A stretch of DNA of 64,000 bases, from NCBI RefSeq assembly GCF_003573695.1, contig NW_020650970.1, positions 940,665 to 1,004,664 on the forward strand. Direction: 5' to 3'. The translations under genes were made by a program, and so were the position numbers. The number at the start of each line of letters is the position of its first letter. Within the stretch, counting starts at the first letter, position 1. This stretch comes from Papaver somniferum. Lineage: Eukaryota; Streptophyta; Magnoliopsida; Ranunculales; Papaveraceae. The notes beneath the pieces were generated by a model. The model was not told the DNA's origin. It ran no database searches and saw nothing but the letters and a program-made list of their open reading frames with translations. Shown here piece after piece: positions 1-64,000 of the stretch.

Positions 1-1324
1 AAAGACCACGGTTTATTAACGACAGTCTTTCTCAGCCTAATGTTCTTCGTGTTTTTTCTTCGCCGTAGCAGAGAAATCTTCTCTGCTCTCTAACTCACTC
101 TCTATCCTCCCCTAACTCTCCATAGCTCCTCTCTGGCTTCTAACACCCCATTTTATACTCGACAGGGTTTAAAATATCGCAGCAATCAATGAAAATATTT
201 TTTTTGCCCCCTAAGAAGAATACGAGAATAACTTCCTGTTATTTGATTTTCACGCACCTGCTGCAGCTCATCACGTTTCTAACACCATGGTTACATAGTA
301 TAGATTGAGTCAAACTTCCGCAACTTCCAATAATAACTCAACAACGTGTGCAGCAACATAAAATCCCGAGAGTTTTTCACATCCCATGTTGCATCGAGAT
401 TCATGATTTCCTTCCTTTTTTACGATTCCAATTGACTTACCATTCCTGTTTGACCGAAACAGGACATATCCAACCAATTCCGCCGATTAAGTCTCACTAA
501 ATCTCTCCGTAATCAATTCAGGAAATCCGATTTTATCCTCCATCTCTGTTTCGTCGAGAAACGATTATCCAGTCCAATTTACGCCAATAAAACACCTATA
601 CTATCCCTGTGTATCTTTAGCAAGTCCAGCTCAACGAGTTTCGGCAATTGAATCTCTCTAAAATGCTTCCATAATTCTAACCCAAATCTTCCAGTCACTG
701 GAACAAAATTCCCGCCAAAAGAAATGTTGAAGATGAAGTGCCCCTACCAAAATGTGGTTGCATTTAGCAGATTGGGTGCTCTGGGGTGTGAATAGCAGGT
801 GGGTACCCCTTAGCAATTGAGGATCCCCTTATCCAAAGTATGGGTCAATTTAGTAGTTGTCCTCCAGGGTGCCTTTAACAACTTTTAGAGCTGATTTTTC
901 CAAACATGTTTATTTCCCAAAAATACCTACAAACAAGTTTATTAGTGATAAAATGAGTCTCAGCTAATGTTGTTATTGGTGAAAGTGTGTCGCACTTACG
1001 TGCTTATCAAATTACATTTTGCTAGTCCTTCGAGCAAAACAGAAAAATTGACCCGCTCAACATCTAATCATCATTTTTCTAGACCCGCTCAACGGCTGGT
1101 CATAAATTGATAAGAAAACAAAAGAATAGACCCACTCAACAGTTGGTCTAAAAAGCCTACGATAGACACGTTCGATAGCTGGTCATAATAAAAATACTTT
1201 TTTAATTTTTTTTTTCTTTTAAACCCGCTCAACAGCTGGTCATAATATACCTACAATAAACCTACTCAACAATTGATCATAATTTGTAAGAAATTTACTG
1301 AAAAGTAAAATAAAAAGTTAACCA
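1..1324 (-). repeat. E1 left LTR (3' LTR), cut by the window start
   Basis: Positions 1-1009 match 13155-14040 in the same order, including the shared block with TTCTCAGCCTAATGTTCTTC. I place the LTR end at 1324 because the sequence there ends in CA and is followed at once by CTCCCCCACACTT, a polypurine tract when read on the minus strand. The last 315 bases carry degenerate tandem units and have no counterpart in the right LTR, which is truncated before that point. Confidence 0.7.
1034..1275 (-). repeat. Degenerate tandem repeat, core CCGCTCAACAGCTGGTC
   Basis: About six imperfect units of 35-60 bases share the core CCCGCTCAACAGCTGGTCAT, starting near 1050, 1083, 1131, 1167, 1226 and 1260. 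They lie at the end of the left E1 LTR and are absent from the truncated right LTR. Noncoding; no function can be read from the sequence. Confidence 0.7.
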
Positions 1325-1338
1325 CTCCCCCACACTTA
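1325..1338 (-). other. Polypurine tract of E1
   Basis: CTCCCCCACACTT on the plus strand reads AAGTGTGGGGGAG on the minus strand. It lies directly before the LTR start (TGGTTAAC on the minus strand), which is the expected place for plus-strand priming in an LTR retrotransposon. Confidence 0.65.
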
Positions 1339-1655
1339 AATCTAGCATCGTCCTCAATGTTCTAAAGATGAAATTAAAAACATAAACAAGGAAAAACTGT
1401 TATTTACTACTTAAAGGAAGTGAGGAAGGTTACCTCCCAGCAAGTGCTAAGTATAAAATCTTCATCCAGACTAGAAAAGGATCACTCACCTCGTACAATC
1501 ATAAAGCAGTAACCTGAATAACTGTGGGTCATCTGAGTCAATAAGTGTTACCAAAAATTATTGGAAATTGCAACATACCAAGAAGATATCAAACATACCC
1601 TTATATAATTTTTTGTTTAATACAACTACATCTAGTTGTGGTTCAGGTTCAGGCT

Positions 1656-3132
1656 CTATAAAAGGGTTTTGGTGAAATGTTTTCCTGGACTGGATTTCCT
1701 CAAAGGTAAGATCCCGAAGAGGCGAAGATCAAGTTGTAGAGTCTGAAAATACTCAACCAAGAACTTACAGGCACGTGAAAATAACCTGAATAATTGGAGA
1801 TCCTCTAAGTCAATCAGATTCGACTCACACAGTTGACCACATTGGTGGTCAGTATTAAGCAAATGTGTCGACCCTAATCTCCTAAATTAATTAGGTTTAG
1901 TCTCAAAACTTAATAACTGACACATATGTAACTCTTACGTTCCCACAACTTAAAGAAAATTTTTTGGTGGGAAAACAAAGTCAATCTTGGTATCATAGCC
2001 TGGGTTAACCACATCAACCAGAGCGTGGGTTTTTAAAAACTGCGATTCTTTCTGGACATCATGAAGTTCGGGAAAACGTGTATGAAGATAATCTTGTAAA
2101 ATGGTTGAGGCATAAATGTTAAGTGCCACGTGAAGGAAATTTTTAAAAGTTAAATGTGAGGCATTAGGAAAGTGATAATCACCCACAAACTTAGATTTTT
2201 CAGTGTCTCTAGATAGACTAGTCACAATTTCCTTAATTTCTAGATCATCAGATTCCTGAAACTGGTCAATTGATTATTAAGTTGTTATCAGGTAGTGCAT
2301 CCTTACTCATCTCTAAGGATTCATCTTCTTTGTCTAGGACTATTGTTTATAAATCTCTAAACTCTAAAAGAGTATTTTCATAATAAACCGTTCCTCTAAA
2401 CCATTAATGGCTTCGTAACTAGCAATTACTATATCGTCTAATATAAAAATATCTTTATTCAAATGGTCATCATTTTGAATAGGTGAATAATCATTAAAAT
2501 TAGTGGGATTTGAACCAGAAATAACACTATCGTTATAAAGCTCATCCGGAGTAACAATTTCATGATCATTATGCCTACCTATTTCAGATTCTTCATCAAC
2601 ACTATCCTCATCATAATCATCATAACATGAAAATGGTTGAACCTTATCTAAAACAAGCAGTGTCATCAATTCTAACCTCGTCATCTTGATTATGTGAATA
2701 AAAACTATCCTTTTTTTCAAAGGTAGTATTGGGAACACTGTTTTGGAAATTAGGACTATCTTGAGCCATTTTTTTCATAATCCTATATGTACTCGCAGTA
2801 AATCTCTTGAGAGACTCTTCTAGAGACATCTCAGTTGACTGTTCGAGGGACTCGTCTGAAAGAGGGATATTAAAGGTTTCCTTCATAATAAGTGAATCTT
2901 ATGTGTTGACTCAGTGAAACTCTTGAAAGACTCTTCTAGAGAAACAAAAGGATTGTTTTTCTCAAATGACTGGGTGTTTGAATAGTAACTGGGCTCACCC
3001 TAGTATGAACCATAACCTTGAAAAGGTTGGCGTTCCCAACCACTAGTCACATTATGGTCATAATAAGAATAATGTCCATGTTGCTCAGTCAAATATTCAT
3101 TGTATTGCCTATGGTAATACCAGTTCGACATC
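1656..3132 (-). pseudogene. E1 gag-like frame, degenerate
   Basis: A likely original start is the ATG at 3132, giving MSNWYYHRQYNEYLTEQHGH and onward. A TAG stop follows after about 43 codons (after QGYGSY), and more stops and frame changes follow. Further fragments can be read at 2886-2644, 2738-2364, 2225-1950 and 1862-1656. The fragments at 2886 and near 2930 contain the motif SLEES, also repeated in the related E2 frame at 6137-6682. No zinc knuckle, protease DTG/DLG motif or polymerase motif was found. The sequence just upstream of this start (3155-3222) matches the sequence just upstream of the E2 gag frame (8917-8987), so it holds the gag position. Broken in several places and not expected to make a protein. 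Confidence 0.55.
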
Positions 3133-3222
3133 TTAACTACAAGGGAATTCTACATAAGCACAAACAAGGATGACTCGACCGAAACAAGCCTATTTAATCT
3201 AGCAAACAAAAAACATGATGGC

Positions 3223-4205
3223 TGATGGTTATTTTCAATGATGTTATAGTAATAGGTTCGTTGAGACTTGTGAAAGCAGATTTTTAGACTTAATTTTGAA
3301 ACTAAAGTATGACAAAACTAAAAATAAAAGGTGTTTAGGAAGTTATGGAGATACCGGGGCTCAAGATTCCACCAAATTTCCGCACTCATGTGGTTCAGAT
3401 ATCAATTCTAAATAATAATGGCTCATATGATGAAATTTCATTGACTCTAGTATATTGCCTAAGGTAGAATTTCGAAAGTAATGAATGTAAAACTAAATTA
3501 TGAGACATCAAAACATCTAAGTTAAGCATGACCCATCAATTGTAATCACAACCATTCAATGAAACTCATAAATCAATTGAATAACAGTGCAATTAGTCGT
3601 AAAAAGAATTAATAGAATTGCCACATTTGTGAAACCTGGCTTCCTCCGTCGCCCCAGAGGATGGGTTTAACTCTTCATCATGGAAACACACTCAGAATAA
3701 GATTTCATTGCTCAAAAATGATTTACAAATGATGAAAAGGAGACAAATTGAATAAACCAGGAAACTGCAACACTTTTATGTTGTTGCAAGCCCACTGTTA
3801 CAGAGATTGATATAAAGAAACTGTCGTTGTTACTGTAGCTCTACGACACACTCCTTAGAGTCGTTATCACTGCTGATAAACGAATGTTGTGGATAGTTTG
3901 TTCTTCGTGTTCTTCAGAAAATGCAGCAGCAACAATGCTGATTCTGCAACTTGATTTTCACGCCTCTGTAATGTTCTCTATTCCCCCAAAACTCTCTCCA
4001 TCTCACTCTACTGACCCTGAACGACTTATATAGCCTCACTGCACCCAAATCTCATATCATAACTGCAAATAATTCTCTCTTCAATACTCTTCTATCACGG
4101 GATTATTTTTTTCCTTTTAAAACCCGTTCACGTGTCTGCAAGTGATTCTCCGTATCTGATGTTGGTTATACACACTAAAACACGCTGCAAATATTACCGA
4201 GTCGC
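3223..4205 (-). repeat. E2 left LTR (3' LTR), truncated
   Basis: Aligns base for base with 10000-10960 at high identity. After about 4187 it continues only briefly in the LTR-like pattern (CAAATATTACCGAG) before switching to internal-type sequence. Roughly 550 bases of the LTR and the adjacent polypurine tract appear to be deleted. Confidence 0.8.
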
Positions 4206-4307
4206 ATGAGCGCGGGTGCCTCCCAGTAAATTCTAAATTTAAAGTCTCTAGCTAGACATCAAATACCTTAAAAAGGATTGCCACCTCGCAAAGTCGTATA
4301 CCAATAG

Positions 4308-7276
4308 TCAAAACAATTGTGGGTCCACAAGACCAAATAAAGCTAACACAAATATGAGAAAACAACACTGGTTCAGAAAAATGAAAAGAAGGAGCACATC
4401 CTCGTCTAAGGTTTCTGTCAAGACAACTGGGTTTATCTGGGTAGCATAATTGAGCTTCTTATGTGTATCTTGATAAATAGATTCATCCGAAAAACGAGTC
4501 TCTAATACCTGAGTTACCTTCTGGACAGTATCAGGTGGATCGGGTTGCAGAGTCTGAATAGACTCATGTGATATCTCAGATGCACAAAGCTCGAGTCCCA
4601 AGTTAGGGACTCTAATTAGGGATACGTGACAATCATAAGAACCATCACTACTGTTGTATTTTTGAAAGTGGTAGTAAAAGTTCGTTGCTCGGACTTGTAA
4701 AGATTTAAAAATAAAAAATATATACAAAAAATATTAACAATATGGGCAAGAGTACTGGGACTAATGATTCGACCAATCTTCATAAAATAGGGCTCGATGA
4801 ATTATTCTCGACAATAATCTCTCAAAACATAAGTTATATGGACTCTTATTTTGCCAAAGTAGATTCTCAAAAAATTGATTGTAAATGTTAAGCATGGAAC
4901 ATCAAATCACCTAAGCTAAGCATGACCCATCTAATCAAATAACACCCAATTTAATCAAATCATATTTCAATTAATTTTTAATGCAAAAGTCTTAAAAAGA
5001 ATTAATTACATTACCCATGTATGAAGCTCGGTCTCCTCCGTCGTCCCAGTGTTGGGTTTAGCTCATCATGATAAAAACACGCTCAAAATATTTATTTATT
5101 GCTCAAATGGTGTTTACAATGAAGAGAAAAGGAGAAAATGGTGTGAAACTGTAGTCTGCGACCCACAGTAAGCGTCATAAATTAACGATAAAAGAGAAGT
5201 GCTATTGTCGTTGTGGTTCTAAGACCCACACCTACGACCCACGCCTGTGAGTCTTTCTCACTGTTGATAAACCACTGCCCTTGCGAGTCCGTTCTTCATG
5301 TTCTTCATCTTCATCACGAACAGCAGCAGCAGAGAGAATTCGTGATTCTTCCTCTACAGCTTCCTCTCTTCTCCTCCCAACTCTCGACAACCGTTCTATG
5401 ACATCCCAGAAGCATTTATATAGTCACATCACCTCCAAATCTCCGCCATCAATTCGAATAATCTTCCACTAATGAGTTTTATTCTCGGAAAATATTTTCT
5501 ACCAGAGTTACGTAATTATTTCCTTCTTTACCTTGTTCACGTGTCTGCATGGTGTTCAAATTCTACCACCATGTTTATTACGCGTCTCTGATGAAGTAAC
5601 GCACGCTGTATACACACGAAATCATTCCAAATATAGCTAAAAATCCCGAGAATATCTTCCATGTGACGTGCTTTCCCTGTTTTTCTTCTCTCGGATTAAC
5701 TAGCCAATTTGGATCAAAACCAACACCCATATGACGCCTTTTAAGCCAAAATAAACCTTTCCGAAGAATTACAGCGATTTAATCTCGCTAAAACACTTCC
5801 AAATCACAAACCAAAAATCTGCCAGAGAATAACTTTCTTTTCCCGCCAAAAATTGATTTTGAATTTTGAGAAGATGACCTCCCCCTATCCTGTATAGGTG
5901 TCCGAATAGCAGATGCCTTGGGTGACCTGGGGGTGCCCCTTAGTAATTAGGTTACCCCTTATCCAAACTTGGGAGTCCAAATAACACGTGTCCTCCGGGT
6001 GCCAAAATCAACTTTTCGAGCCGAATTTTCCAAAAATGTTTATTTCCTAAAAATACATAAAAACACAATATTAGTACAAAAATAGAGTTCCAACAATACG
6101 GACATTGAGGACAAATTAGACACAAAAATGTGTCTATCAACTACCCCCAAACTTAGGGTTTTTATTACTCACGGACAAACCTCTAACTATTGCTTGAATT
6201 TCCGGATCTTCAGAGTCCTTAAAATACTCAAGAGATTCTTCCAATTCTCCACCCCCAATCTTATGGTTATCATTACTCTCAGAAAAACCTAACACTATTG
6301 CCTGCATTTCAGGGTCCGTAGAGTCTTTAAAATACTCAAGGCTTTCTTCTAAAGATTGATCACACATCTGGTCTAAGAGAATGGTTTCCTCAAATTCATC
6401 TAAAGAATCTCCCAATAGAGTATCATGCCAATTATCCTGAACTAAATCCTGAACGAAAGTGATAATCATATTCACTTCTTCTAATTCATCATTCTCATAA
6501 GGTTGTCTAATAACATTAAAGACATTTAGTTCAGTGGTCATATTACCAAAGGATATGTTCATAAGTCCGGTTCTACAGTTGATGACAGCGTTAGCTGTGG
6601 CTAAAAATGGGCGACCTAAAATCACCGGGATTTGAGCACTTGGGTCCTGAACTGGTTGGGTGTCTAAAACAACAAAATCCACTGGATAAATAAACTTATC
6701 AACCTCAATCAGAACATCCTCTATGACACCACGAGGGACTTTGACAGACCTATCAGCTATTGTAGTGTCATTTTGGTCGGTTAAAACTTACCAAGACCTA
6801 CCTGGGTGTATAATGATACGGGAGTAAGTTAACACTAGCTCCTAAGTCAAGTAATGCCTTATCGACAGTGTGGTTACCAATTGCACAAGATATGGTAGGG
6901 CATCCATGGTCCTTATACTTAGGGGTGTTTGGTATAGAAGAATTGGACTTACTTGACCAGCTAAAAAGGCTTTCTTATGAACATTAAGCTTACGCTTTTT
7001 TGTACAAAGACCTTTAAGGAACTTGGCATAAGCAGTCATCTGCCTAATTGATTCTAGTAAAGGAATGTTGATGTTCACCTGCTTAAATATTTCCATTATC
7101 TCGTTGAAATTTGACTCCTTCTTTGTTGGGGTTAACAACTGAGGATATGGGGCTCTAGGCACAAAGATAGTCCTATCAATAATTTCTTGGGACTCCTTAG
7201 AAATTGTTTCAGTTTCCTCAGTTATGGGTTCCTCTTGGGAAGTAGAGGGGGAAACTACAGTATGTTCACTAGGCAT
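4308..7276 (-). pseudogene. E2 aspartic protease and C-terminal extension, frameshifted and split by a solo LTR
   Basis: The minus-strand frame from 7276 carries a Gag C-terminal/protease linker with the typical string AKFLKGLCTKKRKLN. The frame is lost near 6920. In another frame around 6790-6900 lies the protease active-site block LLDLGASVNLLPYHYT, and another frame break follows near 6785. From 6682 the frame resumes with VILGRPFLATANA, the C-terminal half of the retropepsin fold. Then come two copies of a motif of about 37 residues built on LEESLEYFKDS-DPE-QAIV. The frame meets a stop at 6137-6139, which is inside the inserted solo LTR, and continues at 4646 as DGSYDCHVSLIRVPNLG down to 4308. 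A retropepsin would cut the polyprotein. This copy has at least two frame breaks and cannot work as it stands. Confidence 0.7.
4652..6139 (-). repeat. Solo LTR (1,488 bp) inside E2
   Basis: Starts TGTTGTATTT and ends TGTCTATCA, with a perfect 5-bp duplication ACTAC on each side (4647-4651 and 6140-6144). It aligns along its whole length with the E2 LTR (10000-11527) but is clearly diverged, so it belongs to a related family. Landmarks in the same order include TTCCCGCCAAAA near 5850, CCCCTATCC near 5883 and GGACAAATTAGACACA near 6110. No primer site or internal region is attached, which fits recombination between the two LTRs of a former element. Confidence 0.88.
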
Positions 7277-7687
7277 GCCTACCTTATTGTCTACTGTTTT
7301 ACCGCTCCTAAGGGTTTTTATCGAGTTAACATGGTTTGATGATTCCTCACCAACTAAATATATTTGATGGACCCCTCTAGGATTGGCTTGAGTTTGACTA
7401 GGAAACTTACCTTATTTTCTCTCACTTAAATACTTAGCTATTTGGCCGACTTGAAGTTCTAATTTAGCAAGAGTCTGGGAATTATACTTATGGTTCTGCA
7501 TGGTTTCTTGTTGAAATCTAAGTTGGTTAGCTGATAACATATCATGGTTCTTTACTAACATAGTAAGAGTTTCTTCTAAGGTAGAGATCTTTTTCTCAGA
7601 AGTGTTCTGAAACTGGGTTTGACCTAAAGGGTTCTGAGTATAACCAAAACGTGGGGGAGGCTGAGTATTACTAGGCTGACCTTGATT

Positions 7688-8866
7688 CTAGCCCTTGGAC
7701 CAAGAAAAATTAGGATGGTTTCTCCAACCAGGGTTGTAGGTCTCTGAGTATGGGTCAAACTTCTGACGGTTCTCGAACCTAGCATTGTTATAGACAACAT
7801 GGGCTTGCTCTTCACTAACATGACCTTCCCAAAACGAGTTATTGGGTTCTACTCCATAACTAGAGAATTGAGAGGCTCTAATCCTATCATCAGTTTCAAC
7901 AAGATACCTATGTTTAGGCTGATTCAATTCTAAAGCTTCTAACCTTCTAGACAAAGCAACAAACTTAGCATCTGACCCGAAGATTGTATCTACCACATTG
8001 GTGCTACTTCTATTGACCAAGAGTCTTTTAGGGGGTTCAACACAAGACTCCCACTGTTGGGATTTTTCAGCAATAGCTCCTAAGAAGGTAAAAGCATCAT
8101 CAGCATTTTTATTAGTGAACTCACCAGCGCACATAGACTCGACCATGGCTTTGGTAGAATAGTATAAACCATTACAAATAATCTCAAAAAGTTTCATCTT
8201 ATCAAATCCATGGTGAGGACACTGGGATAGGAGATCATTGAATCTCTCTAAAAACCTATAGAGAGACTCTCCCTCTTGTTGCACACTAGCACTAATTTTC
8301 TGCCTAACAGCTGCAGTTTTATGCTTAGGGTAGAATTTTATATAGAAGGCATCAATAAGTTCCTGCCATGTTTCCATGGATTCAGATGGTAGGTTGTTCA
8401 GCCAGGTCTTGGCTTTATCTCTCAAGGAAAAGGGGAACATCTTAAGTTTCAAAACTTCATCAGTAAGGTCTTTTATTCTAACTGTCCCACAAATTTCCTC
8501 AAAGTCCCTAATATGAAAATAAGGGTTCTCATCATATTTTCCTAAGAATATAGGGATCATCTGAAGAATACTAGGTTTTATCTCGAAATTAGATGTATTG
8601 GCTGGCAATTTAATGCACGAAGCTCGGTTGGTCCTAGTTGGGAACATGTAATCTTTAAAAGTTGTCATCGCTGGCACAGCTGAAGTACTAGGGGTACTTT
8701 CTTCACAGAGAGACAGATTCTCAAAACTGAAGTTTCCAGAAATGGGGCTCTCAAAAGAAGAGTCTTAGAGATCCCCGCCTTCACAAGAAGAACTACTAGG
8801 TTTATCACTAATCAAACGACCTAGAGTGTTTCTTTTCCAAGACCGCTCTCTAATAACCTCGGGCAT
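7688..8866 (-). pseudogene. gag: E2 gag (retrotransposon gag domain), one nonsense codon
   Basis: I place the start at the ATG at 8866 (MPEVIRERSWKRNTLGRLIS). An in-frame TAA at 8765-8767 interrupts it, and the rest is open from the ATG at 8677 to 7688. The open part of 329 residues holds the retrotrans_gag core: FEEICGTVRIKDLTDEVLKL, FPFSLRDKAKTWLNNLP near residues 82-98, then WQELIDAFYIKFYPKHK and LYRFLERFNDLLSQCPHHGF. This capsid protein would assemble the cytoplasmic particle. No CCHC zinc knuckle is seen, which is usual for the Athila/Tat type. The leader of about 1 kb to the primer site is typical of this group. Apart from the early stop the frame is well kept, in line with the small LTR divergence. 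Confidence 0.8.
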
Positions 8867-8983
8867 ACACTAGAAAAACAAAAGAAAAAGAAAAGTCCTA
8901 AAAGGAAGGAAAGTTCTATGCAAACACAAACAAGGCTGACTTCAACACAACAAACCTACTGATTTCTAGAAAACAAAAAGCAT

Positions 8984-9975
8984 GATGGCTCCACTTAGAT
9001 TGTTTCTATACCAGCTTCTAATCCTTCGAAAGGGAATTCGTTAAAATTTAAGCAAACCCCTCTGGAATCAATCCGAGTAAAAGTAAGTTGAATAGAGGCG
9101 AGGGAAGCTGCGTGGAGCTTTGATACCCAAGGCCTCACCGCATTACAAGGCTGCGCATTCACGCATTCAAACTCACAGAAACCATCATGAACTTCGAAGT
9201 ATGCTTAAAAGAGTAACCAATATTTTTCGAACGACTCTCCTATTAAGATCGTTACCCTATAGGTCTCGTTCTAGTCAGTATTTTAAGCTTAGGTTCGCGT
9301 TTGGTATCGTTTTCCTAAGGCGGGGAAGAAGAGAACGGTGATGAAATCCGAACAATTATCTTGTATGGCCAGTCCTTTCCCTTTACTAGGAAATTAAAGC
9401 AGCCGTATTCAGTTCCTCGACATATCTTCACATGAAGGAAGACAGTACCTCGCTGACAGGGGATTCGCGAGTGTTTCGACAAACTTACCTTCCGTTCCAG
9501 ACGGGGGATGAACCGCTGAAGTCGACTCGGGACACGACTCCTATGTCATGTACGAACCCGAGGGGACGAGGCGATATCGCAATCGCCGTCCTTCTCTGCA
9601 AACAGTTTAATATTTAATACTACCCTTCCGTAGGGTTTAAAAAAAAGAAGAATGTCCAAAGTCCAAGTCCAAAGTCCAAAAAAAGTAAAGTGCAAAAGAA
9701 AAAGAAAAGTCAAAAAAAAAAATATATCTAAAAAAAATGTCTCTTTTTTTTTATTAAATAAAAAAAATCTTCTTCTTTTGCTCCTTTTGCTTTTCCTTTT
9801 ACTCCAAGTCTTTAAGTATTCACCAAAATCTTTGGCAAAATATTCTTTCGCTCCAATTCCAAATTCTGTAAGGAAAAGACAAAAACCCAAAAAAGAAAAA
9901 AGAAGAACAAATAAAATAAAACAAATAAAAACCTAAAAAAGAAAAAAAAATAGAAAAACTCTAGCCTAAAGACAA
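8984..9975 (-). repeat. E2 5' leader, direct repeat of the E1 leader
   Basis: 8984-9660 aligns with 11529-12200. Both begin ATGGCTCC and share TAGATTGTTTCTA, later AGGGGATTC and GAACCCGAGGGG. This is the noncoding leader between primer site and gag. From about 9640 to 9960 it is very rich in A and T runs and gives spurious lysine- and leucine-rich open frames on both strands. No gene here. Confidence 0.75.
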
Positions 9976-9994
9976 GCCCGCGTCGGCGGCGCCA
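9976..9994 (-). other. Primer-binding site of E2
   Basis: On the minus strand the LTR end CCATCA is followed by five bases and then TGGCGCCGCCGACGCGGGC. The first seven bases, TGGCGCC, equal the complement of the 3' end of plant tRNA-Asp, the primer reported for Athila/Tat-type elements; the rest is divergent. Confidence 0.65.
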
Positions 9995-9999
9995 AAAAT

Positions 10000-11527
10000 T
10001 GATGGTTATTTTCAATGATGTTGTAGCAATAGGTTCGTTGAGACTTGTGAAAGCAGATTTTTAGACTTAATTTTGAAACTAAAGTATGAAAAAACTCAAA
10101 ATAAAAGGTGTTTAGGAAGTTATGGAGAGACCGGGGCTCAAGATTCCACCAAATTTCCGCACTCATGTGGTTCAGATATCAATTCTAAACAATAATGGCT
10201 CGTATGATGAAGTTTCATTGACTCTAATTTATTGCCTAAAGTAGAATTTCGAAAGTAATGAATGTAAAACTAAAGCATGAGACATCAAAACATCTAAGTT
10301 AATCATGACCCATCAATTGTAATCACAATCATTCAATGAAACTCACAAATCAATTAAATAACCGTGCAAATAGTCGTAAAAAGAATTAATAGAATTACCA
10401 CATTTGTGAAACTTGGCTTCCTCCGTCGCCCCAGAGGATAAGTTTAGCTCTTCATCATGGAAACACACTCAGAATAAGATTTCATTGCTCAAAAAGGGTT
10501 TACAAATGATGAAAAGGAGACAAATTGAATAAACCAGGAAACTGCAACACTTTTATGGTGTTGCAATCCCATTGTTACAGAGATTGATATAAAGAAACTG
10601 TCTCTTTTACTGTAGCTCTACGACCCACTCCTTAGTGTCGTTATCACTGCTGATAAACGACTGTTGTGGATAGTCTGTTCTTCGTGTTCTTCAGAAAATG
10701 CAGCAACAAAAATGTTGATTCTGGAACTTGATTTTCACGCCTCTGTAATGTTCTCTATTCCCCCAAAACTCTATCCATCTCATTCTACTGACCCTGAACG
10801 ACTTATATAGCCTCACTGCACCCAAATCTCGCATCATAACTGCAAATAATTCTCTCTTCAATACTCTTCTATCACGGGATTATTTTTTTCCTTTTAAAAC
10901 CCATTCACGCGTCTGCAAGTGATTCTCTGTATCTGATGTTGGTTATACACACTAAAACACGCTACTGAATGTCATTGTTTGGTTCAAACACTCTGTTAAC
11001 CAAACAATTCACCTTTAACAGACACACACACAACACAGAATTCACGGGAAAGGGTGAGATATTCTCGTGCACACTGTCCACCTTTAACCCGATCAATATA
11101 GCCCAACTTAATCCAAGAAAAGGGTGAGACATTACCACGCATGTTAATGTCCGTCACGTCTTCCTCTGCGGATCCAGCCATTGAGTCTCGCTAAATCATC
11201 CCAAATCTTGAACCAGAAATATGTTCTTCTGCTGCCATTATTTCCCGCCAAAACTAGAATTTTGAAACGATGAAGATGGGTATCCCCCTATCCAGAGTAG
11301 GGGTGCGAATAGCAGCTGCCCAACTGAGGTGACCCTTAACCAAAATGATAGTCCGCATAGCACATGTTCTCTGGGGTGCCATAGACAACTTTTCAAGCTG
11401 AATTTTCCACGCATGTTTATTTCTCCAAAAATACCTACAAACACACAAAACACCACAATAAGGACGAAAACGAGTACTAACAATACGAAACATTAAGGAC
11501 AAATTAGACACATAAATGCGTCTATCA
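10000..11527 (-). repeat. E2 right LTR (5' LTR), complete, 1,528 bp
   Basis: Starts TGATGGTTATTTTC and ends GCGTCTATCA, bounded by the primer site on the left and the duplication ATGGC on the right. Its first 960 bases match 3223-4190. Its last 300 bases carry the CCCCTATCC... and GGACAAATTAGACACATAAA landmarks also found in the solo LTR at 4652-6139. Confidence 0.88.
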
Positions 11528-11532
11528 ATGGC

Positions 11533-12499
11533 TCCCTTAGATTGTTTCTAGACCATCTTCTATTCTTCCGAAAGGCAATTCGTCACAATTTCAGCAAACC
11601 TCTCTGGAATCAATCTGAATTACAGTAAGATAAATAGATACAAGAGAAGCTCAATGAAGCTTGAATACCCCCTACTCACCGGCAAACGTTTCCTTGGGTT
11701 ACAAGGAAGCACGCTCAGCTTACACTAATCATTATGAACTTCGAGTTAGGCTTAATAAAGAAACCAATATGTTTTTTAAACTACTTTCGTATTAAGCTCG
11801 TTACTCCAATTGGTCTCGTTATAGTCAAAATTTTAAGGCTTACGTTCGCGTAGGTTATGTGTTCCTAAGGCGAGAAAGAAGGAAACAATGATGAAATCTG
11901 AGTCCTTATCTTGATTTGGTCAGTCCTTTCCATTTACTAGAAAATTAAACTGAGTTCAGAACTCAACCTATATGCATTACAAAATCATCCAGTAAACCCG
12001 CTGACAGGGGATTCACAGGTGTGTAGAATTCTTACCTCCCATTCCTGACGGGGGATGAACCGCGTTAAAGTCGACTCGGGCCACCGACTCCTATATCAGT
12101 GTACGAACCCGAGGGGCCGGGACAATATCATAATTTTCGTCCTTCCCTGTGCAGTTTATATTTAAACTAACTCTTCCTTAGGGTTTTAAAAATAAAGTCC
12201 AATGTCTAAAATTTAAAGCTCAAAAGTGTCTAAAAATAAAAGATTACAAAAACAAAATCCTAAAGACAGTTTTAAATATAAAAAAAAAAATCAAATAAAG
12301 TAAAAATAAAGTAATTATGTGCAAAAGTCTTCCTCTTCACTCTTTTTGGATTTATCTTTCTTTTCTTCTTTGGCTTCGCCTTTCTTTTCAACACTCTTTC
12401 CTTTTTTCTTTAGCTCAGCTCCAAATCTGAAAGTAAACAGAAAATACCAAACGCATAAAAAAGAACAAAAATATAATAAAAACAGAAACCTAAAAACAA
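11533..12499 (-). repeat. E1 5' leader
   Basis: Noncoding leader between the E1 primer site and the E2 insertion point, homologous to 8988-9975. It is A-rich near 12180-12310 and gives no convincing open frame. Confidence 0.65.
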
Positions 12500-12518
12500 G
12501 TCCGCGTCGGAGGCGCCA
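12500..12518 (-). other. Primer-binding site of E1
   Basis: Minus strand TGGCGCCTCCGACGCGGAC, five bases inside the LTR end at 12524. It has the same layout and almost the same sequence as the E2 primer site. Confidence 0.65.
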
Positions 12519-12523
12519 AAAAT

Positions 12524-14043
12524 TGATCGAATTTTAAATAGTGGTAAATAAAGTTGTCATTCACTCGGACTTGATGCGATTGATTTCTGATTTAATAAAC
12601 GAAAATACTAAAAATAAAGAAAATATATACAAAATATGTCACAGGATGAAGAATATACTGGGATTCAGGATTTCACTGTTTTTCATATTCAAGTGGTTCA
12701 GAAATTAATCCTAGGCAATTATGGCTCAAAATAAATGAAATATTAACTCTATTCTTTACCAATGTAGATTTCATTAAATATTAGTTGTATATTGTAAGCA
12801 TGAAGCATCAAAATTACCTAGAACTAAGCATGTATCATCAAACAAAGTGACAAATAATTAATTGAAATCATAAATCATTAAAAATCTGTGGAAAAGTAAA
12901 TAAAACAATTAATCAAATTACCACATTGACAAAATACAGCTTCCTCTGTCGTCCCAGTGTTGGGGTTTAGCTCCACATGGTGAAAACATACTCAAAAAGA
13001 TAACTCATAACTCAAATAGTGTTTTTATTGAAGAAATATTAGAAAACAGAGATTTGCAATACTAAGGGTGTTGCAAAACCCATTGTTTCAATGTCCGATA
13101 AAAGAGAAGTGATGTAGTCAATGTTCAACTGTCGCTGGAAAGATTGTTGCAAAACCGAGAAAAGACCATGACTGTCTTTCTCAGCCTAATGTTCTTCGTG
13201 TTTTCTTCTTCGCAGCAGCAGAGAAATCTTCTTTGCAGCTCTCAAACTCACTCTCTAGCCTCCCCTAACTCTCCATAGATCGTCTCTGACTTCTAACACC
13301 CCATTTTATACTCGACATGTTTTAAAATATCAAATCTAACGCGTTGGTTACACAATATAGATTGAGTCAAACTTCCGCAGCTTCCAATAATAACTCAACA
13401 ACGTAAAATCTCGAGAGTTTTTCACGTCCCCTGCTGCATCGAGATTCATGATTCCTTCCTTTTTTTAACGATTCCAATTGACTTACCATTACTGTTTGAC
13501 CGAAACAGGACATATCCAACCAATTCCTCCAATTAAGTCTCACTAAATCTCTCAGTAATCAATACAGGAATCCGAGTTTATCGTACGTCTATGTTTCGTC
13601 TATCTTGCCCAATTTATACCAATAAAACACATATACCATCCCTGTTTATCTCTCACAAGTCCATCCCACCGAGTTTCGGCGATTGAGTCTCTCTAAAGTA
13701 CTTCCATAATTCCAACCCAAATATGGCAATCACTGCAACAAATTTCCCGCCAAAACAAATTTTAAAATGTTGAAGATGAAGTGTCCCTAACCAAAACGCG
13801 TGCGCCTTTAGCAGATGGGGTGCTTTGGGGTGTGAATAGCGGACGGGTGCCCCTTACCAATTGAGGTTCCCCTTATCCAAAGTAGGGGTCCGTTTAGCAG
13901 TTGTCCTCCGGGGTGTATTTCACAACTTTTCGAGCTGATTCTTGCATAAATGTTTATTTCCCAAAAATACCTACAAACATGTTTATTAGTGTCAAAATGA
14001 GTCCCAACTAATGTAGTTATGAGTGAAAATGTGTCGCATTTAC
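12524..14043 (-). repeat. E1 right LTR (5' LTR), truncated at 14043
   Basis: Starts TGATCGAATTTTAAATAG next to the primer site. Its second half (13155-14040) matches 1-1009. It ends at TTTACGCGTTGA, whereas the left LTR continues for over 300 bases of tandem units, so the end is missing. The following bases belong to LINE L-A. Confidence 0.75.
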
Positions 14044-15850
14044 GCGTTGAACCCCCTTTTGGTTACCATAACTTGGTTTATTCCTGAAATTGAAAAAATA
14101 TTTAATGTTGGTATGTTGGAGGTGATGTTGATTAAGGATGGTCCTGTTGGTAAGGAATTAATTTGTGCTGGAAACAACGAAGAATAAATTACTGAAGACT
14201 TTGTTTTTGTATACAAAAAGGTTAGTAGAGAGTCAAGAATCAAATATCCTCAGATTGAAGGTCTCTCATTCCTTGGTTCTTTTTTTTTTAAAGAAGATGG
14301 TGCTGAAGAACTACAAGATACCTCATGGATGTCTGGAAATGCATCATTAATCTTTAGCTTTGAATCTTACTCTTGTACCAATTCTGAATCTTGTCCAACC
14401 CCAATACACACATCACCTGATATTGAAGATACAGAATCGATCTCCAATTTTCCATCCGAATTTTCCATTACTGAAATTAAAGACGAAGGTCCACCTGGTT
14501 TCTCTCACAGTTTACAAACATCTAGTAATCCCAAAAAAAGTTGATTAGGGAACGTAAAAGGATGGTTATTTCTCCAAATGATGAAGTATCTTGCTTAACA
14601 CCTAGATCTACCAGAGGTAAGGGTAAATGCAGTTCTCAATGAATCTAAGTTTTTTATCATGGAATGTTTCCGGTCTTCAATCTGATTATCGCAGGGTAGT
14701 AGTTAAAAATCTCATTAAAACAACTAAGGCTTCACTAATGTTTCTGCAAGAAACTATATTAGAGGAATGTAAAAACAAAGACATATAGCAGATTTGTGGT
14801 TCTAACAATTTTGGGTAGGTTGCTCAGAATTCTATTGGTAAGTCTGGTAGGATGTTGATTTTGTGGAATTTGGATGTTTTTGAAGTAATATTGGCCTTCG
14901 AGGGTAATTATACACTTTCTGTGGAGGGATTTTTCATAAATGATGGATTCACTTGTTGTCTTACAAATGTGTATGGGCCAAATCATTACAGCGATAAAGA
15001 TGATTTTTGGGAGGAAATGTCAGCCGTTAGAAGAATGTGGACAACAGTCCTTTGGGTACTAGGTGGAGACTTTAATGTGGGTGTTTTGAAAAAAAGAAGA
15101 ACTGCAGAAGAAGTACCAAAAGCATGCTTAATTTTGTCGAGTTCATTACCGAGAATGAGCTGATAAATTTGCCTTTAAAAGGAGCAAGATTTACTTTGAC
15201 TAGTGGTACAGACAACCAAACTCTCTGTAGGCTTGACATATTTTAAGTTACATCAGATTTTGAGCAAAAATTTACATTGGTTACTCAAGTTGCTCTTTTT
15301 AGACCCTCAGATCATCTGCCTCTACTTCTTGATACTATGGATGCTTCACGGGCCCCTCCTCCCTTCAGATTTGAGGCAATGTGGTTTTTGGTTCCAGGGT
15401 TCGTGGAAATGGTTCAACAATGGTGGAGTAATTATTCTTTCTCCGGTACACCTAGCTCTAGTTTATGGTTTAAGTTAGAAGCCCTTAAAAAGGATTTGAG
15501 GAAATGGAACAGAGAAGTCTTGGGAGATCTCAAACTAAAGAAGCAAAAGTTATTTCATGATATTGAATCAGTGGATAGGCTTGAAGAAAGACAAAGGTGT
15601 AACGATGATCAGAAGTCCAGGAGGCTAGAGGCTAAAGTTGAGTTTGAACAAGTCACATTAATGCTAGAAAGATCTATCAGGCAGAATTCTAGGATACAGT
15701 GGCTCAAAGAAGGAGATAAAAATACTTCATTTTTTCATGGTTTTGCTTCTACTAGAAGGTGATTAAATAGAATGAAACATCTTATGGTGGATGGGGTTTT
15801 GACGAATGATAGGGAGAAAATCAAGAAAACATCATTGACTACTTTAAGGA
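14044..15850 (+). mobile_element. LINE L-A, first segment (ORF1 tail, endonuclease, start of RT)
   Basis: Plant L1-type LINE on the plus strand, entering in ORF1. A short ORF1 C-terminal frame can be read at 14329-14544. ORF2 begins at the ATG at 14639 with MNLSFLSWNVSGLQ, the start of an apurinic endonuclease domain. It has stops soon after (near 14787 and 14817), GGDFNVG near 15062 with a frame break, and then the open frame 15277-15762 ending in WLKEGDKNTSFFHGFASTRR, the linker before the polymerase. A TGA follows directly. The segment ends at TTTAAGGA (15843-15850), the left copy of the L-B duplication. The element continues at 22413 and again at 27998. Confidence 0.8.
14639..15850 (+). 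pseudogene. L-A ORF2, endonuclease part, decayed
   Basis: The endonuclease/exonuclease/phosphatase signature is spread over broken frames: FLSWNVSGLQ at the start, FLQET near 14740, NVYGPNHYSDKDDFWEEMS near 14970, LGGDFNVG near 15060 and SDHLPLLLD near 15310. At least three stops and one frame change are present. In an active LINE this domain nicks the target DNA. It is dead here, and it continues into the second segment at 22413 after removal of L-B. Confidence 0.75.
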
Positions 15851-16100
15851 TGAAATACCTCTTAATTTTTCATGAATCCAGCCTCCTAGAAATTCCGGCA
15901 TCCAAGGACGGGGCAGCGGTGCTGTTTTTTCCCCTTGGGTCTGAGTCTTTTGGGAGTGTGCTGATTGACTCCTTCCGGCGACTAAGGACGGGTCTGGTAT
16001 CGATCCTTCCCCTTAGGTCCGAGGTACTTGGTCAGTGGGATTCATGGTGGTAATTCTCCACTTTTCTTTTGGAGCGTTCGATCTGTGGTAAGGTTCAGGG

Positions 16101-18625
16101 ATGTCAACATATTATGCTCAAGTGTGGGATAAGAATTTTGAAGTATGTATGTTCTGGAAAGAGATTAAACCCAAAGTTACAATTATCGAGAGATCAAATG
16201 GATATACAAACTCTTGCATTAATCCATTCGAGGGAGCATTATGGCTTCTCAATACAATCAGGGAAGCAAAATCTAGAGGTCAAAGCACAAACAAGCCGTA
16301 TCAATGGAGATTTCCTTTAGTACATGGATCTGCTCTATTATTGATTGAGAGAAGAAATAGCAGGGGGAAATATATTGATGTTGATTGGTTTACCGGTAAT
16401 AGTCGTGAAAAGGTTCATCACCTGGTGATCCCGGAAGGTTATAAACAGGAAGGATGGAGGAATTTTATAGGTCTGCTGCAAATGGGTTTTAACAAATATG
16501 AGGATTTTCACCAGCGGGGAGCGGCTAAAAACAAAATTGAATCTTTGAAGCTTAACAATGAATGGCCAGAGTTGCGGAGCCAGAATACTCATGGAGGAAA
16601 TATCAAAATCAAAGGAGTAGGTGGGAATACTTCATATGTAACAGTTGCAACAAGAGAAGGTCCACAAATCTCGTATGAAGGGAGAGAGAGAACTTTTGAT
16701 CATTGGGATGAAGTTATCACTTGTACCGTGGAGCCAAAACCGTTAGAGTGGAGGATGGTGGAAGATCGTATTAAAGCGACTTTCCATATTCAAGAACAGT
16801 TTAAGATCAGTATTTTTTCTGAGAATATGGGGGTATTGTTCATTAAATCAGTTAAAGATCATGATATGTTGATTAACCAAAAATTCATTGCTTTCTTAAG
16901 TGGTGAAATCAAGTTCTCCCGATGGTTGCCATCAGTAAATGCTATCAATTCCTCCATTAATGACAAAAAGGTATGGATATCTCTGGTTGGAGTACCTTTT
17001 CACTTATGGTCCAAAAATACAGTGGAAGTAATTACCAAAAAACATGTCTCAATCATTGAGATCGACTTTAATGAGCTTGGAGGAATAAAGGTTCTTATTA
17101 ATTGCAAAAGCAGTGTCAATGATTTGCCACACATTGTGACATTGAATGAGGAGGGTTTGATTTTCACGGTGGGAATTGTAGTACTTGATTTGAAGCCGGC
17201 ATACCACTCTGGTAACGGGGAAGATAAGGGCAAAGAGGTTGTTGACAATAAAGTTGTTCCGAATAAAGATAAGGCGTATAGTAGATCCCATGTGGGAAAG
17301 AGAGAGTTTGACAGAGGAAAGAAGGTATACGACATGAATGAGAGTCATCATCCTAGTCAACTAATAGCTCAAAAAGGGGACGGTGATGTGATTACTCAGG
17401 AAAACATAGATAAGTGGAAGAGCCAGAAGGACCATCAACTAAATAAAAGAACTCGGTCAGATGCGTACTATGAGAAGAAAAAGGCAAGGAAAAGGAGAAA
17501 TAAATTGAGAAAGAGAAACAACATTAAGCAAAACAAGAAGAACACAGAAGATGGAGACGTTGGCACCACTAGAACCACACAAATGGGGGAGGACGGAGCA
17601 GCCTCTGGGGTCGTAAATACATCCAAGGGGTCGAAGAAACATTGGGTAATTGTAGCTGACGGCAGAGCATCGTCAACAGACAATCTTATAGCTGACGACA
17701 GAGTAAGTTCGACAGACAAACTCCAAGATCAGATAACACAGAACAAAAACAAGGGCCCTTTGGTAGAAGAAGACCAAGTCCATCTTGGCACGGTACAACA
17801 GATTTCTGTAAAATCCCATCTTGAGCAAGGTGGTTCAATTTATTTCGATAGAGCTCAACTCCCTTTCTCTGATTTTAGTTCATATGGTGCTGATAATTCT
17901 TTTTCGCAAATAAAGAACATACAAAATTGGAGGGGGATGTTTTTAGGGATTGCAATGAACAAATGATGCTAGTTGCTAGGGTATAATACCAAGATCAATT
18001 TCATGAACCCCTAGATGTTATCCCTCTTTCTCAGAGACACCCTAATTTCTCAAATGAAGATGATTTTTGCGCATCAGCTGCCGAGGAGGAAGAAGAAGAA
18101 AATGAAGTTTTTTTCGAATTAGAAGCCCCAAAAGGTGAACAATCTTCAAATGAAGAGTCCGTAAGACAACAATTTCAGCTTATAGAGGGAGATGCAAATT
18201 TCAAACGGGTAAAGGAGCAACTTTGCAGGGCTTTTAAGGTTGTTGGAGGTCTTATGGGGTTACCGGTCAAGGTCAAAGAAGATGCAATTCATGATAGTAT
18301 TATGAATGCTCTTAAAGAAGCGTTTCTCAAGGAAAATTCAACTAATTTCACTAGAAGAGAGAAGGGTTTTGTGGGAGGAGGAATATCAGATGAGTCTTTA
18401 GAAGGAGTTCAATTTCTTTTACAGGACAAAGAAGGAGATTTTGAAGTGAGTGACGAAGAGGAAGATTTTGGCTCCCAAGACGAGATTTCTGGCGAAGTCG
18501 AAATTGTTTTAACTCCTAGAGCTGCCAGGGAGAAATCCCGTTTTTCTAGTCTGCTAAATTATCTTACTCCATCGGGATCCAGGGAGGAACGAAGGGCGAG
18601 AGATAAGGGAAGTCGTTTGAAATGA
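16101..18625 (+). pseudogene. L-B ORF1, LINE RNA-binding protein (DUF4283-like), one frameshift
   Basis: The first open part, 16101-17966, is 621 residues. The N-terminal portion includes VHHLVIPEGYKQEGWRNFIG, as seen in plant LINE ORF1 proteins. Residues 210-370 hold a DUF4283-like domain with VWISLVGVPFHLWSK and LGGIKVLINC. A basic stretch follows (KKKARKRRNKLRKRN). Near 17950 the frame changes. An acidic segment EEEEEENEVFFELEAPKG then leads into the open frame ending at 18625 (…LTPSGSREERRARDKG). ORF1 proteins of L1-type LINEs bind the element RNA in the cytoplasm and form the transposition particle. The start at 16101 is the first ATG of the long frame. The stop TGA overlaps the ORF2 start. 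Confidence 0.75.
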
Positions 18626-21600
18626 CGAACAAAATTATTTCTTGGAATCTAAGGGGTTTAGGTGATGTGAATAAGAGAATTGTTGTTAACTCAGTCCTCT
18701 CAAAATGGAATGCTGACATAGTGTTGCTTCAAGAAACAAAATTGGAAGATATGACAGAAATGATAAGGAAGGAAATCTGGAATAAGCCAAGCGCAAAATT
18801 TTGCTTCAAACCATCTGAAGTCACTAAAGGAGGGATATGTATTATGTGGGATGGAGATAAATTTGATATGGTGGACAGTTTACATGGTATTTTCTCTCTC
18901 TCGTGTATGTTTAGATGTACTGCAAACAATTTTGAGTTCTTTGTATCTTCTGTTTACGCTCCTAATGATCGAAAAGAAAGGCGTACTCTTTAGAGGGATC
19001 TAGGAGAAGTGTTGGGAATTTGGGATATTCCGGGGTGTCTTGGTGGCGACTGGAATGTAATATCAACTCTTGAAGAAAAGAATAGACAAGGAACTCTATC
19101 TCGTGCTATGCGGAATTTCAACCAGTTCATGTCAGATTTTAACCTTGTTGATATACCGTTATGTGGGGGCAAAGTACACTTGGTATAATTTTCAGGACCC
19201 TCCTACTTGCACTCGTATCGATAGATTCTTGCTGAACTCAAAGTGGAACAACTACTTCCCAGGTACTACTCAAATTGCAAAGCTGAGGCCTGTGTCAGAT
19301 CATATTCCTCTCTTATTATCTACTGAAATGGGCGACAGTGGTCCAAGGCCGAAAAAGTTCGAGCTAATGTGTCTGGAGGATGAAGAACTTCCAAATTTGA
19401 TGAAGGAGTGGTGGGAAAATCTTAATTTTATGGGTAATCCAGGGTTCATATTTTGCAAAAAACTAATGGCTATTAAAGATCTTTTGAACACTTGGAACAA
19501 AGAAATTTTTGGGAGGGTGGATCAGGTTATGCAAGAGCTGTTAGTTAAAATTAAAAACTTGGATGAAAAGGACGCGGAGGGTACAACAACAGAAGAGGAC
19601 AGGATTTTGAGAGTAAATTTGAAGTCTGATTATTGTGGGTGGGCTTTACTGGAAGATAAAAGAAAGAAGCAAAAAGCTAAAGATCATTGGCTTCAAGATG
19701 GAGACAAAAATTCAAGTTATTTTCATAAATTTGCAAATGGAAAAAGAAGACTAAATAACATAGGGTGCTTGAAAGTGGATGGTGAGTTAACAGAGGACAA
19801 GCGGAGAATATCACATCACTTGAAACATTTCTATGAGGAGTTGTACAAGGAAGAAGATCGTAATAGACCTTTCATGGAGGAATTGCAGTTCACTACTCTC
19901 GATATGGAGGATTGTCGAAGTCTAGAACGTCCAATCACCGATGAAGACGTCAAGATGGCTATCAAGGAAATGGGTAAGACCAGAGCCCCAGGACCAGATG
20001 GCTTTCCTGTAGAGTTCTATGTTCACTTCTGGGATATCATCAAGGTGGACTACATGAGGTTCGTGAAATTCTTCGAGGAAAAAAACTTTATGGATTGGAG
20101 AGCAAATAATACTTTCATTCGTCTTATCCCTAAAAGGACTACAGTCGAAGATGTCAAAGACTTTAGGCCGATCAGTTTGATTAATACTTCATACAAGATT
20201 GTGACCCATGTTTTATCCTCCCGGCTGAAGCTAGTTCTTCCAAAAATAATTTCGGAAACTCAAGCTGCTTTTGTGGCGAAGAGACATATTTTTGACAGTA
20301 TTCTCATGGCCAATGAGTGCATTGATTCAAGGTTAAAGTCTAAGAATCCAGGGTGGGTCTTCAAGATAGATGTTGAGAAAGCTTACGATAAGGTGAGCTG
20401 GGATTTTTTGGACAAGGTGATGCAAAGAATGGGTTTTGGGATAAAGTGGAGAAGATGTATTCAGACTTATGTATCAACTCCGCGTTTTTCAATTCTATTG
20501 AATGGGAGTCCAGGCGACATGTTCAAATGCTCTAGAGGGTTGCGTCAAGGAGACCCTTTGTCACCTTTCCTCTTTACTCTGGTCATGGAGGCTTTCAACA
20601 AAATGATCTTCAAACTGGACGAAAATGATTTATATAAGGGTTTTCGCGTTCGCCATAATGGAACTCAAGTGTCTCACTTACTATTTGCGGATGATACCCT
20701 AGTATTTTCATCGGATTCCGTTCAACAAATTCACTACATTAGTGCCTCCCTTATTTGCTTTCGTTTGTGCTCGGGTTTAAGTATCAATGCTACCAAGAGC
20801 ACTGCTGTTGGAATGGGCGAAACTCATTGTCAACAGCCTGTAGTTTCGAGTTTAGGGTGCACTATCACAGATTTCCCTATACCTTACTTGGGAATGCCAG
20901 CCGGGGCCTCATCCAGATGTAGAAGAATTTGGGATGCTGTCATTGAAAATTGTGAGGCAAGACTTCAAGGGTGGATGGGCAGATGCTTGACATACGGAGG
21001 AAAATTAATATTAATCAAATTATTTCTTAGTGCAATTGCAATCTTCATGATGTCGGTTTACTCAATTCCAAAATTTGTGGCGAAAAGACTAAACGGTATT
21101 ATGCGAAACTTCCTGTGGAAAGGAACTTCAGAAGCTAAGAAGTACCCCTTGGTGGCTTGGAGAAAGGTTTGCACCGATAAAGACAAGGTAGGGCTTGGTA
21201 TTAGAGACTTAATCACCATGAATTACTCTCTGTTATGTAAGTGGTTATTGATATATTCTGTGGAACAAATAGCGCTTTGGAGAATCTTAATATATGAGAA
21301 GTACAGTGCTGCTGTTTTGGGGTGGGATACCAAGATCCCAAAGACTGCTTATGGAAATAGCATTTGGCGGGGTGTGTGCAACAGGATGTCAAAGTTCAAA
21401 CAGGGGATCATCTACAAAGTGGGCAAAAGAAATAGAACCCTTTTTTGGCTAGACCATTGGATGGGTGAGGGGACCTTTCAAGCTACTTTTCCAAATCTAT
21501 ACAGGGTCTCTAGGAAAAAACAACACCTAGTGAGCTAATTTTACTCCATAGATACAAATGGGCAAGTTAATTGGAACCTAGACTTGAGGAGGAGGCTGAC

Positions 21601-22222
21601 AAACAATGAGATTATAGAAGCGTCAGCTCTTACAAATCAGATTCATTCTTTCACTCCCACTTTGGAAGAGGACGCAAGGCATTGGAAATGGACGAAAGAC
21701 GGTATCTTCACGATAAGATCTTGCTACTCGGCTTTAGAAAACCATGTTTCTTCTTTTGATTTCCCTTCTACTGTTGTGTGGACTAATAATGTACCACCTA
21801 AAGTGTGTTTCTTCACATGGATGGTACATCATAATTCCATCTTAACTCAAGACAATCTAACTAAAAGGGGAAGAACTTTGGTTAACCGTTGTTGTATGTG
21901 TAAAATAGATTTAGAGTCCATAGACCACATGTTCATTCACTGCAAGGTTGCGTCTGAGATATGGAATAGATTGTTCAATGACTTTGGATTTAGCTGGGTA
22001 CAGTGTGGAGATATAAAGGACTTTTACAAGGGTTTTAGCAAGAAAATCTTTTCTGATAATGGTAACTACATATGGGAAGTTCTGTCGTTTGCAGTTTGCT
22101 GGACCTTGTGGAAAGAGCGAAATCAACGTATGTTCTGTGAAGGGGCTAGGGAGGAGGGGGTGCATAGTATTATCTTAAACATAAAAAGCAATCATTTTGT
22201 ATTGTTCTCACTACTCTCATAG
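18622..22222 (+). pseudogene. L-B ORF2, endonuclease-reverse transcriptase, three breaks
   Basis: Starts MTNKIISWNLRGLGDVNKR, an endonuclease domain, with LLQETK near residue 35. A TAG at 18991-18993 interrupts it and a frame change occurs near 19165. The open frame to 21538 then covers the linker (WLQDGDKNSSYFHKFANGKR) and the whole polymerase: RAPGPDGFPVEFY, DFRPISLINTSYK, FKIDVEKAYDKVSWDFLDK, GLRQGDPLSPFLF and the catalytic LLFADDTLVF (FADD at 20684-20695). After a TAA at 21536-21538 the same frame continues with a zinc-binding zf-RVT region (PPKVCFFTW, CCMCKIDLESIDHMFIHC) to the stop at 22222. It would nick target DNA and copy the element RNA there. Catalytic residues are kept, but the breaks prevent a single protein. 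Confidence 0.88.
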
Positions 22223-22404
22223 TCTTAAGAATGTTAGATTCGAAGAATTAGTCTTCAAATGTGAAGAATTAGTTAGGAGATAATTTCTTCTTGAGACATT
22301 GTTTTCAACTGTTATCTATAAAACAGTTCTGGGTTTGTAATTCTTTCATTCTTTTCTCCTATATATAAAATTATATTGTTTTGTTGATCAAAAAAAATAA
22401 TTTA

Positions 22405-22849
22405 TTTAAGGAAGATATGTTTAATAGACCATTAGTGGAAGAACTTGATTTTAAATGTATCTTTGAAGAAGAAGCTATTGATGTTGAACGGGATATATCC
22501 GAGAAGGAAATTATAGAATCCATAAATGATTTGGAAGCGTAAAAGCACATGGTCCAGATGGATATCCCATTATCTTCTTTAAAAAGTGCTGGTCTTTCCT
22601 TAAATAAGATATTATGGGTACAATTACAGAGTTTAATACAAAAGGTAAGATCGATTCCATCCACAACTCCACTTTCATTTCTCTTGTTCTTAAAAAGAAC
22701 CATGTTGAAAGTGTCCTTGATCTTAGACTCATTAGTCTTCTACAAGCATGTACAATATCATTTCAAAATTCCTTTCAAGTAGACTCAAAGTTTTAATCCC
22801 AAAAATCATTTATGAAACTCAGTTTGCATACGTAGAGGGAAGACAAATA
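22405..22849 (+). mobile_element. LINE L-A, second segment (RT N-terminal part)
   Basis: Continues the L-A frame after L-B with EDMFNRPLVEELDFKCIFEE, EIIESINDLEA, a stop, then KAHGPDGYP and, in broken frames, LIPKIIYETQFAYVEGRQI. These are polymerase blocks before the palm. The segment ends with the AAATA duplication (22845-22849), where E3 is inserted. The frame resumes at 27998 (HDIILIANELVD). Confidence 0.78.
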
Positions 22850-23169
22850 TGCTATGAAAGCAACAACTGATGAGAGGAACCCTAGATAAATCTGTTTCTT
22901 GCACTCAAGAAGACAGCCTACAACTTAACTCTTTTCATTCATAAGACAACGCAGAGAGTACAACTTCACTTAAATACCCATTCGTACAAACCCTAATCGA
23001 ATGAGTACTCTCAGCTTATCTCATCCGTTAATCTCTAATCTTATCTAAACATTAATTAAAGCTATTTATTACTAATTAAATTGCTAATTAAGTTATTGAT
23101 AATTAAGTAACCCCCTTCGAATAGATAAAGGCACCACTATTCTTCTCAGGGCTAGCCAGGGATATCACA
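22850..23169 (-). repeat. E3 left LTR (3' LTR)
   Basis: TGCTATGAAAGCAACAACTG to GGGATATCACA, about 96 percent identical by eye to 27676-27992. It is followed by TGCATTCCCCTAAATGAG, whose complement is the purine-rich priming tract. Confidence 0.9.
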
Positions 23170-23198
23170 GTGCATTCCCCTAAATGAGTTCCTTGTCC

Positions 23199-24752
23199 TC
23201 AAGGATAAAAGGCTGGAAAGTGAGCCCTGATTTTACTGGCATCTTCCCAGGTGCTATCTTCAGTACTAGTATTGGACCATTGAATAAGAAGCTGAGGAAT
23301 GGTGGTGTTGTTGCGTGAGATAATCCTCTCTCCCAATAAAGCTACTGGCTTGACGATGATTTGTCCTTGTTGGTCCACCAGTGGTAAATGAGGGATAGTT
23401 GTGACGGAGGATCCTATCTTCTTCTTGAGTTGAGATACATGGAAAACAGGGTGCACCTTGGAATGTGCAGGTAAATGTAGTTTATAAGCCAGAGATCCAA
23501 TCTTATCAATGACTTGAAATAGTCCATAGTATTTGGCAGATAGCTTGAAGTTCTTCTTTAGAGCTATGGTGGTCTGTCTATAAGGTTGTAACTTGAGATA
23601 TACCATGTCATTAACCCTGAACTGCCTATCAGTCCTCTTCATGTCTGAGAAGTACTTCATTCTCTGTTGAGACTTGAGTAGTGACTCCTTGCGAAGGATG
23701 ATTACCTGATCCCTTTCCTTAATATAATCTTCAACATCTGCTACTGAGGAGGTGACTGAGATAGGAAAAACTAGATGAGTAGGGTTGTATCCATATAGAG
23801 CCTTGAAGGGAGTCATGTGAAGGCTAGTATGATAATTGGAATTATACCACCACTCAGCCAAAGGTAACCACCTGTGCCAAGCCTTTGGTTTGTGGATAGT
23901 CATACACCTCAGATAGTTTTCCAAGCATGCATTAACTCTCTCAGTCTGGCCATCAGTCTGAGGGTGATAAGTTGTACTGAGGTTCAGACTGGTGCCAATG
24001 GATTTGAACAAGTTTTGCCAAAAATTTCTGATGAAGATCTTGTCCCTATCAGAAGTAATGGATGTTGGTAATCCATGGAGCTTGAACACATGGCTTAAAA
24101 AGTCTTGTGCAACAGTAGCAGCTGTGTAGGGGTGACTGAGGGAAATAAAACGACTGTATTTAGTCAACCTGTCTACTACTACCAGTATGACATCCTTCCT
24201 CTCAGATTTTGGCATCCCTTCAATGAAGTCTAGGGTGATGTGTTGCTAAGCATGCTCTGGTATGGGAAGAGGTTGTAAAAGACCTGCAGGGTGAGTGTGC
24301 TCTCCTTTATTTCTTTTGTAGATATCACAAGAGACTACATATTCTAATATCTCTTCTCTCATCTTTGGCCAGCAGAAGTATGTCTTTTCCCTCTTGTAGC
24401 TCCCTTGAATCCCAGAATGGCCTCCAATGGCATATGAATGAAGAGAAGAAATAACAGTTTGTTTGACACCATTATTGTTACCCACATAAATTCTGGATTT
24501 ATACCTCAATACTCCCTTGTTGTAGGTGTAATTCTCTACTGAGGTTGGTGAAATTAGCAGTTTACCAATAATGTCTTGAGCTGATGTATCTTGTTCATAG
24601 CTTCTACCAATCTCCACTGCCCATTCTGGCTGAGAAGTAGTAATGGTGTTACAAGAAGAGCTAGGAATTCTGGATAAGGCATCAACTGCTTTGTTTTCTA
24701 ATCCCTTATTATATTTGATCTCATAATCAAAACCCAGTAGTTCATCAACCAC
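23199..24752 (-). pseudogene. E3 integrase with C-terminal chromodomain, one nonsense codon
   Basis: From 24752 the frame covers the end of RNase H (NKAVDALSRIP) and the integrase zinc region (HSGIQGSYKREKTYFCWPKM then SCDIYKRNKG). The usual second cysteine of that finger is replaced by tyrosine. A TAG near 24243-24248 stops it. The frame resumes by 24215 and runs to 23199. The catalytic core is visible: VVVDRLTKYSRF, TSDRDKIFIRNFW and YHPQTDGQTERVNACLENYL, giving D, D and E. The last 50 residues form a chromodomain (LLIQWSNTSTEDSTWEDASK), which in chromoviruses guides insertion into marked chromatin. The integrase would join the DNA copy to the chromosome in the nucleus. Confidence 0.88.
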
Positions 24753-25989
24753 CTCTGTTGCAATGCAGTTGACATTCTTTGCTCTAGGAAGTACTTAATA
24801 CTTTGTTGATCTGTATGTATGATGAAGTGGCTGATCATTAAATAACCTTTCCATTTGGTGACTGCCATTACAATTGAAAGGAGTTCTTTCTCATATGTGG
24901 AAAGGCTTAATGATCTAGGACCCAAAGGCTTGTTGTAATATGCTATTGGCCTCCATTATTGCATAAGCACATCCCCTATCCCTTTAGAGCAAGCATCAGT
25001 CTCTACTATAAAAATTTTGGTGAAGTCTGGCGAGGCTAGCACTGGAGTGCTACTCATAAATTGTTTAAGCTCCTTAAAGTCCTGTTCAGCTTCCACTGAC
25101 CATGAAAAGGCATTTTCCTTCAGTAGATCAGTGAGTGGTTTGCATATAATCCCATACCCCTTGACAAATTTCCTATAGTAGCCAGTTAAGCCTAAGAACC
25201 CTCTCAGCTCCTTGACAGTTGTGGGAGTAGGCCAAGAAATCATGCTGGAGACTTTAGAAGGGTCAGCAGCCACACCACTCTGAGTAATGATGTGCCCTAA
25301 ATACTCTAGCTATTCTTGAGCAAAAAAACACTTGGATTGCTTAGCATAAAGTACATGCTGCTTCAAAACCTCTAAGACTTGTCTCAAATGCTGAACATGC
25401 TCTGTATGTGACTTGCTGTAGATAAGAATATCATCAAAGAACACCAAGACAAACTTCCTCAAGAATGGTTTGAACCCTCATGAGTCCTAAAAGTTGTTTT
25501 TTGGATATCTGGTACATGCATTCTTATTTCATAATAACATGATCTTAGGTCAAGTTTGGTGAATACCTTTGCCGCCTTCAGCTCATCCAATAACTCATCT
25601 ATCACAGGAATAGGAAACTTGTCTTTGATAGTGATTTCATTTAGTTTACTGTAATCAACACAAAATCTCCATGTGTTGTCCTTCTTCTTGACAAGTAAAA
25701 TGGGTGATGCAAAAGGGCTGTGTCTCTTTTGTATGATTCCTGTCTTAAGCATCTCTTGAACCAATGATTGTATTACTGATTTTTGAACATAAGGACACCT
25801 ATATGGTCTTTGATTTGGGGGTGTGGAGTTTTGTTTCAATGGAATGGAGTGGTCAAGGTTCCTGCTGGGTGGCAGTGGCAGTGAATTGGGCTCTTTGAAA
25901 ACATCCTTGAATTCTTGTAAGAGGTCTTGAATAGGTGAGGGTATTGATTGAGGAATGGGTGTTGTTGTGACTGCAAAGAAATGGCCCAT
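24698..25989 (-). pseudogene. E3 reverse transcriptase and RNase H, with internal deletion
   Basis: 25989-25459 holds polymerase blocks FASPILLVKKKDNTWRFCVD, YSKLNEITIKDKFPIPVIDE and VFTKLDLRSCYYEIRM. Just after TTFRTHEG the frame jumps to [15 protein letters not shown], read in another frame at about 25400-25450. The stretch that normally lies between these blocks in Ty3/gypsy polymerases is missing, roughly 80 bases. A TAG near 25304 follows. RNase H is seen at 25273-24956 ([18 protein letters not shown]) and, after a TAA, at 24925-24698 (STYEKELLSIVMAVTKWKGY). The element cannot make an active polymerase. Confidence 0.85.
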
Positions 25990-26020
25990 TACTCCATGAG
26001 TATTCTTACTTAAGAATTTC

Positions 26021-26440
26021 TTAATTTCCTTGTTCCAGTGAGAGTAATCTTCTTTCCCTGGTGTTTGAAACTAATGCTGAGTTTCTCAAAATTAAATAGA
26101 ACATCACCCAGAGTCCTCGGCCAATCTTCCCTAAAACCATGTCACACCCTCCAAGTGGTAAGAGCCTCAAGTCACTTTTGAATTTACTTCCTTGCATTGC
26201 CCATAGTAGTTCCTTGCATCCTCCTGAACTGATTGTTTTTTCCCCATTAGCTACAGTGACTAATAAGTGAGCAGTTGGTTCTATCACACACTTTAGTTCT
26301 TGTGCCAAGTTGTTGTCTATAAAACTGTGTGTGCTTCCTGTGTCGATGAGGATTGAGATATATTTGCATTTTAAGAGGCAAGGAATTCTTATTGTCTCAC
26401 CACTAGAGCTCCCAGTTAGAGCATGTAAGGATATCTTCAT
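26021..26440 (-). pseudogene. E3 aspartic protease segment
   Basis: The frame contains ILIDTGSTHSFIDNNLAQEL, a retropepsin active site with the catalytic DTG, and then DLRLLPLGGCDMVLG. It is separated from gag by a stop near 26471 and loses its frame before the polymerase segment begins at 25989. It would process the polyprotein inside the particle. Confidence 0.82.
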
Positions 26441-26470
26441 ATCTGTCTCTACTGTTGGTTCTTCATCTTC

Positions 26471-27644
26471 TTATTCTTGAATGTCTTCTTGGTTCTCCAC
26501 CTCTTCTGTCTCATCTACCTGCAACATGAATAGTTGTTGATGTTTGCACTTATGTACCTTTTTAAATTGTTCATCACAGTTGTAGCACAACGCCTTGTCT
26601 CTTCTCTCCTTCATTTGATCATAAGTTTGGGGGTTGTTATAGTTTGGCTTTGCAGTGGAAGGTTTAAAAGGAAATGGGTTTTTGTTAGAATTATTTTTGA
26701 TTGGTAGATAATTTGTGGGGGCCTTGGAGGAGTTTGGGTTTGAAGAAGAAGAGGGATAATGAGTGGTAGGCTGAAGTTTAAGAGTAGATCTGAACTTTTT
26801 CTGTTGGCCTTCTACTGTAAGTTCTTGTAATTTAGCTAGGTGAAAGGTTTCATCGAGTGTGGTGGGTTTGAACATCTGGACAATGTTTCTGAGTTCATCT
26901 TTTAACCCACTTATGAAGCTTAGGATGAAATAATCTTCAGTAAGATGGGGATTCTTGCTTAAGATAATTTCCTTGAGAGTTTCAAATCTCTCATAATAAT
27001 CATCAACAGTATAGATCTGTATTAACTTATTGAACATCCCAACATAATTATCATTTGCCAAATCCTCAAAACGAGTGCAGATGGCGAGAGAGAAATGAGA
27101 CCAAGAGATTAGATCCTTACCAGTTTGGTAGTCTAAGAACCAGGAATCTGCCTTTCCAGTGAGGTAGAGAGATGTTGTGTTAACTTTTTCTGTTTCCTCT
27201 ACACCCTTCATACTGAAAAACCTCTCACGCTTATGGATCCAGGCTCTAGGATTATCACCACCAAATCTTGGAAATTCCAATTTAGGGGGTCTGTGATTTT
27301 GAAAGTTTGAGTGGTTAGGAAAGCGGTAGCTCATCTCTCCTCCTTTGGGTGATTCTGAGAAGAAAGGGTTGCCAGAGCTCTCAGCTTCTTGATGTGGGAT
27401 AGTGAACTTTTTTATTTAAGGAAGAGAGAATCTCTGTATTTGTAATAAGTAACTCTTGAAATTTTTCTTGTGTGGTTGAGCTTTTAATGATAAGGTTACG
27501 TATAGTCTCCATCGATTCTTCTGAACGTTTTGCTGCTAGTGTATGAGCTTGAGATTCCTCTATGGAACTAGAGATGAGCTGAGCCACTAGTTTTTCCAGA
27601 TATTTGACATGATCATCAACAACTTTGACTGAAGGACCTGTCAT
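26471..27644 (-). pseudogene. gag: E3 gag, one frameshift
   Basis: I take the ATG at 27644 (MTGPSVKVVDDHVKYLEKLV) as the start, about 30 bases inside the LTR. The first frame ends at 27381 and the next opens at 27334, so a frame break lies between. The main part shows LEFPRFGGDNPRAWIHKRER, LTGKADSWFLDYQ, LICTRFEDL-like spacing and then a zinc-knuckle region CYNCDEQFKKVHKCKHQQLF typical of chromovirus gag. A serine- and asparagine-rich linker precedes the knuckle. It forms the particle and binds RNA. Confidence 0.82.
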
Positions 27645-27660
27645 GGTTGGATTGTAACCT

Positions 27661-27673
27661 GCTCCTGGTACCA
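27661..27673 (-). other. Primer-binding site of E3
   Basis: On the minus strand the LTR end (…CATAGCA) is followed by AT and then TGGTACCAGGAGC, a variant of the initiator tRNA-Met complement TGGTATCAGAGC with two small differences. Confidence 0.65.
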
Positions 27674-27675
27674 AT

Positions 27676-27992
27676 TGCTATGAAAGCAACAACTGATGAG
27701 AGGAACCCTAGATAAATCTGTTTCTTGCACTCAAGAAGACAACCTACAACTTAACTCTTTTCATTCATAAGACAACACAGAGAGTACAACTTCACTTAAG
27801 TACCCATTTGTACAAACCCTAATCGAATGAGTACTCTCAGCTTATCTCAGTCGTTAATCTATAATCTTATCTAAACATTAATTAAAGCTATTTATCACTA
27901 ATTAACTTGCTAATTAAGCTGATAATTAAGTAACCCTCTTAGAATAGATAAAGGCACCACTACTCTTCTCAGGGCTAGCCAGGGATATGACA
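27676..27992 (-). repeat. E3 right LTR (5' LTR)
   Basis: TGCTATGAAAGCAACAACTG to GGGATATGACA, matching 22850-23169 with about a dozen substitutions and a 3-base length difference. It is followed by the duplication AAATA. Confidence 0.9.
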
Positions 27993-28737
27993 AAATACAT
28001 GATATTATACTCATTGCGAATGAGCTAGTAGATACCAAATTCAGAAACAATTCATATGGAGTTATTTGCAAGATCGATATTGAAAAGGAGTTCGATAGAA
28101 TTAATTGGACACATCTCCAATCTATCTTAAGGAAAAATTGCCTTTATAGATAAATGATTTAATTTGGTGAATTTCTGTTATTCGACAGCTACTTTCTCCA
28201 TTTTTATTGACGTCTCACCTTTTAGTTCTTTTGGTTGGTCGAGGGGGATTCAACAAGTAGATCCACTTTCGCCTTTATTGTTCAACATTCCAGTGGATGG
28301 TTTTGCTAGATTCTTTGACATACTTACTTCTAATAATCTTTTGAGAGGATTTTCAATCAAAGAAGGAGGAAAAAAATCTCATATTTATATTATGCAGATG
28401 ATACGATTTTCTTCCCCAAAAATAGTTGGGATGAACTGCACTTCATTTTCAGTGCTCTAAAACGCTTTGAAGCTGTATTTGGTCTAAGAGTTAATAATTT
28501 TAAACCAGGTTGGTTGAAATTGGTGAATCTCCCTCTGTTGGTGCTTGGGAAGGTAAGCTCGAATGCGTGATTAATATTTTACCAATTTTCTATCTGGGGA
28601 TACCTCTTGGTTTTAAGTTTAACTCAAGGATTATCAGGGATCCTGTTATAGAGAGATTAGAAAGCAGGCTGACTCCTTGGAAGAGAATTAAACTCACTAA
28701 AGGAGGAAAAATTGATTGGTACCTTAAACAAATCTAA
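27993..28737 (+). mobile_element. LINE L-A, third segment (RT palm), 3' end missing
   Basis: Continues the polymerase with HDIILIANELVDTKFRNNSY, VICKIDIEKEFDRINWTHL, then in shifted frames RGIQQVDPLSPLLFNIPVDG and the catalytic YADD (about 28387-28401), and finally FYLGIPLGFKF and LTKGGKIDWYLKQI. A stop at 28735-28737 is followed by unrelated AT-rich DNA. The zinc-binding tail and poly(A) are absent. GLRQGDPLS is altered to GIQQVDPLS. Several frame breaks; inactive. Confidence 0.8.
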
Positions 28738-30280
28738 GTTCATGAACTAATTTTCATGTTTACGAATTAATATGTCACAAAGCAGGATTAAATTCTCCAT
28801 ATAGATCGATCATGTAAGCATTTGGGAAGTTTTCCTTGAATTATCACAAAAAAGAAATGCGCAACCATATGTTATACATTATGCACAAAGTGGTTTTTCA
28901 AGGAGCAATAGTTAAGTCATTCTAGAACAGACAAGCATAAATTGGAATATAATATCACAAGACTAAAATTAGTTCGTGAATTGTCCAAAAACAGTTTGTG
29001 AACAAATAGTCGTCTCGTAACTTAAAACCCTTTTATATTTGATAAGCTTGCAATTCGAAAATTATAAATCACTAATTAAATAATATAATAATAGGTGTAG
29101 TTTATCTAAGGATAATTTAGGAAGTTATAAAGCGTTAATTAAATAACAACGTTTTTAGCTTATTTAAGAATGAAAACAAAACTGATAAAAACATATTGGT
29201 TTTTGTTTCTTTTTATTAAATTCTTTGAAACCGGTGATTCATGTACATAATAAAGAATCTTGTAAGGCTAAATTACCCTTAAATATTCTCCAAACCATAA
29301 ATTTAAAGAAGAAGGATTTCGAAGATTTGTGTTATATGAGAGATACTAGTGAGGAATTTGATGTTGGACAATCTCACCCTCTGTTATCTTTGTTCTTCGT
29401 CCTTTAGATAAAAAATAAACAAATAATAAAACTCAGAGTCGGAATAAAATAAAAAAATTTATTCATCAATAAAACTATCATTTTATAACCCAGTAAGGCA
29501 TAGAATAAAAGAGAATAGGCATTGAATGTATATTATCGGTAGAGTACAGGCCCAAAGACGGCATTGTTTCTTCAATTTCGATAATACTGACAGCCAAAAG
29601 TTTTCAAACAAAAAAATCTACCTCTATCGACGTTTCCAAAACAACACCGACTGACTTGAACCAAGCAAACGATAATTAGTTATTTTATCACGACAGTGCC
29701 GACACTAAGGCATTTCACTACAGAGATTAATAACAAAGCAATTCCGATTCTTGACATGCAAAAATAAAAATAAAGGCGCAATAGTTATGTCGACATTATA
29801 TTCATCCAAAAAATCATTACCGAGTCACTTGTCGGCATCGAACTCACCATAAGAGCAATGCCGACCGAGCCCCCGTTACTCAAGGGTCAATAGAAGTTTG
29901 AAATTAAATTCTAGAGATTTGATGATCTTTTTCTCCGTTAAAATTTTAAACTTTTGAAGAGTTCCATTGTCCCCCAATATAGATATTTCACACCTAAAAG
30001 AAACTTTAACTTAAATCTAACCCTATTTAACCCGTAATATCCCAAATTTGTGGAACTATCCCCAATTGTGGGTTCATGAAAAAAAGCATTCCATTACCTA
30101 GTATCTACATGGTAATAAATATTAATAACAAACTAAAGAATTAATTAAAAAAATAAATAAACACGTACAACAATAGCAAAATAAATTAAAATGATGACGA
30201 CACCCATAAGTATACCACTTGGATAGGACACACCAAAGAATTATCCCACACCCAAAATTTCCATTGCCTTAACAATGCGT
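28738..30280. other. AT-rich intergenic DNA without a recognisable gene
   Basis: No gene is supported. A 60-codon open frame at 29225-29407 has no recognised domain. From about 29,530 to 29,890 short motifs GTCGGCA/TGCCGAC recur in both orientations (see separate entry). The rest is A/T-rich and shows no clear element ends. Confidence 0.5.
29530..29890. repeat. Possible decayed motif array (TGCCGAC / GTCGGCA)
   Basis: Visible copies are CACCGACTGAC near 29647, GTGCCGACACT near 29697, TGTCGACAT near 29788, TGTCGGCATC near 29831 and ATGCCGACCGAG near 29861, with a looser GACGGCAT near 29555. Spacing and alternating orientation recall the arrays in P1 and P2, with a third variant of the motif. 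No gene of that family remains next to it, so this may be a fragment. Confidence 0.35.
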
Positions 30281-31003
30281 CAATGCCCAAGCCCTAAAGG
30301 CATTGAAAGCCCCCCATTTTTACATGGATTTTTAATGCAGAATGATCTTTTAGAGTTTTGTTTTGGGAATCTCACTATGTTGTTGTTGCTTTATGCTGAT
30401 CCAAGGAGATATTGGCTTGTCCTTTATCGGAAAGTGTTGGATCGGTTAGCAAATGGTTCCACTGAGTACTAGTAAAGCAGAAACGTAGTATCCTGCCCTA
30501 TATTGCCAAGCACTATAGTGTTCGTGACTTTTTCTACCTCTAGTTAAAAATCATAACAAAGCCAAGCGAAAGAGCACCACAATAACATCTGCTCTAACAA
30601 TACAGAATATTCTTCCAATTTTTTTTTCTATGATTTTTATATACGAGAAAATCGTGCTGGATTACTAAATTTTATAGTAGTGATGCTCAATACGTGATGA
30701 TCGTGTCTAGATTTATTTAATTAATTATAAGACTACCTGATTAATTTAATTATTTAGTATTATCTAAAGTATCAACTTTACACATAGGGGTTCTTGGCAC
30801 AGCTCCCTGATTATTATATGCGTAGGGATGAGTCGTCGACATGCTAGTTGCGCCACACCTGTACAAGTGAACCACGAAACGAGACCAAATTTCAAAGAAC
30901 ACAATCTTCTCGGACTCGTGTTGGATTTTCTTGGCAGTGTAGTTGCACCATCATTTCCCACAATATACACTAATTATTAAGGTATTCAGTGAGTGAGACC
31001 TAT

Positions 31004-31010
31004 TATAAGT
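31004..31010 (+). promoter_or_regulatory. Probable TATA box of cysteine-rich gene A
   Basis: TATAAGT lies 64-70 bases before the ATG at 31074. The paralogue has TATATAAG at 38352-38359, about 75 bases before its ATG. The shared position supports both. Confidence 0.6.
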
Positions 31011-31073
31011 AGAGCACATAAACCAACCTGTTGTCAAATATCCTGAACTTGGAAACAAATTTAGTTTACAAAA

Positions 31074-32019
31074 ATGGCTTCTTTCAGTTCTAGTTCTGTT
31101 TGCATGCTTGTATTTCTCCTGCTTTCGATCTTTCTGGTCTCTGATTCAACCGATGATGAGAACATTGAAGTTATATATGTTTCACCTCCATGTAAGTATC
31201 ACCGTAAAATTATTTAGTTTATTAAAACTTTGATTTTCTTGATCCGACGAGTTTTGATTTCTGGTTATTGGTATGATCATCCAAATAATAAAACTACTGA
31301 GTTTCATACCTTATATATATTTTTATTTATTTTTTTTGGATCGGGTGCAACACCGGTCAAAAATGGATTTACTAACTGTGTAGTGAATTTGTTGTGTTTA
31401 TGCAGCAGAGGTAGGATCTGTTACAGAAAGCAACATATGCGACCCCGAGGACGTATCCAGAGATGAGGTTTGGAGTCCAACTAAAGATTGCAATATCTGT
31501 ACGTTTTATTGTGCAGGGGTATGCACGGGGATGGGAAGTCAAACGGTTAAAAAAGCTTGCACACCTCGTAGACAAGCAAAACAGATTGTTTGTCAATGTT
31601 GTTGTACAAAACCCCCATCTCCTCCTCTGCCACCCCCGTCACCACCATCCCCAGTCACATCTCCTCCCACTCCATGGTTTGTCGAAAAGTGTGCTAAACA
31701 AGGGGACTTAGCCCTTAATTCCACTAAAAGGCCCACCCAAAATTGCGCCGAATGTACAGAATGGTGTAAAGAAGGATGTTCAAAGAAAGGCGGTTATATG
31801 GTTGATGAGCACTGCGCAAAACCAGGTGAAACTGAACACCTCAGGCGCTGTGACTGTTGCTGCCGTGATAGCTCAAAACCCCCACCTTCACCTAGTAGCC
31901 CTACCCTTGGTTGTCCTTCGGAAGCAATATGGACGATACCAGCTGTGAAGCCATGCAATTACAGACTAGTATCGTCGTCGTCATCATCAATACCAATCAT
32001 TGGTATCAATGTAGCATGA
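31074..32019 (+). CDS. Secreted cysteine-rich protein A, two ten-cysteine domains (two exons)
   Basis: Exon 1 is 31074-31191, the intron 31192-31405 (GTAAGT…TGCAG) and exon 2 31406-32019, giving 243 residues. The next possible acceptor, three bases on, would create a stop, so the junction is well fixed. Residues 1-25 (MASFSSSSVCMLVFLLLSIF…) are a signal peptide, so the product enters the secretory route. Two related domains follow. The second has the pattern C-x16-C-x2-C-x3-C-x3-C-x11-C-x11-C-x-CCC, ending RRCDCCCRD; the first ends VCQCCCTK. A proline-rich linker (PPSPPLPPPSPPSP) joins them, and the tail is GCPSE…KPCNYRLVSS. The spacing suggests disulfide-stabilised, defensin- or inhibitor-like folds. 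I do not recognise a named family, and defence or signalling roles are guesses. Paralogue at 38432-39206. Confidence 0.85.
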
Positions 32020-32363
32020 ATGGAGTGATCTTTGATGGCAAGGGATTCGTTACGGTTGTTAAGACCAAGTTTGGATTTGCTTTGTTTTATGTTAGGATTT
32101 GAACTCATTTGAATAATTGAATTGGTTCTGCCAGTTCAATGAGTCAATCAGCTGTCTTCCTCTTCTTCTTTTTTCGGCACATTTTTTTTTTGTTTTGATT
32201 CATAATCAGCTGTCTTCTTGGTCACTAGGCATCATGATCTTTAATTTTGTAACAAGGCTAGTTTATGCAAGTCGTATAGTTTTCTCCCCCTGAGGCGAAA
32301 CTTGACTACGCCAAGCAAAGTCTCCTTAAGAAAGTACAAATTGGGCTTGGAAGCCTAATAAGT

Positions 32364-32415
32364 TCTTAGAAATTGAACTATGATTTTAGGCATACCAAAA
32401 TCTTTTAAGGCATAT
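32364..32415 (+). repeat. P1 left inverted repeat
   Basis: TTAGAAATTGAACTATGATT followed by TTAGGCATACCAAAATC and TTTTAAGGCATA pairs with the complement of 37412-37460 (TTTCTAGAACCATGATATTG and onward) with small gaps and substitutions. Confidence 0.55.
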
Positions 32416-32679
32416 TGAATGAAGATAAAAAAGGTTGTGAAATAACAAAATCAGATAATCCCTTAATCCAAATTTTTTTAATGGCAAATCTGCCCTTTAC
32501 GTATTAGTGTTAATAATCTTGATTAGTGATTAAATATTTTGTTTAGTGATTAAAATAATTTTCAGAATTATAAGAGTTGTTTAGATGAAAAATTTGAGGA
32601 AAAAAAAATCAAAGTTTTGGTTTGGTTAAGAAGGAGAGAAAGAGAAGGAGAAAGTGAGAAAATTCTAATTCTTGATTCA

Positions 32680-33467
32680 ATGGAGGATGAGGAGGGTCAT
32701 CATTCATCTAAAAAACCTAGGAAAATACATATCAACTACAACAATGATCCAAAAATGGCTGATTTCTTAGATCATGAGAATGATTTTACACCCACTCAAA
32801 CTCAAGCTCAAACTCAAACACAAACTCAAGATGATGATTTTTATGAGCCAAATCCTGATGATGAAGACATTGATGAGGAACCCAATGCTTCTAATACACA
32901 GGTACACTTATATCCTATACTTAATCTCACTTCTATAGCTCTCAATTATCAAAAGTTAGGTTTTTGGAATCATGGTTCGGCGAAACAGGTTGAGGTTCGG
33001 CTCACATCTATGAGCCGAATCTACCAATTGATGAACGGTTCGGCTTACTGAATCTGTTTACTGCATGCGCCGAACCTATAATTTCTAATTCCAACCCTTT
33101 TGCTAGACACTAGTTCGGCTTATATGAAAGTCTCATAGTAAGCCGAACAACATCCTGAATATCCCGGAATAGAATCATTACTAATTCGGCTTACATATCC
33201 AAAATTGTATGTGCCGAACATAATTTGTTTATTTTTGGGTTAAAATATTGTTCGTGGTTCGGCACATATTGAGGATATCGTATAAGCCGAAACCTGTAAA
33301 TGTTTATAGTTCGGCACATAATGTGATTATCGAATGCGCCGAACCTTGTTATTATATTCCCTTTCTAGTGTTTAACCTTGTGATATTCTTTGTAGATCGT
33401 GCTTGGACCCATGGAAAATCAACCTGATCCAGTAGACATAATTCACGAGGATACCAAGGATCACTAA
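32680..33467 (+). CDS. P1 left gene: small acidic protein with Q/T repeat (two exons)
   Basis: Exon 1 is 32680-32901, with donor CACAG|GTACAC. The intron, 32902-33395, is filled by the TTCGGC array and ends TTTGTAG. Exon 2 is 33396-33467. Both parts are in phase 0, giving 97 residues. The first exon reads MEDEEGHHSSKKPRKIHINY, then a TQTQAQTQTQTQ run encoded by ACTCAA-type hexamers (about 32800-32828) and an acidic tail PNPDDEDIDEEPN. No known domain was found. The matching end of P2 also starts an inward gene with MEDD (55669) whose putative intron holds an array, so this is probably the N-terminal part of a longer element-encoded protein that has lost its main domain here. The start at 32680 is chosen over an upstream in-frame ATG at 32617 because it matches the P2 start. 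Confidence 0.45.
32971..33346. repeat. P1 left motif array (TTCGGC / GCCGAA)
   Basis: About a dozen copies in alternating orientation, for example GGTTCGGCTCAC, GAGCCGAATC, GGTTCGGCTTAC, GCGCCGAACC, AAGCCGAAC and GTTCGGCACAT. They lie wholly inside the intron of the left gene. The flanking bases often continue as ACATAT or its complement. Confidence 0.8.
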
Positions 33468-34867
33468 AACATGAAATTGAGGAACATCAACCTGATCGTG
33501 CTTGAGGAACACCAATACTGGATTACACCAATAATGATTTTTAAGGCTGGGCTTATAACTCAAATTATAGAAAAAGCCGAACCTGAAGGACCATTAAAAA
33601 CAAAGTTCAGCACCTAAAAGCAAAGGTGTTTGCAACACCATAAAAGTGTACTTAAAACTTAAGAAAAAGTGTACCATAAAAGTGTACATAAAAGGGCATT
33701 TAACCACGACCCCTCTTCTTAGTTGCACGACCACCTCTTCTTCCACCTTGGTCTTCATCTTCCGACGCATCATTACCGGGTTGGACGGTAGCACCACCTT
33801 GGCTTGTACCTTCACCAACTTGTCGAGACCTCTTAGTGGTAGGCCTTTGTTCGGGTTCCTCGGGTCAATGTCCTTTGTTGATGATTGCATCCCACTTGTT
33901 GATGAGGTATTTTTGTTCTTCCACGGTCATTGGTATTTTGCAACCAAGTTTGGCCTTCATTTTTTTCAACATCTCCCTACCCGCGGCAACCTATTTTTTC
34001 ATTTGTCAACAACTTATAACCATGAGGTTGAAGACATTTTTACCATAACTAATATATGAAAATATTATAAAGTGAAGTCATTCTTCCCATAATCTTGAAA
34101 GCCTTGACTACATCTTCGGAAGTAGACTTGTTGGTGATCTTGATTGGCTTCGCCTTCCCCTTATCAGCTATCTTTTGCCTTTTCTTATTGATAATGAAGG
34201 GATGAGAAATTTGGTTATACCAATCCATATAGTCCGGATCCTCTTCACATGGATCATCAAGTAAAGGTGTTAACTTGGACGCATTTAATGTGTGATTGTC
34301 TAAATTATTCCAAAGCTCAACGGTGGGATCAGGATCATACTTTGGTTCCCAAGATGAAGTGGTGCTTTTAGTTCCCTTACCACTCTTTGGTAACAACCTG
34401 AATTTCTCGTCAAACAAAGGAACCTTTTGGACGCATCCTAATTGACGGAGTACTCGCCTAGGATCGTATATAACATAACCACCGGGATACCACAATGGCC
34501 CATGATACATACCTACCGGCATATCCTCATCTTCAACAACTTCATCTTCTTCATCTTCCTTCTCATATGGTTGAAAAGTGACATCATCAACACCAAGACG
34601 GTCTAACGTCTCTCTCAAACTTGCCACCAACTTCTTTTTGTTCCTTTTCTTGGAGTCCTCGTACGCGTACCGTGCTGCAGTTGGCTCAGTATCAACATAA
34701 TCGACATCTTTCTCAAATACTTTGGCCAAGTTCAAAATTGGGAAATGGTCATATATCTACACCTACATCCAGAGAGCCACATTAAAAAATCAAAGGAATT
34801 GAATTGATAGAAACAAGATTTACTTGGAAACATCAAAGTAAGACTAAAGTTTGCAAACTCAGAGAAC

Positions 34868-34956
34868 TGTTCGGCTTATATGGATCAAGTATTATAAGCC
34901 GAACCAAGTAAGTAAAAACTTCGGCTTAAAAGATTTTATGGTTATAAGCCGAACCA
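34868..34956. repeat. P1 middle motif cluster in PMD intron 2
   Basis: Four copies within 90 bases: TGTTCGGCTTAT, TAAGCCGAACC, TTCGGCTTAAA and AAGCCGAACC. They form two inverted pairs, all inside intron 2 of the PMD gene. Confidence 0.75.
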
Positions 34957-36242
34957 TACTCTGAACTCCCAAAAGTTACCTGGAGCAAAGTGAAGTTCCC
35001 TCCGATGTTTGTACTTGTCAACCTAGACGCGGTGGAAAGTTGGTCCAGCAGGTAAGCGAGCGTAGCCGTTCCCCAAGCAAACTTGTTACAAGTTTCAAGA
35101 TTCTTTACCAATTGGAGATAATTAGCATTTACCTTGTTTCCAGTAGTGTCGGGAAAGATGTCTCTACCAAGAGTATAAAGCAAGTAGGCAGTTCCGGTTT
35201 GCTTCACTTTGACGGGATCCATTATCAACAAACCTTGTGTGACTCTTTCCTTTGTGTTCTCAAACTCCCTTTTCAAGTTAGTCAACTTGATCTTCTTATT
35301 CTTCTTATTTCTTCCACCTGGTATGCAAACGGTATCGACATCTTTAACTGATCAACAAAACTCCAACTCAGTTTTCTGTGAATCCCAACCAACGAATTCC
35401 AGGTACAAATTGTATAGCTCATCCCAAATCAAGTCATAAAAACCAGAGTCCACACTTACACCCCTTGCTTTAAGGCCTGTAATCTTACTAGCCTCATCAG
35501 GAGTGATTTCCATCTCTCCAAAAGGTAATTGAAATGTGTAAGTTTATGGAAAAAAGCGCTCGGTAAATGCAGAGGACGACACACTAGCATATTCCTTATG
35601 TCCATAATTGATGATAGGCCATAAAGCACTGCGTTGTACGTAAGCAATCACCTCAGGAACCTCTTCATCAAGACTCCATTCCGCTGCCCTCTGGTGTCTC
35701 AATACTCGGACTGCACGGTTGTGATCAGGAGTCTCATAAATTTTCTTCGCCCAAGAATCGGCATAACCAATCAACACATTTCCTCCATCTTCCGGAAGAC
35801 CATGAGGCAAACCATCTGATCGAGGTGTAATTACGTCATCTTCATCAGGAATGTGTAAACCAGTGATCCGTCGATCATCATCGTTATTCTCTTTCTCGGG
35901 TTCTGCCACCTTATTACCTTTCTTGTCTTTCTTGGGTTTTCCTTGGGGTTGTGTTTCTTGATGAACTTCTTGATTATCATCAACTTCTTCATCTTCAGCT
36001 ATTCCTTCTTCTTGTCTTTCAATTCTAACTTGTTCAGCTTCTTCTTCTAAAATTCCTCCTCTAGCTCCCGCTCCCAATTTTTTCTTACCCCCTCCTCTAG
36101 GATCGGGAGTTTTAGAAGTAGAAGGTGTTACCTCCATCTTCTTCCTCTTTGTAGATGCATTGGTCCTGACACAAGTATGAAAGTTATAAGACTAATTCGA
36201 ACAACAAAGAGATTTGGAAAGCCAAAAACTTGTAAGAAAATA

Positions 36243-36890
36243 AGAAGGCTCGGCTTACCCGAAGTAACACATATGAGCCGAATCATGAGTTGAAATTTTT
36301 ATTAGCTTACACAAAGAGTGGATCGTCTCATACCACAAAACAATTATAAGCCGATCCTATATATTCGGCTCACAACCGATACCGTCGAATAAGCCGAGTC
36401 TATGGTTATGAACTCAAACATGTATTCGGCGCAACATGATATAATATAAATAAGACGATCCTATACACTTGTAAAAATTATGAAATTTTAACAATGATAT
36501 TCGGCGCAACCCTAATACTATCGAATAAGCCGAATCTAGACTTATGAATTGAAACCTTTATTCGGCGCAAAACTAATACAACCATACAAGCCGATCCTAA
36601 GCACATGCAAAAATTCTGAAACTCAAACAACAATTATTCGGCACAAAACTAATACTACCATACAAGCCGATCCTACGGACATGCAAAATTTCTGAAATTC
36701 ACAAAACATATTCGGCACAAAACTAACACCATCGAATAAGCCGATCCTAAATATAAGTCTATGTGTCACTAAGTTCGGCTCAAAACGGATTTCAGATATA
36801 CACCGAGTCGTTCATATGCACTTTCAGGGTTCAGTTTCAAGAACAGCTCGGCGCACATCTAAGATTTGTTTTGCGCCGAACCATCACCTG
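36243..36890. repeat. P1 right motif array, units of 60-77 bp
   Basis: Units beginning ATTCGGC(A/G)CAA occur near 36423, 36500, 36560, 36637 and 36710. Each is followed about 30 bases later by CAAGCCGATCC or AAGCCGAATC in the opposite sense, so each unit is an inverted pair. Further copies lie at the edges, to about 19 in total. All lie within intron 1 of the PMD gene. Confidence 0.8.
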
Positions 36891-37411
36891 TAACCGCCGC
36901 AGAAACATGATTTTGACGAATTAAATCAATCAAACCAATCAAAAACGTCAAATACGAGATGGGTTTGTAAAACTAACCTTCTTATTCTCATTTCTGGAGT
37001 TGGTTCTTCTTCAATCTCTTCTTCCGGTTTATTTTGTGGTTGATTTTGAGTTTCTTCTTCACTCTCTAAATCTTCTTCTTCTTCAGTGGGTTGTTCAATC
37101 GCTCGATTAGAACGAGATACTGGCTTACGGCGAACCATTATATAGATGAGTTTAATCGTCGACTAAATTTTCACGAATCGACGATTAAATTTCGGCGATG
37201 ATACGATGAAAAAAAAAAGGAGAAGGTGGGTTCGGCTGCGGAGGATGAGGAGGAAGAAGAAGGTGTTGAAACTGATTTTAGGTTTATGATTATAGATTTT
37301 TGTATTAAGGTTAGAGATAGATTAGTAATTTATAGGATTTAAGGGCATATAGGTAATTAAACCACCCATAGGGTACCCCTTATAAGATCATCCAAGTTAG
37401 GACTAGTCCTT

Positions 37412-37460
37412 TGTATGCCTTTAAAGTTTTTGGTATGTCCAATATCATGGTTCTAGAAAT
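37412..37460 (-). repeat. P1 right inverted repeat
   Basis: Complement of the left end at 32364-32415. On the minus strand it reads AACCATGATATTGGACATAC and then CAAAAACTTTAAAGGCATAC. Confidence 0.55.
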
Positions 37461-37480
37461 TTTGGATTTAGGAACCAGTT

Positions 37481-37527
37481 GGGCTAAGGTGTATAACTGT
37501 ACGAACACCTTAGCCCATGGGCTAAGG
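37481..37527. repeat. Compound palindrome CCTTAGCCCATGGGCTAAGG
   Basis: A perfect 20-base palindrome at 37508-37527. Its left arm also pairs with GGGCTAAGGTGT at 37481-37492 through a 12-base loop, so two alternative hairpins can form. It lies just outside the P1 right end, near the start of duplicated segment copy B. Confidence 0.75.
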
Positions 37528-38351
37528 AACATGTTTACAGGTGACGTGTTGGTGTTGTTTCATATGGGCAACAAAGCCCAAGCCCGAAAGGTATAATAAA
37601 AAAGTCCACCTATTTTACAAGGATTTTTAACACAAAAATAATCTTTTAAAAATTTGTTTTGTTATCATCAATTGATTAGTGGCTGTCAACAAACTTGGTT
37701 CATCCCATAGGTCTCTTCTTCTCCGGATGTATGTTGTTGTTGCTCCATGATCTAATGGAATGCGGAATTGATCAAATAGACAACCTTTTTTTTTAACTGC
37801 AATATATTTTGGCTAATCTAGCAGCTTAATCTAGCTCATAAGACTTAACCTTAGTTAAATTGGCTATCTCCACCCAAATTTAGTTTCTCACGATCCCCCA
37901 TAGCCAAACACTGCATTGCTTGCATTTTTTGCCCTTATTATCTAAAAGTTGTAACCTTTATATACAAACAAACACTAGAAAATACAAAGTATCCTTGAAA
38001 TTTTTGTTTCGATTTTTATATACAAACACGAGAAAATCGTGCAAGAGAATCAAATTATTGAGATCTTTTCGTAGTACTGATGATGCGGATATGCCCACTC
38101 GTGATAACCACGTCTAGATTTTCCAGATAAAGTTTCAACTCTCCACATGGAGGGCCGGCTAAGCTCCATTATTCTATCTGTGGGGATCAGTCGTTGACCT
38201 ACTAAGTACGCGACACGTCGTCCACGTGAATCACGAAACGAGATCAAATTTGAAAGGATACAATCTTCTCGGAATGTGTCTTCACTGACAATCCCGCCAT
38301 TACTTCCCACGACGCAATAATTAATGGCGTTAAAGATATACAGTTGAGTGT

Positions 38352-38359
38352 TATATAAG
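38352..38359 (+). promoter_or_regulatory. Probable TATA box of cysteine-rich gene B
   Basis: TATATAAG, 73-80 bases before the ATG at 38432, at the same relative place as in gene A. Confidence 0.65.
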
Positions 38360-38431
38360 AGGGCACAACCAACCTGAAGTAATCAAATATCTTACTCTCT
38401 GAAGCTTTGGAAACAAATTCAGTTTATAAAA

Positions 38432-39206
38432 ATGGCTTCTTTCAGTTCTAGCTCAGTTTGCGTTGCTGCATTTCTACTGCTTTCGATCTTCCTGGTCTCA
38501 GCTTCAACAAACCAGAAAAATGTCATTTCCTATGTTTTGCCTACATGTAAGTATCACCGGAAAACTATTCAGTTAATTTACTATATAACTCCTTTTTCTT
38601 GATCGGTAAAGATTTTGTTTCTGATGACCGGGCGATTTTCGATTTCAAGTTTTAGAATCTGTGTAGAGAATTTGTTGTGTTTATGCAGCAGCGGTAGGAG
38701 CTGGCGGTCAGTGTGGTCAACCTGGGGACTCATCCACTGAAACTACGATTATCTCCACAAATTGTGCCGACTGTACAAACTGGTGTAATGAAGAATGTGC
38801 TGATACAGACAGTGAGGTGGTTGAAAACAAGTGCGCAATAGGTGATTCAAAATACGCCAGGCGCTGCAAGTGTTGCTGCCGTGAAAAAGCCGCACCTCCA
38901 GCCGATCAGTGTCGTCAACAAGGTGGCACACCCAAGGAGACTACAAGGCCCACCGCAAATTGTGGCGAATGTACAACCTGGTGTAACCAACAATGTTCAG
39001 CTATGGGCGCTAGTGTGATTGATGACAAGTGCTCAATACCAGGTGGATCTTCTTGGCTCAGGAAATGCGAATGTTGTTGCCGTGATAACTCAAAACCCCC
39101 ACCTCCAGCAAGTTGCGGTTGTGCTCCAGATGTAACATTGACCACACCGGGTTCCAAGCCATGCAATTACAAGCTTGTATCGTCGTTGACATCCTCATCA
39201 TCATAG
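38432..39206 (+). CDS. Secreted cysteine-rich protein B, two ten-cysteine domains (two exons)
   Basis: Exon 1 is 38432-38546, the intron 38547-38688 (GTAAGT…TGCAG) and exon 2 38689-39206, giving 210 residues. The signal peptide MASFSSSSVCVAAFLLLSIF is almost identical to that of gene A, while the mature part has diverged much more. Two domains are present. Domain 1 runs from QCGQPG to RRCKCCCRE. Domain 2 starts at QCRQQGG and has C-x16-C-x2-C-x3-C-x3-C-x11-C-x11-C-x-CCC. The linker between domains is short (KAAPPADQ), unlike the long proline-rich linker of gene A. The tail GCAPD…KPCNYKLVSS is conserved. All cysteines are kept and there are no breaks, so it is probably expressed. Fold and role are unknown to me; a secreted defence peptide precursor or inhibitor is possible. 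Confidence 0.87.
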
Positions 39207-39506
39207 ATATATCAATGGAGCATGAATGGAATTAACGATCGTTGATTGGATGTGATTTGTTTCTTTTTTTAACTTCCAAGTTTTTGATTTGCTTTGTTTT
39301 ATGTTTTGAGTTTGAACTCATTTGGATAATTGAATTGGTTTTTGCATTTAAGGGATTGAATAAGTTGTCTTACTTTTCTAAAGGTTATGAAATCTATTGT
39401 AATCTTTATTTAAGTGTTTGGAATTAATGAAAACGATGCTTATTAGAATAATACATTAGAATGATGACGAAATACACAAGAAATGACACAATTATTTTAT
39501 CTCTTT

Positions 39507-40973
39507 TCATATTGCCTCTAAAAATTCATCCACATTCTTATCAGAACTTCCACCTTCACTTACTGCTTGTACTGCTAGTTCTTTCCAGTTCCTTGCATTC
39601 TTTTTCATTTCCTTCCCTTTTTCTCCTTCCATGGCTTCTTTTATACATGATTCAAGTTCATTCTTTCTCGAAATCCCATCTTCATCCACTTTAGCTCTAA
39701 TCCCTACTTTCCACAAATCTTCAACACATTTAGCATTCGTTGGTTGGTCTGACCATTGAGGAAATGCAATCATCGGTACGCCTAAACTTAACGATTCCAC
39801 TATGGAATTCCACCCACAATGAGTCACAAAACAACCCAATGCGGGGTTTGACAGAACTTCCAATTGTGGGCACCATGTGATTACTAGCCCCTTCTCCGAT
39901 CCTGGAGACGTCGAGATATCCTTGCGAAATGTGCTCGGAATCTTGTTTTCTTCTGTTTTCCTGACTACCCACAAGAAATTGTAGTCGCAACCTAGTAATG
40001 CCCCTGCAACTTCCTCAATTTGCTCTTGGTTCAATACTGCCATGCTACCCATGGAGACATAGATTACTGAGTTGTCCTCCTTTGCATTGAGCCAGTCTAT
40101 GCATTCAGCTCTTTTTGTGTCGAATATATTAAGACCGTAATCATTGTCTCCTTCAATCCGTTTGTCTAAGTACTTGGATGGAATAGTTGGTCCGATTGTC
40201 CTCACTCTCCATAGCTTTGCCATCCAATTCAACACCTTTATGAAAAGAAGTTATTAATAACATTACAAGTAATAATTAATTTAATGTAATGTAAATGAAT
40301 TTCATTGAAAGAAATTGTATACCTCAGGCTCCAAATCGTCGAAGGAGTTGAAAAGAACCCAATCTGCCTTCTCAATGTTGGAAAACTGGTCCACGAGTAG
40401 CCTCAAAAAGTGGGGGAAAGATTCTACGTCAGAAACGAAAGAAGGTAACTCCAGAACCTTAAACTGTGGCAATCCGGGAATTGAGATCATCTCTCCGTTC
40501 GGCACCGGAACCTTTAATAGACCGCGGTATATGTAATAATAGATGCTATTAACAGCAAGAGGTTGAGTGAAAAAAACAGCTCCAACCAAGTTGAGTTTTT
40601 GGGTCACGTTCAAAACCCATGGCACAAATGAATCATAAACAACACAACTCACCGGAGGAGTATCATCTGAATTTTGGATTCTCTCAATTAATTCAGCTAG
40701 TGCTTTCAATCCGATTGTTTCAAAGCGTTCAACATAATCTTCAGCTGTAGACCATCCAACATCGTCGTAACCATCAGATACTGTTTCGACCTTAAAAGGA
40801 CCATCTTGGATTTGAATTGTTTTAGCCATATAGTTGGTTAAGACTACTGTAATTTTGACATCTTTGGCAGCTAATCTTTTTGAGAATTGAAGAATCGGGT
40901 TTATGTGGCCTTGAAGTGGGTATGGGAAAACTAGTATATGCGCTCCATAAGCCTTCTTTTCCACTTTCTCCAT
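39507..40973 (-). CDS. UDP-glycosyltransferase, UGT74-like (two exons)
   Basis: Exon 1 is 40973-40323 (217 codons), with an 87-base intron (40322-40236, GT…AG, phase 0), and exon 2 is 40235-39507. The protein has 459 residues, normal for plant family-1 glycosyltransferases. The N-terminal half begins AHILVFPYPLQGHINPILQF, with the catalytic histidine at 23 and the partner aspartate at 114 (CVVYDSF). The PSPG donor-sugar box spans residues 338-381, from WCPQLEVL through THCGWNSIVES to FPQWSDQ; a final glutamine usually goes with UDP-glucose. Overall the sequence resembles UGT74 enzymes, which glucosylate carboxylic acids such as salicylate, auxin or related compounds in the cytosol. The acceptor cannot be told from sequence. 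The single intron also fits this group. No break is seen; it is the most clearly intact gene in the window. Confidence 0.93.
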
Positions 40974-41586
40974 TTTCTCTCTTGCTCAGTTTTATTCCTG
41001 TAATTAATTTACAGTATTTTTTTGCTTTGGGGAACTCAAGAAGAGCATTTCTTCATGAATGGAACAAAGAAAAAGCAGGGAGAGGGACAACCTACCTCTT
41101 ACTAGGACCATGTGGTGGACAGTGGGACTATTAATGGCTTCAGCTTTTTCTGCCGGATTCGGTGGATAATTCAGTATATGTCAACATCCTTTCGTCCACA
41201 TTGTAGATGGAGGTAGATTTTTCTTACATTTAAATAAAAATATCTAGCTAGTTTTCATATGTTTTTTCTTATCCATGTTTTACATAAAAATGTCAAGTAT
41301 TTATGTATAATTTTTCTGGGGTGAGCTAAAATTTTATTAATAAAAGAAAAAGAAAATAAAGACAAGACGAGGACATAAAGCCAATAGCAGTCAAAGAAAG
41401 AAAGAGAAAGAAAAAACAAAAAAAAATGAAAAATGGAATGGAAAAATGAACAGAAAATGGGTCATTTGTACAAATATTTTTAAAACATGATCCAAATGGA
41501 CGAGTAAAAATTAGTATGGGTGAAATGGACACCAAAAAAATAGTAAGGATGAAATTGGATTCATCCTGATTTAAACTTTAAAAATA
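40974..41586. other. Intergenic DNA upstream of the glycosyltransferase
   Basis: No gene seen. It should hold the promoter of the minus-strand glycosyltransferase, but I see no convincing TATA box at the usual distance. From 41340 on it is A-rich. The phrase GGATGAAATTGGATTCATCC near 41548 recurs as GGATGAAACTGGATGCATCC near 41676, either side of the MITE. Confidence 0.5.
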
Positions 41587-41668
41587 CTCCCTCCGTCTCA
41601 CTATAAGTGACCTAGTGTATAACTAATTTAGTTATACACTAGGTCACTTGATAGTGGGACGGAGGTAG
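41587..41668. mobile_element. Stowaway MITE (Tc1/mariner type), 82 bp
   Basis: An almost perfect palindrome starting CTCCCTCCGTCTCACTATAA and ending in the complement GTGGGACGGAGGTAG, with TA on both sides (41585-41586 and 41669-41670). CTCCCTCCGT is the Stowaway terminus. The centre is the inverted pair CCTAGTGTATAAC / GTTATACACTAGG. It is a non-autonomous element moved by a mariner-like transposase encoded elsewhere. Confidence 0.92.
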
Positions 41669-41670
41669 TA

Positions 41671-42810
41671 GCAAGGATGAAACTGGATGCATCCTGATGT
41701 ACGTAAATTAATAATAAAAAAATATTTGAAAATGGGTAGGATAAAACTGTTTACGTGGCTATTTTTATATTTTTGTCCATTTAAACAGTATCAAAATCTA
41801 AATGTCCTTTTCACCCAGAAATTGATGATTTTGGTCTTTTTAACCAATTTTATGAAAAATGAACAAGTTTATCAACGATTTCCTCCAAAACGATTTACCT
41901 GAAAATTGGATTCAAAAGCTTTCAAACGATATTTTGTTTTGATTTAGCATTGATCTTCTAAGATATTTTTGCTGCAAAAGGGTCCCGCATTCCTCTACGA
42001 GTCCTCAAATATTTCGAAACAGAAAAGTAAGATCAAAAATATGGCCAGAAAATTTCTGTTTATAATCCTGAAAAGATGACGTATACAACTTCATGATCAA
42101 TACAATTAGAACAATTTTTGGAGCTCTAATAATGTGTTCGAAATATTGACCAGTCAACTGGAGTTAGTGGACTCATGTAGACTAGTCAACAGTATGCAGT
42201 CAACGATCAACAATATTATTTCGAGTGTCTAGTAGGAGTGCGACTCAGTCAAAACCGTTGCAAAAAGTCCATCGTGAGGTTAAAATCAACCGTGGTCGAG
42301 AGTTCGAAAGTGTTACTTTCGGAATTTCCGATAAGGAACAATACATTCCCGGAAAATCACCTTTTCTTAAGTTTGTTCGCGGTCAACAACTCATCTTTTT
42401 AGAACCACGCAAAACAAACTGAAAACTATCCAAAGAGGGAGAACTTGATGTCGCTCTATCTAAAATATCTTCTATCATCATATTCACCGATACGCATAAT
42501 GATGAATATGTTGTATGATTGTCATATTTATTATCATCTATGTACATGGATGTTAGCCTAATAAATTTATTAATATATGCACCAGCATCTATATCTAACT
42601 TCTAAGAGGATAACCAATATTTGTTTCATGTTCACTGTGAATAAATCCCATCTTCTAATTCTGGAAAATTTGACCAGCCAATACTTTTCGAAGAACCAGA
42701 AAAATAAAAACATTATTAACTGGACTGGTAAAAGAACTTGAGCTTCCAACAATTTTGGTAGTGATTTACTTAATGGCTTGCTCAACAACTTGCATAACTA
42801 TTTTCCCAAT
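41671..42810. other. Unassigned intergenic DNA
   Basis: AT-rich without a supported gene. Short open frames (for example 41687-41902 and 42225-42422) show no domain. The part from about 42440 to 42810 could be a worn retroelement, but no motif proves it. Confidence 0.4.
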
Positions 42811-43718
42811 AAATGCACGTTCAACATTGAATGGATCCGGAGATATGGAAATGAAGAAAAAGCTTTGTGGAGGAAGATTATTCGTAGCAAATTTGGTGGC
42901 AATGAGAAGGTTTTTCTTCTAAACAACACAAACAATTAAGTTGGTAAGAGTTGGAGTGGCATTTTGAAACCCAAAGATAGATTAGCGGAATGGAACGAAA
43001 CAATTTTCAGTGTCAGAGTAATACAAATCCTTAGAGGATGATGGATTGCTTGTTTTCTCCTACAAGTGTGTTTGGAACCCAAAAATACCACATAGGGTAA
43101 TCTTCATTGTTTGGTCTCTATGTTATAATGGTGCACCAACAATGGATAGTTTGAGACACTCTTTTATTGTGAATGGATGCTTATTGTGCAAGAAGAGTGT
43201 TGAAACATACCATCATTTGTTTCTGCATTTTGAAATAACAAGTGAAATCTGGAATTACTTTTGGATAGATACAATTTACAGTGGGTGTTTCAGGACAGTA
43301 TGAGAAACACAATCTAAAAGTGGAAAAGAAAAAAAGGTAGAAATCTTAACCTGAAAAGTAGTATATGGGACACAATACCTTTGCCATTTGGTAGGAAGTA
43401 TGGCTTGAGAGAAATGCAAGAGTATTTAATAGAAAATACAGTTTAGTGGAGAATTTGAAGGACAGTGTGAAGTTTTTCATCTACAATTAGTGTGTGGGTA
43501 CAAACATTTTCGAAGGCATTACAATAAGCATGGTTTTACATAACCGGGAGGCTGTAATCCATTAGACAATTTTGAATTTGTTTTTGTTTTTTTCATACTT
43601 TCATGGTTGTTGAAGTTGTATTCATCTTACCAACTTCATTACTTCCTTAACGATGAGTTGGTTTTTTAATAAAATCTGCCCATTTAGAGTCCAAGAAAAA
43701 AAATGCTCGTTCAACATT
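42811..43718 (+). mobile_element. LINE L-D: 5'-truncated L1 insertion with 18-bp duplication
   Basis: The insert is 42829-43700. Direct repeats of 18 bases with one mismatch flank it: AAATGCACGTTCAACATT (42811-42828) and AAATGCTCGTTCAACATT (43701-43718). It starts in the region after the polymerase (RRYGNEEKALWRKIIRSKFG) and includes a zf-RVT-like frame at 43046-43303 (NPKIPHRVIFIVWS, GCLLCKKSVETYHHLFLHF). It ends in a short A run at 43695-43703. Truncation by incomplete reverse transcription is usual for LINEs. Confidence 0.88.
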
Positions 43719-43850
43719 ATTTACATTGACGTCCTCTTCTGGTCAATTTCACAGCTAGAACAAGATATCGCTCTATCCACCAGTTCATGGGAAACGAATG
43801 AGCTGTGTTCTATTGTGTAATTTTTAATTGCACCAACAGTATATGATTCC

Positions 43851-44191
43851 TGTTAGAATACGAGCATCCAACTCAAAACCAATTTGCAATGAGTGGAGAG
43901 GCTCTAAGAGATTATAAATCGCAGGATCTTAGAAACCCATACAATGTGGGACTAATAGTCTCAACACGCCCCCTCACGTGTAGCCTCGTTGGGTCTAACA
44001 CGTGGACAATAAATCGGGTGACGCGGAGTAAAGGCGCGGTCAATGACTCGTCGCAAATAGCCTGCTCTGATACCATGTTAGAATACGGGCATCCAACTCA
44101 AAACCAATTGGCAATGAGTGGAGAGGCTCTAAGAGATTATAAATCGCAGGATCTTAGAAACCCATACAATGTGGGACTAATAGTCTCAACA
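43851..44191 (-). mobile_element. TRIM-like miniature LTR element (341 bp)
   Basis: Two direct repeats of 116 bases (43851-43966 and 44076-44191), starting TGTTAGAATACG and ending AGTCTCAACA, differ at only two or three positions. Next to the right copy is GCTCTGATACCA (44064-44075), on the minus strand the tRNA-Met primer site TGGTATCAGAGC. Next to the left copy is CGCCCCCTCACGTG, purine-rich on the minus strand. The inside is only 109 bases and noncoding. No target duplication is visible (ATTCC on the left, CGCAC on the right). Confidence 0.82.
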
Positions 44192-44214
44192 CGCACATTT
44201 CATGTCCTCTCACT

Positions 44215-44418
44215 ATCACTGTTTCTTGTGATAGTCAAGCAGCAATTTACATTGCTCAAAATACGGTTTTTCACGAACGTACTAAACACATTGAGATTGA
44301 TTGTTATTTTGTTCGTGAGAAATTATTCAGTGGCTTGATATTGCCAAAGCATCTTCCATATTCTGATCATCTTGCTGATGTCTTCACTAAGAGCTCCACA
44401 ATTTGGCTGTTTGTTTAG
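44215..44418 (+). pseudogene. Ty1/copia RNase H tail
   Basis: The plus-strand frame reads [34 protein letters not shown] and [15 protein letters not shown], which is the C-terminal RNase H region of a copia polyprotein. It ends at a TAG at 44416-44418. The upstream polyprotein is absent, replaced by the TRIM element and unassigned DNA. It is followed by a polypurine tract (AACTTGAGGGGGAGT, about 44453-44467) and LTR a, so it is the 3' end of a copia element. Confidence 0.85.
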
Positions 44419-44468
44419 CAAGTTGGGCGTTCGTTCAGGCTCTACCGCTCCAACTTGAGGGGGAGTAT

Positions 44469-44724
44469 TGGATTAGTCAGGCCACCTGACTAACCACCTA
44501 GCCGACTTATTGTTGTACATAGTCTTGGTCTCCATTTCTTATAGATTTACTAAGTTTAGTCCTCTTGTTCTTTCGTCCTTTCCTATTCTTCTGCTTTATT
44601 CATTACTCAATTGTTATCTTTGTAATCATATGTAATTGTAACTGCATATAAATACTTATCAATACATTCAAGCTCAACACAGTTGTGCGAGCATTCAAAA
44701 TACGACCCTAGCTGATTGTTTGCA
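44469..44724 (+). repeat. Copia-type LTR a (256 bp)
   Basis: Begins TGGATTAGTCAGGCC directly after the polypurine tract and ends GATTGTTTGCA. Ten bases later comes TGGTATCAGAGC (44735-44746), a perfect tRNA-Met primer site. Having a polypurine tract before it and a primer site after it means this LTR ends one element and begins another, or belongs to a chimera. Confidence 0.75.
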
Positions 44725-44734
44725 TAATTTATTA

Positions 44735-44746
44735 TGGTATCAGAGC
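44735..44746 (+). other. tRNA-Met primer-binding site next to LTR a
   Basis: TGGTATCAGAGC, followed by GGGGAGATCCGCTCAATTGC. The same leader recurs at 47316. Confidence 0.8.
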
Positions 44747-46846
44747 GGGGAGATCCGCTCAATTGCTTCCGCTTTCTATTTTTGGATTATCATTTTCATT
44801 GATTTTGTTCAGGCTAATCATCAATAATAGTCTATTTTTCCCAATGAGTAATTTGTTTATCTCCATCAGAATTCTCGTCAAATAACTCTTCCAAAATCAT
44901 TTCTCTTTTTATCCTTTGTGCCTCGTTCATTTGGCACTTTTATTTGCTCAATCAAATTGATTTTATGTAATACTGGTAATCCCAAATAAATCATGCAAAC
45001 AATCAGACGATATTGCGGTGGTGATTCAACCACACAATTTACCAATATATTACTTTTTGATCTATCCAAGATCTCCAGTATCAAATAATTCATGCTTCCA
45101 TGAGCTTTTTTTTTTTGATCGGAAATTTCAGAGTTTCCTTTGATCAATCAAATGAAACTAATATATTTTCCCATATATTCACATTGTTGGAATCTATTTT
45201 TTCCAAAAGTAGCTTGCATAGCTGCATTCTTATTCCCCAAGTTATTGGAATATCTCATATGGCATGGAATTCTGCTTAAGTGACGCAGTTTGTGCCGTTT
45301 TTATTCGCTGTCAGTTCAAACACATGGTTTGTGAAACCCCAGTATGTCGGAACCTTGATTCAAGGTGCATGTCAATCAGCTTATGGTTCTTTTATTAATT
45401 ACCATAGCAAGCTGCGAGTATCAAATAATATCCTCATATGGTTCTTTTATGAGCTAATATTCCTCAAACTTAGTTGATCATTTTACGGTCAACTTATTCA
45501 ACTTTCCCGCGCATCTTAATCATTCACAAAAGATGTACGTGTTATCATGTCAACTTTTCATTCCTAAAGATTGTTCTCTTTGTTATTCGAGAACTAAATT
45601 CTTGATCTTTCATTATTGGATTTCATATCCTCGTATCCTTTCAAGCAAACCCGATATATGGGTAATCCTAGTTGACTATTTCATAGTCGAATCAATTTAA
45701 TGTCCAAATTATCCGCATACAAATTTGTATTATTTCTCTGTCAATGAAAATTGTTAACATCGTATGTGTTATAATATGGTAATCCCTTAATTACCTCACT
45801 GGCAAACCAGAAAATATTTCCATGTTTATGTGAAATTGATTTTGTTTCCAAAAATATTTTCCGAGTATATCCAATATATTTTTCTCGGAAATATATTGCA
45901 TCAGCAGTGCCAGTAATAGCCTTCTTTGTTAGTTGATACTGCTGCACTTTGTATTATCTCACTTTTGTCACATGGTCAATGAGTACCGCTGAAATTGTTA
46001 TCTCACTTTGTCAAACAAGTTACCTCTGATCGAAACTTGTTGTTCCAGTTCATGGGCACAAATCAGAATATATTTTCATCATTGCATCAATTTTGATGTG
46101 TGTTAGTTATCAATGTGTCTTGTACAAGTTCTTGGCTCGTTCTAGGAATTTGATTTACGAGGAGTACTCCTCTCTTTAGAAGAAGTGTAATTTGACTCCT
46201 TTGATTAATTGTGGTGTATGGATGCAATATATATCTCCTGCCCACGAAAGCTTTCTTTCATGATCATAATTTTCATCGGCTATGATGGTCTTTGGTTTAT
46301 GGAAGTTCTCCTTCAAGAAATCTTCATTTATTTCTTACCCTCGTTCCCAAAATACATGATATTTTGTGATCTTATTTCCAAAAGTAGTTTTTTGATAATA
46401 TCCTTTATTCGGAAAAGACTCTTTTGCGATCTTATTTTCAAAAGTTGTTTTTCATTCACGAAAAAAAATAATCGTAAACAGTTAGACGTTCATCATCTTG
46501 TTATTATGAAGGACTGTCATCTCTTTTTATTTACTCATTATTTGAGTTTTTATCTTGTCTTCTATTATGCTCCAGTTTTCATGAGCTAATGTATCCTTTA
46601 ACATGTCTTCATCCAACAAAAGGTCCCTGCTACTCTAGCAAATTCCTTGGAAGATTATCAAAGCCAGTTCAAGTTCCGTCATTAATATACAGTCCTGTTC
46701 AACATTTTTTTTCAAGGCAGGCAGTGTATTGAAGTTTAGACATGATGTTAATTGATGCCGTTCATTATGGATGTCTCGTCGCGTGAAGTAGTTCGTTATT
46801 ATTATTAATTGGTCAAGTTGCACACTACGTTTCTCTACGTGTTTAA
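44747..46846. other. Noncoding interior between two copia-type LTRs
   Basis: About 2.1 kb rich in A and T with no recognisable gag or pol. Open frames here (for example 46209-46589) have no domain and biased composition. Its position between a primer site (44735) and a polypurine tract (46847) suggests the interior of a large non-coding retrotransposon derivative. Confidence 0.45.
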
Positions 46847-46858
46847 CTTGAGGGGAAG

Positions 46859-47305
46859 TATTAGAGTATATATCACGTCATCATGCAAGTAGTCGAGGTG
46901 CAAAGAAAGACCGATGCCACTTTACCGTGAAATGGAGACCAAGTCAAGTGAGGTGCATCTAGGCATGTAAAGTGAAGACCAAATCAAGTGACCGTGGGAT
47001 TCCTGCATGTGAAGTGAAGACCAAATCAAAAGATTATATAATATTATGCCATTAATTTCTAGATATATAGTAACTAGTCAAAGATAATTAAGATTTGATA
47101 TTATCTTCCTAGGTTTAGTTTAATTTATAAATAAGTGTTCTAATGTAAATGTAAATTCATCTCAGTATCCACTGATGATCAATAGTGAAGTTTCACCCTA
47201 AAGGGGGTTTGTGTGGACGTAGGCGTTAGTGCCGAACCACGTTAATCCCTTCCTCTTCTTTGATTTGTTTTCCGTATAATCGATGATCCGACTCAGTGAT
47301 ATCCA
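46859..47305 (+). repeat. Copia-type LTR b (about 447 bp)
   Basis: Preceded by ACTTGAGGGGAAGTA (polypurine tract) and followed after ten bases by the primer site TGGTATCAGAGC (47316-47327). It starts near TATTAGAGTATATATCACGT and ends GTGATATCCA. The initial TG is not clear, so the start is uncertain by a few bases. The sequence is unlike LTR a. Confidence 0.65.
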
Positions 47306-47315
47306 TAATTTATTA

Positions 47316-47380
47316 TGGTATCAGAGCGGGGAGATCCGCTCAATTGCTTCCGCTTTCTATTTTTGGATCTCCCCGCTCTG
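47316..47380 (+). other. Primer site and leader ending in a perfect 16-bp hairpin
   Basis: TGGTATCAGAGC at 47316-47327 continues with the same 50-base leader as at 44735. It then meets GGATCTCCCCGCTCTG (47365-47380), the exact complement of CAGAGCGGGGAGATCC (47322-47337), with a 27-base loop. Confidence 0.8.
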
Positions 47381-48194
47381 TGTAGCCTTGCAGCAACATG
47401 ATTTGATATTAGGGTATTTTGTGTCCCGTACCCTAATATCTTCTTTGTTACCATTTTGGTAAATATCTGCAACGCCTTCCTCAATACTAGAAAGTTGAAC
47501 AACATTTTTTTTTTTTTTTGAGAAAGAGGCCAAATAAAAATAAATTAATAAGATTGCCAACAGCGGCGAATCCAAGATTTCATGAGAGGGGAGGAAAAAA
47601 AAATCACCACAACAAAATAAATGACCATCTTGCCGTTACCCCTTTTTTAAAGAACGCGCAATTGGGATAAAAAAGTAATTGGAGAATATTGATTACTTTA
47701 CCCAACCCATGATGTGTGCTAACGGGTGATTTCTGGGTATGAAAATACTAAAATACCCTTTGATTAATTAAAAAACATTCTGAAAAGACCATTATATCCT
47801 TTCTACTAAAACTTAAAATAAAAAACCAAATTCATATATCCCCCATTCTCTAAAAACAATACCGGCACTGTTAGGGTTAGGTTTTGAATTTTTGTTCTTC
47901 ATCTGTTCTTCGTCGATTCAAAAACTTCTTCGTTGATTAACATACCTAAATCATAAACAATGTCTCCACGAAAGAATACAAATGCCCAATCGTCAAAATC
48001 GATAGGTCAACAAAACCACGAACAAAGAATTGCTAAGATTGCTCAAGAGCTAGAAGAAGAAGAAGCAGCGGATTCGGACAATCAACTTCTCGCAACCATG
48101 GCTTATGTGAGAAGGTAAGTGATTTTAAACTACTTTATGAGTGTTTAAATCGATTTATAACAATGGGTTTAGGTTAGAATCGCGAACCCTAACT

Positions 48195-48790
48195 GAAACA
48201 GTCGAGTTTTAGTGAGTACCGTCACTGAAATATGTATGAATACAGTGCCGGTTTTGTGTTCTGGCATTCAATCTTGGATGAATGCAATGCCGTTTCCAAC
48301 CCCAGATTCACCTGAAACTGAATTTTCCCTACCGGCATAGAATTTGGGTCGAAGTCTATGCCGGTTTTTAGTACCGGCAGTCTTTAATAATAATTCGTGT
48401 ATGCCGGTAGTAGACTTAAAACATACAGGAGAGTTTATGAATTTGTCACCAGTACCGGCATAGATTTTGGGTTGCATTGTATGCCGGTTTTGGGTACCGA
48501 CATTCTTTTGTTATAATTCGAGAATGCCGGTAGTGGACTTAAAACATACAGGAAAACTTAAGAATTTGTCACCTATACCGGCATAGCTTTGAGGTTGATT
48601 TTTTGCCGGTACAAAGTTACGGCATGGAATTGATTTATTTCGAGAGTGTCGGTAGAAGTCTTTTGATATCCAGGAGAATTACATATGACTACCGGCATTC
48701 TCGACAGTGAATGTTCACTGCCGGAACATTTAACCGGCGTGGTTAGATTAAGTAAGTCAATGTCGGTACAAAAACTGAAAGTGAGTTGTC
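48195..48790. repeat. P2 left motif array, three ~120-bp tandem units with ACCGGCA/TGCCGGT
   Basis: Units start with ACCGGCATAG near 48331, 48453 and 48576. Each carries about four motif copies in alternating orientation (ACCGGCA, ATGCCGG, ACCG(G/A)CA, ATGCCGG), followed by AGTGGACTTAAAACATACAG and a GAATTTGTCACC-like end. The third unit is more worn. The whole array is inside intron 1 of the PMD gene. Confidence 0.82.
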
Positions 48791-48992
48791 TCACATTCAT
48801 TTCTTGTGCTTATGATATAGGTCAAAAGCCAAGGAAGCTAACAAAATAAAAACTAAAGATGCGGTCACTAAGAGAAGAAGGAAGGACGGTATTGATACTC
48901 CTCAATCTCTCCCTCCTCGAGGGAAAGATGAAGGTCACAAAAAGCGTTTGGGGGCTGGCAGGCCCGAAGGGGTGTATAAAAATGAAGCGAAG

Positions 48993-51208
48993 TGAAAACG
49001 GGGGCCTACAGTAATACCGCAAGTGCACGGTCGTCGGTTGTAGCTCGTGCAAGTACGGGTCGATCCACAGAGATCGGGTGTGTTTGGAGTGTTCTAGCTA
49101 ATTGGGTTCTAAGTTGCTATTGGGCTATGAAGCCTTTTGGCTTAATTTGGGCTTTGAGTGCTAATGGGTTTGTTCACAATAAAAGGAACCTGGGCTCAGT
49201 TGGTCTTTGAAATGTAAATGGGCTTTTGTTTTAAACTTAGGCTTTGATTAAGCCTGAATTGGATTGGGCCTTAATGAATTTGGGCTTTGGTTTTAAACAA
49301 CTGGGCTTTGGTTAAGCCCACAGTTGACTGAATTGGGCTTGGATAAACTTGCTTTGGAAGGCAGCAGCAGCAAACAGCTTGGCAGAGACAACACAGCAGC
49401 AGGCACCAGCAGCAGCAGTACTGCAGCAGGGGAAGCAAATAGTAATGCAGCAGTGCAATGCAGCAAGGCAAGTGCACAACAGCAGTGACAGAGTGCACAA
49501 GCAAGGAAGAAAACAACAAACAAAATGAAAGATACAACAGGGCAACAGTAAAAGCAAAGAACAAAACAAGATGAACCAAGGCCTAAGGCCAAGGGCAGGG
49601 ATATGAATGAAACTGAAATGAAGCAAGGCTAGGCTAAGGCATTCAGGAGGTATACTAAAAGAATGGGAAGAGAACTAGCTTGCTATAAGCACTAGTTTCT
49701 CCCAATGCACAATCAACACTGCAACCTAAGCATACAACAAGAATGGCAAGAAAATCAGCTTGCTATGAGCACTGATTTCTTCCATTGCACAATTAGTTCA
49801 AAGCTTCACAGATACCTAGCCTAGCATTCCATCAATTGTGACAGCAAAACAAACATGACAGGAACATTAACAAACATCAACAGGAGACAACATAACAGAA
49901 GCAGTGAAACTAAACAGAACATTAACAGGAAATTAAAAGGACATTGCATAAACATTATGAACATAACCAACTGAAATTAACAATGAACACACACAAACAT
50001 CTAACACATTAACAGGATACATCATAACAGGACACAAGTAACATGAACATGAAATTTTAGCTGAAATTGAAAATTAACAGGACATGAAAGTCCTGGATGT
50101 TGGCTACTCCAAACATAACTATTACAACATACCCACAGTCTTATATATACCCACAACACATTAGGGTTCTACAAAAAAAATTCCCAAACTGACAGAGCTA
50201 GGGTTGGTGAATTCTTACCTAATTTGATGTAGCAACATCAAATTGAACGCAACCCATTACTCTACTTGTCCTTCTCTACCTCTCCATGCCTTCAATTTCA
50301 CTCTAGCTCAACCCAATTTACCTATTTCACACTTTAGGGTTTCGGTTGAAAATGTGTGAAATAAGTGAATTAGATGGACTAGGGGGATTGGAACAATGAT
50401 GGGTTATCATTGTTTGACGTGGTGACAGAGGTGGGTGGCGGAGCAGGTGGTGACAGAGGTGGAGAAGGTGGTGGCAGGACATGGTTGCAGGGAGATGGTT
50501 CTGCAGAGGGGTGGGTGGAGGAGAAGGTCGACTGGTTGGGAGAAGGGGTTGTTTGGTTAGGTGGATGGTGCTCGGTCACTAGGGTGTGAGGCGGGTGTAT
50601 CTAGTTTTGATGTTCTGTGACTCTGAGCTGCGAGATGCGAAGATGGTTGGTAGATCGGACGGTGATGCGGAGGCAAGCGATGAGCGACCGTTGGATTATA
50701 TGATACAACAAAATCAACGATGCCAGATGGAGTTAGGTGTTGTAGTGTTAGGCGGAGATATCAAACTTTGATGAACAGCAATGGAGCGACCGTTGGATTC
50801 AACTACCATCTAATCTGAAGGCTTGGAATTCCAGCGCTGTGGTGCTCGGCATAGACTTCAGATTTTGATGCTCTATGAAGGAGCGACCGTCGGATGCTTC
50901 TGAGAAATGATCTGATGGCTGAGAACGGAGGCGCTTTTGTGTGTCGAAAATGAGGTTGTGCGCACCATTCTTCGCGGCTTCCTTGCGTAATTTCTCCCGG
51001 CTTTTCACTACTTTTTCTGCTCTTTTCGCTCCGCGACTCATCCGAACTTTATTTATTACCTAAAAATACAAAATTAATTAATAAAAATATTTATTCTTGA
51101 AAACAATGAAAATACAGAATATGGGATAAAATGTAGAATTAATGCACAAAAGATGAGTTAAAATGCCAACAAAAAGGGATAAATATATACAATATTTGGC
51201 ACTCATCA
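48993..51208 (-). repeat. Solo LTR, Tat/Ogre-like (2,216 bp), inside a P2 exon
   Basis: On the minus strand it begins TGATGAGTGCCAAATATTGT and ends GTAGGCCCCCGTTTTCA, terminal sequences familiar from plant Tat/Ogre-type LTRs. It includes CAG-rich stretches near 49360-49440 that give false open frames, and a C/T-rich coding-like shadow near 50400-50580. No primer site or internal part is attached. It splits exon 2 of the PMD gene. No 5-bp duplication is seen (CGAAG on the left, TGGGC on the right), which suggests recombination between elements or loss at the edge. Confidence 0.75.
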
Positions 51209-53679
51209 TGGGCTGAGACAAGAGAGATAATTTGAGAGAGTGGTGGTGACCGTAGTCGATTTGTAATCTGTGAGCACGATGATCAAGATGAGAAAGATGA
51301 AGAGGAAAGTGAGGATGAAGATAATGTGGTTCCTCCAAGTCAATTAGCAAGCCAAAGCGAAGTTGTTGGGCCAAGTCAACAACCAACACAAGGCAATGGC
51401 AAGAAGGGCAAAGACAAAGTGAAAGTTAAAGGTTCCCACCTTCCTCATATTAACGACATGATACTTGACCTTGAACGTGGTATAATTTAGGGTGAAGCTC
51501 CGGAATCGAAAACACTATTTGGATACAAGCACTCGTAGGCTCGTACTATTTATCAAACCTATGTAAGCATTTTTTATCTTGTGCATATGTATTGTTGTGT
51601 ATTTATGTAAAATATTTTAATTATATTGTCTCCTAATTGTAGGATCATAAGAAGGTTGTGCGTGTTTGCCGAAACCAAGCCGCGGATTGTTGGAAATTAT
51701 CCGAGGAATGTGAAGAGGTCCAAAAAATAGTAATGGATTCTGGTCTATATGCTTTGGTTGAAAATTATGTGAAGCCTGATTCCGTGACTGTCAATTGCTT
51801 CGTCGAAAGGTATCATGGTGAAACCGATACCATGCACTTCCCTTTTGGGGAGATGACCTTCATCCCTGAAGATACTCAGAACATTCTAGGCTTGAGTGTT
51901 ATCGGAAAATCAATTGCAGAAGGAGTTGAGTCTCTTGACCTAGAATGGTCGAAGTTGCACGCTCTGACTAACAAGTTGTTTGGTTGGGACTACAAAACTT
52001 TGTGGAGAGCTTTTTATGAATCCACGTCTGGTAAGACAAAGACAATCAAGTTGACGCTGCTTAAGAAGAAGTTTGAAAACACAAAGCAAAGAAGTTTGGA
52101 GGATGGATGGGTCCCTAAAAAAATTCGTTACATTGCCGCTACGTACCTGTTATACATCTTGGGCACTAGGGTATTCCCTGACACTAATGGCAACAAGTTA
52201 GTGCGAACTACCTTCAGTACTTGGACCGTTGGAAGATGTCTATGGGTATTCTTGGGGCACCGCTGTAATGGCACATTTGATGACGGAGATGAGAAGGGCC
52301 TCTAAGGCTAAAACCAACCAATTTGTCAGGAATTTCATTCTACTGTTGGTAATTTTGTTTTTAAACTTATGTTATTATGTATATTGTTCACATGTACCCT
52401 TATCGTGAACTTAGAAACAAAACTTATTGCTTCACATTGGAATAGGTGTGGGCTTATGAACACTTCCCAACCTTGTTCAAGGACTGGACCTCCTTGAAGA
52501 TCAAAGACCTTCCCGAACCCGATACGCCTATAGCTAAGAGATACGAGTTCAACAATACTCTGAAGCCCGGTAACATAGGTCGACTGATCGATATGAGATT
52601 GGCTTTGGACGCGATGAGTACCAAGATGTGTGTTCGACCCTTACAAGGAGGTTAGAGGAAACACCAAGTTTTGAGGTTTGGTAACGTTGCATTCTACCAT
52701 GGGCCGTTGTTCCACCCAAAAGGATACGTTATGGCCAATCCTACACGTGTGATGCGCCAACTTGGATATAAGCAATTATCATATCGAGACGGACTCTTTT
52801 CAATGTTTTGTTCTTGACCTTTCTCGGTGCTTTTCAACTCCTAATCGGTTGCATGTAGAGTATGATCCAAAACCGGATCCAACAGATTGGAGGGATAGGG
52901 AACCACGTCGTTTGGTAGATATTAGTCAGTGGGAAGTGGGAGCTTGCGGAAAACGGTGATGAGGTTGATGCCGACTACATGGAAGATTACCTGCAATGGT
53001 CACATCCTTTTATCGTCCGCCCGGATGACGTCCAAGTTCCACCCCAGAAACACCCTCCCGTTCCAACTCCCGCACATGCACCACCTACGATCCCCCAACT
53101 TAATAAGACCGTTGGATTGCTAGTAAGTATTGTTAATTACTTATTCGTTTAATGTACACATAATCTTATATTAGCATATATATACTAATTATGTGTTATA
53201 TGTATGAAACTAGCGGCGTCGGCTTGAAAAGTTGAAGAAAATGTTAGGTTGCAAGTACGAGGAATGAGAGGTGCTATCCCTTGAAGAAATGAAGGAAGTC
53301 GTGGAAAATATTGATAAAATTGAAGAAACCGACCCTAGTGCAAGAGATTTGTTCGGGGAAATTAAGAAGAAACCGGCACAAAAGAAGCAAAAGACCAAGT
53401 GATTAACTATTTAGTTGTGTTTCTTTTTCTGGATGATGGTTGTTACGTCTTGAACAATTCCGAACTTGTTTTCGTTTGCACCTCATGGTTAACTCTTTAG
53501 TTGGTTGGTTTGATTTTAGTTTATGATACCTGGATTAAGAACATTTAAGCAGAATCCAGTTGTTTGGTTTATGTTGAACATGTTTAGATTTCTAGTGATT
53601 ACTTTATGTTGAACATGTTTAGATTTCTAGTGAAATGTTATTTTTGCAAGATTTATTTACGACTGCTGCCGTCATGGAA

Positions 53680-53945
53680 AAGCTTAGTTTCAACAACGCC
53701 GGTACTGGTTCCGGCATGTACGAATATTACAGTTCATTTCTGGTTCCTAGTACCGGCAATGAAATGTTTTATAAAACCATACCAGAACTAGAAGATTAAA
53801 AATTTCATGTTCCTGTATAGAAATTGGAAGGTACCGGCATAGTCGTTTTTTCTAAAATCTATGCCGGTTTTATGATTATTTTCAAATTTTCATAGTTGAC
53901 AGAAAACCGGCACTGTAAGCTTGGTTGCTTTCATGCCGGCACTCT
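53680..53945. repeat. P2 middle motif cluster (ACCGGCA/TGCCGGT)
   Basis: Copies include ACGCCGGTACTGGTTCCGGC, TACCGGCAATG, TACCGGCATAG, ATGCCGGTTTT, AACCGGCACTG and ATGCCGGCACT. It lies between the end of the PMD gene and the end of the convergent GRF gene, that is between two 3' ends. Confidence 0.75.
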
Positions 53946-54077
53946 ACTAGTTTTGAGTATAAATCCATTTCGAATGCTCTTTATTTCATTCCTAAGTAGT
54001 CTATTACATTGGATTTGAAACTTTAAATTAAAACATGCTCAAAAACATAGAATGGATTACATTTGGTTAAAGATTAT

Positions 54078-54596
54078 CTATCTCCATCCCTTTTCAACAA
54101 TTTCGGAACCTTTGAGCGTTTCCCGAATCTGTTCGAAGACATCGTCCGGGATGAGGGTGTCAAGGATCATCTTCATTGGTTCTTCTTCTCTTTCAACATA
54201 TTCCTTTCCCTTCATATAACACCCATCACACCCATCGATAGGCTTGCATTGGCCCTTGTGGTTTTCTCTTGACTCTGATAGTTCAACAGCTTTGTCAAAC
54301 CATTGAAACTCATCGCACTTTGGGTGATTCAGACACCTTAGAAACATTCTTCCATTTTCAGCATCATCAGTTTTTGCAATCCAAAATCGGTGTGTCCCAT
54401 CACAGCTTCTACACTTTGAATAAATAAAAGGACAGTCCATGGCTAGATGAGAAGGTGACTTGCAAATTTGACACTTGCAACGATGACTTTGTAAGAGAAG
54501 ATTATATTAGTTATGCGTCATAGTAGTGAAGATTATATTGTTAGTAATGTTTAATCTACTTACTTTGAAAATAGAGCTAGATGATGAATTTCCCAT
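54078..54596 (-). CDS. P2 GRF-type zinc-finger protein (two exons)
   Basis: Exon 1 is 54596-54564 (MGNSSSSSIFK), the 90-base intron 54563-54474 (GTAAGT…AG, phase 0) and exon 2 54473-54078, giving 142 residues. Exon 2 opens with a small C-x2-C-x6-H-x3-C cluster (CQICKSPSHLAMDC). A GRF zinc finger follows: CRSCDGTHRFWIA, NGRMFLRCLNHPKCDEFQWF. GRF fingers bind single-stranded DNA in repair proteins such as topoisomerase III and APE2, and they also occur in plant transposon-associated proteins. After the finger comes an acidic tail (YVEREEEPMKMILDTLIPDD). A TATA-like ATTTATATATAATAC lies about 100 bases upstream on the minus strand. No break is seen, so it may be expressed. It ends facing the PMD gene. 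The splice sites are inferred by eye. Confidence 0.65.
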
Positions 54597-54691
54597 CCCT
54601 TGTGAAGCTTTAACCGTGCTTTCTTTCTTGAGAGAAGGATTTTTGTTATTTGGTGGGTGGTTTGTGTAGATGTTTCCCAAGGAATAAGGGG

Positions 54692-54706
54692 TATTATATA
54701 TAAATG
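54692..54706 (-). promoter_or_regulatory. Probable TATA box of the GRF gene
   Basis: On the minus strand ATTTATATATAATAC, about 100 bases before the ATG at 54596. The right array of P2 lies directly upstream of it, so the array could act as a regulatory region for this gene. Confidence 0.5.
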
Positions 54707-54764
54707 AATCACCAACGGTCTTATTTTTCAAAAAACTAGCCGTTTTTTTTTTTGAATTTCACAA

Positions 54765-55395
54765 ACACCGACATAGTCGTTATTATAGATCCAATGTCGG
54801 TTCCCTGTAACGACAATGAATATTGTTGTACCATGTCGGTAATGGTTGCATATTTGGCCTAATCTCCGAAGAAATTCCCTTATACCGGCATAAAAGATTC
54901 ATTAGACAGCAACGCCGGAAGCAAAGGTGCCGGCATTCTCGTAATTTATTGTCCCAAGCCGGTACACGCTTCCGGCATTAAAAATAATTCATATGTAATG
55001 CCGGTATTTAGCTTTGGAAAACATTTATTCCTGTACGTTTTTTGGTAGGTACCGTCATTGTAAATTTGAAACTTAACAACGCCGATTGCGCTGCCGGCAT
55101 TCTCGGTATTGATGGTACCACGCCGGTACGGAGTTCCGGCGTTGATGTTTATTAATTTCCCATTTTGAAATATTTCATGTATGTTTTTCATGCAGTTCCG
55201 GCATGGTAATCTATCAATGAAACCATGACGGTTTATTATTCCGTAGTGTATTCCTTGGTAGGTAAAAAAGTTAACTGCGTACCGGCATAGTTTTTTTGGC
55301 AGAATACTATGCCGGATCAATATTCAAAATGGGGGATATCGCTCTACCGGGATGGTATTCATACCATTTCTATGCCGGCACCGAGGTCAGTTGAA
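54765..55395. repeat. P2 right motif array (ACCGGCA/TGCCGGT)
   Basis: About 20 copies, more variable than on the left: ACCGACATAG, ATGTCGGT, TACCGGCATA, ACGCCGGAAG, GTGCCGGCAT, TTCCGGCATT, ATGCCGGTAT, ACGCCGGTAC, ATGCCGGATC and ATGCCGGCACC. Orientation alternates. It lies between the acidic exon at 55675-55486 and the GRF promoter. Confidence 0.8.
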
Positions 55396-55485
55396 AAAAT
55401 GGCGGGTTTAAAGAAAAAAAAATCGATTTTTCAACCTCCTAGCAGCTTTACCGATGTATTGGGGATGCATGTTGTGCAAGTTTAC

Positions 55486-55675
55486 TTTCTTGTGTAGCTT
55501 CTTCGAAAAACTCTCCATACTCGTCAAAATCATCATTCAAGGTTGTTGGCTCAACAAAGAGTTGCAATTGAGAGTTGTTGTCGTTAGCTGAAGATTCAAG
55601 ATATGCTCGTTGTTGTAGTTGAGCTAAAGATTCAGCAGCTGCAATTCTCTCCTCACAATCATCTTCCATTTTCAC
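55486..55675 (-). CDS. P2 right-end acidic first exon (partial gene)
   Basis: An inward-pointing frame starts at 55675 or 55669 (MEDDCEERIAAAESLAQLQQ) and runs through NNSQLQLFVEPTTLNDDFDE to GEFFEEATQ, where GAAA|GTAAAC is a possible donor at 55486/55485. The remainder is not found; the array follows. The acidic MED start, the place at the element end and the array in the presumed intron match the P1 left gene at 32680. The phase of the proposed donor differs from P1, so the splice is uncertain. Probably the N-terminal exon of a lost element protein. Confidence 0.4.
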
Positions 55676-55989
55676 AAAAAAAATTCCACTAAAAAATATT
55701 TTTCCCTTCTACTCTCACCTCACTCACCCAAATTCAAATAAAGCACACACTAATCATTTATCAAAAATCTTATGATTTTACTAATTATTATTAATCACTA
55801 ATCCTGATTAGTGAGGGGTGGATTAGGTAATTCGTAAAATACTTAGATAAGGGGTGACCCCGAATTGATATCTGGATCCAGTATTTGTAATTTTTTTATA
55901 TCCCCCAATGGTTTTTTTTATCCCCCAATTTGACATTCTTTTCTAAACATTACACCCGTGTGTCATTGCGTTACCCCTTTTATAGTATT

Positions 55990-58900
55990 ACCTACGATCC
56001 AGAAACACCTCTAAACCGACGGTCCCAATTAGACAAGTTTGAGTTGTAGAGTTGAGATCTCCGCCCATACGCACGACAAAACAACACACGGAAGATAAAT
56101 CCCCATCTCTTCTTCTTCTTCCTGACCAAAGGAGCTTTGTTTTTAATTCCCAACTCTGCAAGACGACTTTGTTCCGTATATCTCTTCTTAGATCTTTTTA
56201 ATATTTGATGTTTAAAAAAATGTTGCATTCGAATACGACTGCGCTCTCTGCAACGGGCCGCTTCATGAGTACGGGTTAGGATACTAAGGAGAGTTGAATG
56301 TTTCTTCCATTAACTTTAGTGAGTAATTTGATATTATGAATGATTGTAAAAGGTGGTTTGATTCCAATTTAAGGAAAAACGGAGAATTAACTTTAGTTAT
56401 ACCTGACCATTTGTGCGAGAAAACAGTAAGAGATCGAAGCTTTTGAGGGGCGCAAACAATATCCAAAAGTTTGAATTGGCTAGGAAAACAAAGCTGCTGG
56501 CTAGAAGTGTAGAATTCAAGGGGTCGCAAGTGCACACCCTTGCTTCACACAAGATTCGCCACTGAGTGCCAAGATAGCAGCCGTTAAAAATACAAGAAGC
56601 GAATGGAGTGTACAACGGACTGTTCTCTAGAAAAAACTCTTCCAATCGAAAACAAATTCATCAAGTTTAATGTTTTTCAACGAATCAACATTAATCGTCC
56701 AATTGAACACCATTTTGTTATTATTGTTCATTAAAGAATTACTACTAGATTTGCCGCCTGTGTTATGAGAGCATTGGACAATGTTGCTAAAATCACTCCA
56801 TCCTTTTGAGCACAACTTTTTACAAACATCCCCGGGTAAACCGACTTGGATGAGTAGACCGTGGACATCAAACCCTTTAAACCTATCGATTTCAGATCCT
56901 TTTTGCTTTTTTAGCTCTGAAAGAGGATTGAACGTTAAGGTAAATTAGGGTTTTAAATTGATTGATAGTTTTATGTGAAATTATGGTTTTATATTGATTG
57001 ATAGTTTTGTGTGAAATTGATGACGATGTTGCTTTTCTGTTGTGATGACGATATAAAAGTATTAGCAGTTGATTTATAGTAAAGATTTGGGATAGCTAGG
57101 GTTTCTGTTTTCCCAAAATTAAGAAAACTAAGGTTCTACTTTGTAATTGATCAATCTGCAGATTTTTGGGAGAGGGGTTTGATTAAGAAGGTTCAGGTTG
57201 AGAAAAGGATGTTGATGGATTCAGTCTCTGATGAGTTTAGAAGATGGGACCAGTGGATAAATATTACAGTTCTCCCACTTCACTGTTCTTTACAGATCGA
57301 ATGAAGGTAAATTGTTGTCCTTATGAAACAGGAGGTGGCGTTAGTAGGCGTCAAGCATTTGTTCTGATACTAACTCGATTTGTGTTTCTGCTTGCTGAGG
57401 TATGCATGCTATAGACTTTTGTGTTTCTTTGTTTCTTAATTATTTCAAAGACAGTGAAACTTCTTTTGGCAAAGACTGACTCCTTGCCTCACGAGTAAAA
57501 ATGAAACAATCAATCAAACTCACCTGAAAAATTTACAAGAGATGATGTCCTCTTCTAAACTAACAGAGTGCTTTTTGTTTGTTTATTTTTAAAGTAATTA
57601 TATACTTGACGTTCCAGTGAGATTGTCAAAAGGTTTATAATATTTCAGTGTGCTTGACATGTCATGGACCACTATTAACCTCCATTTTCGCCAAACATTT
57701 TGATTTTCGCAAGTGATTGAGGTAGAACTGGTTGCTTCAAGGAGCATTTACCACGGCTGCGCAAAGGATGGAGGACTAATAGTTCGATTGGTGTCTACGG
57801 GAAGACCATCAAATCTGATTGTGTTGGTGGGCTTTTTCTGCAACACCTATTCCCAAAACTTTGTTCTTAGCTTTGGCTGGGTTTCGTGATGGATGGCCAT
57901 AGCTGACAGTCGAAATAAGTTTGAAGGTTTGTCTTTAATACCGTGTAAGTACTGTACAAAAATAGAGTAGTTGAATCTACCATGCATATCAAAGTTTATG
58001 TTTCTCAGTTCAGTGGTCTACCATGTGTATCAAACTCCGTCAAAAACTACATTCTACATAGTAGATCATTGGGGGATGATTCGGCAGCTAAACATGTGAA
58101 TGAGTGTGGTTTCGGTCTAAGGTAACTCTCTCCTATTTGACGTTCTTTTTTCATGGATATTTTATCAATTTTCTCAAGTCTGTAAATGAAACTTTCCCAA
58201 TAATCTACTCAATGCAAGTGGTTTCGGAAAGCTTCTTAGAAACATTTTACATATAACATGCTAGACGATCTACTGGGATTTATGCATAAGATCACCACAA
58301 ACTACAATTTGGGAGCAATCAAGATAATAATTATTAGCTTACATGTTATGCATTATAGAAATATTATGTGTGTACTTCATGGGGAGTTTCCGCAGAAGTT
58401 AAGAAATTTGGAAATGCCATTACTGCTACTCAGGCTACAACTGAGGTGGTGCGGAATCTGTATAATAAATAGTAATATTCATACAGATGAGTGTAGATTG
58501 CATGCCTTCCTCATTGTCTTTCTTCCTCACAATGAGTGCAGTTTTCATGGTTTGCGTATGGTCTTTTACTGATAGACTTATATCGCGGTGAGTAATTCTA
58601 AATTGGTTTCTCTTCTCTAATATGCTCTTTGGTTTGATAAGCGTATCTAGTAGCAGCCACGAAATGTAGTGCGATCTATTTTTGGCGGGTACTCTAACTT
58701 CTGTTGCCATTTTGTTACGTGAATGATTTGTTCTGTTTAGCACTTAAGCTTGGATTCATGCCCTACATATATATATATATATATTGTGTTCATCATGGTT
58801 TAATTTCTGACATACAGTTAGGGATTGGAACCTTAATATGGATGGAGTCTCATTTAAGAGTATGCAGGTAAAACTCATTTGGTTATAGATACCATCTTCG

Positions 58901-60400
58901 TTATTTGCCGTTATCTGTAATAAAGAAAATTGCAGCAGATATATAGTCTTCTCTCTCTGTCAATTATATGGAGAGATTTTTGGTATTGGTTTGCATAAAT
59001 TAGAGTGCTAATAACTCTATAACTTTGAATTTCAACTTCAAATCTAACGACATTAAATAACAAAACTTGAAGTTTACATGCTCAACTTAGAAAGGCATAT
59101 CTTAACATGAATATATTAGTAATTACTCATCTGATAAAAGCATTATAGGGTTAGTTACAAGACATTATCCCTTTTGGCCATCTGTAGTTCTTCGTATATT
59201 ATTTCCAGACTTCATGCATAGGTTTATACAGCTGATGCATAGCATAGTTGGAAGCAAACCCAACCTCCATGAACGAAACTATTAGCAGCTCTTGGATGTC
59301 ATTTCGATTGCTGCACAGGTGATTTGGAAGCTCAAAGAGCCACATGGTGCATCCATATAGTGAGACTCACCGGATGTAGAAGTCACATGAAGATGCTCAA
59401 CTCCAACTTCTGCAAATACGACAGTGAAAGCTCAAAGCCAACTATTGCAGCAGCCAACTGCTTTGCTGCCAAACAAGACAACATCACAAAGACACTCGAA
59501 AATTCTTAAATCAAGAAGGGAAGGAAATAACAGGAATGCTTGAGTTGCAGTTCGTGAGAAAAAAAGCAATCAATGGGTTTTCAATACCAACTCGAGGAGC
59601 ATGTTGTTAAGAAGACTCCAGCTGCAATTGCAACTTATCTCTAATTCTGAGCAGCTGGGCCGAGTGTTTTCCATCTCGCTCCTGCCAACTAAATGGAATG
59701 AAAATTAGAATTGTTTTCTCATGTGCTAGAGTGAAAAGTTGCACGATTTTTTTCCGCATCATCTCAAACAGGGTACCCATGGCTATAATATGTTCGCAAT
59801 AAATGAAAGTTCTTTTTTTTTTTTGTAATCGAACTTTTCAAAGCGTAGAATTAAGATTTTCTTTTTATTGCAGTTAGAAAGAATTTATTGAAGTTGTTTC
59901 ATTCTGATCATAAAACTTTCAAAATATTGACCCGATTAAATATGAACCTCTCAAAAATGTATACTTTACAAAAATAACAAACTTAATTCAGACAAAACTT
60001 TGGCACGGGTTACTATCTAGGTTACATTGGTTGACTGTGTATTGATATTATAATTACTTGGTTTTTCAGTTTTCATTGACCAGAAGTTTAAGTGGGGTTT
60101 GTAATAAGCTTATTCAGCTGGAAAAATGCATATTCGTATCATGCTACTAAATGAAAATCAAATCGGGCGATTGTCGATTCAACTCGGTCTGTTAACTCAG
60201 TAAATTTTGTTAGTGAATGCATCATCATTAATCTCTGGTTCTAAGCTTGTTTACATTTCTAGATGATTTGTTAATAGTCTTACTCCATTATTTATCATTT
60301 GTTTTTTTTATTAATCTTCTTTAACTTGTTTTCATTTCTCATCTTTTCATGGATACCTAACTTACTTTATGATTCCCCTCTTTGTGTCTGCTAATTGATT
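55990..60400. other. Unassigned stretch, no confident gene
   Basis: Near 56450-56600 the minus strand has the phrase AAGGGTGTGCACTTGCGACC, common in worn plant repeats. A frame of about 100 codons on the minus strand (about 56940-56627; KKQKGSEIDRFKGFDVHGLL then VFNWTINVDSLKNIKLDEFV) has no domain I recognise. Plus-strand patches near 57249 (MGPVDKYYSSPTSLFFTDRM) and 57720 (VELVASRSIYHGCAKDGGLI) look protein-like but are isolated and lack clear splice partners. A gene remnant or noncoding transcript is possible. From 59,520 to 60,400 I see nothing. Confidence 0.35.
58766..58785. repeat. AT microsatellite
   Basis: About nine consecutive AT dinucleotides. Confidence 0.9.
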
Positions 60401-60908
60401 TTCACTAATGGTTTTTGTTTCTCTTGTTGTTGTGATCATAATTTTTGCTGAGTATACATTCAAGCTTTTGCTTTTAGGTTTTCAAATGATTGGATTCAGA
60501 GCTTTTGCTTACAGTACTTTGGAGAAGATGTCTCAAATCAGGTTCAACTCAGCTAATCTCAAGAACAGGTTATCACGCCAATCAAGCAAATCAAGGAAAT
60601 TCAAAATTAGTCTAGTCAATGGTTCGCACTTATTAGCTTTCCTAATCTTACTTCATTCTCTCAGTTCTGCCAGCTACACAATTTTTCAAAATAAGGATAC
60701 TATCAAACAATTCGGTTTCCTTTTCTCTAGGAATAAGGATTATATGCAGTTATTTCTTAACACAAAAATCTGTCATAATTTTCCCTTAAACCCTAATAGT
60801 GGCCATATCGTGAACCCAAATTTCTTTTATCTCATCGGCAAAAACTACAATCTCAAAACAATATCTCCCTATTCTAATTTGAGATTAAACAATCAGTTCC
60901 ATTCTGAG

Positions 60909-62015
60909 ATGGAGGAAGGTAGCTCTAGTCAAGTTATTGATTTAGTTAGCAAATTCAAGAAGGCTACACTGGATTTAGGAGATCTCAATGAAATTGAAGT
61001 GATTAAGAGCAACAACAAGGAAGATGAAACAGAAGATAACTGGGAAGCTAGTGCTATTGGTAAAGTTATCATAGAAGGAAGAATGAGTTATGATTCTCTA
61101 GAAAAAGGGATTACTTTCACTTGGCCATTCTTGAATCTGGAAAACTTAAAGATTATTGAAGTTGAGCCTAATACTTTTATCTTCAAATTCAATCAATGGG
61201 AGTTGCTCAACAAGATAATTGAAGAAAGACCATGGGGTGTAAATAAGCATCTTCTAGTTGTTCATGACTATATTCCAGGGATGATCTACATTGAAAAGCA
61301 TTGGGGTTACCAATTATTTTGGCTTCAACTCAAATACTTATTACCAGAGCATATGAATGTCACCTCTGTGACAAAAATGGGCCAGGTTATGGGTGAAGTC
61401 GTTGCTATTGAACCTAAAGATGCAATCCCAGTTGGTAGTGATCCTGTCAAAGTATGTGTCAATGTGGACCTCTCTATGCCCATGAGAAGAGGTACGAAAT
61501 GTTCTACAAATGCTGGAGTTACAAAGTGGCAACAATTTTTCTTTGAGAGATAACCAAAAAGCATCTGCACAGAGTGTTATATTGTTAATTACTCTAAAAC
61601 TGCTTGTAAGGATGTTGTTATTTTCTTGAAGAAGGCTCATGAAAAATCCTATTTTGTGGGTAAGATTAATAATATTTGCAAAATCATTAATGTTGTGGAA
61701 GTGAATACTGAAATATCTTCAACAAAGACTCCAGCAGTCAAGAAGATTCAGAAAAAAAAATTTAAGTCAACAAGTTTTGTTCCTCCAAAAGATGGTGAAG
61801 TTATCAATTTACAATCTTTACTCAAAGCAGATGGCATCACAACTGAAGAAGAAGGCAGACTAGGAAATAGACATAGAGTAGGTGAAGCAGTTGTTACTAG
61901 TCCTTCCATTACTGAGACATCTTCTCAAAGAACTATGCTGAATTCAATCCCAACCTCCATGAATACTCAACTGGAGATAATTCTACCATGCAGGCACTTG
62001 AGGGGGGTCAGGTAA
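60909..62015 (+). pseudogene. L-C ORF1 (DUF4283-like, degenerate zinc knuckle), one nonsense codon
   Basis: The start MEEGSSSQVIDLVSKFKKAT at 60909 fits plant LINE ORF1 proteins; an open frame of 167 codons lies upstream to 60408 but looks like untranslated leader. The DUF4283-like core includes WPFLNLENLKIIEVEPNTFI and IIEERPWGVNKHLLVVHDYI. A TAA at 61551-61553 interrupts it. The same frame then gives PKSICTECYIVNYSKTACKD, a worn CCHC knuckle, and a tail to 62015. It would bind LINE RNA. Confidence 0.72.
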
Positions 62016-62315
62016 ACAAATTATTTAAAATCCTAAATTTTCCCATTATTATTTTTTCTTTAGCTTTTTTGTGCATTGTTTTCAATGATTATAAATGCAA
62101 GTCAAAATTAATACTCAGATATTGCTGTGTTAGTTTTCTCTCATCTTTTGCATTAATTATTATTAGGAAACTTCTTTTGACTTTAGAAAATCTAATTAGG
62201 AAAACTATCCTTGTTTTTACATGCATTTAAGATACAATGTTTTTCTAATTTCAGATTTCAAGTAATCTCTTCCAAATTAGTGATGTATCTCTTAGTCATT
62301 GTTAATTTAGCAAAC

Positions 62316-64000
62316 ATGAAAATCATTTCTTGGAATGTCCAAGGGCTTAAAGGTTCTAGTACCAGAGATCATATTAGAGACCTCATTAGAACTCAAAATC
62401 CTGATATAATATTTTTATGTGAAACTAAACTTCATGAATCTAAAATGAAGCCCCTTGTTTCCCATTTTCATTATCCAAATGTGAGATATATTTCTTCGGT
62501 AGGGCTATCTGGTGGTCTCACAATTATGTGGAAAAATGGTTTCTCTTGTGAACTTCTCTGCAGTGAAAACATATGTTCCATCTAGTTATCCAAGATAACC
62601 CAAGTTAACCAGAATGGTTACTTTCTTGTATGTATGGTTATGGAAATGGAGAAAAGAAAAAAGATCAGTGGAAATTTATAGAAGAAACTGGGAAGAATGT
62701 AAACAGTCCTTGGTGTTTACTAGGGGATTTAAATATTCACTTGTCAAATTCTGGTGATACTTCTTCTTCTTCTTCAATGGATGGGAAAGTTACTTCAATG
62801 CTTCATGATAATGGTCTAGAAGATTTGGGTTTCATTGGTCATGAACACACATGGACTAGTAATAATTTGGGTACTGGTAAAAGAAGATCCAGAATTGATA
62901 TGGCTCTTTAAAATGCAGCATGGAATACTATTTTTCCTTCCTCTAAGGTCTTACATCTCAGTCAAATGGGTAGTGATCACTGTCCTATTATGCTCATTAC
63001 AGATTATAATCAACCTAAACTGTGGAAGCCTTTTAAATTCTTTCAAACTTGGTTAAATGACAAGAAATGTGCAGTTGATATTGCTAAGGCTTGGAGCAAA
63101 CAAGTCAACGTATCATCTGCTTTCAAACTTATTAAAAAGATGCAATTCACAAGAATAGCTCTTTCTAAGTGGAATAGAGAACATTTTGGAGATATTAATC
63201 TCAAAGTTGATACTCTTCAACAATACCCTTACATCCATTCAAGCATTTCCTCACTCTCAAAACAATACTTCCAAGGCTTTTCAAGTGAATGAATAATTAC
63301 AAAGATGGCATCATATTCAGAATGAGTTTAATAAGCAGAAATCCAGGGATAACTTTCTCAAGCACATGGAAAACAACACAAAGTATTTTCATACTTTACC
63401 AAAAAGGAAAAGAGCTAGAAACAATATTGATTCTCTCAAAGACAACAATGGTAATTGGCTGCATACTAGAGATCAGTTGGCTAAAATCCTTATAGATAAT
63501 TTTCAAGGAATCAGCACTACCATAAACCCTCATCTGGAAGACAGGTTTTACTCTCATATAACTCCCTTAATCTATGAAGAAGAAAACAGACTTCTTGTAG
63601 ATGTCCCTACTAATGAAGAGATCTTCTTAGTTCTTAAGAGTATGGAAAACTGGTCTGCACCTGGTCCTGAGGGTTTTCAAGCAGGTTTCTATAAATCCCA
63701 ATGGAGTATAGTTGGAGATGATGTTTGTGATATGGTTAAAAGTTTTTTCACCTCTAAGCACATGTGTCTTGCACTCAACAAAACTTATATCTCCTTAATT
63801 CCCAAGACGAAAAAACCCTCTTCACCATCTGAATTCAGACCAATAAGCCTGTGTAATACTTCATACAAGATTCTTTCTAAAATACTAGTTGCTAGAATGA
63901 AGCCCTAATGGACAGAACTGTCTCACCTTATCAAGAAGCTTATGTTTCTGGAAGACTTATCAATGATAACACAATTATTGCTCATGAATTGATTCATTCC
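62316..64000 (+). pseudogene. L-C ORF2, endonuclease and start of RT, several breaks
   Basis: Endonuclease: MKIISWNVQGLKGSSTRDHI, DIIFLCETKLHE, then a TAG at 62583 and a frame change. WCLLGDLNIHLSNSG, HEHTWTSNNLGTGKRRSRID and GSDHCPIML follow. Linker and polymerase: KWNREHFGDINLKVDTLQQY, a frame change, NWSAPGPEGFQAGFYKSQWS, YISLIPKTKKPSSPSEFRPI and SLCNTSYKILSKILVARMKP, where a TAA at 63906-63908 interrupts it. In another frame polymerase sequence continues to the end of the window. The catalytic palm lies beyond 64000. Confidence 0.8.

Follow-up and report, generated by a model that had tools for sequence, protein, structure and literature searches.

Which protein, if any, might read the dense short motifs in the introns of two transposon-like units in Papaver somniferum, and to what end? 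Both units, P1 and P2, lie in a window of 64,000 nucleotides, which is the whole stretch of DNA that was analysed, and each carries a gene for the plant mobile domain (PMD). Host PMD proteins are required for gene expression and transposon silencing. The domain itself is described as one of unknown function (PMC8616336). A sequence-only reading had proposed a family of units in which a PMD gene and a second gene start from opposite ends and motif arrays in the first introns act as sites for an element protein. As detailed below, P1 and P2 belong to plant DNA transposon families with a PMD gene and arrays of a CpG word set mostly as inverted half-site pairs.

Element P1 (32375..37453, 5079 bp) is decayed, with terminal inverted repeats (TIRs; GAAC.ATGAT..) matching at 22 of 26 positions and a perfect 8-bp target duplication, TAGAAATT, on each flank. 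None of 150 random placements within the window passed the end thresholds applied to P1 and P2. Three further copies in the genome match P1 over its full length, bases 1 to 5079, and each has an 8-bp duplication of its own (two perfect, one 7/8); the common ends expected of such a family are exact. Compared with Mutator-like elements, whose duplications are of about 9 bp (8-11), those of P1 have 8 bp and are perfect in three of four copies, the fourth being 7/8. An 8-bp target duplication also fits hAT elements.

The PMD gene of P1 lies on the minus strand and starts 315 bp from the right end with exon 1 (36978..37138, by translation), ending AG|G after RIRR. Intron 1 (36166..36977) holds seven inverted TTCGGC/TCGGC pairs (36251-36878), followed by exon 2 (34980..36165), read by frame inspection, with two in-frame stops and a PF10536 match of 4.2e-20 in 34926-35351. 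Two further inverted TTCGGC pairs (34872-34951) occupy intron 2 (34763..34979). Exon 3 (34090..34762, 3' boundary approximate) matches PF10536 at 5.3e-10 and has one in-frame stop near its start, absent from protein P0019, to which it is 95% identical over 193 aa, and a C-terminal exon (33703..33990) is placed by tblastn of P0001 (45% over 97 aa). With three in-frame stops, this gene is broken in the window. The second gene, on the plus strand and likewise read by translation, consists of an acidic exon 1 with a MED start (32680..32901), intron 1 (32902..33395) with five inverted TTCGGC pairs (33041-33341) and a short predicted exon 2 (33396..33467).

Element P2 (47652..55938) is a decayed TIR element of 8287 bp, including a 2.2-kb insertion. 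Its ends, read from the window copy, have TIRs matching at 17 of 26 positions ungapped and a 9-bp duplication, TTTTTTAAA/TTTTCTAAA, agreeing at 8/9. The PMD gene lies on the plus strand, where exon 1 (47960..48114; 51.9% to P0007 over 54 aa) ends AG|G after YVRR and intron 1 (48115..48820) holds five inverted CCGGC pairs (48333-48723). The shared exon end, AG|G after IRR in P1 and VRR in P2, had been noticed beforehand and is confirmed; P0007, a poppy P2-like protein, runs directly from SVRR to SKAKQ at the matching place. The first part of exon 2 (48821..48976; tblastn of P0007, 60% over 53 aa) is split by the insertion (48977..51210), whose boundaries are approximate and come from reading frames, with the P0007 alignment resuming at 51434. 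The main PMD-coding stretch (51211..52352) is frameshifted, with a PF10536 match of 3.5e-13 and 56% identity to P0007 over 186 columns, and the later, broken exons (52446..53401) are traced by tblastn of several PMD proteins to 53026 and by frame inspection for the remainder. This PMD gene is broken in the window by the 2.2-kb insertion and frameshifts. The convergent intergenic stretch (53402..54077) contains two inverted pairs (53835-53938). The second gene, on the minus strand, has an acidic exon 1 beginning MEDD.. (55450..55669), with 83% identity to P0015 from poppy (of a 209-aa query, the matched 33% is this exon), an intron (54690..55449, 3' boundary approximate) with five inverted CCGGC pairs (54886-55314), and an exon with a zinc knuckle and a GRF-like zinc ribbon (54078..54490). 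The arrays are indeed in the first introns, as had been claimed, and also in PMD intron 2 of P1 and between the genes of P2, with two pairs in each.

The two-gene layout, with PMD opposite a second gene, is borne out in both elements by their exons and by PF10536 matches (72.7 and 39.4 bits for the P1 exons, 49.9 for that of P2) that all exceed the curated cut-off of 34.9. The PMD exons of P1 and P2 align, as previously read, with 50% over 58 aa (E 3e-15). Regarding the second genes, described earlier as of one MED type, the MED start and acidity are all they have in common, and BLAST of one first exon against the other gives at best a match of 13 residues (E 0.066). In P2, a CCHC knuckle is seen by inspection and the GRF-like ribbon is weak, with Pfam matches below the cut-off (E 0.012 and 0.028); neither is present in the short predicted exon 2 of the P1 gene. 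The second gene's product, with such a knuckle and ribbon in P2, would be a plausible nucleic-acid binder and might bind the arrays, one of which sits in the first intron of its own gene in P2. However, the predicted product of P1 carries no such domain and has no significant similarity to that of P2, and in a third family, described below, the other open frame has no Pfam match, leaving this reading a slim chance.

DUF1985, the domain of the VANC proteins discussed below, was matched at E <= 0.05 by 12 of 19 PMD proteins from poppy, with 7e-7 as the lowest value, and by the P1 PMD exon at E 2.8e-4. None of these matches reaches the Pfam cut-off of 35.1 bits, the top score being 29.7 (P0018), and from them a remote relationship between PMD and DUF1985 is possible. 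Both AlphaFold models of PMD (22 mostly poppy PMD sequences) are poor, with mean pLDDT of 55.8 and 44.3; a PDB fold search with the first found nothing, and a PDB sequence search gave no notable relative.

The array sites of P1 and P2 are mostly inverted pairs whose cores stand 26-28 bp apart, of TTCGGC in P1 and ACCGGCA in P2. Measured from CGGC to GCCG, 14 pairs in P1 and 12 in P2 stand at this offset, against means of 0.016 and 0.038 (maxima 1 and 2) in 500 dinucleotide shuffles per element. When pairs that look alike are merged, 10 groups in P1 and nine in P2 are left, every one at 26-28, and the spacers are unrelated, their identity between pairs being 0.28 (8 P1 pairs) and 0.32 (12 P2 pairs). 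Each element has its own word: P1 contains 30 copies of TTCGGC and a single ACCGGC, P2 24 copies of ACCGGC and a single TTCGGC. The sites are non-coding in 30/30 cases in P1 and 36/37 in P2 (66/67 in total), and in P1, P2 and the third family the arrays occupy introns and intergenic stretches some 0.2-2.5 kb inside the ends. The strict inverted-pair spacing and the broken state of both PMD genes go beyond the sequence-only reading.

Such pairs may instead act as short hairpins in RNA or single-stranded DNA, for example in small RNAs or splicing, rather than as duplex half-sites. In favour of hairpins, each of four array introns is more stably folded than its 40 shuffles (z -4.8 to -12), and CACTA subterminal repeats are described as stem-loop-capable (PMC2613891); however, strong folding is an automatic consequence of inverted words. 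The arms show no complementarity beyond the motif (8 P1 pairs, p 0.88; 12 P2 pairs, p 0.16), those of one pair being no more alike than those of different pairs, and within a family it is one particular word that is kept, not just any complementary pair. With no Rfam family at the gathering threshold within 32-56 kb either, a hairpin function seems quite improbable.

Arrays are kept in all three full P1 copies fetched (15, 10 and 15 pairs) and in all five partial P2 copies, where all 34 convergent CGGC/GCCG pairs less than 68 bp apart sit at 27-28. Together with the shared ends of P1, this retention supports a family of PMD transposon-like units with arrays, and many copies have the main PMD exon open. 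A third family, found blind, uses the word AATCGG: its 11 copies contain 94 pairs at 28-29, measured from AATCGG to CCGATT, and three at other offsets below 60. Identity is 0.928 in its motif columns and 0.796 beside them, with none of 5000 random sets as high, a conservation computed for this one family. Perfect 8-bp duplications flank six of the 14 copies searched. Two further families (P0004 and P0010) carry TTCGGT arrays, and at the TTCGGT loci L042, L043 and L044 the blind-scan maximum was 6, compared with at most 2 in 100 shuffles each. From TTCGG to CCGAA, their offsets are 29-32 (P0004) and 29-30 (P0010), the P0010 family having pairs at 38-40 as numerous as the latter. Converted by arithmetic to CpG-to-CpG offsets, the values are 28-30 in both P1 and P2, 28-31 in P0004, 28-29 in P0010 and 26-27 in the third family, whose spacing is therefore about 2 bp shorter. 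At P1-group loci, 28 TTCGGC pairs lie at 27-31 and eight at 12-26 or 32-46.

Five PMD families use four words at nearly one spacing, PMD being common to all five by construction because the other families were found by searching PMD. The words stay within their own groups with one exception, a single TTCGGT pair in third-family loci, and their pairs are found neither in six other PMD loci nor in the remaining window; as the words were picked from these same groups, only the spacing and the near-exclusivity are informative. TTCGGT serves two of the five families, so word and family are not one-to-one. No array occurs at the PMD loci L013, L019, L021, L022, L023, L025 and L045, and PMD alone therefore does not imply arrays. 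The group of L019, L021, L022 and L025 was labelled repeat-like on the sole ground of mutual resemblance over 1.4-7.6 kb, and five frames scanned from L021 and L025 have no retrotransposon domain. As extra motif families, CATGCC in L018 (300-1300) and GAACCT in L016 (1571-1754) were dropped because they lie outside the element copy.

Host DNA-binding factors might read the CGG words as ordinary enhancers amplified by transposons, since plant transcription factors could be drawn to CpG words packed close to both promoters and one word is common to two families. A common host factor would rather predict a common word than four words with nearly one spacing, and this is the least probable of the readings weighed here.

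Genome-wide, TTCGGC-N22-GCCGAA occurs 11,028 times versus 25 for N17, AATCGG pairs 9,571 times with N22 versus 59 with N17, and ACCGGC pairs with N23 2,815 times versus 48 for a reversed-pattern control, these counts being of repeated copies and not of independent events. For the P2 word, the first 50 of the 2,815 places (contig C1 to 32.7 Mb) include 15 within 5 kb of a listed P2 PMD, counted by eye against the five P2 PMD places among the matches listed in that interval. The other 35 may lie near PMD genes outside the matches listed or be array-only copies. As to arrays independent of PMD, all five listed P2 PMD places have a pair within 5 kb, and the window contains a third array-like stretch, around 29.5-29.9 kb, near which PMD has no match. 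That stretch has one pair at offset 27, and its decay is too advanced for limits to be drawn.

Non-coding placement, fixed pairing, family-typical words and, in one family, conservation above the surroundings indirectly support the arrays as putative binding sites for an element protein, as had been proposed. In the scheme favoured here, a protein of the same family, with PMD as the best candidate, would bind the inverted half-site pairs as a dimer. Bound close to where the two genes begin transcription, it would leave word-bearing elements expressed and free of methylation, and it might mark them for mobilisation as well, the whole forming a PMD-based counterpart of the VANC anti-silencing system. 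We infer the binding, the dimer, the role of PMD and the anti-silencing outcome from the arrangement of words and genes, and consider this scheme close to an even call. A tentative extension, somewhat doubtful as a whole, is that PMD would be a sequence-specific dimeric reader, the PMD of each transposon family recognising inverted CGG-type half-sites of its own word at a conserved distance, that protein and word coevolve like lock and key, and that MAIN/MAIL1 inherited this ability.

Alternatively, the arrays could serve a transposase that an autonomous partner provides in trans, in the manner of the subterminal sites of CACTA or Mutator elements, PMD then having another role. The TIRs and 8-bp duplications of the P1 copies agree with this, as do the direct and inverted subterminal motifs known in CACTA (PMC2613891), and since the three full P1 copies have the length of P1 and no large extra stretch, a transposase must act in trans. 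Yet the arrays sit in introns and between genes, and no transposase, the Mutator-type VANA included, was recognised among the six P1/P2 open frames scanned or in the third-family frames scanned; the other three P1 copies are of similar length, and no longer copy with a transposase came up among them. This role of the arrays seems unlikely.

Under the favoured PMD scheme, five families with four words, nearly one spacing rule and thousands of natural sites would be candidate DNA ligands for PMD, giving the domain a directly testable job as reader of a candidate docking code for a transposon protein. If PMD reads DNA, sequence-specific counter-silencing of the VANC type would extend to a second, widespread protein domain, and nature might thereby offer a series of chromatin-opening proteins that differ in target word.

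Parts of this picture are already published, namely PMD in Mutator-like elements, motif arrays in introns and, as an idea, counter-silencing by transposon PMD. Mutator-like elements of angiosperms are described as carrying PMD as an extra gene, in many cases antisense to their other gene, and a counter-silencing role has been offered as speculation (PMC6446971, PMC5418596). In contrast to the 9-bp duplication usual in those elements, that of P1 has 8 bp, no transposase gene was recognised in P1, P2 or the third-family frames scanned, and the passages on PMD in these accounts do not mention arrays. The likeness to En/Spm drawn previously is a fair functional analogy: in this CACTA system an element protein reads short GC-rich words, direct and inverted and described as capable of stem-loops (PMC2613891), which diverge between families, and TnpA is linked to demethylation (as cited in PMC10398659). 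However, P1 ends in GAAC.. with an 8-bp duplication instead of CACTA ends with 3 bp, the poppy arrays are largely intronic, and a TnpA-like protein was not recognised.

VANC of the Arabidopsis VANDAL elements is closer, with its arrays in introns and its domain DUF1985, to which PMD has weak similarity. The layout, of which the sequence-only reading knew no description, thus has a close parallel in print: VANC21 and VANB21 have motif arrays in their introns, and VANA21 has one upstream (PMC5735166). VANC proteins are anti-silencing, binding their motif and causing loss of DNA methylation, and Arabidopsis VANDALs have motif arrays (PMC5735166, PMC10398659). In both systems the transposon encodes a protein related to DUF1985, weakly so for poppy PMD; dense short motifs fill introns and other non-coding stretches and differ between related families, although two of the five poppy families share TTCGGT; and arrays grow by tandem duplication. 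The VANC21 motifs are reported in the same orientation (PMC5735166, PMC10398659), whereas those of poppy are inverted pairs about 27 bp apart, in elements known from sequence alone, with TIRs and 8-bp duplications and no transposase recognised in the copies. An inverted-pair spacing common to PMD families was not found in the literature searched. MAIN/MAIL1 share the PMD domain and differ in being host genes that aid silencing, whose contact with chromatin is left open in the accounts consulted, where the 'DOWN' promoter motif is suggested as a possible target (PMC7156037, PMC9899485). If MAIN/MAIL1 did inherit DNA reading, this would explain how they find their targets.

Both transposon-like units of the window have inverted ends: P1 (32375-37453) has inverted repeats matching at 22 of 26 positions, with TAGAAATT flanking both sides, and P2 (47652-55938) has a weaker inverted repeat (17/26, ungapped) and an 8/9 duplication, while 150 placements chosen at random in the window gave nothing in the same end search. 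Pfam matches confirmed the plant mobile domain (PMD) gene that the sequence-only reading had placed in each unit. The window lies at C32070:940665-1004664 of a 2.7-Gb plant assembly, and nearly all of the closest protein matches are from Papaver, P. somniferum foremost. P1 and P2 are alike in layout, with the PMD gene beginning about 310 bp inside one end and a second gene about 270-305 bp inside the opposite end. The claim of a common exon 1 ending for the two PMD genes was borne out, AG|G following an RR pair in both; at the corresponding place, the poppy relative P0007 continues from SVRR into SKAKQ. The proposed likeness of the second genes as MED-type holds for the MED start and the acidity and for nothing else, the best BLAST match covering 13 residues (E 0.066). 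The window copies of both PMD genes are broken, in P1 by three in-frame stops and in P2 by frameshifts and a 2.2-kb insertion (48977-51210). On either side of P1, similar stretches with cysteine-rich protein genes (30281-32019 and 37572-39206) share 75-77% nucleotide identity in three blocks and are apparently a tandem duplication.

Regarding the arrays of CpG words, the counts of TTCGGC are 30 in P1 and 1 in P2, and those of ACCGGC 24 in P2 and 1 in P1, with 30/30 array sites in P1 and 36/37 in P2 being non-coding by our own exon models. The key feature of these arrays is pairing. When CGGC, the core common to both words, was counted with its complement GCCG at a start-to-start distance of 26-28, there were 14 pairs in P1 and 12 in P2, compared to shuffle means of 0.016 and 0.038, respectively (500 shuffles per element); the two units hold 26 such pairs between them and the rest of the window one. 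Merging likely tandem-duplicate pairs leaves 10 groups in P1 and nine in P2, every one at 26-28. The array introns fold better than their shuffles, as would be seen if the pairs acted as hairpins; however, such folding is expected of any inverted words, and the 8 P1 and 12 P2 pairs tested have unrelated spacers and arms that are no more alike within a pair than across pairs, which argues for protein half-sites instead.

A third, decayed array-like stretch at 29500-29900 (GTCGGCATC ... AATGCCGAC) has one pair at offset 27, and no PMD match was found near it. The predicted poppy protein P0015 reads exon 1 of the P2 second gene on into the array region (KWYEYHAGRV; 55319-55669), and its codons fit the family word TACCGGCATG at one site that reads TACCGGGATG in P2; to judge from these codons, a half-site lost in P2 may be kept in another copy. 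The P2 variants TACCGACATTCTTTTG and TACCGACACTCTCG, at 48495 and 48647, are similar to CCGACACTCTTA, the TnpA motif of maize Spm, possibly by coincidence.

The P1 exon protein search gave at least 150 places at 94-100% identity, the window's own included (best 150 of 6,998 candidates), and among the matches listed the main PMD exon, considered by itself, is open at many P1-type places (421 aa, no internal stop). As had been anticipated, other copies share ends and keep the arrays: all three full P1 copies fetched align from the first base of P1 to the last, with flanking repeats of TACTTGAT, AAAAAAAT and ATTTTTTG/TTTTTTTG (7/8), and contain 15, 10 and 15 pairs. The P2 search also gave at least 150 places, the window's own included, and pairs occur in 5/5 other copies (3.6 kb of each), where all 34 convergent CGGC/GCCG pairs less than 68 bp apart lie at 27 or 28.

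A blind scan of the 20 best-scoring PMD places of the genome, admitting any hexamer in convergent pairs, yielded a third family with the word AATCGG, which accounts for 14 of them. It has inverted repeats (such as CCTGGCTAAATTGGGGCCTATGCC in the locus L020), perfect 8-bp duplications in 6 of the 14 copies searched and ATCGG pairs at 25-29 at all 14 loci (2 to 12 apiece), none being found at the remaining six. In the majority sequence of eleven longer copies that were aligned, AATCGG stands 17 times forward and 15 times in reverse, and these sites give 15 pairs, each at 28-29; the copies together have 94 pairs at 28-29 and three at some other distance under 60. Identity among copies is 92.8% in motif columns versus 79.6% beside them, with 0 of 5,000 random sets as high, and CpG retention is 0.876 in motifs (n=32) versus 0.813 elsewhere in the element (n=149); CpG decay is fastest in methylated DNA. 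Outside the element copy in L016, four 52-bp units (1571-1754) carry the inverted words AGCCGAACCT ... AGGTTCGGCT, resembling the word of P1 but in divergent order.

Sampling upstream of the PMD exon in two further families, those of the poppy proteins P0004 and P0010, showed TTCGGT as the word of both. In the P0004 family (L042 and L043), 13 pairs are closer than 70 bp, and in 12 of them TTCGG to CCGAA measures 29-32. Of the pairs in the P0010-family copy L044, six are spaced at 29-30, another six at 38-40 and two more widely; the second spacing, equally frequent in that copy, is about one helical turn above the first. No TTCGGT pairs were found in a second P0010 copy (L045), and no array in L023, a PMD locus close to the poppy protein P0001. 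A tandem row of four P0004-family PMD copies (91-93% identity to P0004), spaced about 5 kb apart, lies at G000 C2:47.922-47.938 Mb. This makes four words in five families, PMD being common to all five by construction, because the families were found via PMD.

Tallied by word and by group, pairs at 27-31 form a nearly block-diagonal table: 28 of TTCGGC in P1, 24 of ACCGGC in P2, 95 of AATCGG in the third family, and 12 and 6 of TTCGGT in the P0004 and P0010 families. A single TTCGGT pair strays into the third family, and pairs of the four words at that distance are absent from six further PMD loci and from the remainder of the window. Own-word pairs at 12-26 or 32-46 number 8, 0, 3, 1 and 5 in P1, P2, the third, P0004 and P0010 families, so the spacing rule is strong, not absolute. 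Genome-wide, 11,028 instances of TTCGGC-N22-GCCGAA (39 in the reversed-pattern control) compare with 25 of the N17 version (control 8), and 9,571 of AATCGG-N22-CCGATT (control 45) with 59 of its N17 version (control 36), which extends the rule to the genome for at least two words; ACCGGC-N23-GCCGGT occurs 2,815 times (reversed pattern 48). Since the elements are repeated, these counts are not independent events.

The P0010-family PMD proteins begin with MAKTKQTARKALQ (P0005 and P0010, residues 1-20), and two genome copies of this start, at L044 ~2060-2170 (+) and L045 ~1680-1790 (counted on the reverse strand), read MAKTKQNARK and MAKTKQIARK. The histone H3 tail is ARTKQTARK, to which MAKTKQTARKALQ is close, with K4 and K9 in register; a histone mimic in a transposon protein is possible from this likeness.

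Taken together, the five PMD-carrying families use CpG words as inverted pairs of nearly fixed spacing, an arrangement not found described in the literature searched, whose scope left out a 2022 EMBO Journal paper on anti-silencing coevolution. Besides PMD, candidates for the binder of the arrays are a transposase supplied in trans, the product of the second gene and a host factor; structural modelling gave no help. As to superfamily, duplications of 8 bp would suit either hAT or some Mutator-like elements. According to passages of a Mutator-like element survey, PMD often accompanies these elements as an accessory gene, frequently in antisense, in plant clades and VANDALs (PMC6446971), and a counter-silencing role of transposon PMD appears as speculation in parts of a review and of a MAIL1/MAIN study (PMC8616336, PMC5418596). 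The nearest described system is VANC of the Arabidopsis VANDAL elements, a DUF1985 protein that, in the portions of two papers drawn on here, binds short motifs in VANC21 and VANB21 introns and upstream of VANA21, the motifs varying between families and the binding removing DNA methylation (PMC5735166, PMC10398659). DUF1985 has weak matches, none over the cut-off, in 12 of the 19 poppy PMD proteins scanned. From this parallel, the weak matches and the published PMD proposals, we suggest a VANC-like system based on PMD, the paired half-sites of which would be read by a dimer.
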